This document shows positions 1-36,417 of a stretch of DNA of 36,417 nucleotides, one piece after another (position 1 is the stretch's first letter; the number at the start of each line of letters is the position of its first letter). The DNA is from Candidatus Omnitrophota bacterium (GTDB lineage: Bacteria; Omnitrophota; Gorgyraeia; Zapsychrales; Fredricksoniimonadaceae): positions 1 to 36,417 of the forward strand of contig CAIUQE010000023.1 in assembly GCA_903901225.1 (NCBI GenBank), given 5' to 3'. The notes under the pieces were generated by a model, which was not told the DNA's origin, did not search any database, and saw nothing but the letters and a program-made list of their open reading frames with translations. Both the position numbers and the translations under genes were made by a program.

Positions 1-1
1 C

Positions 2-115
2 AAGATGGTTCAGGATGCCTTGTTCTTGCCTCTGACCATCATTGATCTGCTCAAAGTATCGTCAAAACGCCTAGAGCGCTTTAAATCACACGAACATCAG
101 TTCGAGTTCCTCTAA
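2..115 (+). CDS. C-terminal end of an unidentified protein (possibly a transposase)
   Basis: An open frame enters from the left edge and stops at 113-115. It gives about 37 residues with a hydrophobic LFLPLTIIDLL stretch followed by a charged tail ending FEFL. It lies in a different frame from the truncated metN that follows at once, so it is not part of MetN. A transposase C-terminus next to a gene broken at the same point would be a natural explanation, but I do not recognise a family and no terminal inverted repeat can be tested with one end missing. Confidence 0.3.
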   Translation, partial: KMVQDALFLPLTIIDLLKVSSKRLERFKSHEHQFEFL

Positions 116-134
116 AAAGTTTTACCGGACAGCT

Positions 135-887
135 GTGGTCTTCCAGCATTTCAATCTCATCCATACGCGGACTGTTTTTGAGAATGTGGCGTTCCCTTTG
201 AAGATCGCCGGGGCGGCGCCGTCGCGTATTGCCGCGCGGGTCCCGGAATTGCTGGCGCTCGTGGGTTTGTCCGAGAAGGCGAACGCCTACCCTTCAAAAT
301 TATCCGGCGGCCAGAAGCAGCGGGTGGGCATCGCGCGCGCGTTGGCCAATGATCCCCGTATCCTTCTGTGCGATGAACCGACCTCCGCGCTCGACCAGGA
401 GACCAGCCGCGCGATCCTCGAGCTTCTGGAAGATATCCATCGAAAACTTGGCATCACGACCATTGTTATTTCGCATGAGATGGCCGTGATCAAAAAAATA
501 TGCACCAAGGTCGCGGTCATGCACGAGGGCGTTATCGTCGAGACGGGGGATGTGTACGATATTTTCGCGGCGCCCCGGCATCCTTTGACGCAAAAGCTGG
601 TGGCGCATGCGTTCGACCTGCAACTGCCGGAGCGGATCACCCGGGACCTGAAGGGTTCTTTGGTCAAGGTTGTCTATCGCGGGGGCAAGGCGGAAGAGCC
701 GGTCCTCTCGGATACGGTGCGGGAGTTCGGCGCGGGCATCAATGTCCTGCACGGGAAGATCGAGTACATCGATGGTCGTCCTCTGGGTGTATTGGTGCTG
801 AACGTCACCGGTGAAGCGGTACAGGTCAAAGGCGCTATAGATTATTTGAGAAGCCGGACAGCTCTGGTGGAGGTGATGCATGAATAG
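135..887 (+). CDS. metN: MetN, methionine ABC importer ATPase, N-terminus missing
   Basis: This is the ATP-hydrolysing subunit of the MetNIQ importer for methionine and related compounds. Visible are the Q-loop region (VFQHFNL), the ABC signature LSGGQKQR, Walker B ILLCDEPTSALD, the switch His in VISHEM, and a C-terminal NIL-type domain over roughly the last 75 residues, which in MetN senses methionine. A full MetN is about 340 residues; here about 250 are left and the Walker A loop (GxxGxGKS/T) is absent. A MetN-like reading (YRTAVVFQHF) continues a few codons upstream to about 120 and then loses similarity. The stop overlaps the metI start by 8 bases. As it stands the protein should not bind ATP normally, so it is either a pseudogene cut by a mobile element or an assembly junction. 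Confidence 0.85.
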   Translation: MVFQHFNLIHTRTVFENVAFPLKIAGAAPSRIAARVPELLALVGLSEKANAYPSKLSGGQKQRVGIARALANDPRILLCDEPTSALDQETSRAILELLEDIHRKLGITTIVISHEMAVIKKICTKVAVMHEGVIVETGDVYDIFAAPRHPLTQKLVAHAFDLQLPERITRDLKGSLVKVVYRGGKAEEPVLSDTVREFGAGINVLHGKIEYIDGRPLGVLVLNVTGEAVQVKGAIDYLRSRTALVEVMHE

Positions 888-1545
888 CCAGCTTCTTGTG
901 TCGCTGTGGCCTGACCTGGTGAAGGCGTTCGTCGAGACGGCACAGATGCTGGGGATATCGCTCTTTTTATCCATCGTAGTCGGCGTCCCGTTGGGTCTTT
1001 TTTTGTTCGTGACCGACCGCGGACTTTTCTGGGAGAATAAATTCCTGCACGGCCTGGGCGGGTTTTTGGTCAATGTCATCCGCTCGACACCATTCGTCAT
1101 TCTGCTGGTCCTGCTCTTGCCCTTGACGCAGCAGTTGATCGGCTCGACGATCGGCCCTGTTGCGGCGTCAGTGCCTTTGTCCGTCGCGGCGATCGTTTTC
1201 AACGCGCGGCTGGTGCAGGCGGCCCTGTGCGAGGTTGACCGCGGCGTGATCGAGGCGGCCACGGCGTTCGGCGCCACGCCCCTGCAGATCATCAGGGATG
1301 TCCTTCTGATCGAGGCGTTCCCCGGGCTTGTGCGCGGGGTCACGGTCACGGCCATCAGCCTGGTCGGCTATTCGGCCATGGCGGGTATTGTTGGCGGCGG
1401 CGGTGTGGGGGATCTTGCGATCCGTTACGGGTATTACCGTTACCAGACAGGCGTCATGGTCATCACCGTCGTGATCCTGATCGCGCTCGTGCAGGTCATC
1501 CAGGTGGCCGGTGACAAGGTCGCGGACAACGCGGATAAAAAGTAG
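880..1545 (+). CDS. metI: MetI, methionine ABC importer permease
   Basis: This is the inner-membrane channel subunit of the MetNIQ importer. Its 221 residues match the usual MetI length, with about five hydrophobic segments. The cytoplasmic coupling (EAA) loop reads VIEAATAFGATPLQIIRDVLL-like, and the MetI-typical GYSAMAGIVGGGGVGDLAIRYGY region follows. The start ATG overlaps the end of metN and is preceded by GGAGG at 869-873, which points to translational coupling. The gene is intact although metN is broken. Confidence 0.93.
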   Translation: MNSQLLVSLWPDLVKAFVETAQMLGISLFLSIVVGVPLGLFLFVTDRGLFWENKFLHGLGGFLVNVIRSTPFVILLVLLLPLTQQLIGSTIGPVAASVPLSVAAIVFNARLVQAALCEVDRGVIEAATAFGATPLQIIRDVLLIEAFPGLVRGVTVTAISLVGYSAMAGIVGGGGVGDLAIRYGYYRYQTGVMVITVVILIALVQVIQVAGDKVADNADKK

Positions 1546-1552
1546 AGGACTT

Positions 1553-2731
1553 ATGCCCGACATCAGTGAACGCACCAAGATTTTTAGTGAATCCGTGATC
1601 CGGCGGATGACGCGCGTGGCTAATGAGGCCGGCGCGGTCAACCTCTCACAGGGATTCCCTGATTTTGATCCGCCGCGGGAGTTGAGCGCGGCGTTGAGCG
1701 TGGTGGCGCTGAAAGGGCCGCATCAATACGCCGTGACCTGGGGCGCGTTGAATTTTCGCGAAGCGCTCGCCCGCAAGCACAGCCATTTTTCGGGGCTGGA
1801 CATTGACCCGCAGGCGCACATCGTGGTCACCTGCGGCAGCACCGAGGCCATGATGGCGGCACTCATGTCGGTGACCAATCCCGGCGACAAGGTCATTGTT
1901 TTTTCGCCGTTCTATGAGAATTATGGCGCGGACGCCATCCTTACGGGCGCCGTGCCCATTTATGTGCCGCTGGTCCCGCCGGCGTTCGATTTTGACAGGA
2001 AGGCGCTGCGCGCGGCGTTTGAACAGCGGCCCAAGGCGCTGGTCTTGTGCAACCCCGGCAACCCGACGGGCAAGGTGTTCAGTCGCGCGGAATTGCTCGA
2101 GATCGCCGCGCTGGCCGAAGAATTTGACACCTGGGTCGTTACGGATGAGGTGTATGAACATATCGTTTATCCGCCGTTCAAGCACACTTATTTTGCGTCC
2201 TTGCCCGGCATGTTCGAGCGGACGATCACGTGCAGTTCTTTGTCCAAGACCTATTCGATTACGGGATGGCGGCTGGGATATATCATTGCGCCTTCGAGGG
2301 CCATTGAAGCGGCGCGCAAGGTGCATGATTTCCTGACGGTAGGTGCGGCGGCGCCGTTGCAGGAAGCGGCGGTGGCGGCCCTGCTCTTTCCGGACAAATA
2401 TTATGAAGACCTTCTGGCGCTTTACCAGCGCAAGAAAGATCTGTTCCTGGGGCTTCTCGACGCGGCTGGCCTGAAATACACGACACCCCAGGGCGCGTAT
2501 TACGTGATGGTGGACATATCGGAATTCAAGGCTGAAAGCGATGTTGAATTTTGCGAGTGGATGGCCCGCGCGGTCGGGGTCGCGGCCGTGCCGGGATCAA
2601 GCTTCTTTAAGGAAGATATCCGCCACCTGATACGCTTCCACTTTGCCAAGAAAGAAGAGACCCTGCGGGAAGCCGGGAAGCGCCTGTTGAAATTGCGTGA
2701 ATTGGCGGCATTAAGGCCGAAGAAAATTTAA
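1553..2731 (+). CDS. PLP-dependent aminotransferase, methionine/aromatic (YbdL/KAT-like)
   Basis: This is a fold-type I class I/II aminotransferase of 392 residues. The opening NLSQGFPDFDPP is typical of the YbdL / kynurenine aminotransferase group. CNPGNPTGKVF, TDEVYEHIVY and the PLP-lysine motif SSLSKTYSITGWRLGY are all present. I chose the ATG at 1553, which has AGAGGA just before it; an in-frame GTG at 1511 would overlap metI. Lying between metI and metQ, it probably transaminates imported methionine to its keto acid or performs the last step of methionine salvage (keto-methylthiobutyrate to methionine). The exact substrate is an inference from context. Confidence 0.88.
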   Translation: MPDISERTKIFSESVIRRMTRVANEAGAVNLSQGFPDFDPPRELSAALSVVALKGPHQYAVTWGALNFREALARKHSHFSGLDIDPQAHIVVTCGSTEAMMAALMSVTNPGDKVIVFSPFYENYGADAILTGAVPIYVPLVPPAFDFDRKALRAAFEQRPKALVLCNPGNPTGKVFSRAELLEIAALAEEFDTWVVTDEVYEHIVYPPFKHTYFASLPGMFERTITCSSLSKTYSITGWRLGYIIAPSRAIEAARKVHDFLTVGAAAPLQEAAVAALLFPDKYYEDLLALYQRKKDLFLGLLDAAGLKYTTPQGAYYVMVDISEFKAESDVEFCEWMARAVGVAAVPGSSFFKEDIRHLIRFHFAKKEETLREAGKRLLKLRELAALRPKKI

Positions 2732-2753
2732 CGCCAAAAGGAAAGGAATGGGT

Positions 2754-3563
2754 ATGGATCTAAGGAAAGTGCTAAGTGTCGTAGTTTTTGTCGTCGGTGT
2801 TGTTGTTTTCTCAGTGTCTCGCGCGCACGCCGCGGGAGAGGTGCTTGTGGTCGGGGCAACGCCTGTGCCGCACGCCGAGATCCTTGAAAAAGCCAAGGCC
2901 CTGCTGGCCGCGCAGGGGATCGACTTGCAGGTCAGGGTGTTCACGGATTACGTGACGCCGAATCTGGCGCTCAAGGACGGGAGCCTGGATGCCAATTATT
3001 TCCAGCATCTTCCTTACTTGCAGGATTTTGACAAAGCCAACAAGGCCGGGCTTGTTTCCGCGGGTGCCGTGCATTATGAACCGCTCGCCGTGTATTCCAA
3101 AAAGATCAGTTCCCTGGCCGCGTTGAAGGCCGGTGACAAGGTCGCGATCCCTAACGATGTGTCCAACGGGGCGCGGGCGTTGATCCTCCTGCAGGATAAC
3201 GGGCTGCTCAAGTTGAAAAACCCGGGCGACCTGAACGCGACGGTCAAGGATATTGAAAGTTACGGCGTTAATATCGAGATCATCGAGATCGAGGCCGCCC
3301 AGCTGCCGCGCGCGCTCAGCAGTGTTGCGGCCGCGGTGATCAATGGCAATTATGCCATCGATGCCGGTCTTTCGCCGTTGACCGACGCGTTGGTGTCAGA
3401 AGCCTCCGGCTCGGTTGCCGCCAAAACGTACGCTAATCTGGTGGCGGTGCGTCCGGGGGATGAGGCGCGTCCGGCGATCAAGGCCTTGCTCGCGGTACTG
3501 CATTCAAAGGAGATCAAGGATTTTATAACCACGCGGTATAAAGGCGCGGTCGTTCCGGAGTGA
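2754..3563 (+). CDS. metQ: MetQ, methionine-binding periplasmic protein
   Basis: This is an NlpA/MetQ-family solute-binding protein that delivers methionine to MetNI. A signal peptide ends near RAHA-AGEV. Family landmarks follow: VGATPVPHAEIL, LDANYFQHLPYL, and VAIPNDVSNGARAL. There is no lipobox cysteine, so it should be soluble in the periplasm rather than a lipoprotein, which fits a diderm host. The ATG at 2754 sits 7 bases after AAGGAAAGG and is preferred; an ATG at 2748 is too close to that site. It ends the methionine uptake operon. Confidence 0.92.
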   Translation: MDLRKVLSVVVFVVGVVVFSVSRAHAAGEVLVVGATPVPHAEILEKAKALLAAQGIDLQVRVFTDYVTPNLALKDGSLDANYFQHLPYLQDFDKANKAGLVSAGAVHYEPLAVYSKKISSLAALKAGDKVAIPNDVSNGARALILLQDNGLLKLKNPGDLNATVKDIESYGVNIEIIEIEAAQLPRALSSVAAAVINGNYAIDAGLSPLTDALVSEASGSVAAKTYANLVAVRPGDEARPAIKALLAVLHSKEIKDFITTRYKGAVVPE

Positions 3564-3578
3564 GTAGAAAAATTTTTC

Positions 3579-3606
3579 TTGACAAAGTCAGAGAGCGTGG
3601 TACATT
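3579..3606 (+). promoter_or_regulatory. Promoter of leader A / metY1
   Basis: TTGACA at 3579-3584, a 16-base spacer and TACATT at 3601-3606, with TGG directly before the -10 box. The same arrangement occurs at 10250 and 25897. A palindrome, CTACTA-GGGT-TAGTAG (3616-3631), lies at or just after the expected start point. Confidence 0.75.
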
Positions 3607-3611
3607 CATAG

Positions 3612-3737
3612 TAACCTACTAGGGTTAGTAGAGATTAAAGGAAGCAAGTATCGGGTTGCGCTAGCATTGAACGACCAGACATCTGGAGGTCAAGAGTGCC
3701 CTTGGTTCACATCGAGGGGGTATTCTTGGCCTTTTTT
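3612..3737 (+). promoter_or_regulatory. Leader RNA A: candidate attenuator or riboswitch before metY1
   Basis: A leader of about 125 bases holds, in order, a 5' hairpin (3616-3631), a linker with GCAA/TTGC pairing, the hairpin CCAG-ACAT-CTGG at 3675-3686, and one base later an intrinsic terminator. GACC (3673-3676) can alternatively pair with GGTC (3688-3691), which is the foot of the terminator, giving a simple on/off switch. Leaders B and C have the same 3' module. I find no SAM-I, SAM-II, cobalamin or T-box consensus. Ligand or effector unknown; metY context suggests a sulfur metabolite. Confidence 0.65.
3688..3737 (+). terminator. Intrinsic terminator of leader A
   Basis: The arms 3688-3702 and 3717-3731 pair over 15 positions (GGTCAAGAGTGCCCT with GGGGTATTCTTGGCC, counting G-T pairs), followed by six T at 3732-3737. 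It lies before the metY1 coding region, so it works as an attenuator. Confidence 0.85.
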
Positions 3738-3756
3738 ATTAGAGCGGGGACACATT

Positions 3757-3811
3757 AGAGCGGGGACATGTACCAAATTCGTCTTTTGAATTTGATACGT
3801 GTCCCCGGATC
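3757..3811 (+). repeat. Palindromic repeat family 1, copy 1
   Basis: Arms GGGGACATGTACCAAATTC and GAATTTGATACGTGTCCCC enclose a 7-base loop, bounded by AGAGC on the left and GGATC on the right. A partial duplicate of its left edge (AGAGCGGGGACAC) sits at 3741-3753. It lies between attenuator A and metY1. The rest of 3812-3920 shows nothing recognisable beyond AT-rich spacer. Confidence 0.9.
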
Positions 3812-4037
3812 GAAATAATAGGATCAGAAATAATAGGGGAAGCAAGATATTCAGTAAGGAAGGGGGATCAATGGCAGGCAGGGAGCAACATTTTTCACCT
3901 AACAAACACGGGAGCACAATATGTCGCAAAAAAAGAATATTTCGGGAAGTTTTTCAGATCGGATAGCTGAATTTTTGAAACCATGGCTCAGCCAGGGAAA
4001 AAAGGCTGTGTCCAACAACAAAAAGGAGAAGGAAACC

Positions 4038-6766
<2,729 letters not shown>

Positions 6767-6770
6767 GATT

Positions 6771-6820
6771 AGAGCGGGGACATGTACAAAATTCGTTCTT
6801 TTGAATTTAGTTCCCGGATC
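6771..6820 (+). repeat. Palindromic repeat family 1, copy 3 (eroded)
   Basis: The left arm is GGGGACATGTACAAAATTC, but the right arm is shortened (GAATTTAGTTCCCGGATC), so the hairpin is only partly preserved. It follows the HPr gene. Confidence 0.85.
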
Positions 6821-6876
6821 TTTTGGAAAAACTTAAAGATGGATAAACAAGAATGGTTTTGTTAAAATAAAAAATT

Positions 6877-7065
6877 ATGGAACAAATACTCATCAAGGAA
6901 AAGAAGTTCGAAGGCAAATACGTGGCAATCCGGAGCCTGAGCGACAGCACACCTGTCGCGGATGGTGATAGCCCCCAGGATGTGTACAATACGGCTATCA
7001 GGCAAGGCGTTTTGGCGCCGCTGCTTCTTTTTGTTCCCGCCCATGAGATGGTTCAGATCTACTAA
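6877..7065 (+). CDS. Small DUF5678-like protein
   Basis: This 62-residue protein has the pattern KKFEGKYVAIRSL...GDSPQDVYNTAIRQGVLAPLLLFVP, which resembles DUF5678 proteins (a K-Y-V-A strand followed by a short helix and a PLLxxVP strand). Function is unknown. Its TAA shares a base with the ATG of the next gene (TAATG at 7063-7067), so the two are translationally coupled, an arrangement I recall for this family with aspartic-protease-like neighbours. Confidence 0.65.
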   Translation: MEQILIKEKKFEGKYVAIRSLSDSTPVADGDSPQDVYNTAIRQGVLAPLLLFVPAHEMVQIY

Positions 7066-7466
7066 TGAAGATCGAGACGCCCTTCACAAAATTGTCTCCA
7101 TCTGATATTCCGCGACCATGGCTTCAGGTGGTGATCATCAATCCTCATTCCGGCAAGGAAGTCAATGTTTTGGGTCTGGTTGATACGGGGGCTGATGAAT
7201 GTGCCCTTCCAGCCGCTTATGCCAGTATTCTTGAACATGACTTACAGGCAGGGCGGCGCAAGGAAATCCGGACGGGCAATGGCGTTACCAATGCTTACGC
7301 GCATACCAGCAGGCTTAAAGTTGGCGATTTTGTGATCGAGGAAACATTGATTGACTTCATGCCTAACCTTTCTGTCCCGCTTCTGGGGACAAAGAATTTT
7401 CTTAGCCATTTTATTCTCACCGTTGATTATCCCAAGCGCGTTTTTTCGTTGGAAACAAGAGCATAA
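7065..7466 (+). CDS. Retropepsin-like aspartic protease-fold protein
   Basis: This 133-residue protein has one aspartic protease active-site motif, GLVDTGADECALP, and a later strand MPNLSVPLLGTKNFL that matches the hydrophobic-hydrophobic-G end of retropepsin domains. One motif per chain implies a homodimer, as in retroviral proteases. There is no signal peptide. The substrate is unknown. It is translationally coupled to the DUF5678-like gene, and the pair may work together. Confidence 0.7.
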   Translation: MKIETPFTKLSPSDIPRPWLQVVIINPHSGKEVNVLGLVDTGADECALPAAYASILEHDLQAGRRKEIRTGNGVTNAYAHTSRLKVGDFVIEETLIDFMPNLSVPLLGTKNFLSHFILTVDYPKRVFSLETRA

Positions 7467-7521
7467 AGCGAATGTCCATCTGTTATGGCCAAAAAGATTG
7501 AGAGCCTTAAGTTCTCTTTGT

Positions 7522-7577
7522 TAGAACGGGGACATGTACCAAATTCGTCCTGTGAATTTGGTACGTGTCCCCGGATC
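7522..7577 (+). repeat. Palindromic repeat family 1, copy 4
   Basis: A nearly perfect hairpin with loop GTCCTGT ends seven bases before the preferred ATG of the binding-protein gene. It would be translated in frame if the upstream start at 7485 were used, which argues against that start. Confidence 0.9.
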
Positions 7578-7583
7578 TATTTG

Positions 7584-8405
7584 ATGATATTGATCTGCGG
7601 CATGTTACTGTTCCTGACTGGGCCTGCCCTGGCGCAAGACGGGCCGGTGGCGCGGATCATTTCCCTGGGGCCGGTGCTGACTGAGGAGATCTTTTTGCTC
7701 GGCGGGGAAGACCGTCTTGTGGGCGTGACCACCTATTGCCAGCGCCCCGCGGCAGCAAAACTGAAAGAGCGCGTTGGCAGTATCCAGGACATCAATATCG
7801 AGAAGGTAGTATCCCTCAAGCCTGATCTGGTGTTGGCTACGGTATTGACAGATCCTCGAGCCAAGGCAAAGTTGCGTGGCCTGGGGATACGGGTCGTGGA
7901 TGTGCCCAACGCCGTTGATTTCGACGGGGTTTGTGATGTTTTCACTTTGGTCGCGGGATTTCTCGGCAAGGAAAAGGAAGCTGCCGCGATCATTGCCGAC
8001 TCACGGCAAAAGGTCGCGGCGTTGCGCTCGAAGGTTAACACAGCGGCGCGGGTCCGTGTTTTTGTCGAGGTGGGGGTGAATCCTCTGGTCACCATCGGGC
8101 AGGGGGCTTTCGTGAATGACCTTATCACCCTTGCCGGCGGGGATAATATCGTCAGGGAACAGGGCTACCTGCAATATTCACGCGAGACCGTCCTTAAACG
8201 CGATCCTGATGTTATCCTGATATCGAGCATGGGGTTTGACGGGGCGCGGGAAAAAACGAACTGGGAGCGGTTCGGGTCACTGAAGGCGGTGGCCGACGGG
8301 AGGATCAACATCCTCGATGAATATTTATTGTGCAGCCCCACCCCGGTAAGTTTTGTGCAAACGCTTGTGGTGATCATGGGATTCCTGCATCCGGAGATCC
8401 GTTGA
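7584..8405 (+). CDS. BtuF-like periplasmic binding protein (cobalamin or siderophore)
   Basis: This TroA/BtuF-fold substrate-binding protein has about 273 residues. A short signal peptide (MILICGMLLFLTGPALAQ) is followed by RIISLGPVLTEEIFLLGGEDRLVGVTTYC and KPDLVLA, the usual N-lobe landmarks of cobalamin and Fe-siderophore binding proteins. ATG 7584 is chosen because it gives a clean signal peptide; the longer reading from 7485 translates a repeat. No good ribosome site is visible. The stop overlaps the permease start (TGATG). Cobalamin is plausible given methionine metabolism next door, but the ligand cannot be fixed by sequence reading. Confidence 0.82.
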   Translation: MILICGMLLFLTGPALAQDGPVARIISLGPVLTEEIFLLGGEDRLVGVTTYCQRPAAAKLKERVGSIQDINIEKVVSLKPDLVLATVLTDPRAKAKLRGLGIRVVDVPNAVDFDGVCDVFTLVAGFLGKEKEAAAIIADSRQKVAALRSKVNTAARVRVFVEVGVNPLVTIGQGAFVNDLITLAGGDNIVREQGYLQYSRETVLKRDPDVILISSMGFDGAREKTNWERFGSLKAVADGRINILDEYLLCSPTPVSFVQTLVVIMGFLHPEIR

Positions 8406-9409
8406 TGAAATATTGGCGCTGGGCTTTGTGGCTGGGGTTTTTGGGCGTGCTTCTCGCGGGGGCTGTGGTGTGGGCCTTGTCGGTGGGCGCTTCGGGGATA
8501 CCGGCGGGCAAGGTGGTCGGGATATTGTTCCACGGCGGCAGCCCGGTCGAGCACAGCATTGTTTTTGATATCCGCCTGCCGCGGATCATCCTCGGGTTCG
8601 CCATCGGCGGTTGTCTGAGCCTGGCCGGTGTGATGCTTCAGGGGCTTTTTCGTAATCCCCTCGTTGAGCCCTACACACTGGGCATTTCCGGCGGGGCCGC
8701 GCTGGGCGTGGCGGCCAACATCGCCTTGGGCCTTTCCGCTATCGGCGCGTATACCCTTCCCGCGTGCGGCCTGCTCGGCGCGGGCGGCGTGATCGTCTTC
8801 CTTTATTTCTCAAGCTTGCGGACAGGTCTTGTCAAATTGCAGGGGCTTCTCCTTAACGGCGTCATGATCAGTTTTATTTCATCGTCTTTGGTCATGTTGC
8901 TCATGTCCATCGCCAGCAGCGACAGCCTGCACGGGATCGTTTTCTGGATGATGGGCTCGCTCGGAGGTTCCGATCTTTCCCTGGTCAATTTCATGTTCTT
9001 CCTCGCGCTCGCGGCGTTGGCGGGGGGTTATTGTTTTTGCTTGCAGCTGAACGCGCTGGCGCTGGGCGAGGCCGAGGCGCGGCATCTCGGCGTCCCTGTC
9101 GAGTTGGTGAAGAAGGTGCTGTTCGTTTTTTGCGCGATTTTGACCGGCCTTTGTGTATCGATCGCCGGGATGATCGGTTTTGTGGGGCTGGTCGTGCCGC
9201 ACGTGACGCGCCGGCTGGTAGGCCCGGACCACCGGATATTGCTGGGAGCCTCGTTCCTGGCGGGGGCGGCCTTCCTGATCGCCAGCGACACCCTGGCGCG
9301 GGTCATTATCGCGCCGCTGGAGTTGCCCGTCGGTGTGATCACGGGGATCGCGGGCGGGAGCGTTTTTCTTTACGCGCTCTCGCGGCGGGGAGGGTTGAGC
9401 CATGCTTAA
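8405..9409 (+). CDS. BtuC/FecCD-type ABC permease
   Basis: This FecCD-family permease of 334 residues has about ten membrane segments. Family motifs are RLPRIILGFAIGGCLSLAGVMLQGLFRNPLVEP-like, GISGGAALGV, and GMIGFVGLVVPHVTRRLVGPDHR near the C-terminus, the region that contacts the ATPase. It dimerises to form the channel for cobalamin or ferric siderophores. It overlaps the BtuF-like gene by one base and the ATPase gene by eight, so the three form one transcription and translation unit. Confidence 0.9.
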   Translation: MKYWRWALWLGFLGVLLAGAVVWALSVGASGIPAGKVVGILFHGGSPVEHSIVFDIRLPRIILGFAIGGCLSLAGVMLQGLFRNPLVEPYTLGISGGAALGVAANIALGLSAIGAYTLPACGLLGAGGVIVFLYFSSLRTGLVKLQGLLLNGVMISFISSSLVMLLMSIASSDSLHGIVFWMMGSLGGSDLSLVNFMFFLALAALAGGYCFCLQLNALALGEAEARHLGVPVELVKKVLFVFCAILTGLCVSIAGMIGFVGLVVPHVTRRLVGPDHRILLGASFLAGAAFLIASDTLARVIIAPLELPVGVITGIAGGSVFLYALSRRGGLSHA

Positions 9410-10220
9410 GGTCCGTGATGTCACAGCCGGTTACGGGACAAAAGTCATTGTTGCGGGTGTCAGCTTTGAAGTTAAGGCCGGAGAGTTCTTCGGGTTGATC
9501 GGCCCCAACGGTTCGGGCAAGACGACATTGCTGCGCGCTTTCACGCGTGAGATCCCGTCCATGCGGGGCGAGATCATTATTGATGGACATAATATCCACA
9601 CTATCCCGCTGCGGACCTTCGCGCGCACCGTGGCGGTGGTGTCCCAGGTGACGCCGCTGGTCGACATGACGGTCGGCGAGTTTGTCCTGCTGGGGCGCCT
9701 GCCCTATTTTGAGAACCTGCAGTTCATTGAGTCGCGACATGACCGCGATATCGCGGATAAGTGCATGAAGTTGACGGATTCGTACCGTTTCAGGAATAAG
9801 CCCGTCGACAAATTGAGCGGCGGCGAACGCCAGCTGGCGGGGATCGCCCGCGCGCTGGCCCAGGAGCCGCGGTTGTTGCTCCTGGATGAGCCGACCGCTC
9901 ATCTGGATATCACGCACCAGGTGGCGATCATGGATCTTCTTCGCAAGCTCGTCAGGGAAATGAATTTGACCGTGGTGATGGTGTTGCATGACCTTAACCT
10001 GGCCAGTGAATATTGCGACCGCGTCGCGCTGCTCAGCGAGGGGGGGATCTTCAAGGCCGGAACGCCCGCGCAGGTCATTGATTACAAGGTCATCGAGGAG
10101 ATTTACAAGACCGTCGTTGTGGTGAACAAGAATCCGATCTCAGGCAAACCGTATGTGCTGATCGTGCCTGAGGATGAGATGTTAAAGAGCCGCGGGATGG
10201 ATCTTCCGACGGGGAATTAA
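9402..10220 (+). CDS. BtuD/FepC-type ABC ATPase
   Basis: This 272-residue ATPase powers the importer encoded just upstream. Walker A is GPNGSGKTT, the Q-loop is VVSQVT, the signature is LSGGERQL, Walker B is LLLLDEPTAHLD and the switch His is in VLHDLN. After about residue 210 a C-terminal tail follows, typical of this group. The ATG overlaps the permease stop. Downstream AT-rich spacer leads directly into the promoter of leader B. Confidence 0.9.
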   Translation: MLKVRDVTAGYGTKVIVAGVSFEVKAGEFFGLIGPNGSGKTTLLRAFTREIPSMRGEIIIDGHNIHTIPLRTFARTVAVVSQVTPLVDMTVGEFVLLGRLPYFENLQFIESRHDRDIADKCMKLTDSYRFRNKPVDKLSGGERQLAGIARALAQEPRLLLLDEPTAHLDITHQVAIMDLLRKLVREMNLTVVMVLHDLNLASEYCDRVALLSEGGIFKAGTPAQVIDYKVIEEIYKTVVVVNKNPISGKPYVLIVPEDEMLKSRGMDLPTGN

Positions 10221-10249
10221 GAAAAAATAAAATAACGCAAAAAATCTTC

Positions 10250-10277
10250 TTGACAAGTTTTGATTGCATGGTATAGT
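10250..10277 (+). promoter_or_regulatory. Promoter of leader B / organosulfur cluster
   Basis: TTGACA at 10250-10255, 16-base spacer, TATAGT at 10272-10277 preceded by TGG (extended -10). A palindrome ATCTC-TAGC-GAGAT (10284-10297) lies at the expected start of the transcript. Confidence 0.8.
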
Positions 10278-10282
10278 CCCAC

Positions 10283-10631
10283 CATCTCTAGCGAGATAGT
10301 CGTGAATAGAAATCTATAAAGACATCGTTCACGCACTGTAGTGTTTCAAATACATATTTTGATCTGTGGACGGGATAACCCGCTGCCTATCGTGAATTTT
10401 CGAGGGGTAGTGGGTTTTTACTTGGATTTTGCTCCGCAAAATCCACCGCGTAGCGGTCGCGTGGCAAATCCGATGAGGATTTGCCAGCTTTGCGAAGTAA
10501 CTCCCGAAGCCACCAGGCGGCCAATAACCGCCGGGGCTGAGGGAGAACGGATACTAAAGTAGTTAGTTTACCAGATAACTGGAAGGCTAAATATGTGTCA
10601 GGAGGTCTCTGGCATGTGTTTAGCCTTTTTT
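10283..10631 (+). promoter_or_regulatory. Leader RNA B: candidate attenuator or riboswitch before the organosulfur cluster
   Basis: This leader of about 350 bases fills the 516-base gap before the porin gene. In order it has a 5' palindrome; a GTGAA/TTCAC stem (10302-10306 with 10328-10332) closing an internal loop TAGAA; a CCCGCTGCC/GGGTAGTGGG stem (10379-10387 with 10404-10413); hairpins 10424-10444 and 10463-10485; a long hairpin 10501-10545 with a tandem GA/GA internal loop; the CCAG-ATAA-CTGG hairpin 10571-10582; and a terminator. The first module matches leader C with compensatory changes. No known riboswitch consensus was recognised. Confidence 0.7.
10585..10631 (+). terminator. Intrinsic terminator of leader B
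   Basis: The arms 10585-10601 and 10609-10625 pair at all 17 positions (with G-T pairs), followed by six T. It precedes the porin gene by about 105 bases, so it is an attenuator for the cluster. Confidence 0.9.
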
Positions 10632-10736
10632 GTTGATAAAGCCAGCGGTTAACCGTGGCGACGAAGTGAGTGTTAAACATAAATTGAGTGAGCTGACCAG
10701 ATTCCTGGAAGCGATAGACTCACAGGAGGAGAAAAA

Positions 10737-12140
10737 ATGAGAGCTTTATTGGTTTCCGGGTTGGTCGTAGCAAGTTTATTGTTGTTGGTACCTGTCTCAA
10801 GGGCGCAGGGGCTGGATGTGGATGCCTTGAGAAAGGAACTGCAGGAACTGCGGGACGAGGTGAAAGGATTAAAGGATGAACTGAAGGTTGTGAAGGAGCA
10901 AAAGCAGGCGTCATCTGTCGCGTCTTCTTCCGGTGCCGCGCAGGGTGGCGTTACCCGGGATGAATTAGCGGGTGTGCGTGGTGAGGTTGAAACACTGCGC
11001 GATGACTGGAAACGCAGCTTTGAGCGCAACACAGCCCAGGCCAGCCGCGCGCTTTCTTTAAGCGGACTTGTCCAGACGCGTTTCAGCACCAAGGACGACG
11101 GCGCTAACAGCACCAACGGGTTCTCGATCCCTTTGCTTCAACTCGGCTTTTCGGGCAGTTTGAAGAAGGATTATGAGGATGGCAAGAACCTTGATTACCT
11201 GGTGAGCTTGTATAGCAATACCACAGCGGATTCGTATCGTGTCGCGCCGCAGGACGTGTACATCAATTATAACGTCCTTTCGACGCTTGACGCTGAATCG
11301 CCCAGGCTGTCCATTACGACCGGTCAGCAGAAAAAGCCGTTCGGGCGTGATCCCCAGACCACGGAAGAGTACAAGCCGACCATCAGCCTGGCGCAGTTTG
11401 ATTCAAATCTTGGCTTGAGCACAAGGGATATAGGCGTTGTGGTGAAAGGCGATCTTTTGCCCATCAATGATTACGGGTACAATTACCGCGTCCCGCTGGT
11501 CGAATATTCTCTCGGTGTGCTCAACGGGGCCGGGCAGAATATCGCTGACAATAACAAATCAAAAGATTACGTTGGCCGGCTGGTGCTTAACGCGCCGGTG
11601 GATTACAACTCGGTATTCCGTGGTTTATCCATAGGTGGTTCCGTTTATGAAGGTCAACAGCCCCGCACCGCCACACTTTCCGGGGTGTCCGTCATACGCG
11701 GCCAGGGCGCGAAAGAAAGGCTCGGGGCGGATATCGGCTATGTGCGTACGCCCATCGGGTTCACGGCGGAATATGCGCAGGGTTACGACGAGATCCTTGG
11801 CGGGACTTCTTCAGTTCCCACGGAGCGCAGCATCAGGAGCCACGGCTACGCCGGCACTGTTTTCTATAACTTCGGCCAGCAGTTCCTCAAGGCGTCCAGG
11901 ACGCAAAGCCGTTACGACGACTGGTTTCCCCGGACGTATCAGCCGTTCATCCGTTATGACCACTGGGATCCGAACACCAATGTTTCCAATGACGCATCGG
12001 ATGTTTACACACTGGGTTTCAACTGGTTCTTTGCCCAGACAACGAAGTTGCAGTTGAACTATAACATCAAACAAACGCGCTCGGCTGCCAATGCACCGGA
12101 CAGTAATGAATTACTGGCGCAATTCCAATATGGATTCTGA
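10737..12140 (+). CDS. Outer-membrane porin with N-terminal coiled coil
   Basis: This 467-residue protein has a signal peptide ending near VSRAQG and a coiled coil at about residues 25-100 (heptads such as LRKELQELRDEVKGLKDELK). The rest is a beta-barrel region rich in alternating aromatic strands, ending in Phe, the usual outer-membrane insertion signal. The layout resembles OprO/OprP-type porins; the coiled coil could anchor or trimerise the protein in the periplasm. AGGAGGAG precedes the ATG. As the first gene after attenuator B it probably admits the compound that the following binding protein captures. Confidence 0.8.
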   Translation: MRALLVSGLVVASLLLLVPVSRAQGLDVDALRKELQELRDEVKGLKDELKVVKEQKQASSVASSSGAAQGGVTRDELAGVRGEVETLRDDWKRSFERNTAQASRALSLSGLVQTRFSTKDDGANSTNGFSIPLLQLGFSGSLKKDYEDGKNLDYLVSLYSNTTADSYRVAPQDVYINYNVLSTLDAESPRLSITTGQQKKPFGRDPQTTEEYKPTISLAQFDSNLGLSTRDIGVVVKGDLLPINDYGYNYRVPLVEYSLGVLNGAGQNIADNNKSKDYVGRLVLNAPVDYNSVFRGLSIGGSVYEGQQPRTATLSGVSVIRGQGAKERLGADIGYVRTPIGFTAEYAQGYDEILGGTSSVPTERSIRSHGYAGTVFYNFGQQFLKASRTQSRYDDWFPRTYQPFIRYDHWDPNTNVSNDASDVYTLGFNWFFAQTTKLQLNYNIKQTRSAANAPDSNELLAQFQYGF

Positions 12141-12161
12141 TCTAACAAGGAGAAATACTAT

Positions 12162-13238
12162 ATGAAAAGGTTATGGAGTGTCGTATTCGGAGTTTTGTTC
12201 CTGAGTGTTGCCGTAGCACCATCAGCCACAGCGGCTGACGCAAAAAAACCGGCCGTGATCCGCATCGGCACCGCGTTCACCGCGGGCAACAGCCGCCCGT
12301 TCTCGCTGCAGACGATCGGTGTGCTTCACCAGCAGGGCCTTCTTGAAGAGGAATTCAAGAAGGACGGGATCAAGATCGAGTGGGTGTTCTTCAAAGGCGT
12401 GAGTCCTGCCGTGAACGAAGCGTTCGCCAATGACACGATCGATATCGGGGCCACGAGCGAACTGGGCGCCATTATCGCCAAGGCGGGCGGGCTCAAGATC
12501 AAGCTGATCGCCAGCGGCGGTACGCGCGGCAATTCCTACCTGGCGGTACCCATTGATTCCCAGGCGACAAAAGTGGAGGACCTCAAGGGGGCGAAGCTGG
12601 CGACAAGCAATGCCACGAATTTCCAGCTGGCGTTTGAACGCATCCTGCAGTTGAAGGGCCTGACGCACAAGGATTTCAAGGCCTATAACCTCGGGCCGGC
12701 GGATGGTGTCGCGGCGCTCGCCTCCAAGGATATCAACGGGGCGGTTTACGGGACCCAGCTTTTCGCGCCCCGTCGTCTTGGACTGGTCAAGATCATCTAT
12801 TCGACGCGGGATGATTTCCCGGATAAGTGGAAATCTTTCAGTGGTATTTTCGTGACGGAGAAGTTCGCTAAGGATCATCCTGATCTTACGGAGCGTTTCC
12901 TGAAGGTGTTCGCGCGGGCCGCCAAGTGGGCGTCGGATGAGAATAACCGCGAGGCGTATTTCCTGGGTCAGGCCAAGACCGGGACGTCGGTGAATGATAT
13001 TCGCGAGGACGCCGAAGGCACGCCCTTGAGCGTTAAGAACACCCCCTTGCTTGATGACTTTGTCGTTGGGCATTTCCGGGATACGATCCAGTTCGCCCTT
13101 GAGCGCGGGTTGATCCGCAAGGCGTACGATGTTAACAGTCTCGTTGACGCGTCATTCCTGGAAGCGGCGTTGAAGGATGAGGGGCTGGACCATTTCTGGG
13201 CCAAGTATGATGGAGAAGGCAAGGAAACAACGAAATAA
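12162..13238 (+). CDS. SsuA/TauA-like periplasmic binding protein
   Basis: This NitT/TauT-family solute-binding protein of 358 residues has a signal peptide ending near ATAADA. Family features are IRIGTAFTAGNSRP, GVLHQQGLLEEEF, FFKGVSPAVNEAFANDTIDIGATSE, and VEDLKGAKLAT. These proteins bind sulfonates, taurine, nitrate or similar anions and pass them to SsuBC-type transporters, which are encoded at 17003-20537. The ligand is unknown; a sulfonate, sulfinate or related organosulfur compound is inferred from the desulfinase downstream. AAGGAG precedes the start. Confidence 0.87.
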   Translation: MKRLWSVVFGVLFLSVAVAPSATAADAKKPAVIRIGTAFTAGNSRPFSLQTIGVLHQQGLLEEEFKKDGIKIEWVFFKGVSPAVNEAFANDTIDIGATSELGAIIAKAGGLKIKLIASGGTRGNSYLAVPIDSQATKVEDLKGAKLATSNATNFQLAFERILQLKGLTHKDFKAYNLGPADGVAALASKDINGAVYGTQLFAPRRLGLVKIIYSTRDDFPDKWKSFSGIFVTEKFAKDHPDLTERFLKVFARAAKWASDENNREAYFLGQAKTGTSVNDIREDAEGTPLSVKNTPLLDDFVVGHFRDTIQFALERGLIRKAYDVNSLVDASFLEAALKDEGLDHFWAKYDGEGKETTK

Positions 13239-13264
13239 AGGTCGAAAGGCCGAAAGGTATCATC

Positions 13265-14041
13265 ATGAGCGCATTATTAACACAAGACATCAATTATGAC
13301 GCGATCAAGGATCCGCAGGTCGTGACGCTTCTCAAAGGGTTAAAACACCGGCGTTTCAACGCGTATTACGCGCCGGACGCGGAAACCGCCCGCAAGATCG
13401 TCCTGGAATTAGTCCCGGCGGATGTGAAGATCGGCACCGGGGATTCGACCTCGGCGACACAGCTGGGGATAGCGGATGCCCTGAAAGAAAGAGGCAATGT
13501 TGTTTACGACGCCCACAGGCGGGGTAATACGTGGGAAGAAACACATCGGGCCAGCGCGCTTTCCTACAGTTCCGATTGCCGTTACTTCCTGACGGGCACC
13601 AACGCGGTGACCCAGGATGGCCGGCTGGTGAATGTTGACGCGGTCGGCAACCGCGTCGGTGGCATGTTTTACGGCCATGAGCATTCGGTCCTGATCATTA
13701 GCCGTAACAAGATCGTCAAGGACCTCGACGCGGCGTTCCACAGGATCCGGACGCAGATATCGCCCCAGCACGTGAAGATCCGCAGCACGGATCTTGGCGG
13801 CCGGCCGTTCAAAACGGGATGCGTCAAGACGGGTGTTTGCGTGGATTGTCAGGGAGAGGATCGCACTTGCAATGTGTTCACGGTCATTGAAGGCAAGCCC
13901 AAGCGGACAACGGTCCATGTCGTAGTCGTTGACCTTGACATCGGGCTGGGCTGGGACCCGTCGTGGCCCCAGGAACGGATCCAGAAGATCATTGACGGGT
14001 ACAAGTCACTGGTCTGGATCCCGCCGCAACTGAAGAACTGA
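13265..14041 (+). CDS. LUD-domain protein with C-terminal cysteine cluster
   Basis: This 258-residue protein resembles the LUD (DUF162) domain of lactate-utilisation proteins: KIGTGDSTSATQLGI, RRGNTWEETHRASALSYSSDCRYFLTGTNAVTQDGRLVNVDAVGNRVGGM-like core, and HEHSVLIISRNKIVKDL. After residue 180 come four cysteines (GCVKTGVCVDCQG...TCNV) that could hold an Fe-S cluster or zinc. LUD proteins in lactate operons help oxidise 2-hydroxy acids, but stand-alone members are uncharacterised. It has no signal peptide. The terminator after it separates it from the next gene. Confidence 0.78.
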   Translation: MSALLTQDINYDAIKDPQVVTLLKGLKHRRFNAYYAPDAETARKIVLELVPADVKIGTGDSTSATQLGIADALKERGNVVYDAHRRGNTWEETHRASALSYSSDCRYFLTGTNAVTQDGRLVNVDAVGNRVGGMFYGHEHSVLIISRNKIVKDLDAAFHRIRTQISPQHVKIRSTDLGGRPFKTGCVKTGVCVDCQGEDRTCNVFTVIEGKPKRTTVHVVVVDLDIGLGWDPSWPQERIQKIIDGYKSLVWIPPQLKN

Positions 14042-14054
14042 AGTGAAATGAATA

Positions 14055-14101
14055 CAGCGCTCCGTGGGGTTGTGTTGGCCCTGCGGAGCGCTGGAGTTTT
14101 T
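14055..14101 (+). terminator. Intrinsic terminator after the LUD gene
   Basis: A perfect 10-bp stem, CAGCGCTCCG (14055-14064) with CGGAGCGCTG (14084-14093), is followed by GAG and a T run at 14097-14101. It should reduce, or end, transcription between the importer/LUD genes and the radical-SAM gene. No new promoter is obvious in the 29 bases before the next start. Confidence 0.85.
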
Positions 14102-14129
14102 CGTCATAAGAACATAAGGAAAATTTTAT

Positions 14130-15380
14130 ATGGCCGTTGAGCGTTTGCTGGAAATAGACAGGCTGGGGCGTAAATATCCGGATGTGCCAAGATTCATTAT
14201 CCTCAAGCTTGACCTGCTGCGTCGCGGGGCGCGTTTGACCGCCCGGGCTTTGGATGCGGTGCAGAATGACGCGTACCGTTTTGGCCCGATGCTCATTTTC
14301 TTCAAAGGGGGCGGCAGCAAGAAGACTGACCGTTCCAATCCCGGGTCCATGCTCCTGCGTGATGGCACGACCGCGCCGGTGTCGTTCGAGGAGTATTTTG
14401 AAGATCCTTACCGGGTGGACTATCAGGGTGGGAAGTTCATCCTTTACGACGGGCGCGCGCGGGTGGACGAAGTGGATTTCACGCCGCGCCCTAAATATTA
14501 CGGCCATCTCACCACGAGCGGCATCCCCATGGAATCGATCGCCAGCGCCCGCGCCCAGCGGTTGATCATTTGCGCGTACCGGCATTGCCATCTTTGGGAC
14601 ACGGGCGACCAGTGCAAATACTGCGCGTTCTTTACCGACCTGAAAGCGTCGCGTCCGGCCTTTGACACGCCGCTGCGCCGGGGCGTGAACCCGGAAGATA
14701 TTTATGAGACGGTGCGCGAAGTGCTCAAGGAGCCGGGGCGCATCTCCGAGATCTACCTCACCGCGGGCATGGATTACCGCGGAGAGCATTTCTTTGATGA
14801 GGAAGTGGAGCGGTATATCCGTATCCTGCAGGCGATCGGCCGGAATTTCAAGGGCCGCTTCTCCAGCCAGATCATGGCGCCTGCGTATTCCAAAGCCCAG
14901 TTGACCCGGCTTTACCGCGAAACGGGGTTGACATCATATTGTCCCAATATTGAGGTCTGGGACGAGCGTTTGTTCGGGTGGATCTGCCCGGGAAAAAATA
15001 AATGGCCGGGGCGCAAGGAGTGGATCAAACGGACGCTGGATGCCGTCGATATTTTCGGCAAGGGCAATGTTTACACGCAGGTTGTCGCCGGAGTGGAGCT
15101 GGCCAGGCCCCACGGGTTCAAGACGGTTGACGCGGCATTGCGTTCCAATCTTGAAGCGTGCGAATTTTTCGCCAAACGCGGCGTTATCTTTTTGAGCACC
15201 GTCTGGAGGATGAATCCCGCCTCCGCTTTGGCCGGGCAGAAGAATCCGCCGCTGGAATATATTATCCGGTTGTCGAAAGGCCTTTATGACATACGCAAAG
15301 CGTACGGCCTCAGTTCGGATAATGACGATTATAAACACTGCGGCAATCACGCTGACGCGGACCTGGAAAGGATCGACTGA
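14130..15380 (+). CDS. Radical-SAM family enzyme with unusual cysteine spacing
   Basis: This 416-residue protein holds C148-x4-C153-x8-C162-x2-C165 (ICAYRHCHLWDTGDQCKYCAF). The final CX2C fits a radical-SAM [4Fe-4S] site, but the canonical CX3CX2C is replaced by CX8CX2C, recalling the CX9CX2C of Elp3. Downstream features agree with a radical-SAM barrel: ISEIYLTAGMDY, SSQIMAPAYS, YCPNIEVWDERLF, and GNVYTQVVAGVELARPHG. About 145 residues precede the cluster. Such enzymes cleave SAM to start radical chemistry; a C-S bond cleavage would fit the cluster, but that is inference. The substrate is unknown. Confidence 0.75.
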   Translation: MAVERLLEIDRLGRKYPDVPRFIILKLDLLRRGARLTARALDAVQNDAYRFGPMLIFFKGGGSKKTDRSNPGSMLLRDGTTAPVSFEEYFEDPYRVDYQGGKFILYDGRARVDEVDFTPRPKYYGHLTTSGIPMESIASARAQRLIICAYRHCHLWDTGDQCKYCAFFTDLKASRPAFDTPLRRGVNPEDIYETVREVLKEPGRISEIYLTAGMDYRGEHFFDEEVERYIRILQAIGRNFKGRFSSQIMAPAYSKAQLTRLYRETGLTSYCPNIEVWDERLFGWICPGKNKWPGRKEWIKRTLDAVDIFGKGNVYTQVVAGVELARPHGFKTVDAALRSNLEACEFFAKRGVIFLSTVWRMNPASALAGQKNPPLEYIIRLSKGLYDIRKAYGLSSDNDDYKHCGNHADADLERID

Positions 15381-15382
15381 GT

Positions 15383-15880
15383 ATGGGGCACGATCATAAA
15401 ACAGCGGCGCTCGCGTCGGGCGTTGTGGCTTTGTTGAAGGACAGGAAGGCCGTGAAGGTCGTAGGGTCTTTGAACGCGGATGGCTCTCCATACATAGAGG
15501 TCAATGATGCTTTGACAACGCTTGATGCCTCGACATTGATCCTGCCGGAGGAACTGGAGAAATCGGCCGGGAACAGGAACCTGGTGCGCAGCATCTGGTT
15601 TGACAAGCCCGTGACGTTCCACGTGGGGCGCGGCGATGAGGCGTACTACATTCAGGCTAAAGTTTACCGGTGTTTGATCGCGGGCAAACTGTTCGAGCAG
15701 ATGCTCCTGCGCAAAAGGGCCGAAGAGGGGGCGGACGCTGACATTTCGGTCGTATGGGAATTTATTCCTGTTTCGGTCGAGGAGGTGACGGTGAAGGTCC
15801 TGAGAAAAGAACAGGAAGCGCGGCATCCGTATTTTGACAGGCATTTGGATCGGGCAAGCATAAAGACCGGAAGTAATTAA
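15383..15880 (+). CDS. PNPOx-like FMN-binding protein
   Basis: This 165-residue protein has the split-barrel pattern of pyridoxamine-phosphate-oxidase-like flavoproteins: VVALLKDRKAVKVVGSLNADGSPYIEV, then SIWFDKPVTFHV and YYIQAKVYRCLIAGKLFE. Relatives are flavin reductases or flavin- and heme-handling proteins. It starts two bases after the radical-SAM stop, so the two are probably co-translated; it may supply reduced flavin or electrons to its neighbours. Exact chemistry is not visible. Confidence 0.72.
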   Translation: MGHDHKTAALASGVVALLKDRKAVKVVGSLNADGSPYIEVNDALTTLDASTLILPEELEKSAGNRNLVRSIWFDKPVTFHVGRGDEAYYIQAKVYRCLIAGKLFEQMLLRKRAEEGADADISVVWEFIPVSVEEVTVKVLRKEQEARHPYFDRHLDRASIKTGSN

Positions 15881-15893
15881 AAGGAGGCTTACC

Positions 15894-16982
15894 ATGAGTG
15901 CGATCGCGAAAAGATCAAAGAAAGTCAGCAAGGCGAAGACGGGCAAGAGATCAAAAGAGATATTCTATACCATTTGCCCCGTGCAGGTGGCGTCGCATGT
16001 GGCCGTCGAAAAAGGCTGGCTGGATGAGGCGTTTAAAAAGGTGGGCGCCACAGCGCGTTTCCTGCGCGCCTTACCCAAGGACCAGTGGCTGCCGCATTTC
16101 ACGCACCGGCGCCCCGAGCTTTTCCGCGACGGGGGGAACATTCCTCCTATCTGGGCCAGGTCGGAAGGTGTTGACACAAAATTGATCGGGCTGACCTTTG
16201 CCGGCACGGGCGGCAAGATCGTCGTCAAGGTTGGTTCAGGCATCCGTTCGATCCAGGACCTCAGAGGTAAAAAGATAGGGCTTTCACTGCGTCGCACCAA
16301 AGACCGGGTGGATTTCGCGCGCGCCACGGCGCATCGCAGCATCCTTCTGGCGCTGGGTTATGCCGGCCTCAGTGAGCGTGATGTCCAGCTGGTCGACATC
16401 CCTGAATTCGAGGCCAAAGAGGGGGATCCTTCCTGGTCGGTGCTTTCTTCGGCGGAGACTCCGGTGGAATTCTGGGGCAAGGGAAAATTGAAGTCGGTGG
16501 CCTGGAATGACGGGAAGGCGTTGCTCGACGGGACGGTGGACGCGGTTTTCTCAGGGCACGGACGTTCCGCCAAACTCGAATCGGAAGGCCTGGTGACCAC
16601 CATTGAAGACCTGGGCCGTTATCCCGACTGGACAACGCAGGTGGCCAATACGCCGACCGCGATCACGGTCAATACCGAGCTGGCCAAGAGCCATCCCGAG
16701 ATCGTTGTGGCCTGGCTCAAGGCGTCGATCAAGGCCGGGCAGTGGATCCGCAAGAATCCCGAAGCGGCGGCGGAGATCCTGGCGGAAGTTACCATTTATG
16801 GATGCTTCCATCATTTGGTCCGGGACCTCGCGACGTACAATTATGTGCCGAACCTGTCCGGGAAAAGCCTGGGCGGCATTGAGGTGGAAAAGAACTTCCT
16901 GTTGGAGCACGGGTATATCAAGAACGATTTCGACGTGCGCGCGTGGGCGGATGACAGTTTCTTAAAACAAGCCCTTAAATAA
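15894..16982 (+). CDS. DszB-like desulfinase (SsuA-fold, cytoplasmic)
   Basis: This 362-residue protein has the NitT/TauT binding-protein fold but no signal peptide; the N-terminus is a lysine-rich cytoplasmic tail. It strongly recalls DszB, the 2-(2-hydroxyphenyl)benzenesulfinate desulfinase of Rhodococcus. Cys28 in YTICPVQ, His68 in HFTHRRP and Arg78 in FRDGGNIPP match DszB Cys27, His60 and Arg70, with the RxGG motif and the same 10-residue His-Arg spacing. The end, ARGWADD-like SFLKQALK, also resembles DszB. DszB releases sulfite from an aryl sulfinate. The true substrate here is unknown. AAGGAGG precedes the ATG. An alternative is a cytoplasmic sensor derived from a binding protein. Confidence 0.78.
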   Translation: MSAIAKRSKKVSKAKTGKRSKEIFYTICPVQVASHVAVEKGWLDEAFKKVGATARFLRALPKDQWLPHFTHRRPELFRDGGNIPPIWARSEGVDTKLIGLTFAGTGGKIVVKVGSGIRSIQDLRGKKIGLSLRRTKDRVDFARATAHRSILLALGYAGLSERDVQLVDIPEFEAKEGDPSWSVLSSAETPVEFWGKGKLKSVAWNDGKALLDGTVDAVFSGHGRSAKLESEGLVTTIEDLGRYPDWTTQVANTPTAITVNTELAKSHPEIVVAWLKASIKAGQWIRKNPEAAAEILAEVTIYGCFHHLVRDLATYNYVPNLSGKSLGGIEVEKNFLLEHGYIKNDFDVRAWADDSFLKQALK

Positions 16983-17002
16983 CCCCGCGGGGAAAGGTAA
17001 CG

Positions 17003-18946
17003 ATGAGTCTCGCTTACAAATTCCTCGCCAAGTTCCTGTTCCTGTCTTTTTTCAGCGGGATATTTGTCGGGATGTCGGCGATCGTCATCAACCTTTACGC
17101 GGTGCACATGGATGCCGGCGCCGCGCAGATCGGGCTTATCACCGGCATGCAGGGGTTCGGGGTGCTCATCACCGGCATCCCGTTCGGCATCCTGATAGAC
17201 CGCTACGGGGCCAAGGTCGTGTATGTCCTCGGCGGGTTGATCGGCTCGACAGTGTTCCTGTTCGTGCCGATGGCGAACACCCCCTGGACGCTGCTGGCGG
17301 TCACTTTCCTGGTCGGGCTGTTCGCTTCGATGCGCTATGTGTCGATGAACAGTATCTTTTTCGAGCACCTGGAGCTTATCGGCAACAACAAGGCCGGATG
17401 GTATAAAGGCGCCCAGTCCGCCGGTATGGTATTCATCGGGCCTGTCCTGGGGATATTCCTGGTCAACCATATCGGCTTCCGGTTCACGTTCTATACGATC
17501 GGGATGTGGATCCTCGTGACCGCGGTCATCGCGCAGCTTATCCTGACCCAGCGCGAGATCGAACGGGAACTGGAAGCATTCACCTGGCTGGGGACCGTCC
17601 ATCAGTTGAAAAGCCTCCTGAAGAACAGGCTGCTGGTCACGACATCGGTCGTGGAATTCGCGGCCCTGAGCGCGAATGCCTGTTTTTCCGGGTTCATCAT
17701 CGCGATCGCGCTGCGCGTGTTCCATCTGCCGAAAGAGAGCGCGGCGCTGTTCATATCGTCGCAGGGCGTGGTGTTCGTGATCACGGTCTTTTCGCTCAAC
17801 GCCTGGGTGTCCAGGCTCGGCGAGAGGTACTGGTACATGACCGCCCTGGGGATCATCATATCCGGGCTGCTGTTCCTGGGCCTGGCCGCGGTGCCGTTGC
17901 AGTTGTGGGCCGGCGCTGTCCTGCTGGGCGTGGGGCTGGGGATGATCAACATTGTCAACGTGTCGCGGATAGCGCGCAGCGGCCACAAGAAAGGCAAGGT
18001 CGCCGGGTTCTTTTCGCTCTTTAGCATGGGCGGCGGGATCGCGGGGCCGGTGATCGGCGGTTTCATCGGTACGGTTTATGGCTTGCAGGCGACCTATCTT
18101 TGCCTGATCCCTGTTTTTCTGGCGCTGGGATTATATTTGAAATTAAAGGTCACGGGACGAAAATGGCTGTCCGCCTGGACCGTGAAGATCAGGGATTCCC
18201 TGTTAGGCTTTATCCTTCCCATCGGCCTGTTGGCGCTTTGGGAGTTCGTCACGCGCTTTGGCCTGGCGCCGAGGGAGCTTTTGGTGCCGCCGCAGGACGT
18301 GTGGGCAAGTTTCTGCGAGTTTGTCAAAGACGGCACGCTACTCGAGAATCTTGGCGTCAGCCTGACGCGGATATTCTTCGGTTTTTCCTGGGGAGCGGCG
18401 GCGGGAGTTATTTTCGGGATAGCCATGGGTTATTCACGCCAGGTTGAACGGTACGTGGGCCCGCTCTTTCACGCGTTCCGCCAGGTGCCGATGTTCGGGT
18501 GGATGCCGTTCCTGATCCTGCTGACGGGCATCGACGAGACCTTCAAGATCATTTTTGTGGGATTGACCGCTTTTATCCCGATGGTCCTTAATACATATGA
18601 GGGCGTCAGGAATATTCCCGGCGAGTACCTGGAGGTGGCCAGGGTGTTCGCGTACGGGCGTCGCCGGCTTTTCTGGCGGGTCATTATCCCGGGCGCCATG
18701 CCCGCGATATTCACGGGCGTGCGCACAAGCCTGAGCATGGCGTGGATGTCGGTGGTCGGGGCGGAACTGGTGGCGGCGAGCTCCGGGATCGGCAATTTGA
18801 TGGCGGGCGCGCGCAACATGTTCAGGTACGATATCGTATTTGTCGGCGTGATCGTTATCGGTCTTGTTGGGTTTGCCATGAATTCCATCGCGGCCATGCT
18901 GGAAGCCCATGTCCTGCGCTGGCGTAAAACATTTGTTGAGAAATGA
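17003..18946 (+). CDS. Fusion of MFS transporter and SsuC-type ABC permease
   Basis: One uninterrupted 647-residue frame holds two transporters. Residues 1 to about 385 are an MFS carrier with roughly 12 membrane segments and the loop GILIDRYGAKVVYVLGG between segments 2 and 3. Residues about 390-647 are an SsuC-type permease with the coupling loop EYLEVARVFAYGRRRLFWRVIIPGAMPAIFTG and the start ILPIGLLALWEFV. The second half should pair with the SsuC-like protein encoded next and the ATPase at 19758. I know of no described MFS-ABC permease fusion; a start codon at the junction or a misassembly is not evident. The MFS part may export a product or take an alternative substrate. Confidence 0.85.
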   Translation: MSLAYKFLAKFLFLSFFSGIFVGMSAIVINLYAVHMDAGAAQIGLITGMQGFGVLITGIPFGILIDRYGAKVVYVLGGLIGSTVFLFVPMANTPWTLLAVTFLVGLFASMRYVSMNSIFFEHLELIGNNKAGWYKGAQSAGMVFIGPVLGIFLVNHIGFRFTFYTIGMWILVTAVIAQLILTQREIERELEAFTWLGTVHQLKSLLKNRLLVTTSVVEFAALSANACFSGFIIAIALRVFHLPKESAALFISSQGVVFVITVFSLNAWVSRLGERYWYMTALGIIISGLLFLGLAAVPLQLWAGAVLLGVGLGMINIVNVSRIARSGHKKGKVAGFFSLFSMGGGIAGPVIGGFIGTVYGLQATYLCLIPVFLALGLYLKLKVTGRKWLSAWTVKIRDSLLGFILPIGLLALWEFVTRFGLAPRELLVPPQDVWASFCEFVKDGTLLENLGVSLTRIFFGFSWGAAAGVIFGIAMGYSRQVERYVGPLFHAFRQVPMFGWMPFLILLTGIDETFKIIFVGLTAFIPMVLNTYEGVRNIPGEYLEVARVFAYGRRRLFWRVIIPGAMPAIFTGVRTSLSMAWMSVVGAELVAASSGIGNLMAGARNMFRYDIVFVGVIVIGLVGFAMNSIAAMLEAHVLRWRKTFVEK

Positions 18947-18949
18947 CCC

Positions 18950-19729
18950 ATGCCCGGAAAAAATAAATTCTTATGGAGGGATCTTTGGGCCGGCCTGGCC
19001 CTTCCGCTGGGGCTGCTCGCGGCCTGGAAACTGGTGTCCGCCGCCGGGTGGGTGAACGCGTCCCTATTGCCGTCGCCGGAAAAGGTCCTGAAGGTCATTG
19101 GAGATTCGCTGGCGGACGGGTTCCTTGTGAAGAACCTTTTGATCAGTTTCAACCGGGTGATCAAAGGGTTCCTTGCCGGTTCCACCATAGGCTTTGTCCT
19201 GGGAACATGGATGGGGCTGTCGAAGACGGCTGAAAAGGTATTTGGCCCGTTCTTTCACGCCATCCGCAATGTGCCCTTGGTGGGATGGGTGCCGCTGTTC
19301 ATCATCTGGTTCGGTTTCGGGGAGTTTTCGCAGGTCGTTTTTATTTCCGTGGGGGCGTTCTATCCGGTCGTCCTCAACACGTTGCAGGGTATCCGCGGCG
19401 TCCGACGTGAGTATGTCGAACTGGGGCGGGTGTTCGGTTTCAGCCGGTTGAAGGTTTTCACGAGGATCATCCTTCCGGCCGCGATCCCGTCGGTGTTCAC
19501 CGGCGTGCGCCTGAGCCTGAGCATTTCGTGGATGCTGGTCGTGGCCGCCGAACTTTTTGGCGTTTCGACCGGCGGGGTGGGTAACATGATGATGGACGCG
19601 CGGGAATTTTTCAAGATGGACATCGTGATCATGGGCATACTGACGATCGGGGTTGTCGGGTTCATCATGAACCAGCTGCTGGCAATGATCGAAGGGCATT
19701 TCTTATCCTGGAAGCGGAAAGCCGCGTAA
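18950..19729 (+). CDS. SsuC/TauC-type ABC permease
   Basis: This 259-residue inner-membrane permease has about six hydrophobic segments, the family opening NASLLPSPEKVLKVI, and the coupling loop EYVELGRVFGFSRLKVFTRIILPAAIPSVFTGVRLSLSISW-like. It starts three bases after the fusion gene and is a close relative of that protein's C-terminal half, so a heterodimeric channel (this protein plus the fused permease) is likely. Substrate is probably a sulfonate-like anion. Confidence 0.9.
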   Translation: MPGKNKFLWRDLWAGLALPLGLLAAWKLVSAAGWVNASLLPSPEKVLKVIGDSLADGFLVKNLLISFNRVIKGFLAGSTIGFVLGTWMGLSKTAEKVFGPFFHAIRNVPLVGWVPLFIIWFGFGEFSQVVFISVGAFYPVVLNTLQGIRGVRREYVELGRVFGFSRLKVFTRIILPAAIPSVFTGVRLSLSISWMLVVAAELFGVSTGGVGNMMMDAREFFKMDIVIMGILTIGVVGFIMNQLLAMIEGHFLSWKRKAA

Positions 19730-19757
19730 GGACAATGGTATTTTTGGGGAGTTGTAT

Positions 19758-20537
19758 ATGACAGAAGCGGGGAAATTATATATTCGCGCGTTGAACAAGA
19801 AGTTCAACGTGGACGCGAAGGAGATATCGGTCCTGGAGGACATCAACCTGACGGTCGAGGGGGGGGAGTTCATCAGCATCATCGGCACGAGCGGTTGCGG
19901 GAAGACGACATTGCTGAAACTTATTGTCGGGTTGGGTGGGGCGTATGACGGCGATATTATCCTTAACGGGCAAAGGGTCGATGGCCCCGGCCTCGAGCGT
20001 GGCATTGTGTTTCAGGATCACCGCCTGCTGCCCTGGCTTACCGTCAGTGAGAATATCGGCTTCGGGCTTGATGCCAAAATCAAGAAAGCCGAGCGCCAGG
20101 AGATCATCCGCAAGCATATCCAGCTGATCGGCCTGAGGGGTTTTGAGAAAGCTTACCCGTACCAGTTGTCCGGCGGGATGGCCCAGCGCGCCGCGATCGC
20201 GCGGTCTTTGGTGAACCGCCCGGCGATCCTGATGCTCGATGAGCCGTTGGGGGCGCTCGATGCTTTGACGCGCATGTATATGCAAAGGGAACTGGAAAAG
20301 ATATGGAAAGAGGAGCGGATCGCCATGATCATGGTCACGCATGACGTCGAAGAGGCGATCTACCTGGCGGACAAGGTCGTGGTCATGTCCAGCCGGCCCG
20401 GCAGGATCAAGAAGGTCATCCCTGTCGGTTTATCGCGCCCGCGCGACCGGGATAGTTATGAGTTTATTCGGATCAAGGACGAGATCCTGAAAGAATTCCA
20501 TCTGGAAGCGGAGAAATATTTTTCCTATTCGATCTAG
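19758..20537 (+). CDS. SsuB/TauB-type ABC ATPase
   Basis: This ATPase of about 259 residues drives the importer. Walker A is GTSGCGKTT, the Q-loop is VFQDHRLLPWLTVSENIGFGL, the signature is LSGGMAQRAAIARSL, Walker B is LMLDEPLGALD and the switch His is in MVTHDVEEAI. QDHRLLPW is typical of nitrate/sulfonate/taurine transporters. I chose ATG 19758, six bases after GGGGAG; a TTG at 19752 is also in frame. The stop at 20535-20537 is followed directly by the MFS reading frame. Confidence 0.92.
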   Translation: MTEAGKLYIRALNKKFNVDAKEISVLEDINLTVEGGEFISIIGTSGCGKTTLLKLIVGLGGAYDGDIILNGQRVDGPGLERGIVFQDHRLLPWLTVSENIGFGLDAKIKKAERQEIIRKHIQLIGLRGFEKAYPYQLSGGMAQRAAIARSLVNRPAILMLDEPLGALDALTRMYMQRELEKIWKEERIAMIMVTHDVEEAIYLADKVVVMSSRPGRIKKVIPVGLSRPRDRDSYEFIRIKDEILKEFHLEAEKYFSYSI

Positions 20538-20631
20538 GCGGTTCGATCCGCGTCAGGTTTTTGCCGCGCTGGGGCACCGTAATTACCGCCTTTTTTTCAC
20601 AGGCCAGGGGATATCGCTCATCGGGACCTGG

Positions 20632-21816
20632 ATGCAGAAGGTGGCGGAGCAGTGGCTGGTCTATCGCCTGACGGGTTCGGTCCTCATGCTGGGGCTGGTC
20701 GGGTTCCTGGGCCAGATCCCCACCTTCGTCCTCGCGCCGTTCGCCGGGGTCGTGGCGGACAGGCACGACCGCCGCAAGCTCCTGCTTGTGATCCAGGCGT
20801 TCGCCATGTTCCAGGCCATAGCCTTGTCGGCGCTGGTGCTGTCCCATACCATCCAGATATGGCATATCATGGCCCTGAGTTTTATTCTCGGTGTTGTTAA
20901 CGCATTCGATATTCCCATCCGCCAGTCATTCACCATCGAAATGGTCGAAGCCAATGACGGCAGGGACCTGGGCAACGCGATCGCCATGAATTCATCGATG
21001 ATCAACATGGCGAAGCTGGTGGGCCCCTCGGTCGCGGGCATCCTCATCGTCCTGGTCGGAGAGGGGCTGTGCTTTCTATTGAATGCCATCAGTTATCTGG
21101 CTGTCATAGCGTCCCTTCTGGCCATGAATATGAGGCCCCGCGCGGCTGTTGTCGTCGAAAAGCATATTTTCCATGACCTTAAGGAGGGCCTGGATTATTC
21201 CCTCAAGTTCGGGCCGATAAAATATATCCTGTTCATCCTGGCCGTGAACAGTCTCATGGGCCATCCGTATATGGTATTGATGCCTGTGTTCGCGAGGAAG
21301 GTGTTGCATGGCGGGCCGCATACCTTGGGGTTCCTGATGGGCAGCGCCGGCACCGGCGCCTTGATCGGGGCGTTTTACCTGGCGAGCCGGGATTCTGTCC
21401 GTGGGCTGATCGGCCGTATCTGGACAGCGTCGCTCTTGTTCGGCATCGCGCTCATCGGCTTTTCATTTTCTACCGTCTTGTGGTTGTCCATGGCGCTGCT
21501 CATGCTGGCCGGCTTTGGCATGATGGTCCAGATGGCGGCAAGCAATACGATCCTGCAGACGATCGTCGACGGGCGGATGCGCGGGCGGGTGATGAGTTTT
21601 TACACGATGTCGTTGATGGGCATGACGCCTTTTGGCAGCCTGTTCGGGGGGTGCGTGGCGGACAGGATCGGCGCGCCGCGCACGCTGCTCATCGGCGGCG
21701 TGGCGTGCATGGGGGCGGCATTGTTCTTCTGGCGTAAAATGCCCGTGATCAAGGAAAAGATACGGCCGGTCTATATTGAGAAGGGGATACTCTCCGACGG
21801 GGAAGCCGCGGCCTGA
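20632..21816 (+). CDS. MFS transporter (EntS/MFS_3-like), true start upstream and non-ATG
   Basis: This is a major-facilitator carrier of at least 394 residues with the loop GVVADRHDRRKLLLV and about 11-12 membrane segments. ATG 20632 is the first ATG, but convincing MFS sequence continues upstream in the same frame: FDPRQVFAALGHRNYRLFFTGQGISLIGTW, starting at about 20542, so the protein probably begins near 20527-20545. That stretch offers no ATG, GTG or TTG, only ATT at 20527 or CTG at 20569. Use of a rare start coupled to the ATPase stop, or a small frameshift, is likely. It may export a product of organosulfur breakdown such as sulfite, or a toxic remnant; that is only a guess. Confidence 0.82.
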   Translation: MQKVAEQWLVYRLTGSVLMLGLVGFLGQIPTFVLAPFAGVVADRHDRRKLLLVIQAFAMFQAIALSALVLSHTIQIWHIMALSFILGVVNAFDIPIRQSFTIEMVEANDGRDLGNAIAMNSSMINMAKLVGPSVAGILIVLVGEGLCFLLNAISYLAVIASLLAMNMRPRAAVVVEKHIFHDLKEGLDYSLKFGPIKYILFILAVNSLMGHPYMVLMPVFARKVLHGGPHTLGFLMGSAGTGALIGAFYLASRDSVRGLIGRIWTASLLFGIALIGFSFSTVLWLSMALLMLAGFGMMVQMAASNTILQTIVDGRMRGRVMSFYTMSLMGMTPFGSLFGGCVADRIGAPRTLLIGGVACMGAALFFWRKMPVIKEKIRPVYIEKGILSDGEAAA

Positions 21817-21826
21817 TAATTTTTGG

Positions 21827-21855
21827 TTGACATTTTTTACGAGTTATCCTATATT
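21827..21855 (+). promoter_or_regulatory. Promoter of the Rrf2 gene
   Basis: TTGACA at 21827-21832, 17-base spacer, TATATT at 21850-21855. The segment TTAGTCATAT (21857-21866) at the expected start point recurs inverted at 22313-22322 after the gene, so it may be the regulator's own operator. Confidence 0.7.
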
Positions 21856-21887
21856 TTTAGTCATATTTGAAATTTGGAGAGCCGGAA

Positions 21888-22289
21888 ATGAAGTTGACCT
21901 CCCGCAGTGAATACGCCTTATTGGCCCTGTTGTACCTTGCCCGGCACGGCAGTGACAAGCTTGTGACCGTGGATACCATTGCCAAGGCCCAGGATATTCC
22001 TCCCAAGTTCCTTGAACAGATCTTGTTGCTGCTCAAGCGCGCCAGGTACTTGAAGAGTTCCAAGGGCCAGCATGGCGGTTACGCGCTGGGTAAGCCCGCT
22101 GAAAAGATCACCCTGGCCGAGATCGTGCGCCTGATCGATGGCGCGCTGGCGCCGACCGAATCGGTCAGCGTCTATTTCTTCGAGCATACGCCTATAGAGA
22201 AAGAGAAGAACCTGATCCGCGTGTTCAAGGATATCAGGGATTACGTGTCCAAGAAGCTGGAGAACACGACGCTGGCAGACCTGGTTTAG
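21888..22289 (+). CDS. Rrf2-family transcription regulator without cysteines
   Basis: This 133-residue winged-helix regulator begins MKLTSRSEYALLALLYLARHG, with the recognition helix region KAQDIPPKFLEQILLLLKRARYLKSSKGQHGGYALGKPAEKITLAEIVRLIDG typical of Rrf2 proteins (shown here by its landmarks IPPKFLEQIL and GGYAL). The central loop has no Cys, so unlike IscR or NsrR it should not hold an Fe-S cluster; CymR, the cysteine-metabolism repressor, is similar in this respect. I chose ATG 21888 with GGAG upstream rather than ATG 21867, which overlaps the predicted transcript start. It probably controls its own cluster in response to sulfur or cysteine status. Confidence 0.87.
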   Translation: MKLTSRSEYALLALLYLARHGSDKLVTVDTIAKAQDIPPKFLEQILLLLKRARYLKSSKGQHGGYALGKPAEKITLAEIVRLIDGALAPTESVSVYFFEHTPIEKEKNLIRVFKDIRDYVSKKLENTTLADLV

Positions 22290-22377
22290 GCCGCCTTTTT
22301 ATTTTGCGCCATATATGACTAATCCTATCGGAAAAGATAGTAAATAGCCCCTGAACGGGTCAAGAAAAGGAGACCAG

Positions 22378-23184
22378 ATGCGCATTGATGAACTGAAGAT
22401 ACTGGGTGGTGTTGGCAAGAACCGCCAGCCGGACCTGGTCGAAGAGATCGTCCTGAAAATGGGCGATGTGATCAGCATCGTCGGGCCGACAGGCTCGGGC
22501 AAAACAACGCTTATTGATGACATCGCGTTATTCGCCAACCAGAATACGCCCACCAACCGCCGGGTTCTCATCAACGGGGCTTACGCGCCCGAGGAGTTCA
22601 TGACCGACCCGTCCAAGAACCCGATCGCTTTTATCACCCAGCACACGAATTTTCTTTCTGACTTGCCGGTAGATGAGTTTCTGGATATCCACGCCGGCAT
22701 CCGCCAGAGCGGGAACAAGGCCGCTGTTATCGCGGAGACGCTGGATTTCGCCAACCAGCTGACCGGTGAGCCGATCAACCCGGTGAACGGCATGACCGAC
22801 CTTTCCGGCGGGCAGACGCGCGCGTTGCTCATTGCGGACGCGGTCATCATCGGCAATTCGCCGATCATTTTACTGGATGAGATCGAGAACGCCGGCATCC
22901 ACCGTACCAAGGCGCTGGAACTGCTGAAACATTATGAAAAAATATTCATTTTTGTCACCCACGATCCGCGCATCGCGCTGTTGTCGGATTTCCGCGTGGT
23001 CATGCAGAATGGCGCCATGGTCAAGATCGTGCATTCAAACGCCGAGGAATTGACCGTCGCGGAAGAGATCAAGAAATTGGACGACCTTATCCTGCATTTC
23101 AGGCAACTGATCCGCAACGGCGAACAGCTTGACGGGAACATGCTTGAGGAGAGGCTTACGGCTTTAGGTTACTCCGGGAAATAA
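22378..23184 (+). CDS. ABC-fold ATPase of unknown role
   Basis: This 268-residue soluble ATPase has Walker A GPTGSGKTT, signature LSGGQTRALL, Walker B IILLDEIENAG, and switch His in VTHDPR. It lacks membrane segments and no permease accompanies it. Walker B differs from transporter ATPases (DEIENAG in place of DEPTSGLD), and about 50 helical residues follow the nucleotide-binding part. It sits immediately upstream of a GTPase, a cysteine desulfurase and an Fe-S protein, so a role in metallocofactor assembly or in sulfur delivery is more likely than transport. AAGGAG precedes the ATG. Confidence 0.75.
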   Translation: MRIDELKILGGVGKNRQPDLVEEIVLKMGDVISIVGPTGSGKTTLIDDIALFANQNTPTNRRVLINGAYAPEEFMTDPSKNPIAFITQHTNFLSDLPVDEFLDIHAGIRQSGNKAAVIAETLDFANQLTGEPINPVNGMTDLSGGQTRALLIADAVIIGNSPIILLDEIENAGIHRTKALELLKHYEKIFIFVTHDPRIALLSDFRVVMQNGAMVKIVHSNAEELTVAEEIKKLDDLILHFRQLIRNGEQLDGNMLEERLTALGYSGK

Positions 23185-23209
23185 TTTATCCAATAAAAGG
23201 AGAAGTCAC

Positions 23210-23911
23210 ATGAAGGTTGTCATTTGCGCGGGGCCCCCGACGACAGGGAAGACAACGGTGCTCAAGCAGGTCACCAAACGCCTGATCGCCGCAGGCTCGA
23301 AGGTCGCGTACCTTAAGATCGACGTGCAGTACGCCGTTGAGGACGAGATGTTCAAGAAAGAATTCGGCATCCCGGTCAAGAAAGTTTACTCCGGCGAGCT
23401 TTGTCCCGATCATTGCAATGTGATGGTGCTGGGCGACGCGATCACCTGGGCGCAGAAGAATGAAGCGGAGTACCTTCTGGTTGAGACCGCTGGCTTGTGC
23501 CTGCGCTGTTCGCCGTATATCGAAGGGTCGCTGGGCATTGTTGTCCTCGAGGCCACCAGCGGCATGAACCTGCCGCGCAAGATCGGCCCCATGCTTACGC
23601 TGGCTGATGTCGCGGTCGTGACCAAGATCGACCTGATCTCGCAGGCCGAGCGCGAGGTGTTCCGGGCGCGCGTCATCAGCGCCGCGAGCGACATTGCCAT
23701 TTGCGAGACCAATGCCCTTTACGGCATCGGGATCGATTCAGTCGTGAAAAAGATCCAGGCGTCATCCGAGATCCAGGACCCGCTGATCCTGCGCGGCAAT
23801 CCACCGGTGGGGACTTGCACCGTGTGCGTCGGGAAAAAAGAGATCGGCTGGCAGCAGCATTTCGGTGTGGTCCGGCCGCTCGAGGGCGATATTTTCTATC
23901 AAGGAGAATAA
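23210..23911 (+). CDS. P-loop GTPase with paired cysteines (G3E/HypB-like)
   Basis: This 233-residue nucleotide-binding protein has P-loop GPPTTGKTT, VETAGLC at the position of the switch II region, and TKIDL as the guanine-specificity motif, all like SIMIBI GTPases such as HypB, UreG or CooC-type metal chaperones. Cysteine pairs at LCPDHC, LCLRC and GTCTVC could bind metal or an Fe-S cluster. It is probably a cofactor or metal insertion GTPase acting with the ABC-fold ATPase next to it. The target enzyme is not in the window. Confidence 0.75.
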   Translation: MKVVICAGPPTTGKTTVLKQVTKRLIAAGSKVAYLKIDVQYAVEDEMFKKEFGIPVKKVYSGELCPDHCNVMVLGDAITWAQKNEAEYLLVETAGLCLRCSPYIEGSLGIVVLEATSGMNLPRKIGPMLTLADVAVVTKIDLISQAEREVFRARVISAASDIAICETNALYGIGIDSVVKKIQASSEIQDPLILRGNPPVGTCTVCVGKKEIGWQQHFGVVRPLEGDIFYQGE

Positions 23912-25081
23912 GTGCACAGGATATACCTCGACAACAGTGCCAGCACGCGGGTCGATCCGCGCGTTGCGGAAGCGATGCGGCCCCACTTTTCGGAATTCTA
24001 CGGGAACGCGTCGAGCCTGCACAGTTTTGGCCGTGAAGCCAAGGCCGTGATGGATGAGGCGCGGGCCACTTTGGCCGCCCTGATCGGCGCGAAGCCTCAG
24101 GAAGTCGTGTTCACCTCGTCCGGGACGGAGTCGAATAATTTTGCCCTCAAAGGCGTCGCGTTCGCTAACAGAGGCAAGGGCAACCACATCATTGTTTCCG
24201 CGATCGAGCATGATTCGGTGCTCGGCCCCGCGCAGTGGCTTGGGGGGCAGGGGTTTGACGTTTCTTATCTTCCTGTCGATGAGGATGGCCTGGTTTCTGC
24301 GGTGGCGCTGAGCCGTGAGATCAGGAAGGGAACGATCCTGGTATCCGTGATGCACGCCAACAATGAGATCGGTACTATTCAATCGATCGGTGAGCTTGGC
24401 ATGGTTTGCCGGGAACGGGGGGTGTATTTTCACACCGACGCCTGCCAGTCGTTCGGCAAGGTCCCCGTTGATGTTCATGCGCAGAGCCTTGATCTTGTGA
24501 CGATCAATGCGCACAAGATCTATGGACCCAAGGGCATTGGCGCTTTGTTCATCCGTGAGGGTGTCCGCATCATGCCATGGCAGCACGGCGGCGGGCATGA
24601 GATGGGCCTGCGTTCAGCGACGGAGAATATCCCGGCGATCGTCGGGTTCGCGAAGGCCGCGGCCTTGTGCGTTGAGGAAATGGACGCGGAAGATGCCAGG
24701 ACCGTGGCCTTGCGTGAAAAGATCATTGATGCCGTGCTTGATACTGTGCCGTATGCCTACCTGAACGGCTCTCGTCAGCAGCGTTTGGCGAACAATATCA
24801 GCCTCGGGTTCTCCGGGCTTGAAGGGGACGCCATCCGGCTATTGCTGGAACTTGATGATCTGGGGATCGCGGTCTCCAGTGGTTCCGCGTGTTCGTCCAA
24901 TGGCGGCGGGCACAAAACCTCGCATGTCCTTTCGGCGATAGGGCTCGACCCTGTCCGGGCGCGCGGGGCGTTGAGGGTCTCGCTCGGGCGTTTTAATACG
25001 GCCCAGGACGTGGATATTTTTCTAGAGAAGCTCTCTGAAGTTTTGAGAAGTCTGAAACCGCTCACATCAGTTTTAATTTAA
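23912..25081 (+). CDS. Cysteine desulfurase (NifS/IscS family)
   Basis: This PLP enzyme takes sulfur from cysteine, giving alanine and an enzyme persulfide for Fe-S or sulfur-cofactor synthesis. Features include IYLDNSASTRVDP, GNASSLHSFGREAK, VVFTSSGTESNNFALKG, HANNEIG, the PLP lysine in NAHKIYGPKG, and the catalytic Cys in SSGSACSS followed by GGGHKTSHVL. Length is 389 residues, normal for the family. It starts with GTG one base after the GTPase stop, behind AAGGAG. With its neighbours it probably builds a dedicated cofactor. Confidence 0.93.
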   Translation: MHRIYLDNSASTRVDPRVAEAMRPHFSEFYGNASSLHSFGREAKAVMDEARATLAALIGAKPQEVVFTSSGTESNNFALKGVAFANRGKGNHIIVSAIEHDSVLGPAQWLGGQGFDVSYLPVDEDGLVSAVALSREIRKGTILVSVMHANNEIGTIQSIGELGMVCRERGVYFHTDACQSFGKVPVDVHAQSLDLVTINAHKIYGPKGIGALFIREGVRIMPWQHGGGHEMGLRSATENIPAIVGFAKAAALCVEEMDAEDARTVALREKIIDAVLDTVPYAYLNGSRQQRLANNISLGFSGLEGDAIRLLLELDDLGIAVSSGSACSSNGGGHKTSHVLSAIGLDPVRARGALRVSLGRFNTAQDVDIFLEKLSEVLRSLKPLTSVLI

Positions 25082-25091
25082 AGGGGGGAAT

Positions 25092-25772
25092 ATGCAGGAT
25101 AATACTCTGACACAATTGCCGGGTCTGGATTGCGGTTCATGCGGGCAAAGATCATGCCAGCAGTTCGCGGAAGTGATCGCGAAAGATCCCAAGGAGATCG
25201 AAAAGTGCATCCATCTGGATGCCAGGGCTGTTGAGGCCAGGACCGCGGAGCGCCGGGCGGTGTGCGGCAGCTGCGCGACCGAGAAGCCATTGGAATCCAA
25301 ACTCAACTGGAAGGATTCTTTGGGCCGCGAATTTGATTTCGTCCTCGACACCTTTCCGAACGAAGCCGGGCCGCGGGAAACGATCATCCCGCATAATCCT
25401 GCGCGGACGAAGGAATTGGAGTTGAAGCCGGGAGACATCATCATCGGCAGGCCGCTGGGGATGTCGTGCGGTTGTCCGATCACGCATTGCGGAGTGGTGG
25501 TCAGCGCGGATTATGTCAACGGGGTCGTTGTCTGGTGTGTCACCGGGCCGCTGAACCCGCGTTCCAAGGCGCACAAGGATGTCGGGTATTATTCCGCGGA
25601 AGCGTATGACGGGATCGTGCGGGCGACGAACAAGGAGCTGAAGATCGGCATGCGCTACTGGTTCCTTCCGCACCGCTGCATGCTCCAGTGGCGCCATAGC
25701 GGGCTGATCAATTTCATCAACAAAAGAAAAGACTTTACGCAGATCAGGATCGAGGGGTTGTTTATAGGGTGA
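25092..25772 (+). CDS. Fe-S cluster protein with an uncharacterised C-terminal domain
   Basis: This 226-residue protein begins with a 4Fe-4S motif, LDCGSCGQRSC...C (C-x2-C-x4-C plus a later Cys40 region), as in the Fe-S domain of the corrinoid protein AcsC/CdhE and of RnfB. A second pair (VCGSC) and CGCPITHCG follow, and the last 110 residues form an unrecognised domain rich in aromatic residues. There are no membrane segments or signal peptide. It closes the run of ATPase, GTPase and desulfurase genes and may be their target or an electron carrier. AAGGGGGG precedes the ATG. Confidence 0.75.
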   Translation: MQDNTLTQLPGLDCGSCGQRSCQQFAEVIAKDPKEIEKCIHLDARAVEARTAERRAVCGSCATEKPLESKLNWKDSLGREFDFVLDTFPNEAGPRETIIPHNPARTKELELKPGDIIIGRPLGMSCGCPITHCGVVVSADYVNGVVVWCVTGPLNPRSKAHKDVGYYSAEAYDGIVRATNKELKIGMRYWFLPHRCMLQWRHSGLINFINKRKDFTQIRIEGLFIG

Positions 25773-25793
25773 AGGCGAGCAGAGAGGTCTTTT

Positions 25794-25857
25794 GAGCGTA
25801 GGGGCCGACCTTGTGTCGGCCTGGTACGACGGGCGGACATAAAGTCCGCCCCTACGC
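25794..25857 (+). repeat. Palindromic repeat family 2, copy 1 (cloverleaf)
   Basis: The outer arms GCGTAGGGGC and GCCCCTACGC enclose two inner hairpins, GGCCGAC-CTTGT-GTCGGCC and GGGCGGAC-ATAAA-GTCCGCCC, so the element can fold as a three-way junction. It lies between the Fe-S protein gene and leader C and may also act as a transcript end. Confidence 0.9.
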
Positions 25858-25896
25858 ACCAATGTTATTACCGGGAACCAGTGTAAAAAAATAAAC

Positions 25897-25924
25897 TTGA
25901 CAAATGCGATTCATATGGTATATT
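25897..25924 (+). promoter_or_regulatory. Promoter of leader C / permease operon
   Basis: TTGACA at 25897-25902, 16-base spacer, TATATT at 25919-25924 with TGG before it. A perfect palindrome CTATCTC-TACT-GAGATAG (25929-25946) covers the expected start point. Confidence 0.8.
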
Positions 25925-25928
25925 TCTA

Positions 25929-26119
25929 CTATCTCTACTGAGATAGTCGTGATTAGAAGTCCTCAAGGACAGTGATCACAGCAACGATTTCAGGCGGATT
26001 TTGTAGTAAGCGAGGTGAATAAGATAGCGATCAGGGTATAGTCCACGCAGGCTGACCAGACATCTGGAGGCCCAGGATATTTCCGGTACGACCGGTTATG
26101 TTCTGGGCTTCATTATTTT
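25929..26119 (+). promoter_or_regulatory. Leader RNA C: candidate attenuator or riboswitch before the permease operon
   Basis: A leader of about 190 bases has a 5' palindrome, a GTGAT/ATCAC stem (25949-25953 with 25974-25978) holding TAGAA and the inner hairpin GTCC-TCAA-GGAC, a 75-base middle part, the CCAG-ACAT-CTGG hairpin at 26056-26067, and a terminator two bases later. Bases 25926-25978 match leader B closely, with paired substitutions in both stems. It precedes the amino-acid permease by about 30 bases. Confidence 0.7.
26070..26119 (+). terminator. Intrinsic terminator of leader C
   Basis: The arms 26070-26086 (GCCCAGGATATTTCCGG) and 26092-26108 (CCGGTTATGTTCTGGGC) pair apart from two T-T mismatches, followed by a T-rich run TTCATTATTTT. 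It lies 27 bases before the permease start, so it attenuates the operon. Confidence 0.85.
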
Positions 26120-26146
26120 AATAACACAAAGTGAAAGGAAGAACGT

Positions 26147-27589
26147 ATGAGCGCAGAAAAGAATCCATCAAATGAAGTGAATCGAGGGGGCCAATCTTAC
26201 GGCCTGAAGTCCGCGACCTTGAGCCCGCTGGAAACGCTGGGCCAGTCGATCGCCAACATTGCACCGACCGCTACGCCGACCGTGGTCATACCACTTGTAT
26301 ACGCGGTATCCGGCGGGGCTACCTGGCTGGCTTACCTGATCGCGACGGTCAGCATCCTGCTGGTTGCTTCCAGCATCAATCAGTTTGCCAACCGTTCCGC
26401 GTCACCCGGGTCGTTCTACTCTTATATCATCACGGGCCTTGGGCCGTTCTGGGGAGCCGCGACAGGCTGGGCGCTGCTCATTGCCTATATCGGCTGCGCT
26501 TCCGCGGTCACGACAGGGTTTTCCAACTATTCCAATGTTTTCCTCAAGAGCGTCCTTGGCTTCCAGATCCCGGCGGTCATTTTGATCGGCGTGAGCGTGC
26601 TGGCCGCCTGGTATGTCGCGTATAAAGACATCAAGTTGTCGGCGCGCTTGTCGCTGGGACTTGAGTTTGCCTCGGTATCGCTTATCCTCTTGCTCGTAGG
26701 CGTGACGTTATACCGTCATGGTTTCAACCTTGATTGGGATCAGCTGACATTAAAGGGTACGAGCCTGGATGCTTTGCGCGGTGGTCTCGTTTTGGCGATC
26801 TTCAGTTTTGTCGGCTTTGAAAGCGCGGCAACCCTTGGTTCCGAGGCCAAGGACCCGTTGCGCAGCATCCCCAAGGCGATCGTTCGCAGCGCTTTGATCG
26901 TGGGGGCTTTGTTCGTGGTGTCGTCGTATGCCCAGGTCGTCGGTTTCCAGGGGCACACGGAAACGTTGGATAAGAGCACCGCGCCGCTCAATGTCCTCGC
27001 GGATCGTGCCGGACTTTCGGCGATCGGCCTTTTCATTGATATTGGCGCTGTGATCAGTTTCTTCGCCTGCGTCCTGGCAAGTATCAACGCCGGCGCGCGC
27101 GTCCTGTTCCTGATGGGCCGTCATGGCATATTCCATGCTTCCGCCGGTGACGCGCATCACAAAAATGAAACCCCGCACATCGCGGTCACGATCGCATCGG
27201 TGCTGGCGTTCATTCCGGCCGCGATCCTCTCGATCCGAGGTGTGGGCGATTTTGATATTTATGGGTGGGTGGGCACCATTGCCACGCTGGGTTTCATCGT
27301 GACGTACATCATCATCTCGATCGCGGCGCCTGTTTATCTCAAGCGTCGTGGTGAATTGAAGCTTCAGCATATTGTGACATCCGGCGTGGCTATTCTCGCG
27401 CTGGGCCTGGCGATCCTCGGGAATATTTATCCCGTGCCGCCGGCACCGTACAATCTGTTGCCGTACATCTTCCTGGGCCTGTGGGTCGCGGGAGTTGTCT
27501 GGATCGCGTTCCTGCACAAGGTCAGTCCGCATGTGATCGAGGATATCCGTCAGGATGCCCTCGCCATCGACGCGCGGTTTACCGCTTAA
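26147..27589 (+). CDS. APC-family amino-acid permease
   Basis: This inner-membrane permease of 480 residues has about 12 hydrophobic segments. Family motifs are LSPLETLGQSIANIAPTATPT near the N-terminus, RSASPGSFYSYI, and FSFVGFESAATLGSEAKDPLRSIPKAI in the middle. Such proteins import amino acids by proton or exchange coupling. The operon (class III aminotransferase, AhpD-like protein, MetY) suggests a sulfur amino acid or another amine such as taurine, but selectivity cannot be read by eye. AAAGGAAG precedes the ATG. Confidence 0.88.
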   Translation: MSAEKNPSNEVNRGGQSYGLKSATLSPLETLGQSIANIAPTATPTVVIPLVYAVSGGATWLAYLIATVSILLVASSINQFANRSASPGSFYSYIITGLGPFWGAATGWALLIAYIGCASAVTTGFSNYSNVFLKSVLGFQIPAVILIGVSVLAAWYVAYKDIKLSARLSLGLEFASVSLILLLVGVTLYRHGFNLDWDQLTLKGTSLDALRGGLVLAIFSFVGFESAATLGSEAKDPLRSIPKAIVRSALIVGALFVVSSYAQVVGFQGHTETLDKSTAPLNVLADRAGLSAIGLFIDIGAVISFFACVLASINAGARVLFLMGRHGIFHASAGDAHHKNETPHIAVTIASVLAFIPAAILSIRGVGDFDIYGWVGTIATLGFIVTYIIISIAAPVYLKRRGELKLQHIVTSGVAILALGLAILGNIYPVPPAPYNLLPYIFLGLWVAGVVWIAFLHKVSPHVIEDIRQDALAIDARFTA

Positions 27590-27612
27590 GGAAAGGAAGA
27601 GAAATATATTGG

Positions 27613-27675
27613 GTGTAGGGGCGGACCTTGTGTCCGCCCGAAGGGAACGGGCCGAGACAAGTTCAGCCCCTACGC
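27613..27675 (+). repeat. Palindromic repeat family 2, copy 2
   Basis: It shares the left part GTGTAGGGGC with the hairpin GGGCGGAC-CTTGT-GTCCGCCC and the right edge GCCCCTACGC with copy 1. The second inner hairpin is weaker. It sits between the permease and the aminotransferase genes. Confidence 0.85.
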
Positions 27676-27713
27676 TCAATTTGAAAAGCACCGAACGCTA
27701 AAGAAAGGTTTAT

Positions 27714-29072
27714 ATGGCTCGCGGATCAGCAAATGGAAAACCGGCGCTGGTTCAGAGTGATCTTCGTCACCTGATCCATCCCCAGCATCACCCCAGTGAA
27801 CATCAGGACCCGCAGGTGTGGGTTTCCGGCAAGGGCATTACCCTGACGAATATCGAGGGAAAGTCGTACATCGACGGGTTGAGCGGGATGTGGAACGTGT
27901 ACGCGGGCCATGGCCGTACGGAACTGGTCAAGGCCGCGGCCGCCCAGTTGAAAACCCTGGCGTTCGCGACAGCTTATGCCGGATCAACGAACCTTCAGGC
28001 CATTGAGCTGGCGAAGGTGCTGAAAAGACTGGTTTATCCGAACATTGAAGCTTTTTATTTCACGCTGGGCGGTTCGGACGCGACGGATACGTCGATCCGC
28101 ACGGCCCGGTTCTTCTGGGGCGCCAAGGGTCGTACTAAAAAGCAGAAGATCATTGCCCGTAAATTAAGTTATCACGGATCTACGGTCGGGGCCGCGTCGG
28201 CCACCGGCGTGGATGAGTTTTCGCAGGGTTTTGGGCCGAGATTGCCGGGATTCCTGCATATTGAATCTCCGAACCCTTATCGTTTTACGACAACCAGGAA
28301 AGATGTATCGCCCGGTGTCGCGGCGGCGGACCTGCTTGAGGAGATCATCCTGCGTGAAGGGCCTGAAACGGTGGCGGCGTTCATCGCGGAACCGATCCAG
28401 GGTGGCGGTGGCGGCGTGCTTGTCCCGCCCGCGGATTATTTTCCGCGCATCCGCCAGATCTGCGACCGCTATGATGTTTTGTTGATCAGCGACGAGGTCA
28501 TCACCGGGTTTGGCCGCACGGGCCGCTGGTTCGCGCTCGAGCACTGGGGTGTCCAGCCGGATATCGTGCAATTCGCCAAAGGTATCACCAGCGGATATTT
28601 TCCGCTGGGCGGTATTGGCGTTTCGAAGGCGATCAAAGCAACACTGGATACGGTGGAATCCGGGAAACGCTGGTGGCATGGCTATACGGCGTCCGGGCAT
28701 CCTGTCGGCGCTGCCGTGGCGCTGGCCAACTTGCGTATCATTCAGAAGGAAGGCCTCGTTAAGAGATCGGCGCGCCTGGGAGCCAGGCTGCTTAAAGGTT
28801 TGGCGCCTCTTAAAAAACATCCGCATGTTGGTGAGATCCGCGGCCTTGGGCTTCTTGTCGGCGTCGAGCTTGTTGCCAATAAGACGACCAAAGAGCGTTT
28901 TCCTTCAGAGCGGAATATCGGCAAGCGCCTGCGCCAGGAACTCCTGGCACGCGGGCTGTGCACGCGCGTGCTGGATGAAGTGATCTGCCTCGCGCCGCCA
29001 TTGGTGATCAGCGAGAAAGAGATCGACCGTATCGTAAGGATCGTCACAGAAGCGATCACAGCCGTAGTTTAA
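27714..29072 (+). CDS. Class III aminotransferase (omega-transaminase)
   Basis: This PLP enzyme of 452 residues moves amino groups from omega-amines, amino acids or taurine-like compounds to pyruvate or another keto acid. Motifs are LTNIEGKSYIDGLSGMWNVYAGHGR, YHGSTVGAASATG, ISDEVITGFGRTG, and the PLP lysine in FAKGITSGYFPLGG. The closest groups I can name are beta-alanine/pyruvate and taurine/pyruvate transaminases; taurine would suit the sulfur theme, but this is inference only. It belongs to the attenuator C operon. Confidence 0.88.
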   Translation: MARGSANGKPALVQSDLRHLIHPQHHPSEHQDPQVWVSGKGITLTNIEGKSYIDGLSGMWNVYAGHGRTELVKAAAAQLKTLAFATAYAGSTNLQAIELAKVLKRLVYPNIEAFYFTLGGSDATDTSIRTARFFWGAKGRTKKQKIIARKLSYHGSTVGAASATGVDEFSQGFGPRLPGFLHIESPNPYRFTTTRKDVSPGVAAADLLEEIILREGPETVAAFIAEPIQGGGGGVLVPPADYFPRIRQICDRYDVLLISDEVITGFGRTGRWFALEHWGVQPDIVQFAKGITSGYFPLGGIGVSKAIKATLDTVESGKRWWHGYTASGHPVGAAVALANLRIIQKEGLVKRSARLGARLLKGLAPLKKHPHVGEIRGLGLLVGVELVANKTTKERFPSERNIGKRLRQELLARGLCTRVLDEVICLAPPLVISEKEIDRIVRIVTEAITAVV

Positions 29073-29074
29073 TT

Positions 29075-29129
29075 AGAGCGGGGACATGTTCCAAATTCGT
29101 CCTTTGAATTTGGTACGTGTCCCCGGATC
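29075..29129 (+). repeat. Palindromic repeat family 1, copy 5
   Basis: A nearly perfect copy (one change, ATGTTCC) begins two bases after the aminotransferase stop and ends 17 bases before the next ATG. Confidence 0.92.
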
Positions 29130-29146
29130 ATAACAAGGAGAGTTAC

Positions 29147-29722
29147 ATGGCACGTATACCGCTGGTCCGTTATGAGGACGCATCGCCTGAGATCCAGGCC
29201 GAATATAAAAAGGTGGTTGAGAAACACGGGGACGTTTCGAACATGAAGGCGACACTTCTGCATTCGCCGGTGGCGTTGCATGCTGTTCTGGAGTGGTACA
29301 CGCTTTACGAGAAGGTCAAGCCGGTCCTGGGCAATCGCCGCACGATCCTGTTCTGTGACGCTATTTCCCGCGAGAACGCTTGCACGTTGTGCGCGACGTA
29401 CATGAACCGGGCGATCGTCAAGGGCGGGGAGAAGCCCGGGGAGTTGAAACTCGATGAACAGGACCAGGCCGTGATCGCGTTCGGCCAACAGCTGGCGGCC
29501 AATCCCAACCGCGTTACCGATACGCTTTTCAAGAAACTACAGGCGTTCCTGACGCCCGCCCAGATCGTCGATCTGACCGTGTTCGGCGCCATGATGATCG
29601 TCAATAACGTGTTCAACAGTGCGTTGCAGGTGGACCTGGATGAATCGCTCGATGCGTACCAGATCCAGCCGGAAGTCGCTTTCGCAGGGTCATCGCACTA
29701 CACAGGCAAGGAGGCCATATGA
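29147..29722 (+). CDS. AhpD/carboxymuconolactone decarboxylase-like protein
   Basis: This 191-residue helical protein of the AhpD-like fold has the redox pair CTLC in ISRENACTLCATYMNR, which matches the CxxC of AhpD, but the usual His three residues later is not there. AhpD reduces peroxiredoxin AhpC; other members are peroxidases of unknown partner. The ATG at 29147 follows AAGGAGAG; an upstream GTG at 29117 lies inside a repeat and is rejected. The end overlaps metY2 (ATGA at 29719). Its role next to a sulfhydrylase could be thiol or persulfide redox protection. Confidence 0.8.
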   Translation: MARIPLVRYEDASPEIQAEYKKVVEKHGDVSNMKATLLHSPVALHAVLEWYTLYEKVKPVLGNRRTILFCDAISRENACTLCATYMNRAIVKGGEKPGELKLDEQDQAVIAFGQQLAANPNRVTDTLFKKLQAFLTPAQIVDLTVFGAMMIVNNVFNSALQVDLDESLDAYQIQPEVAFAGSSHYTGKEAI

Positions 29723-31032
29723 GCGAAAGAAAATTACATTTTGATACGTTGCAAGTTCACGCGGGCCAGGTGCCTGATCCCACGACCGGCGCGCGGGCTG
29801 TGCCGATCTACCAGACCACCTCGTTCGTGTTCAAGAATTTCGAGCAGGCGCGCCTGATCAGTTCCGTCGAGGAGTTCGGTTTTGATTACAGCCGCATCAC
29901 CAATCCCACGTGCGAAGTGCTGGAGAACCGTATCGCGGCGTTGGAAGGTGGTTCGGGTGCTTTGGCGCTCGCCTCGGGTTCGGCGGCCACGGCCTATTCG
30001 ATCCTGAACATCACGCACACGGGGGACGAGATCGTCGCCGCGAAAACGCTTTACGGCGGGAGTTTCAACCTGTTCGTGAACACGTTCCCCAAGCACGGCA
30101 TCAAGACCCGGCTGGTCGACCCGGGTGATCCGGAGAATTTCCGCAAGGCGATCAATGACCGCACGCGTGCCATTTTCATTGAAACGATCGGTAATCCTGA
30201 TATCAACATCATCGATTTCGAGAAAGTGGCCCACATCGCGGCGGAGAACGGTATCCCGCTGATCGTCGACAACACCTTCGGCACGCCATACCTTTTTCGT
30301 CCGTTTGATTACGGCGCTAACATCATCGTTCACTCGGCGACGAAATATATCGGCGGCCACGGCACGAGCATCGGCGGGTTGATCGTGGATGGCGGTAATT
30401 TTGATTGGTCCAAGAGCGGCAAGTTCCCGGATTTTACGACACCTGATCCGGCGTACAGCGGGTTTGTCCACTGGGACCGCTGGGGTAATTATCCCGGCGT
30501 CGGCAATATCGCCTACATCATCAAGGTGCGCTTGCATTACCTGCGCGATTTTGGCGCGTGCATGAGCCCGTTCAACGCGTTCCTGTTCCTTCAGGGGATC
30601 GAGACGCTGTCGTTCCGCCTTGAGCGCCAGGTGGCGAGTGCCCAGCGCATCGCGGAATATCTGGCGTCGCATCCCGAGGTCGAGTGGGTCAATTATCCGG
30701 GGCTGAAAACAAGCCCGTATCACGCCCTGGCGAAGAAGTATCTTCCCAAGGGGCCGGGCGCGATCCTGGCCTTCGGGGTCAAGGGCGGGTTTGAGCGCGC
30801 GAAGAAGTTCATCGAGAGCATGAAGGTTTTTTCGTTCCTCGCCAACGTGGGGGATTCCAAGTCGCTGGTGGTGCATCCGGCGACGGTCACGCACGGGCAG
30901 TTGACCGAGGCCGAACAGCGTCTCGCCGGGGTCAAGCCCGAGCAGATCCGGTTCTCGATCGGCACGGAAAATATTGATGACCTGCTCTGGGATATCGGCC
31001 AGGCATTTGAAAGATCTACTATTAAGAAATAA
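29719..31032 (+). CDS. metY: O-acetylhomoserine sulfhydrylase (MetY), copy 2
   Basis: This paralogue of the 4038 gene has 437 residues: [39 protein letters not shown], and PLP lysine in HSATKYIGGHGTSIGG. It adds sulfide, or perhaps methanethiol, to O-acetylhomoserine. The start overlaps the AhpD-like gene and is translationally coupled to it. Differences from copy 1 around the active site (SGSAATAYS against SGQSAITLS) could mean a different thiol donor. Two copies under two attenuators of the same type suggest separate conditions of use. Confidence 0.93.
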   Translation: MSERKLHFDTLQVHAGQVPDPTTGARAVPIYQTTSFVFKNFEQARLISSVEEFGFDYSRITNPTCEVLENRIAALEGGSGALALASGSAATAYSILNITHTGDEIVAAKTLYGGSFNLFVNTFPKHGIKTRLVDPGDPENFRKAINDRTRAIFIETIGNPDINIIDFEKVAHIAAENGIPLIVDNTFGTPYLFRPFDYGANIIVHSATKYIGGHGTSIGGLIVDGGNFDWSKSGKFPDFTTPDPAYSGFVHWDRWGNYPGVGNIAYIIKVRLHYLRDFGACMSPFNAFLFLQGIETLSFRLERQVASAQRIAEYLASHPEVEWVNYPGLKTSPYHALAKKYLPKGPGAILAFGVKGGFERAKKFIESMKVFSFLANVGDSKSLVVHPATVTHGQLTEAEQRLAGVKPEQIRFSIGTENIDDLLWDIGQAFERSTIKK

Positions 31033-31045
31033 AAGGAAGATCAAT

Positions 31046-31100
31046 AAAGCGGGGACATGTACCAAATTCGCCCTTTGAATTTGGTACGTGCCCCCGGATC
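31046..31100 (+). repeat. Palindromic repeat family 1, copy 6
   Basis: A nearly perfect copy (loop GCCCTTT; right arm ends GTGCCCCCGGATC) between metY2 and the giant gene; it ends nine bases before the latter's ATG. Confidence 0.92.
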
Positions 31101-31108
31101 GAATAATT

Positions 31109-34100
31109 ATGGATCAACAGATAAAGAAAACACCTGTGTTCAAAGCGGTCGCGATCGCGCTCGTTACAGCCATGCTGAGCGCGATACCGCTGCAGTCCGG
31201 CTACGCGCAGGTCGTGGCGCCGGCCGCTCTTCTGTATCCGACGGGTGGGTTCAATCCCGCGCAGATGGTGGGGTTGAGGACCGATGCCAATGATCCCTTC
31301 CATTTTTATTTCGTGATGGACAAGGGCGATGAGGCCTTGTCAGCATCGCGGAAGCAGGAAGAATACCGCCGGCTCATCAAGCATTTTTTGGTGTCGTTGA
31401 CGGTCGCCAACAAGGACATGTGGGTCAACCTTTCGCCCTACGAGTCCAACCGGACGATCGGCGCTAATTTCGCGCTGACCGCCACAGGGCAGGACCTTCT
31501 GGCGCAGGATTACATCCTCAAGCAATTCACCGCCTCGCTCATGTATCCTGAAGAAGATGCCGGGCGCGATTTCTGGAAAAAGGTTTACAGCCAGGTCTAT
31601 GAAAAATTTGGGACGACCGATGTTCCGGTCGATACGTTCAATAAGGTCTGGATCCGGGCGGACCAGGCTGAGATCTATCAAAAGGATGGCACAGCATTCC
31701 TGGTCAAAAGCCATCTGAAGGTCATGCTTGAGAAGGATTTTCTGGCGGAAGACAATGCCCGCGCGATGGATGTCGGCATAACCGCGGCGGGAAATCCTGC
31801 CGGGGCTTCCGGTGAAGTGACGGCGGATGCGGTTCGGGGGATCATCATCCCGATCATTGAAAAGGAAGTCAATGAAGGCCGGAATTTTATCCCCTTGCGG
31901 CAGATCTACAACGCGATGATCCTGGCGACATGGTACAAGAAAAATCTCAAGGAGAGCCTGCTGAGTCAGGTCTACGCGGACAAGAACAAAGTCGCGGGTG
32001 TCGAGGTCGATGACCCCAAGGCCGGAGAAAAGGTCTACGCGAAATACCTGGAAGCGTTCAAGGTTGGCGTATTCAACTATATCAAGGAAGAAGAGGATCC
32101 ACGGACGCATACCACACTGCCGAGGAAATATTTTTCAGGTGGAGCCGTCGGCGTGGAAGACGGTATTATTGCGGACGCGTCCCAGGCAGCAACGGCTGAA
32201 TTCTTGAACAGGCCGCATGATATTGTTGATACCGGCCTGAAAGACACTGATCTTGCGCAGCGGCAGGAGGCTCTGGCTCAGGTTGAGAGGTTGATCAGCC
32301 AGGCTCTCGCCACCGCGCATGTCACGCCGGGCAAGGGGCAGATCTATTTTTATGTGCCGAAGGATGCGCCGCAGGGCAATGTGCTTGCGCTGTACGCTGA
32401 TCAATATCCATCCAGGGTAAAAGTATTTGAACGTTGGGAGGATCTGCAGAAAGCATTGACGCCGGATACCGCCGGTGTGTTCTTTCCTTTCGCGCAAAAA
32501 GATATCCCCTCGTCCGTGATCAGTGCCGCGGCCGTCAAAAATCCCTCTACACATCTGGTGTCCATACTAACGCGCGTGGCGGTATCGGATACTTCAGACC
32601 GTCCGGCCGCTTTCAAGGAGTATCTTTTAAAGCTGAAAGCGTCGCCGTTGGATGCCAATAGGAAGGTTGAGCTTGCGGTAGAATTCCTTGAGACGCAGTG
32701 GCTGGCCGGCAACGATGCCGAGCGCCGTAAGTATAAAGGCGTGAGCACGGCTTCCGGCGTGTCCGGAATGGCTGACGTGATCAAGTATTTGTTCCTGAGG
32801 AATAAGGGTATCGTTAACCCGAACATTGTTTTGATCCGTTCGGCGTACGGCGGTACGGACGCGAACCTGGACTTTTACAAGAGTTTCGGGCTTGATATCC
32901 GTTATGTGACCGATCCTGACAAAGAGCTGGAGGACGCGCTGGATGAGAACACGATCGGCGTGATCTTTGAGTCGCCGAACAATCCGCCCTTGAGGGTCTG
33001 GGATATCCGGAAGATCGTTGAGACGGTCAAAGCCCACGCACCGCGCGCGTTGAGCATTTTTGACGGGGCGTTCGGTACGCCGGCGGGCCAGCAGCCGCTC
33101 AAGTTCGGGGTGGATATTGTCGTTCAGGTCGTGACAAAGATGCTTGGCACCGGCAATGCGTTCGGTACTGTTGCGGTTGCCAAAAAAGAGATCGCGGACC
33201 AGTTGGAGCATGTCCGCAGCGCGACGATACATCCGGATGACGCCAGGAGGATATTTGAAGCAGGGCTTCCCACGTTCTTCGAACGTTACCGGGCCGCGCA
33301 GGAAAACACGCGTTATCTCGCGGCCTGGTTAAAACAGCAGAAGGATGTGGTCACCTCGTTGAGCTATCCAGGGGACGTGGATCATCCACAATTCAAGATC
33401 ACCCAGCGCCAGTCCGAGGGCGAGAATTACGGGAACATGATCTATTTTGACATGCCGGACCTGGAATCGGCCGGCCTGTTCGGCGAGATCCTGGCGTTCC
33501 TGCGGACAACGAAACATTCCGTCAGCCTCGGTGAAATGAGGACTCAGGTGCAATTGCCGCTGAAAGGCGCGGCATCGACGATGCCCGAGGAAGCCAAGAA
33601 GAAGCTTCCTGAAATGGGAATGAGCCTGGCCGGGGTCCGTGTGTCCGTCGGTATCGAGGACCATGAGGATATTATCCGTGATTTTCAGGCCGCGTTCGAT
33701 ATTGTGCGCCGTTTTAGGGGCAGGGAAAGCACGTGCCCCCTGGTTGAATTGCGAGAGATCCTGATGCACCCTACCGTCCAGCCTGACGGTAAAAATGTCG
33801 AGCACGTGGTGCGCCTTTACCCGGTGGTCCGTAAGAATGAGACGGCGGACGGGCTCGCTGTTGAGCCGCGTGTCGAGCGGGCTATCGTGGAATTGACGCG
33901 ACGGTCCCGGTCATGGCCGTTACTGTTAAGGGCGAAATTCGGGTTCCGAAAAGCCAGGCAGAAGATCGATGACACACTGGCCGCGCTGCGCGTCATCCAT
34001 GAAGCCACGCGGATCGACCGGCTTTCAACGCGGACACTGGGTGTCCAGTCGGGGATATTGTGGAATCCGCTGGTCAATCCGTATGCCGTGACACCGGGTG

Positions 34101-35134
34101 GCGAAGAATCGAATGCTTACCTGGTGCAGGGGCCGGACCAGCTCAAACTTGGTTTTGGCGGTCCGTCAGAAGCGGGGAAATCCTGGGATGACAGGATCGA
34201 GGATGTTGTTTCAGGCCTCTCCCGTGTCTATGGGCGCATCGGGACGGCGAATGCTTTGGTCGTCGAGAATATCGTGGCCGCGGCTGAGAGCAGTATCCTC
34301 TCCGGTTTGCACCAGGATGTGCAGGGGGTTTCGGTGCCCTCGTTGGAAACAGCGTTCAATGTCCTTGTGGAAGGCTGGGCGTTGCGGGCTGCGAGGGATG
34401 AAAGGAAAGGGCCTGTCCGCATCGCGGTGGTCGCGCCCAAAGGATCAGCGCTATACGCAAGCGCCGAAAAGTTCCGTAATATTTATGGAGGTGTGTTCCT
34501 TCTGAGGGGGGAGAGGCGCGTCGAGTTTGTTCTGATCGATACGGGGACGGTCGGCGCCATTGAAGAAAGTATCGACCGGCGCGCGGATCTGGTTGTGGTG
34601 GATGAATTCATTGACCAACAGGACCAGAAGGTCCGTCTTTTCAGATCGATCAAAAGTAAAGCCCTGAATAGCCGGTTGGCGGTTGTTAATTCACGCGGCA
34701 TCAAACAGGGTTTCAAGCCCCTAAAATTCGGGGCGGACTTTGTCATCAACGAGTTTACCGACGCCTATGATGAGCCTGTGGCCGCGGTGTTGGTGACGCC
34801 GCGGGAATGGGTGACGCGATTTCTTGCCCGGCGGACCTATACGTCGATCGCTTCGCGCGCGGCCATGCTGGGAATTTTGCCCATGGCGTTCCTCGGGATC
34901 CCGGGTGTTGACAGGGACGCAGCCATGACCCCTGGCGGTATTGATCTGGATGATTCATTGCTGAAGATCAAGCTTGACGGGCAGGGCGTTCCTTTGCCGG
35001 TGCGGCTCCAGGATCCGTCCATGGTGAACATACGCGGGCTCGAACCGGTCATCCGCAGCATTGCGCCGATGACGCCGTTGAACATGCCGATCATATCGCA
35101 AATTGAACAAGCCGTTGGAGGATCCCCGGCTTAA
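31109..35134 (+). CDS. Giant secreted protein with degenerate cystathionine-synthase-like domain(s)
   Basis: This protein of 1,341 residues has a signal peptide to about residue 33 (ending SGYAQ). A module at about 35-330 (PYESNRTIG, DLLAQDYILKQFTASLMYPEEDAGRDFWKKVY-like) and a C-terminal MTPGGIDLDD tail followed by a proline-rich end recall large Omnitrophota proteins. Residues about 535-870 resemble the Cys/Met metabolism PLP family: GVSTASGVSGMADVI, IFESPNNPPLRVWD, and VVTKMLGTGNAFG, where Lys677 sits at the PLP position. Around 1020-1260 a second, weaker copy (GVSVPSLETAF, KFGADFVINEFTD) lacks that lysine. The chain should be exported, which is odd for a PLP fold, so a structural or binding role is possible. 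It has its own start after repeat copy 6 and no clear ribosome site. Confidence 0.8.
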   Translation: MDQQIKKTPVFKAVAIALVTAMLSAIPLQSGYAQVVAPAALLYPTGGFNPAQMVGLRTDANDPFHFYFVMDKGDEALSASRKQEEYRRLIKHFLVSLTVANKDMWVNLSPYESNRTIGANFALTATGQDLLAQDYILKQFTASLMYPEEDAGRDFWKKVYSQVYEKFGTTDVPVDTFNKVWIRADQAEIYQKDGTAFLVKSHLKVMLEKDFLAEDNARAMDVGITAAGNPAGASGEVTADAVRGIIIPIIEKEVNEGRNFIPLRQIYNAMILATWYKKNLKESLLSQVYADKNKVAGVEVDDPKAGEKVYAKYLEAFKVGVFNYIKEEEDPRTHTTLPRKYFSGGAVGVEDGIIADASQAATAEFLNRPHDIVDTGLKDTDLAQRQEALAQVERLISQALATAHVTPGKGQIYFYVPKDAPQGNVLALYADQYPSRVKVFERWEDLQKALTPDTAGVFFPFAQKDIPSSVISAAAVKNPSTHLVSILTRVAVSDTSDRPAAFKEYLLKLKASPLDANRKVELAVEFLETQWLAGNDAERRKYKGVSTASGVSGMADVIKYLFLRNKGIVNPNIVLIRSAYGGTDANLDFYKSFGLDIRYVTDPDKELEDALDENTIGVIFESPNNPPLRVWDIRKIVETVKAHAPRALSIFDGAFGTPAGQQPLKFGVDIVVQVVTKMLGTGNAFGTVAVAKKEIADQLEHVRSATIHPDDARRIFEAGLPTFFERYRAAQENTRYLAAWLKQQKDVVTSLSYPGDVDHPQFKITQRQSEGENYGNMIYFDMPDLESAGLFGEILAFLRTTKHSVSLGEMRTQVQLPLKGAASTMPEEAKKKLPEMGMSLAGVRVSVGIEDHEDIIRDFQAAFDIVRRFRGRESTCPLVELREILMHPTVQPDGKNVEHVVRLYPVVRKNETADGLAVEPRVERAIVELTRRSRSWPLLLRAKFGFRKARQKIDDTLAALRVIHEATRIDRLSTRTLGVQSGILWNPLVNPYAVTPGGEESNAYLVQGPDQLKLGFGGPSEAGKSWDDRIEDVVSGLSRVYGRIGTANALVVENIVAAAESSILSGLHQDVQGVSVPSLETAFNVLVEGWALRAARDERKGPVRIAVVAPKGSALYASAEKFRNIYGGVFLLRGERRVEFVLIDTGTVGAIEESIDRRADLVVVDEFIDQQDQKVRLFRSIKSKALNSRLAVVNSRGIKQGFKPLKFGADFVINEFTDAYDEPVAAVLVTPREWVTRFLARRTYTSIASRAAMLGILPMAFLGIPGVDRDAAMTPGGIDLDDSLLKIKLDGQGVPLPVRLQDPSMVNIRGLEPVIRSIAPMTPLNMPIISQIEQAVGGSPA

Positions 35135-35137
35135 AAT

Positions 35138-35192
35138 AGAGCGGGGACATGTACCAAATTCGTCCTTTGAATTTGTTACGTGCCCCCGGATC
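35138..35192 (+). repeat. Palindromic repeat family 1, copy 7
   Basis: It fills the space between the converging giant gene and the minus-strand small gene; one mismatch (TTTGTTACG). As a 19-bp hairpin it may serve as a terminator for both strands. Confidence 0.92.
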
Positions 35193-35194
35193 TT

Positions 35195-35419
35195 TTAGAT
35201 CCCACTGCCTAAGTCGAAATTATCCGCGTCCGCGTTCTCCCCGTAAACCTTCGCCCAGGCCTTTTCATAGGCCGCCTTGTAGATCTGCTGGGTCGCCTTG
35301 AATTGTTCCGGGGTGACATCCGGGAACAGGGAGGCCGGGCAGATAACAAAGGAGTCGAGCGACGGGTCGGATGTGAAATTGTTTGAGATCTGGCTGAAGT
35401 ATTTGTTGAGCCGTGACAT
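35195..35419 (-). CDS. 74-residue protein of unknown function
   Basis: A short minus-strand gene begins MSRLNKYFSQISNN and contains PSLDSFVICPASLFPDVTPEQF, then a helical AYEKAWAKVYGE and an acidic end. The ATG at 35417-35419 lies ten bases after the stop of the Rrf2 gene, so the two form an operon. I do not recognise the family. A longer reading of the frame into the Rrf2 gene is only its shadow. A single Cys is present and no membrane segment or signal is visible. Confidence 0.6.
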   Translation of the reverse strand: MSRLNKYFSQISNNFTSDPSLDSFVICPASLFPDVTPEQFKATQQIYKAAYEKAWAKVYGENADADNFDLGSGI

Positions 35420-35429
35420 GGGATTTCTT

Positions 35430-35870
35430 CTAGATGGAGTAGGTTGGTGTTGTCTCAATGGCTTCGATCTCGCGCGCCAGGTCCGCGAAGGTGACCTTGT
35501 CCACGATATCGGAGGTCGCTTTAAAAACTTTCTGCCAGATCGGCCTGAACACGCAGGTGTGCAGGTCGCCGCAATCGGAATAGTTCTTGTTGACGCAGGC
35601 GATGGGTTCGAGCGAGCCGTCCACGAACCGCACGACATCACCGAGCGTGATCTGCTTCGGCGGTCTTGACAGCCTGTAGCCGCCGATCTTGCCCCTGCGG
35701 CTCTCGATGAACCCGCCCCGTTTCAATTCCAGCAGGACCTGTTCGAGGAATTTTGAAGGCGCGTCAATGCGCTTGGCGATCGCCTGGATGGTGACCACCC
35801 CTTCGTCGTAGTGGACCGCGAGGTCCAGGACCGCCTTCAACGCGTAATCGCCCTTGTGTGTGATCTTCAT
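35430..35870 (-). CDS. Rrf2-family transcription regulator with three cysteines
   Basis: This 146-residue winged-helix regulator begins MKITHKGDYALKAVLDLAVHY, with the recognition region IDAPSKFLEQVLLELKRGGFI and KIGGYRL. The loop ACVNKNYSDCGDLHTCVFRPIW has three cysteines in the place where IscR, NsrR and RsrR hold an Fe-S cluster, so it is probably redox- or Fe-S-sensitive, unlike the cysteine-free Rrf2 at 21888. It is followed by the 74-residue gene. It has its own promoter and may repress itself. Confidence 0.9.
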   Translation of the reverse strand: MKITHKGDYALKAVLDLAVHYDEGVVTIQAIAKRIDAPSKFLEQVLLELKRGGFIESRRGKIGGYRLSRPPKQITLGDVVRFVDGSLEPIACVNKNYSDCGDLHTCVFRPIWQKVFKATSDIVDKVTFADLAREIEAIETTPTYSI

Positions 35871-35902
35871 TTGTTATTCCATTATCCCTATTGGTTTAAT
35901 AT

Positions 35903-35930
35903 AGTATATAACATGCTTATAAATTGTCAA
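35903..35930 (-). promoter_or_regulatory. Promoter of the minus-strand Rrf2 operon
   Basis: Reading the minus strand: TTGACA (35930-35925), 16-base spacer, TATACT (35908-35903), about 33 bases before the ATG. The region between it and the gene, AATAGGGATAATGG, is a likely operator for the Rrf2 protein itself. Confidence 0.7.
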
Positions 35931-35941
35931 GGAGATGTTGT

Positions 35942-36139
35942 ATGTGGAAAGAATTTAACGAAGGGTTTATGGATTCTCTGGATACGAGTTCAGAAACCAA
36001 GCCTGCCGCAATACTTTTTAGAAAAGGCTGTTTCTGCTGTCTGAGTAGCCAGAGAATCCATAAACCCGAAGTGTACACACAGCATTGCCAAAGATTAAAC
36101 CCACTTACCCTAGAGGGAATGTGTGGTATAAGTTGTTGA
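35942..36139 (+). CDS. Doubtful 65-residue open frame over a palindrome
   Basis: ATG 35942 follows AAGGAG by eight bases and gives 65 residues with a CFCC motif. However, the same AAGGAG overlaps the minus-strand promoter, and most of the frame lies in the large palindrome 35963-36067, so the frame could be a by-product of that structure. Not recognised as any family. Confidence 0.2.
   Translation: MWKEFNEGFMDSLDTSSETKPAAILFRKGCFCCLSSQRIHKPEVYTQHCQRLNPLTLEGMCGISC
35963..36067. repeat. Large nested palindrome
   Basis: The outer arms GGGTTTATGGATTCTCTGG (35963-35981) and 36049-36067 are perfect 19-base reverse complements. Inside, CAGAAAC-CA-AGCC (35991-36003) pairs with GGCT-GTTTCTG (36026-36036), leaving a 22-base apical loop. 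As RNA or cruciform DNA this gives a two-part stem of about 30 bp. It could be an RNA gene, a mobile-element remnant or a recombination site. Confidence 0.8.
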
Positions 36140-36151
36140 AATACAACAACT
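36129..36151 (+). repeat. Short inverted repeat before the last promoter
   Basis: AAGTTGTTG (36129-36137) and CAACAACTT (36143-36151) with a 5-base spacer lie 15 bases before the -35 box at 36166. No T run follows immediately, so an operator is more likely than a terminator. Confidence 0.7.
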
Positions 36152-36165
36152 TACAACAATATTTT

Positions 36166-36194
36166 CTTGACACGGGCATTATTGTTTGTTATTA
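36166..36194 (+). promoter_or_regulatory. Promoter at right edge
   Basis: TTGACA at 36166-36171, 17-base spacer, TATTAT at 36189-36194. It points out of the window; no gene follows within the last 220 bases. Confidence 0.7.
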
Positions 36195-36196
36195 TT

Positions 36197-36290
36197 CAAC
36201 CATGTTGGTGAGCCAAAATAGTTAAAGAAGCTATGCGCGCGTCACCGCAAAAAAATTTCTTACCATATGATTGGTAGAAGATAGTGTCAA
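36197..36290 (+). promoter_or_regulatory. Leader D: possible structured 5' UTR
   Basis: After the promoter come CAAC-CAT-GTTG, a GGTGA/TCACC stem (36209-36213 with 36239-36243) that encloses ATAG/CTAT, and TTCT(T)ACCA-TATGAT-TGGTAGAA (36266-36288). The last resembles the CCAG hairpin of leaders A-C in position and ACCA/TGG flanks, but no terminator follows within the window. Confidence 0.4.
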
Positions 36291-36375
36291 AAGTTCTATG
36301 AAGAATGAGCGTGAATAAAGATGGTTCGTATGAAGAATCTGGATGTGTTGGGCTTTTAAGATTGGGTTAGTTTAG

Positions 36376-36417
36376 GAGCGTAGGGGCCGACCTTGTGTCG
36401 GCCCGAATGAGGCAAAA
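36376..36417 (+). repeat. Palindromic repeat family 2, copy 3 (cut by the window edge)
   Basis: GAGCGTAGGGGCCGAC-CTTGT-GTCGGCC is identical to the left half of copy 1; the right half lies beyond the window. The stretch 36291-36375 shows no gene. Confidence 0.85.

Follow-up and report, generated by a model that had tools for sequence, protein, structure and literature searches.

A small hairpin attenuator before bacterial sulfur genes, linked to OscA/DUF2292, suggests a protein-operated switch for sulfur hunger

A small RNA element absent from Rfam 15, a hairpin of the plan [P1]-GA-CCAG-AYAW-CUGG-A-[P1'], is found across seven or more bacterial phyla in front of sulfur-scavenging genes and, with the terminator that follows it, reads as an RNA attenuator in which the hairpin is the antiterminator. 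The same hairpin nearly always neighbours an OscA/DUF2292 gene and lies directly 3' of it at many loci picked by that gene alone, a link that points to a protein partner; sulfur hunger may thus be answered in many bacteria by an on/off switch that a protein operates.

The window, the whole stretch of 36,417 nucleotides of Candidatus Omnitrophota DNA that was analysed, holds three leaders, A (3612-3737), B (10283-10631) and C (25929-26119), all of them real and located correctly by a sequence-only reading, whose description of the promoters (TTGACA, 16-17 bp, TATATT-like), 5' palindromes and terminators is likewise matched. The features are as follows.

3579..3606, +, promoter of leader A (TTGACA ... 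TACATT), read from the letters
3610..3629, +, 5' palindrome A, putative Rrf2-type DNA operator, overlapping the start site
3667..3693, +, putative antiterminator hairpin A, UUGAAC-GA-CCAG-ACAU-CUGG-A-GGUCAA (core 3673-3687)
3687..3737, +, intrinsic terminator A, its 5' arm common with hairpin P1'
3921..5330, +, metY1 (Cys/Met metabolism PLP enzyme; Pfam PF01053, E 3e-135), downstream of leader A
10250..10277, +, promoter of leader B (TTGACA ... TATAGT)
10281..10300, +, 5' palindrome B, putative Rrf2-type operator, exact match
10372..10419, +, additional terminator-like hairpin within leader B, likewise read from the letters
10563..10590, +, putative antiterminator hairpin B, UUAGUU-UA-CCAG-AUAA-CUGG-A-AGGCUAA, with one bulged G (core 10570-10583)
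10584..10631, +, intrinsic terminator B
10692..10712, +, fourth hairpin, of the ribosome-site type and without terminator, GCU-GA-CCAG-AUUC-CUGG-A-AGC
10737..12140, +, outer-membrane porin (Porin_O_P; Pfam PF07396), first gene after leader B
12162..13238, +, SsuA-like sulfonate-binding protein (TIGR01728 E 5e-36, below cut-off; NMT1), next in the leader B operon
21867..22289, +, Rrf2-family regulator, candidate operator repressor (TIGR00738 over cut-off; CymR model E 2e-21, below cut-off)
25897..25924, +, promoter of leader C (TTGACA ... TATATT)
25928..25947, +, 5' palindrome C, putative Rrf2-type operator, exact match
26050..26072, +, putative antiterminator hairpin C, GGCU-GA-CCAG-ACAU-CUGG-A-GGCC (core 26054-26068)
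26068..26110, +, intrinsic terminator C
26147..27589, +, amino acid permease (Pfam PF00324), first gene after leader C
29719..31032, +, metY2 (Cys/Met metabolism PLP enzyme; Pfam PF01053, E 1e-134), same gene run, downstream of leader C
35430..35870, -, second Rrf2-family regulator (TIGR00738 over cut-off; CymR model E 4e-26, below cut-off)

Exactly four copies of ACCAG-N4-CTGGA occur in the window, namely the three leader copies, which had been taken for the whole family, and a fourth at 10696-10709; AGGAGG follows it at 10724-10729, and the porin gene starts some 28 nt downstream. Genome G003 has a hairpin at the same position. Allowing one mismatch gives seven matches in the window against 1.7 expected, a number that no shuffle reached, and a core model, trained on a set that includes the three leader copies it scores, finds the four window copies at E = 4e-11, 7e-9, 1e-7 and 0.008. 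Rfam at gathering score matched nothing in the window and nothing at the element loci, in keeping with the earlier opinion that the consensus fits none of SAM-I, SAM-II, cobalamin, SAH or a normal T-box, and the search does work, since it detected a true S-box at locus L182 (3542-3632), away from the element. Permissive thresholds added weak sub-threshold Rfam matches only, taken as chance, and a promoter-pattern search of the organism's own genome for additional leaders returned unrelated sites only.

Elsewhere, a pattern scan of GTDB genomes returned 43 matches where about 2 were expected, some 32 of them intergenic and before sulfur genes; matches in Lachnospiraceae, Natrialba and Thiobacillus were set aside as coding sequence or chance. 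The broader consensus is [P1]-NA-CYRG-(4-5 nt, A-rich)-CYRG-A-[P1'], and Geobacter-type genomes carry up to 14 model matches each. Compensatory substitutions are seen in both stems (CCAG/CUGG, CCGG/CCGG, CUAG/CUAG, CUGG/CCAG), and across 98 distinct sequences 93.5% of the cells are paired, with two-sided changes in five of eight pairs and none of 500 shuffles as good. Some copies sit before ribosome sites with no terminator; where the terminator is missing, P1 is still paired in 78 of 96 cells, the mean over 5000 shuffles being 53 and the maximum 71. The sequence-only reading had proposed a new attenuator class before sulfur genes, to be given up on a strong Rfam hit or for want of covarying copies in related genomes; the lack of any Rfam match, together with covarying copies ahead of sulfur genes both in relatives and in far more distant bacteria, means that neither was encountered, and the proposal is supported. 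One copy may have been sighted before, as the one unnamed attenuator preceding a sulfonate transporter that Naville and Gautheret 2010 (PMC2965389) mention.

The role of the hairpin as an antiterminator is suggested by P1', which doubles as the 5' arm of the terminator. Its 3-7 bases are the first bases of the terminator and pair with those immediately 5' of the hairpin core, so that P1 and the terminator exclude one another by sequence. The terminator had been described as starting 1-2 bases past the hairpin; the first base of its 5' arm is in fact the A that follows CUGG. Computed stabilities are -15 to -27 kcal/mol for the terminators and -7 to -11 kcal/mol for the hairpin, and read-through would thus need a strong partner. 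This arrangement, an antiterminator hairpin that overlaps an intrinsic terminator in its 5' arm and comes in several copies per genome, is that of the RAT hairpins, which BglG, LicT and SacY stabilise to permit read-through, with the protein here being putative; the RNA, however, differs in structure and in sequence (also from the RAT consensus), precedes sulfur rather than sugar genes and is also used without a terminator, and the candidate protein, of about 60 aa, is unrelated in sequence. The targets of ANTAR regulators (EutV, NasR) likewise overlap a terminator with their 3' side in the leaders of nutrient-scavenging operons. ANTAR targets require two hairpins with six-base loops (cf. PMC3369931), whereas a single hairpin with a loop of 4-5 nt is found here.

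The candidate partner, OscA (DUF2292; NF033785, PF10055), is a sulfur-starvation protein of Pseudomonas, encoded in the oscA-sbp operon (NF033785; PMC2996968 and PMC3596284, both citing Viti 2009), and is described in PMC2996968 as a small protein of unassigned function; that it is needed for sulfur starvation and chromate resistance has been known since 2009, though not by what mechanism. Our literature search found no paper tying OscA or DUF2292 to RNA. At loci picked by DUF2292, the hairpin is present in five of eight Omnitrophota and 15 of 24 Pseudomonadota (expected, <1%), and it lies within 250 nt downstream of the gene at 29 of 48 loci against 0.007 expected per locus, figures whose P-values are overstated because loci within one genus are non-independent. 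A third sample, from Bacillota, has it at 14 of 28-29 DUF2292 loci, most with terminators, where again <1% would be expected. Conversely, DUF2292 is found in 27 of 30 pattern genomes, the other three holding coding or chance matches (hence about 27 of 27 convincing ones), at background frequencies of 25/398, 68/398 and 32/81 genomes (6-40%). The protein of G000 C28 passes PF10055 (E 5e-14) and matches NF033785 in part (39.9 of 85 bits), and the Pseudomonadota protein L191 passes NF033785 at 132 bits; a plasmid search for DUF2292 gave three weak matches, which were not used. The predicted fold of OscA is a helix and a beta-hairpin (pLDDT 76), with no significant match among solved structures and no resemblance to a solved RNA-binding protein.

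We favour, with a probability of roughly 0.6, a model in which sulfur-scavenging operons are under two layers of control exerted through their leaders. In the first, an Rrf2/CymR-like repressor would act on the palindrome at the start site; in the second, RNA polymerase that has passed initiation would first make the small P1/P2 hairpin, and the far stronger terminator would by default then capture P1'. When sulfur is short, a trans-acting RNA-binding protein, OscA being the likeliest, would hold the P1/P2 hairpin, no terminator would form and the operon would be read, while the same factor may act after initiation, on translation or mRNA stability, through the terminator-less hairpins before ribosome sites. 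OscA-hairpin binding, the direction of control, the signal that OscA answers and the Rrf2-operator contact are what we infer.

It is unlikely, though likelier than the other alternatives, that another trans-acting factor, such as an elongation factor or a different RNA-binding protein, reads the hairpin, with OscA only co-regulated or an adaptor. OscA often comes first in sulfur operons, so that adjacency could stem from co-regulation, and several Pseudomonas-type OscA loci (L196, L203-L208) have no hairpin nearby, where OscA may act otherwise. Against this, the hairpin follows the oscA stop codon directly in Omnitrophota, Pseudomonadota, Geobacter, Bacillota, Chloroflexi and Verrucomicrobia, and the genes that come after it are of many kinds; Pseudomonadota lacking DUF2292 show the pattern at the control rate only, and no other gene was noticed, in an unsystematic look, to track the hairpin likewise.

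Short hairpins often protect the 3' or 5' ends of mRNAs, and the element, preceding terminators and ribosome sites as it does, might be a passive stabiliser or terminator accessory that switches nothing. This we regard as quite improbable, given that P1 is kept by compensatory change despite competing with the terminator, that different phyla retain the loop and the flanking A and that the element is confined to DUF2292 genomes and sulfur genes.

Slightly less probable still is a riboswitch in which the hairpin itself binds a sulfur metabolite. Its sulfur-gene context, conserved A-rich loop with A-A internal loop and attenuator architecture would suit one; yet the conserved part spans only about 25 nt, with a variable loop of 4-5 nt and unconserved flanks, and the RNA is genetically linked to a protein gene, which disfavours the small-molecule effectors considered earlier. 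S-box and other SAM riboswitches also control methionine and cysteine genes by attenuation, but nothing in the window or at the element loci matches them in Rfam. A tRNA, also considered, is no better placed. T-box leaders resemble the element in choosing between antiterminator and terminator before amino-acid genes, and in many copies there is a UGGA that might base-pair with the UCCA terminus of tRNA-Cys, but there is no stem I and no T-box sequence, the T-box covariance model matches neither the window nor the element loci, and the invariant UGGN is not kept, CUGG giving way to CCGG, CUAG or CCAG with compensated partners, so that sensing of the tRNA-Cys end is disfavoured.

The leader plan had been put forward as one RNA of palindrome, variable structured middle, hairpin and terminator. 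It is two independent modules, a promoter palindrome and a hairpin/terminator attenuator, each occurring without the other, and the middle is not conserved and is absent from other copies. The palindrome overlaps the stretch between the -10 box and the start site, as part of the promoter DNA and outside the RNA fold, and is found alone elsewhere, including before Rrf2 genes (L024; window 35881-35900, before the start of the second Rrf2-family gene). Its arms are mostly complementary in leaders A-C, but in most of 15 copies they no longer match each other fully, whereas the half-site YACTAWCYC persists, and the left arm, starting only 4 bp past the -10 box, is at best partly transcribed; the reading of the palindrome as an RNA stem was rejected, and a single leader RNA class with the palindrome as part of a sensor is hardly credible. 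Most likely, the palindrome is the DNA operator of an Rrf2/CymR-like repressor, as its presence at sulfur-gene promoters and before Rrf2 genes would suggest, although the window Rrf2 proteins score under the CymR cut-off and the operator is predicted.

The element would add to the regulatory RNAs a class lacking from Rfam 15 that spans seven phyla or more, with as many as 14 copies in one genome. We lean towards OscA/DUF2292 being a new family of sequence-specific RNA-binding regulators, which would work through the hairpin as antiterminator, or on translation or stability where no terminator follows, and would run the sulfur-starvation response in many phyla. If so, OscA would gain a molecular function. 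The element also makes sulfur-scavenging regulons predictable from sequence, among them sulfonate uptake, nitrogenase-like reductases, encapsulin-linked cysteine metabolism, metK and metY.

Re-reading the sequence confirmed the positions of the three leaders, A (3612-3737), B (10283-10631) and C (25929-26119), which precede metY1, a porin/SsuA-like operon and a permease/metY2 operon, respectively. All three contain the hairpin core ACCAG-N4-CTGGA described in the sequence-only reading, although the window holds four exact copies rather than three (starts 3674, 10570, 10696 and 26055), all on the + strand and intergenic, the fourth (10696) lying without a terminator ~28 nt upstream of the porin start codon. 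A search of the whole window against Rfam returned no family at its threshold. Leader B also carries a second terminator-like hairpin upstream of the element (10372-10419), and may offer two termination points. A separate intergenic palindrome, GGGGACATGTACCAAATTCG...TTTGATACGTGTCCCC, recurs at 3753-3808, near 5350, 7520, 29080 and 31060, and in locus L032, and is also visible as recurring frame fragments such as RGHVPNS-EFGTCPR; it is likely to be a genomic repeat of the REP or MITE type.

Alignment of 15 hairpin-terminator units defined an outer stem, P1, in which the bases directly 5' of CCAG are paired to those that open the terminator (GACU/GGUC, GGCU/GGCC, UUAGUU/AGGCUAA); at the level of sequence, hairpin and terminator are mutually exclusive. 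Across 112 matches (98 distinct sequences), in an alignment fitted to the model and hence biased in favour of the structure, 93.5% of pair cells hold standard pairs and five of the eight pairs show two-sided changes, covariation values reached by 0 of 500 shuffles, while slid structures were only 17-51% paired. Despite that fitting, whole-stem swaps are directly visible (CCAG/CUGG, CCGG/CCGG, CUAG/CUAG, CUGG/CCAG). P1 is under selection in its own right, beyond its role as part of a terminator, since it is paired even in terminator-free hairpins (78 of 96 cells; shuffled mean 53, maximum 71 in 5000 shuffles).

The extended core, GACCAGANNNCTGGAGG, recurs on contig C28 of the same genome, where a DUF2292-cysK operon follows it. 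In three relatives it precedes either the same permease or an Rrf2-DUF2292 pair; a match in genome G021 falls in coding sequence and appears to be due to chance. A first covariance model recovered further members in relatives, among which the single plan of palindrome, hairpin and terminator came apart: the 5' palindrome stands alone at L033, L038, L045, L043 (immediately upstream of metY) and L024 (immediately upstream of an Rrf2 gene), and hairpin and terminator lie between genes without it at L037, L041 and L022, the last 3' of an apparent mnmA. L037 and L041 also encode, after a cysteine-synthase-like gene and the hairpin, relatives of the N-terminus of a 1348-aa ORF (window 31088-35134) containing a stretch that resembles Cys/Met PLP enzymes.

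In 15 copies, the palindrome begins 4 bp past the -10 hexamer, so that most of its left arm precedes or coincides with the expected start site, and the half-site YACTAWCYC is kept in both arms, most copies being not fully complementary, with frequent C-A mismatches. This position, the kept half-sites, the broken complementarity and the copies before Rrf2 genes are what a DNA operator would look like. The leaders were the best matches to the palindrome pattern in their own genome, and a weaker copy (35881-35900) lies upstream of the window's own Rrf2 gene. Both Rrf2 proteins encoded in the window exceed the Rrf2 model cut-off and resemble CymR and IscR, scoring below the cut-offs of those models; we infer that Rrf2 contacts the putative operator.

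Further copies with covariation before sulfur genes were found also beyond Omnitrophota. The pattern CTGACCAGAYAWCTGGARGYC gave 43 matches in named genomes against ~2 expected from our base-count estimate, ~32 of them intergenic and nearly all of these followed by a terminator with the 5' arm RGYC, in hosts that record titles place in Omnitrophota, Geobacteraceae, Methylophilaceae, Bacillota, Chloroflexi, Verrucomicrobia and Chthonomonas. Downstream genes confirmed by profile searches include those for ATP sulfurylase, PAPS reductase, a NifH-like protein, metK, cysK and SsuA, and cysE followed by a family 2A encapsulin; others were assigned by eye. Geobacter-type genomes, a label drawn from gene content and named records, gave up to 14 core-model matches each at E up to 0.1. 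A tandem pair of SrpI-like genes (L170 7913-10864; family 2A encapsulin-like by eye) lies within a sulfur island of Geobacter type in which the hairpin is present in the operons, and the Methylophilaceae encapsulin at L083 is profile-confirmed. A genuine S-box (SAM riboswitch; L182 3542-3632, - strand) lies near hairpin-terminator elements in Bacillus sp. SA1-12; a single genome thus holds both systems. Two loci in Verrucomicrobia (L076 4542-4617, L086 4326-4400) have, 3' of the first hairpin and immediately ahead of the porin ribosome site, another hairpin of variant sequence (GACCGGCAAACGGAAGTC or similar), a hint that the two may be used in tandem.

Among the loci examined, a DUF2292 gene repeatedly adjoins the element:

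L084: DUF2292, element, sat
L104: DUF2292, element, cysH
L117: DUF2292, element, SsuA-like gene
L168: cysK, DUF2292, element, NifH-like gene

When loci were instead selected solely by DUF2292, the hairpin lay just 3' of it in 5/8 Omnitrophota, 15/24 Pseudomonadota and 14/28 Bacillota, against ~0.007-0.009 expected per locus (P-values 1e-9 to 1e-27, computed as if loci were unrelated). Of the 30 genomes in which the element pattern had a match, 27 encode DUF2292, against background frequencies of 25/398, 68/398 and 32/81; matches in the other three were judged coding or chance, two from the sequence before the family search and the third from its absent terminator. In 34 Pseudomonadota lacking DUF2292, the pattern and a reversed control each gave 12 matches. 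Some Pseudomonas-type loci have oscA and no hairpin. Several Bacillota (e.g. G741:C48:4019-4294, G856:C26:46121-46396) encode two DUF2292 domains in a single reading frame of ~115-146 aa, so the working form may be a dimer.

The Pseudomonas DUF2292 (PF10055) protein is NCBIfam OscA. According to PMC2996968 and PMC3596284, both citing Viti et al. 2009, a chromate-sensitive insertion led to oscA in Pseudomonas corrugata 28; the gene forms one transcription unit with sbp and is linked to the sulfur starvation response, its product being described as a small protein of unknown function. OscA is predicted (pLDDT 76) to fold into a single helix plus a beta-hairpin, with the conserved basic segment QI-x-K-x-EK-x-R at its end, and resembled none of the solved structures compared.

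We propose that Rrf2 would repress at the promoter, and that transcripts would terminate by default, as expected from terminators (-15 to -27 kcal/mol) that fold more stably than the hairpins (-7 to -11). Linkage and co-occurrence suggest that OscA would hold the hairpin, gene content and the OscA literature point to sulfur starvation as the on-signal, and position suggests that the hairpin may also act at ribosome sites. A role as antiterminator would account for so tiny a protein as OscA being required on poor sulfur sources.

Follow-up and report, generated by a model that had tools for sequence, protein, structure and literature searches.

The gene at positions 15894–16982 of the 36,417-nucleotide Omnitrophota stretch analysed here (the window) encodes a homolog of DszB, the 2'-hydroxybiphenyl-2-sulfinate desulfinase (PDB 2de2, 2de3), that resembles this enzyme over its full length, in its predicted fold, in its Cys-His-Arg-Gly active-site residues and in having no signal peptide. 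On the strength of sequence and predicted structure, we consider that the protein, P0001, is probably (about two chances in three) a cytosolic DszB-type desulfinase that would free the sulfinate group of an organosulfur compound, taken up through SsuABC-type import, as sulfite or SO2. DszB is known from an oxygen-dependent fuel-desulfurising pathway, in which it is the slow step.

Similarity of P0001 to DszB

The open reading frame starts with the ATG at 15894, encodes 362 amino acids and has a stop codon that ends at 16982. The sequence AAAAGGAGG lies a few bases 5' of the ATG. The gene and its predicted active site codons are:

15894–16982, plus strand: DszB-like protein P0001, most likely cytosolic, a putative sulfinate desulfinase with Cys28, His68, Arg78 and Gly80-Gly81 (phmmer, profile, fold, triad and tree)
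15975–15977, plus strand: codon of Cys28, equivalent to DszB Cys27 (translation and alignment)
16095–16097, plus strand: codon of His68, equivalent to DszB His60 (translation and alignment)
16125–16127, plus strand: codon of Arg78, equivalent to DszB Arg70, within RxGG (translation and alignment)

A phmmer search of all PDB sequences returned DszB (2de2) as the sole full-length match to P0001 (E 5.1e-14), aligning residues 23–361 with DszB residues 22–361 at about 24% identity, while the binding proteins in the PDB gave partial matches only, with E values of 0.0047 or worse. A profile constructed from 44 relatives recovered DszB at E 3.4e-28, compared to 4e-7 for the best SsuA. P0001 scored 40.2 bits against PF09084, above the gathering score of 20.5, and 86.2 bits against the SsuA-type family TIGR01728, below the curated cut-off of 163.5.

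The preliminary description had matched Cys28, His68 and Arg78 to DszB Cys27, His60 and Arg70, and the phmmer alignment places them so, together with Gly80-Gly81 on Gly72-Gly73. In P0001 the three residues are found in the contexts YTICPV, PHFTH and FRDGGNIPP. His and Arg are 10 positions apart in each of the two proteins, whereas the distance from Cys to His is 40 in P0001 and 33 in DszB, an interval longer by 7 residues. Cys27, His60, Arg70 and Gly73 are implicated in DszB catalysis, and RxGG is conserved among DszB homologues (PMC6100217; PMC12168087). Since the E values are low and the triad is nearly invariant in 76 relatives and present in none of six binding proteins (see below), the resemblance goes beyond chance, and we rejected a fortuitous likeness of short motifs.

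The AlphaFold model of P0001 (mean pLDDT 86.6) is closest to ligand-bound DszB (2de3_B; Z 31.4, 2.8 Å over 319 residues). The next match is SsuA, with Z 25.7 over 291 residues, and sulfonate-binding proteins as a whole reach 25.7 or less. Comparison of a predicted structure with DszB had been proposed as a check, and its outcome agrees with a DszB-related protein. The DszB superfamily is a branch of the sulfonate-binding-protein fold. From the alignment and the modelled fold, the side chains of Cys28, His68 and Arg78 are predicted to share one pocket. Model confidence is lower in residue blocks 61–70 and 171–210, which fall close to the DszB segments, 55–62 and 187–204, that refold upon substrate binding (PMC6100217). 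The fold search also returned 4,5-dihydroxyphthalate decarboxylase, Thi5 and MqnD. As is proposed for P0001, Thi5 and similar enzymes have a binding-protein fold that has become a cytosolic enzyme, but the structural match of Thi5 is lower (Z about 20.5). Active-site residues of Thi5-type enzymes differ from those of the DszB type.

P0001 had been described as lacking a signal peptide, and its N-terminus confirms this: a basic segment leads directly into the first strand, and the hydropathy peak of a 12-mer within residues 1–40 is 1.53, compared to 2.9 in the exported binding protein that its operon encodes. With Pfam, P0001 showed no domain for DNA binding or signalling. The dN/dS of the gene, calculated against a 95%-identical orthologue in a second Omnitrophica record (L011), is 0.063.

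Genomic setting of the DszB-like gene

The gene is part of a same-strand run; between the porin and ATPase genes, neighbouring genes are separated by about 2 to 88 bases. The other genes of the run are:

10737–12140, plus strand: phosphate-selective porin O/P-like outer-membrane channel (PF07396, 3.6e-15; also in L087)
12162–13238, plus strand: SsuA-like periplasmic binding protein P0004, with a signal peptide and without the triad (PF09084, 8.6e-16)
13265–14041, plus strand: LUD-domain protein (PF02589, 9e-33)
14130–15380, plus strand: variant radical SAM protein P0003 (NF045502, 208 bits, cut-off 125)
15383–15880, plus strand: small PNPOx-like protein P0002 (46% identity to its L087 homologue)
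17003–18946, plus strand: MFS transporter fused to an ABC permease, SaoP/SsuC-like (PF07690 and PF00528; fusion kept in L011)
18950–19729, plus strand: ABC permease, SaoP/SsuC-like (PF00528)
19752–20537, plus strand: ABC ATPase of the SaoA/nitrate/taurine type (family matches)
20632–21816, plus strand: MFS exporter-like protein (PF05977, 3.7e-59)
21867–22289, plus strand: Rrf2-family regulator (PF02082, 3.9e-34)

P0004 scored 124 bits against TIGR01728, below the cut-off. P0002 is probably a flavin split barrel: it has no family match itself, its L087 homologue matches PF01243 at 1.3e-5, just under the cut-off, and its structure, predicted from two sequences, gave no useful information (pLDDT 41). 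The MFS and permease parts of 17003–18946 are fused in frame; L087 has them as two adjacent genes, and the MFS gene of L013 is likewise separate. Farther out, the window includes genes for an NlpA/NIL-type importer, which probably carries methionine, a NifS-type cysteine desulfurase and Cys/Met-metabolism enzymes. A 1348-amino-acid open reading frame at 31088–35134 has a Cys/Met-metabolism PLP domain at residues 550–870 and no Pfam match in the remainder. No Rfam match was found in the window or in four loci.

L011 exhibits the same gene order as the window, and dN/dS between the operon genes of the two ranges from 0.04 to 0.16. This syntenic, 95%-identical record also points to Omnitrophota as the phylum of the window genome. 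L087, from the Omnitrophota genome G144 of the same class, is a related operon that has no DszB-like gene. It encodes a porin, an SsuA-like protein, two radical SAM/PNPOx-like pairs, a nitroreductase, an FMN reductase, an MFS protein, two permeases, another PNPOx-like protein, an ATPase, a PALP-family (cysteine-synthase-like) enzyme and a SAM synthetase, and it ties this type of operon to sulfur metabolism and to the Omnitrophota. The variant radical SAM and PNPOx-like pair is duplicated in tandem at 6856–10490 of L087, within the SsuABC-type operon. Since L087 lacks it, the DszB-like gene is an optional module that is not obligately paired with the radical SAM and PNPOx-like genes. Contamination or a binning artefact is unlikely, as L011 keeps the gene order and L087 is an importer/radical SAM/PNPOx-like operon from the same phylum.

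The window genome (2.38 Mb, about 95% complete) contains no match to Bac_luciferase PF00296, the DszA/SsuD-type family, and only two sub-cut-off matches to SfnB (TIGR04022), of the generic acyl-CoA dehydrogenase type; the absence of DszA and DszC noted in the preliminary description is supported for the genome by this family search. The same description called the host a probable anaerobe, which agrees with the lack of a haem-copper oxidase (COX1) in the genome and is weakened by one cytochrome bd-like match. The genome encodes one NirA/CysI-like, assimilatory-type sulfite reductase, in a cluster with genes for a sulfate importer, a sulfur carrier and O-acetylhomoserine sulfhydrylase.

Relatives of P0001

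Searching for relatives by tblastn against plasmids yielded 140 records, and a single scan of genome contigs yielded 69 loci. Arg-x-Gly-Gly (Arg78, Gly80, Gly81) is present in all 76 aligned relatives, His68 in 75 of them and Cys28 in each of the 74 whose sequence spans that part. Six binding proteins encoded at the loci of these relatives, that of the operon itself among them, have none of the triad residues (0/3 in each case). Loss of the triad in close orthologues had been named as grounds against a DszB-related protein; the triad is kept in close and distant ones alike.

The relatives fall into three groups by motif: group A (TNCPLVS, HYIHN, RFGGLFPP), group B, to which P0001 belongs (TICPV, HFTH or HYTH, RDGGNIP or RDGGAIP), and group C (TRCPVPT, SHFxH, RHGGN). 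A maximum-likelihood tree unites these groups and DszB in one clade (SH-aLRT 99), to the exclusion of seven binding proteins. Within it, DszB branches with group C (88) and group B pairs with group A (98); the exact placement of DszB is unsure because its branch is long. Relatives are annotated as ABC transporter substrate-binding proteins. Only one of 285 genomes of the phylum includes a DszB-like gene, which suggests acquisition.

In the window and in L011, L013, L014, L057 and L095, ABC-importer genes accompany those of group B. They also occur with the group B relatives of Verrucomicrobia, Aminobacter and one Rhodospirillaceae MAG, several of which have an MFS gene too. In L095, from Verrucomicrobiota, a neighbouring protein has its best NCBIfam match in DszC, the monooxygenase of dibenzothiophene (276 bits, cut-off 850); since this member adjoins a DszC-type monooxygenase, group B is not purely anaerobic. 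Group C genes adjoin genes for SfnG- and SfnB-like proteins of the luciferase family and the acyl-CoA-dehydrogenase type, and rhizobial relatives adjoin SfnG-like or SfnB-like proteins. A clear orthologue of the radical SAM gene was found only in the Omnitrophica genome among the genomes of seven relatives; it is missing from the Verrucomicrobia and alphaproteobacterial genomes in this set.

Group A (loci L015–L066) is a tight subfamily with short branches and 36–41% identity to P0001. Its hosts include Bacteroidota, Thermodesulfobacteriota, Pseudomonadota, Actinomycetota, Verrucomicrobiota and methanogen MAGs, and isolates carry the gene as well (L003, L004, L021, L024, L033 and L064). Neighbouring genes encode SulP permeases (23 loci), CoA-disulfide reductase-rhodanese proteins (21), rhodaneses (17) and SBF symporters (13), and the group A loci are probably a mobile sulfur island. 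Glycyl radical enzyme genes lie near group A genes in L019, L025, L037, L049 and L062, four of the five with activase genes. The enzyme of L062, the one tested, resembles hydroxyproline or sulfopropanediol dehydratases and scores under all cut-offs.

Two further arrangements were observed. Four DszB-like genes, two of group B and two of group C, are present within 14 kb of a Verrucomicrobia genome (L012, 6195–19760). Genes of the 2-hydroxyacyl-CoA-dehydratase or double-cubane reductase type occur with activases near DszB-like genes in L003 (5439–10867) and L013 (15212–17260), where they possibly encode an ATP-driven reductive partner.

Proposed function and alternative readings

As a desulfinase, P0001 would act downstream of the SsuABC-type importer, which would take up an organosulfur anion. 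Preparation of this compound may fall to the radical SAM, PNPOx-like and LUD proteins; the sulfinate would be supplied by them or imported directly. Cys28, as proton donor or nucleophile, would most likely act like DszB Cys27, with His68, Arg78 and the Gly80-Gly81 backbone holding the SO2 group. In a computational study of DszB, transfer of the Cys proton to the carbon with departure of SO2 was preferred to the earlier proposal of a nucleophilic attack on sulfur (PMC6100217). The sulfinate group would leave P0001 as sulfite or SO2, the assimilatory-type sulfite reductase could reduce sulfite to sulfide for cysteine and methionine synthesis, and the MFS transporter may export the carbon remnant.

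P0001 has neighbours of the SsuABC-type importer, radical SAM and PNPOx-like kinds, unlike DszB with its partners DszA and DszC. Because its partners, and possibly its substrate, differ, we name it a putative DszB-type desulfinase and not DszB. A precedent for a desulfinase beside sulfonate-importer genes is the bdsABC operon of Gordonia terrae C-6, which encodes a distant desulfinase, is flanked by sulfonate/nitrate/taurine transport genes, and converted benzothiophene when placed in E. coli (PMC3868597). The two are likened by description: both combine a desulfinase (4S-type in bdsABC) with sulfonate-transport genes, but bdsABC belongs to an aerobe and includes two flavin monooxygenases, of which none was found in the window genome. 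Several observations count against a desulfinase: identity to DszB is about 24%, DszB groups on its long branch with the monooxygenase-linked group C and not with group B, no O2-free step that supplies a sulfinate was identified for the window operon, L087 has the importer, radical SAM and PNPOx-like genes but no DszB-like one, and the Verrucomicrobia and alphaproteobacterial genomes searched lack the radical SAM gene. The open-access literature searched describes no activity for any member of the group of P0001, and neither anaerobes with DszB-type enzymes nor a sulfinate route without oxygen are reported in it.

A protein with this fold and active site might instead act on a different group, for instance a carboxylate, where decarboxylation would proceed by protonation in the same way, or a sulfur oxyanion of another kind. 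The other cytosolic enzymes returned by the fold search lend this some weight, and the Cys-proton chemistry proposed for DszB (PMC6100217) could suit other leaving groups. Nevertheless, we consider it unlikely, as the triad and RxGG match DszB specifically, the window provides a sulfur setting (a sulfonate-type importer, methionine-importer-like genes and Cys/Met enzymes) and sulfur-acquisition-family monooxygenases adjoin relatives. It is less likely still, at long odds, that P0001 is a cytosolic protein of SsuA-like descent that senses or binds a ligand without catalysis. The PF09084 score and the binding-protein fold are compatible with such an origin, but a binding protein has no need for a nearly invariant Cys, the family lacks signal peptides, and P0001 carries no domain for binding DNA or for signalling.

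Least probable is that P0001 serves the neighbouring ABC importer as a normal periplasmic substrate-binding protein, as automatic annotation, seen in its relatives, and the adjacent permease and ATPase genes might imply. SsuA/TauA/NMT1-type binding proteins share the fold and a remote common descent with P0001, but they possess signal peptides, lack the triad and form a separate clade. P0001 falls with DszB by fold and tree and under the TIGR01728 cut-off, and the operon already encodes a signal-peptide-bearing SsuA-like protein without the triad, P0004. We rejected this reading, which is largely refuted by signal peptide, triad and tree.

A broader model can be drawn only tentatively, and we regard it as rather doubtful in its entirety. 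Omnitrophota may assimilate organosulfur compounds independently of O2, with a radical SAM/flavoprotein module, instead of flavin monooxygenases, making or exposing a sulfinate inside the cell, a DszB-type enzyme freeing sulfite from it, and ABC import and MFS export at either end. DszB would then be part of a large desulfinase superfamily, with members also in MAGs that are classified as strict anaerobes and methanogens.

Since the O2-dependent partners were not found in the genome, P0001 may cleave sulfur from a compound yet to be named. A large and apparently uncharacterised clade with the DszB active site is hidden behind the label of ABC transporter substrate-binding protein; it is a source of new candidate desulfinases, and sulfinates as a sulfur source in anoxic settings become testable. 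The family may also be a further instance in which catalysis arose on a transport-protein fold.

Follow-up and report, generated by a model that had tools for sequence, protein, structure and literature searches.

An MFS carrier joined to an ABC permease in one reading frame within a probable organosulfur-scavenging gene cluster of Omnitrophota

A single gene (17003–18946, + strand) of a Candidatus Omnitrophota bacterium encodes a major facilitator superfamily (MFS) carrier followed by a NitT/TauT/SsuC-type ABC permease; it lies on contig CAIUQE010000023.1, of which positions 1 to 36,417 were analysed (the window). The fusion of the two transporters is real, and both domains are full length. 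We read it as a true fusion in an organosulfur-scavenging operon, where an ABC importer would have a tethered MFS partner that most likely exports a product, a reading to which we give about an even chance. Substrate class, direction of MFS transport, coupling and assembly of the complex are what we infer beyond the gene itself.

Frame, domains and topology of the fused protein

The ORF list with translations gives 17003–18946 as one open frame from ATG to TGA with 647 codons for amino acids. Two Pfam domains score above their curated cut-offs in the product: MFS_1 (PF07690; 115 bits against a cut-off of 33.4, E 4.6e-33, best stretch residues 12–317) and BPD_transp_1 (PF00528; 91.3 bits against 26.4, E 8.4e-26, residues 468–637). 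The first-pass annotation had described a frame running without a break from a full MFS domain into a full SsuC-type permease and had proposed this domain search, and its description holds. Of the genome's 8 matches to MFS_1 and 11 to BPD_transp_1, this is the only pair that falls in a single ORF.

A hydropathy scan predicted 18 helices, 12 of them within residues 1–379 and the other 6 from residue 399 on. The gene was divided into an MFS half (residues 1–379; 17003–18139, +), a linker (residues 380–398; 18140–18196, +) and a permease half, BPD1, with the 6 later helices (18197–18946, +). The linker has 19 residues between helix 12 (361–379) and helix 13 (399–417), and is predicted to be cytoplasmic because it carries 6 K/R; the protein as a whole has 37 K/R on the cytoplasmic side versus 9 outside, with the N-terminus taken as inside. 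Both halves are predicted to be N-in/C-in with the MFS ends cytoplasmic, in agreement with the positive-inside pattern. The helix method is crude and found 17 instead of 18 helices in a 91%-identical fusion from a second species (see below); the same method gave 12 helices each for the MFS homologues of Burkholderia and of the split relative G170. The permease half was also claimed to have its own coupling loop, and that region (about residues 541–567) is present and mostly conserved in the alignment, but Ala550 stands where the free permease of the operon has the loop glycine and G170 permease 1 has Glu; glycine is the usual residue of the EAA coupling-loop motif at this position. AlphaFold run with four sequences reached a mean pLDDT of 32 and gave no usable model of the fused protein, so assembly is judged from homology only.

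A fused orthologue, a split relative and the distribution of the fusion

The same fused frame, equal in length, 91% identical over residues 1–647 and free of stops, occurs in a second species (G005; locus L005, contig CAIOTT010000065.1, from a Candidatus Omnitrophica MAG) of the same genus. The first-pass annotation had asked for the same fusion in orthologues, with the concern that orthologues might always be split and a local stop lost here by error; the frame of this orthologue is fused and intact. The fusion is not a sequencing error because a second species has an intact fused frame with no stops. Loss of a stop codon through sequencing or assembly error, for which we found nothing in favour, is exceedingly improbable given that the second MAG, from another species, was assembled separately, and was rejected unless both assemblies carry the same error.

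Between the window and the second species the fused gene has pS 0.44, pN 0.046 and dN/dS 0.073 (NG86), with dN/dS 0.069 for the MFS half and 0.062 for the permease half. The fused gene is under purifying selection. At the junction (residues 376–405) dN/dS is 0.141, and over the 18 residues 383–400 it is 0.33, a value resting on 13 differences. The possibility that the MFS half has lost transport activity and serves the permease as scaffold or regulator, for instance as an anchor in the membrane that sets the stoichiometry or detects substrate, would fit the observation that transporters often carry fused regulatory domains (PMC10710835), but is improbable in our judgement: the full set of 12 helices is predicted, dN/dS is about as low in the MFS half as in the permease half, and stand-alone MFS relatives suggest an active carrier.

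Internal re-initiation yielding two proteins was rejected, as the linker has no in-frame ATG, GTG or TTG shared by the two species, the sole shared one within the compared residues 356–425 being TTG361 inside MFS helix 12; where the window has GTG394, the second species has GCC. An out-of-frame ATG lies behind AAAGG in the linker region (18163–18165), where the second species has GTG, and could be a relic of a once-separate permease start.

The split form was found, among 384 genomes sampled from the phylum, in G170, which belongs to the same class and another family. Its operon runs porin, substrate-binding protein, radical SAM protein plus small protein (this pair twice), FMN_red-type protein, MFS, permease 1, permease 2 and ATPase, and downstream of the ATPase are genes that start, by eye, like cysteine synthase and SAM synthetase. 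The G170 MFS has 388 amino acids and its stop is 55 nt from the start of permease 1. Identity to the window is 37–38% for MFS, 52% for permease 1, 54% for permease 2 and 73% for the ATPase; the fused permease is 52% identical to permease 1 versus 48% to permease 2, and the free permease 54% to permease 2 versus 49% to permease 1. Because G170 has the same order with MFS and permease 1 separate, the fusion is, judged by gene order, a lineage-specific joining of neighbouring genes in one operon. The reported joining of carrier and permease is real, then, but not as it had been stated, being a local union of operon neighbours. The slot ahead of the G170 MFS is occupied by the FMN_red-type protein; no DszB-like match was found in the G170 genome at E 1e-5, so the MFS does not need the DszB-like enzyme encoded next to it in the window, and the G170 stretch examined had no LUD match. 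Its tandem radical SAM and small (PNPOx-like) pairs occupy L035:5356–8990; the second radical SAM protein is 64% identical to that of the window and the first 38%.

These comparisons bear on whether the joining matters. A neutral operon fusion, whose halves act as the split proteins do and whose joining adds nothing, would be compatible with any transport role; the G170 operon lacks the fusion and only two species carry it, whereas the fusion has been kept over a pS of 0.44 with the linker frame intact. The latter rules out an accident of very recent date but is compatible with neutrality, which we consider a substantial possibility, somewhat short of even.

In a family search with the full-length fused query, 2 of 32 genomes matched at E 1e-30, namely the window's own and the second species; the same-genus genomes G003 (64% complete), G004 (96%) and G006 (94%) gave no match. 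The gene island is patchy within the genus, though G003 is just 64% complete. Across the phylum 48 of 384 genomes matched the full-length query at E 1e-15, and both halves fell in one frame only in the window's own genome (G000), scoring being limited to three candidates per genome; of 128 genomes in the order to which G170 belongs, 1 matched. MFS-domain matches were few (2/384 phylum, 2/81 order and 3/364 class genomes, in overlapping sets), one of those in the class being G498 (23% identity), where the 3.8 kb locus held no match to cluster genes besides the two MFS queries. The radical SAM marker matched in 2 of the 384 phylum genomes. The full-length query matched 1,635 of 72,556 records of a plasmid collection, none of which covered 80% of it. 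A wide family was rejected for this phylum, given the few MFS-domain matches. We conclude that the fusion is rare and narrow, found in two MAGs only.

The gene cluster and its DszB-like gene

The cluster lies on the + strand and is headed by an outer-membrane porin (Porin_O_P; 10737–12140) conserved in the second species and in G170. It continues with an SsuA/NMT1-type substrate-binding protein identified by profile match (12162–13238; its hydrophobic N-terminus resembles a signal peptide by eye), a LUD-domain protein (13265–14041; Pfam), a radical SAM protein (14130–15380; NCBIfam variant_rSAM, above cut-off), a small protein without Pfam match (15383–15880; its G170 homologue matches PNPOx_N weakly, below cut-off) and the DszB-like protein (15894–16982; no obvious signal peptide by eye). 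Past the fused gene come the separate second permease BPD2 (18950–19729; 259 aa, 44% identical to BPD1), an ABC ATPase (19758–20537; ATG start set by comparison with the second species, the ORF list giving TTG at 19752) and a second, separate MFS gene of the MFS_3 family (20632–21816; Pfam), which is conserved in the second species and found no match in the G170 stretch examined. The operon holds the ATPase, the substrate-binding protein and the second permease expected of a NitT/TauT-type ABC importer. Since the SsuC-type BPD2 gene begins 3 nt after the fused-gene stop, the natural reading is that the permease half would pair with it in a heterodimer with one extra 12-helix unit; the adjacency behind the original proposal of such a heterodimer is observed, and the pairing itself is what homology would predict.

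Both permeases match the SsuC, TauC, NtrB and SaoP profiles of NCBIfam, with SaoP, SsuC and TauC nearest and all below cut-off. For the SsuC equivalog NF008470 the fused permease scored 159.9 and the free permease 176 against a cut-off of 347 bits, and for the SaoP equivalog NF040733 the scores were 171.3 and 197.7 against 295 bits. The substrate-binding protein is nearest the SsuA family and below its cut-off (TIGR01728; 124.3 bits, cut-off 163.5), as is the DszB-like protein at 86.2 bits. The NCBIfam MFS profiles nearest to the MFS half are efflux types (MdtG and others), all far below cut-off.

The best PDB match of the product of 15894–16982 is DszB, 2-hydroxybiphenyl-2-sulfinate desulfinase (E 5.1e-14). 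In the alignment, the active-site residues C27, H60 and R70 of DszB correspond to its C28, H68 and R78. No DszA/DszC-type gene was recognised among the proteins scanned. Together with the organosulfur context, the DszB-like gene is the best clue to function, and desulfinase activity is predicted for its product; the first-pass annotation had noted neither the gene nor this context. DszB acts on a sulfinate and splits off sulfite, the remaining carbon skeleton being the end product (PMC8557817).

With the MFS domain alone as query, 2 of the 72,556 plasmid records matched, both from Burkholderia. In both replicons a stand-alone MFS gene lies directly 3' of a DszB-like gene, and the two ORFs overlap as called mechanically. 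The Burkholderia MFS lies between the DszB-like gene and a TonB-dependent receptor, with ExbB upstream. The wider stretch of B. cenocepacia contains ExbB, the TonB-dependent receptor and a divergent set composed of a substrate-binding protein, two permeases and a further DszB-like gene; for B. arboris only ~13 kb was taken in. ORFs with GC3 of 0.8 or less were left out of a first pass over the Burkholderia stretches and included in a second look. Within the 16 kb of B. cenocepacia examined, we recognised no ABC ATPase bearing a classical P-loop. A gene beside the Burkholderia permeases was considered as a possible ATPase and rejected, being a sigma-54 activator. In two phyla this MFS branch is accompanied by SsuA/SsuC-type genes; it stands alone in Burkholderia and G170, and it adjoins a DszB-like gene in Burkholderia and in the genus with the fusion.

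Several other loci were recorded. On Rhizobium leguminosarum plasmid NZ_CP030763.1 (L045), a DszB-like gene 40% identical to that of the window is surrounded by genes for 2-hydroxyacyl-CoA dehydratase and activase, and genes for rhodanese and sulfate permease lie nearby. Ahead of its organosulfur cluster the window has a MetN/MetI/MetQ-like set (135–3563, named by eye) and a BtuF/BtuC/BtuD-like set (7485–10220, by eye; Peripla_BP_2 in 7485–8405). It also has two sulfhydrylase-like PLP genes (3921–5330 and 29719–31032, named by eye) and a 1348-aa frame (31088–35134) whose sole Pfam match is a Cys/Met-metabolism PLP domain at residues 550–870. A palindrome-like repeat of 65 nt (GGGGACATGTACCAAATTCG...GAATTTGGTACGTGTCCCC) occurs in 7 copies (3754, 5340, 6768, 7520, 29072, 31043 and 35135), mostly between genes or at gene ends, and looks like a REP/MITE-type element.

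Proposed function and known systems

The probable role of the gene cluster is the scavenging of organic sulfur. A compound resembling a sulfonate or sulfinate would enter through the porin of the operon, and the permease half, paired with the second permease, the ATPase and the SsuA-like substrate-binding protein, would form a NitT/TauT-type ABC importer for it. The DszB-like enzyme, or an equivalent reaction, would then desulfurate the compound. The MFS half would be the partner carrier of the pathway, most likely exporting the desulfurated carbon skeleton (or excess sulfite). Fusion would fix one MFS unit per ABC complex, the two N-in/C-in halves being connected by the short cytoplasmic linker. 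The efflux types among the nearest MFS profiles hint at export, yet all lie far below cut-off. Several points count against this reading: substrate and direction are not readable from sequence; G170 has no DszB-like match and an FMN_red-type protein precedes its MFS; the 16 kb of Burkholderia yielded no recognised classical P-loop ABC ATPase; Ala550 occupies the coupling-loop glycine position; the fusion is seen in two MAGs only; and the AlphaFold mean pLDDT was 32. The position of the Burkholderia MFS next to ExbB and a TonB-dependent receptor would suit an importer as well. The MFS half might accordingly bring in the same or a related organosulfur compound, making a dual-mode importer that is ATP-driven if substrate is scarce and ion-driven if it is plentiful, and the arrangement with ExbB upstream and the MFS between DszB-like gene and receptor is that of an uptake-type operon. 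We regard this as doubtful, as the nearest MFS profiles, though far below cut-off, are efflux types and uptake is already covered by the ABC importer at the locus.

Transporters are usually divided into primary (ATP-driven) and secondary (gradient-driven) ones, and the two are handled as distinct classes. With both present in one conserved chain, the fusion offers, by the Rosetta-stone argument, a direct way to test for an importer-carrier complex in split systems. It also links an MFS branch that is still uncharacterised with SsuA/SsuC-type and DszB-like genes across two phyla, a lead that can be tested for how organosulfur compounds are taken up and their products released. Extending the preferred exporter reading, a coupled exchanger may be imagined, with ATP-driven organosulfur uptake through the permease pair while the attached MFS expels the desulfurated product from one complex; we consider this rather unlikely, and if true it would place primary and secondary transport in one polypeptide.

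Willson et al. 2019 is reportedly a dedicated survey of MFS fusions. The MFS fusion partners described include CBS, cyclic-nucleotide-binding, PAS and UspA domains (PMC10710835) and a sensor kinase (PMC3924187). No published MFS-ABC permease fusion was recognised in searches of the open-licence literature, which bears out the first-pass view of an undescribed architecture to that extent, although absence from print is not thereby established. Consistent with that literature, both component families are known and it is their joining that would be new.

Compared with DszB, the upstream gene has it as best PDB match and conserves the C27/H60/R70 positions, but the match is distant and the gene shares its ABC operon with genes for radical SAM and LUD proteins. 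The SsuABC, TauABC and NrtABCD-CmpABCD systems share with the window permeases that match their family profiles and an SsuA-type substrate-binding protein, and the relatives found for the fused protein among solved structures were CmpB and a nitrate transport permease; the window differs in scores below the equivalog cut-offs and in two different permeases, one with an N-terminal MFS carrier. The MFS drug-efflux-like branch resembles the MFS half in the above-cut-off MFS_1 match and the 12 predicted helices, whereas the C-terminal partner in the window is an ABC permease. The split operon of G170 has the same gene order as the window, and differs in its separate MFS and permease 1, in a genome without DszB-like match and in a stretch without LUD match.
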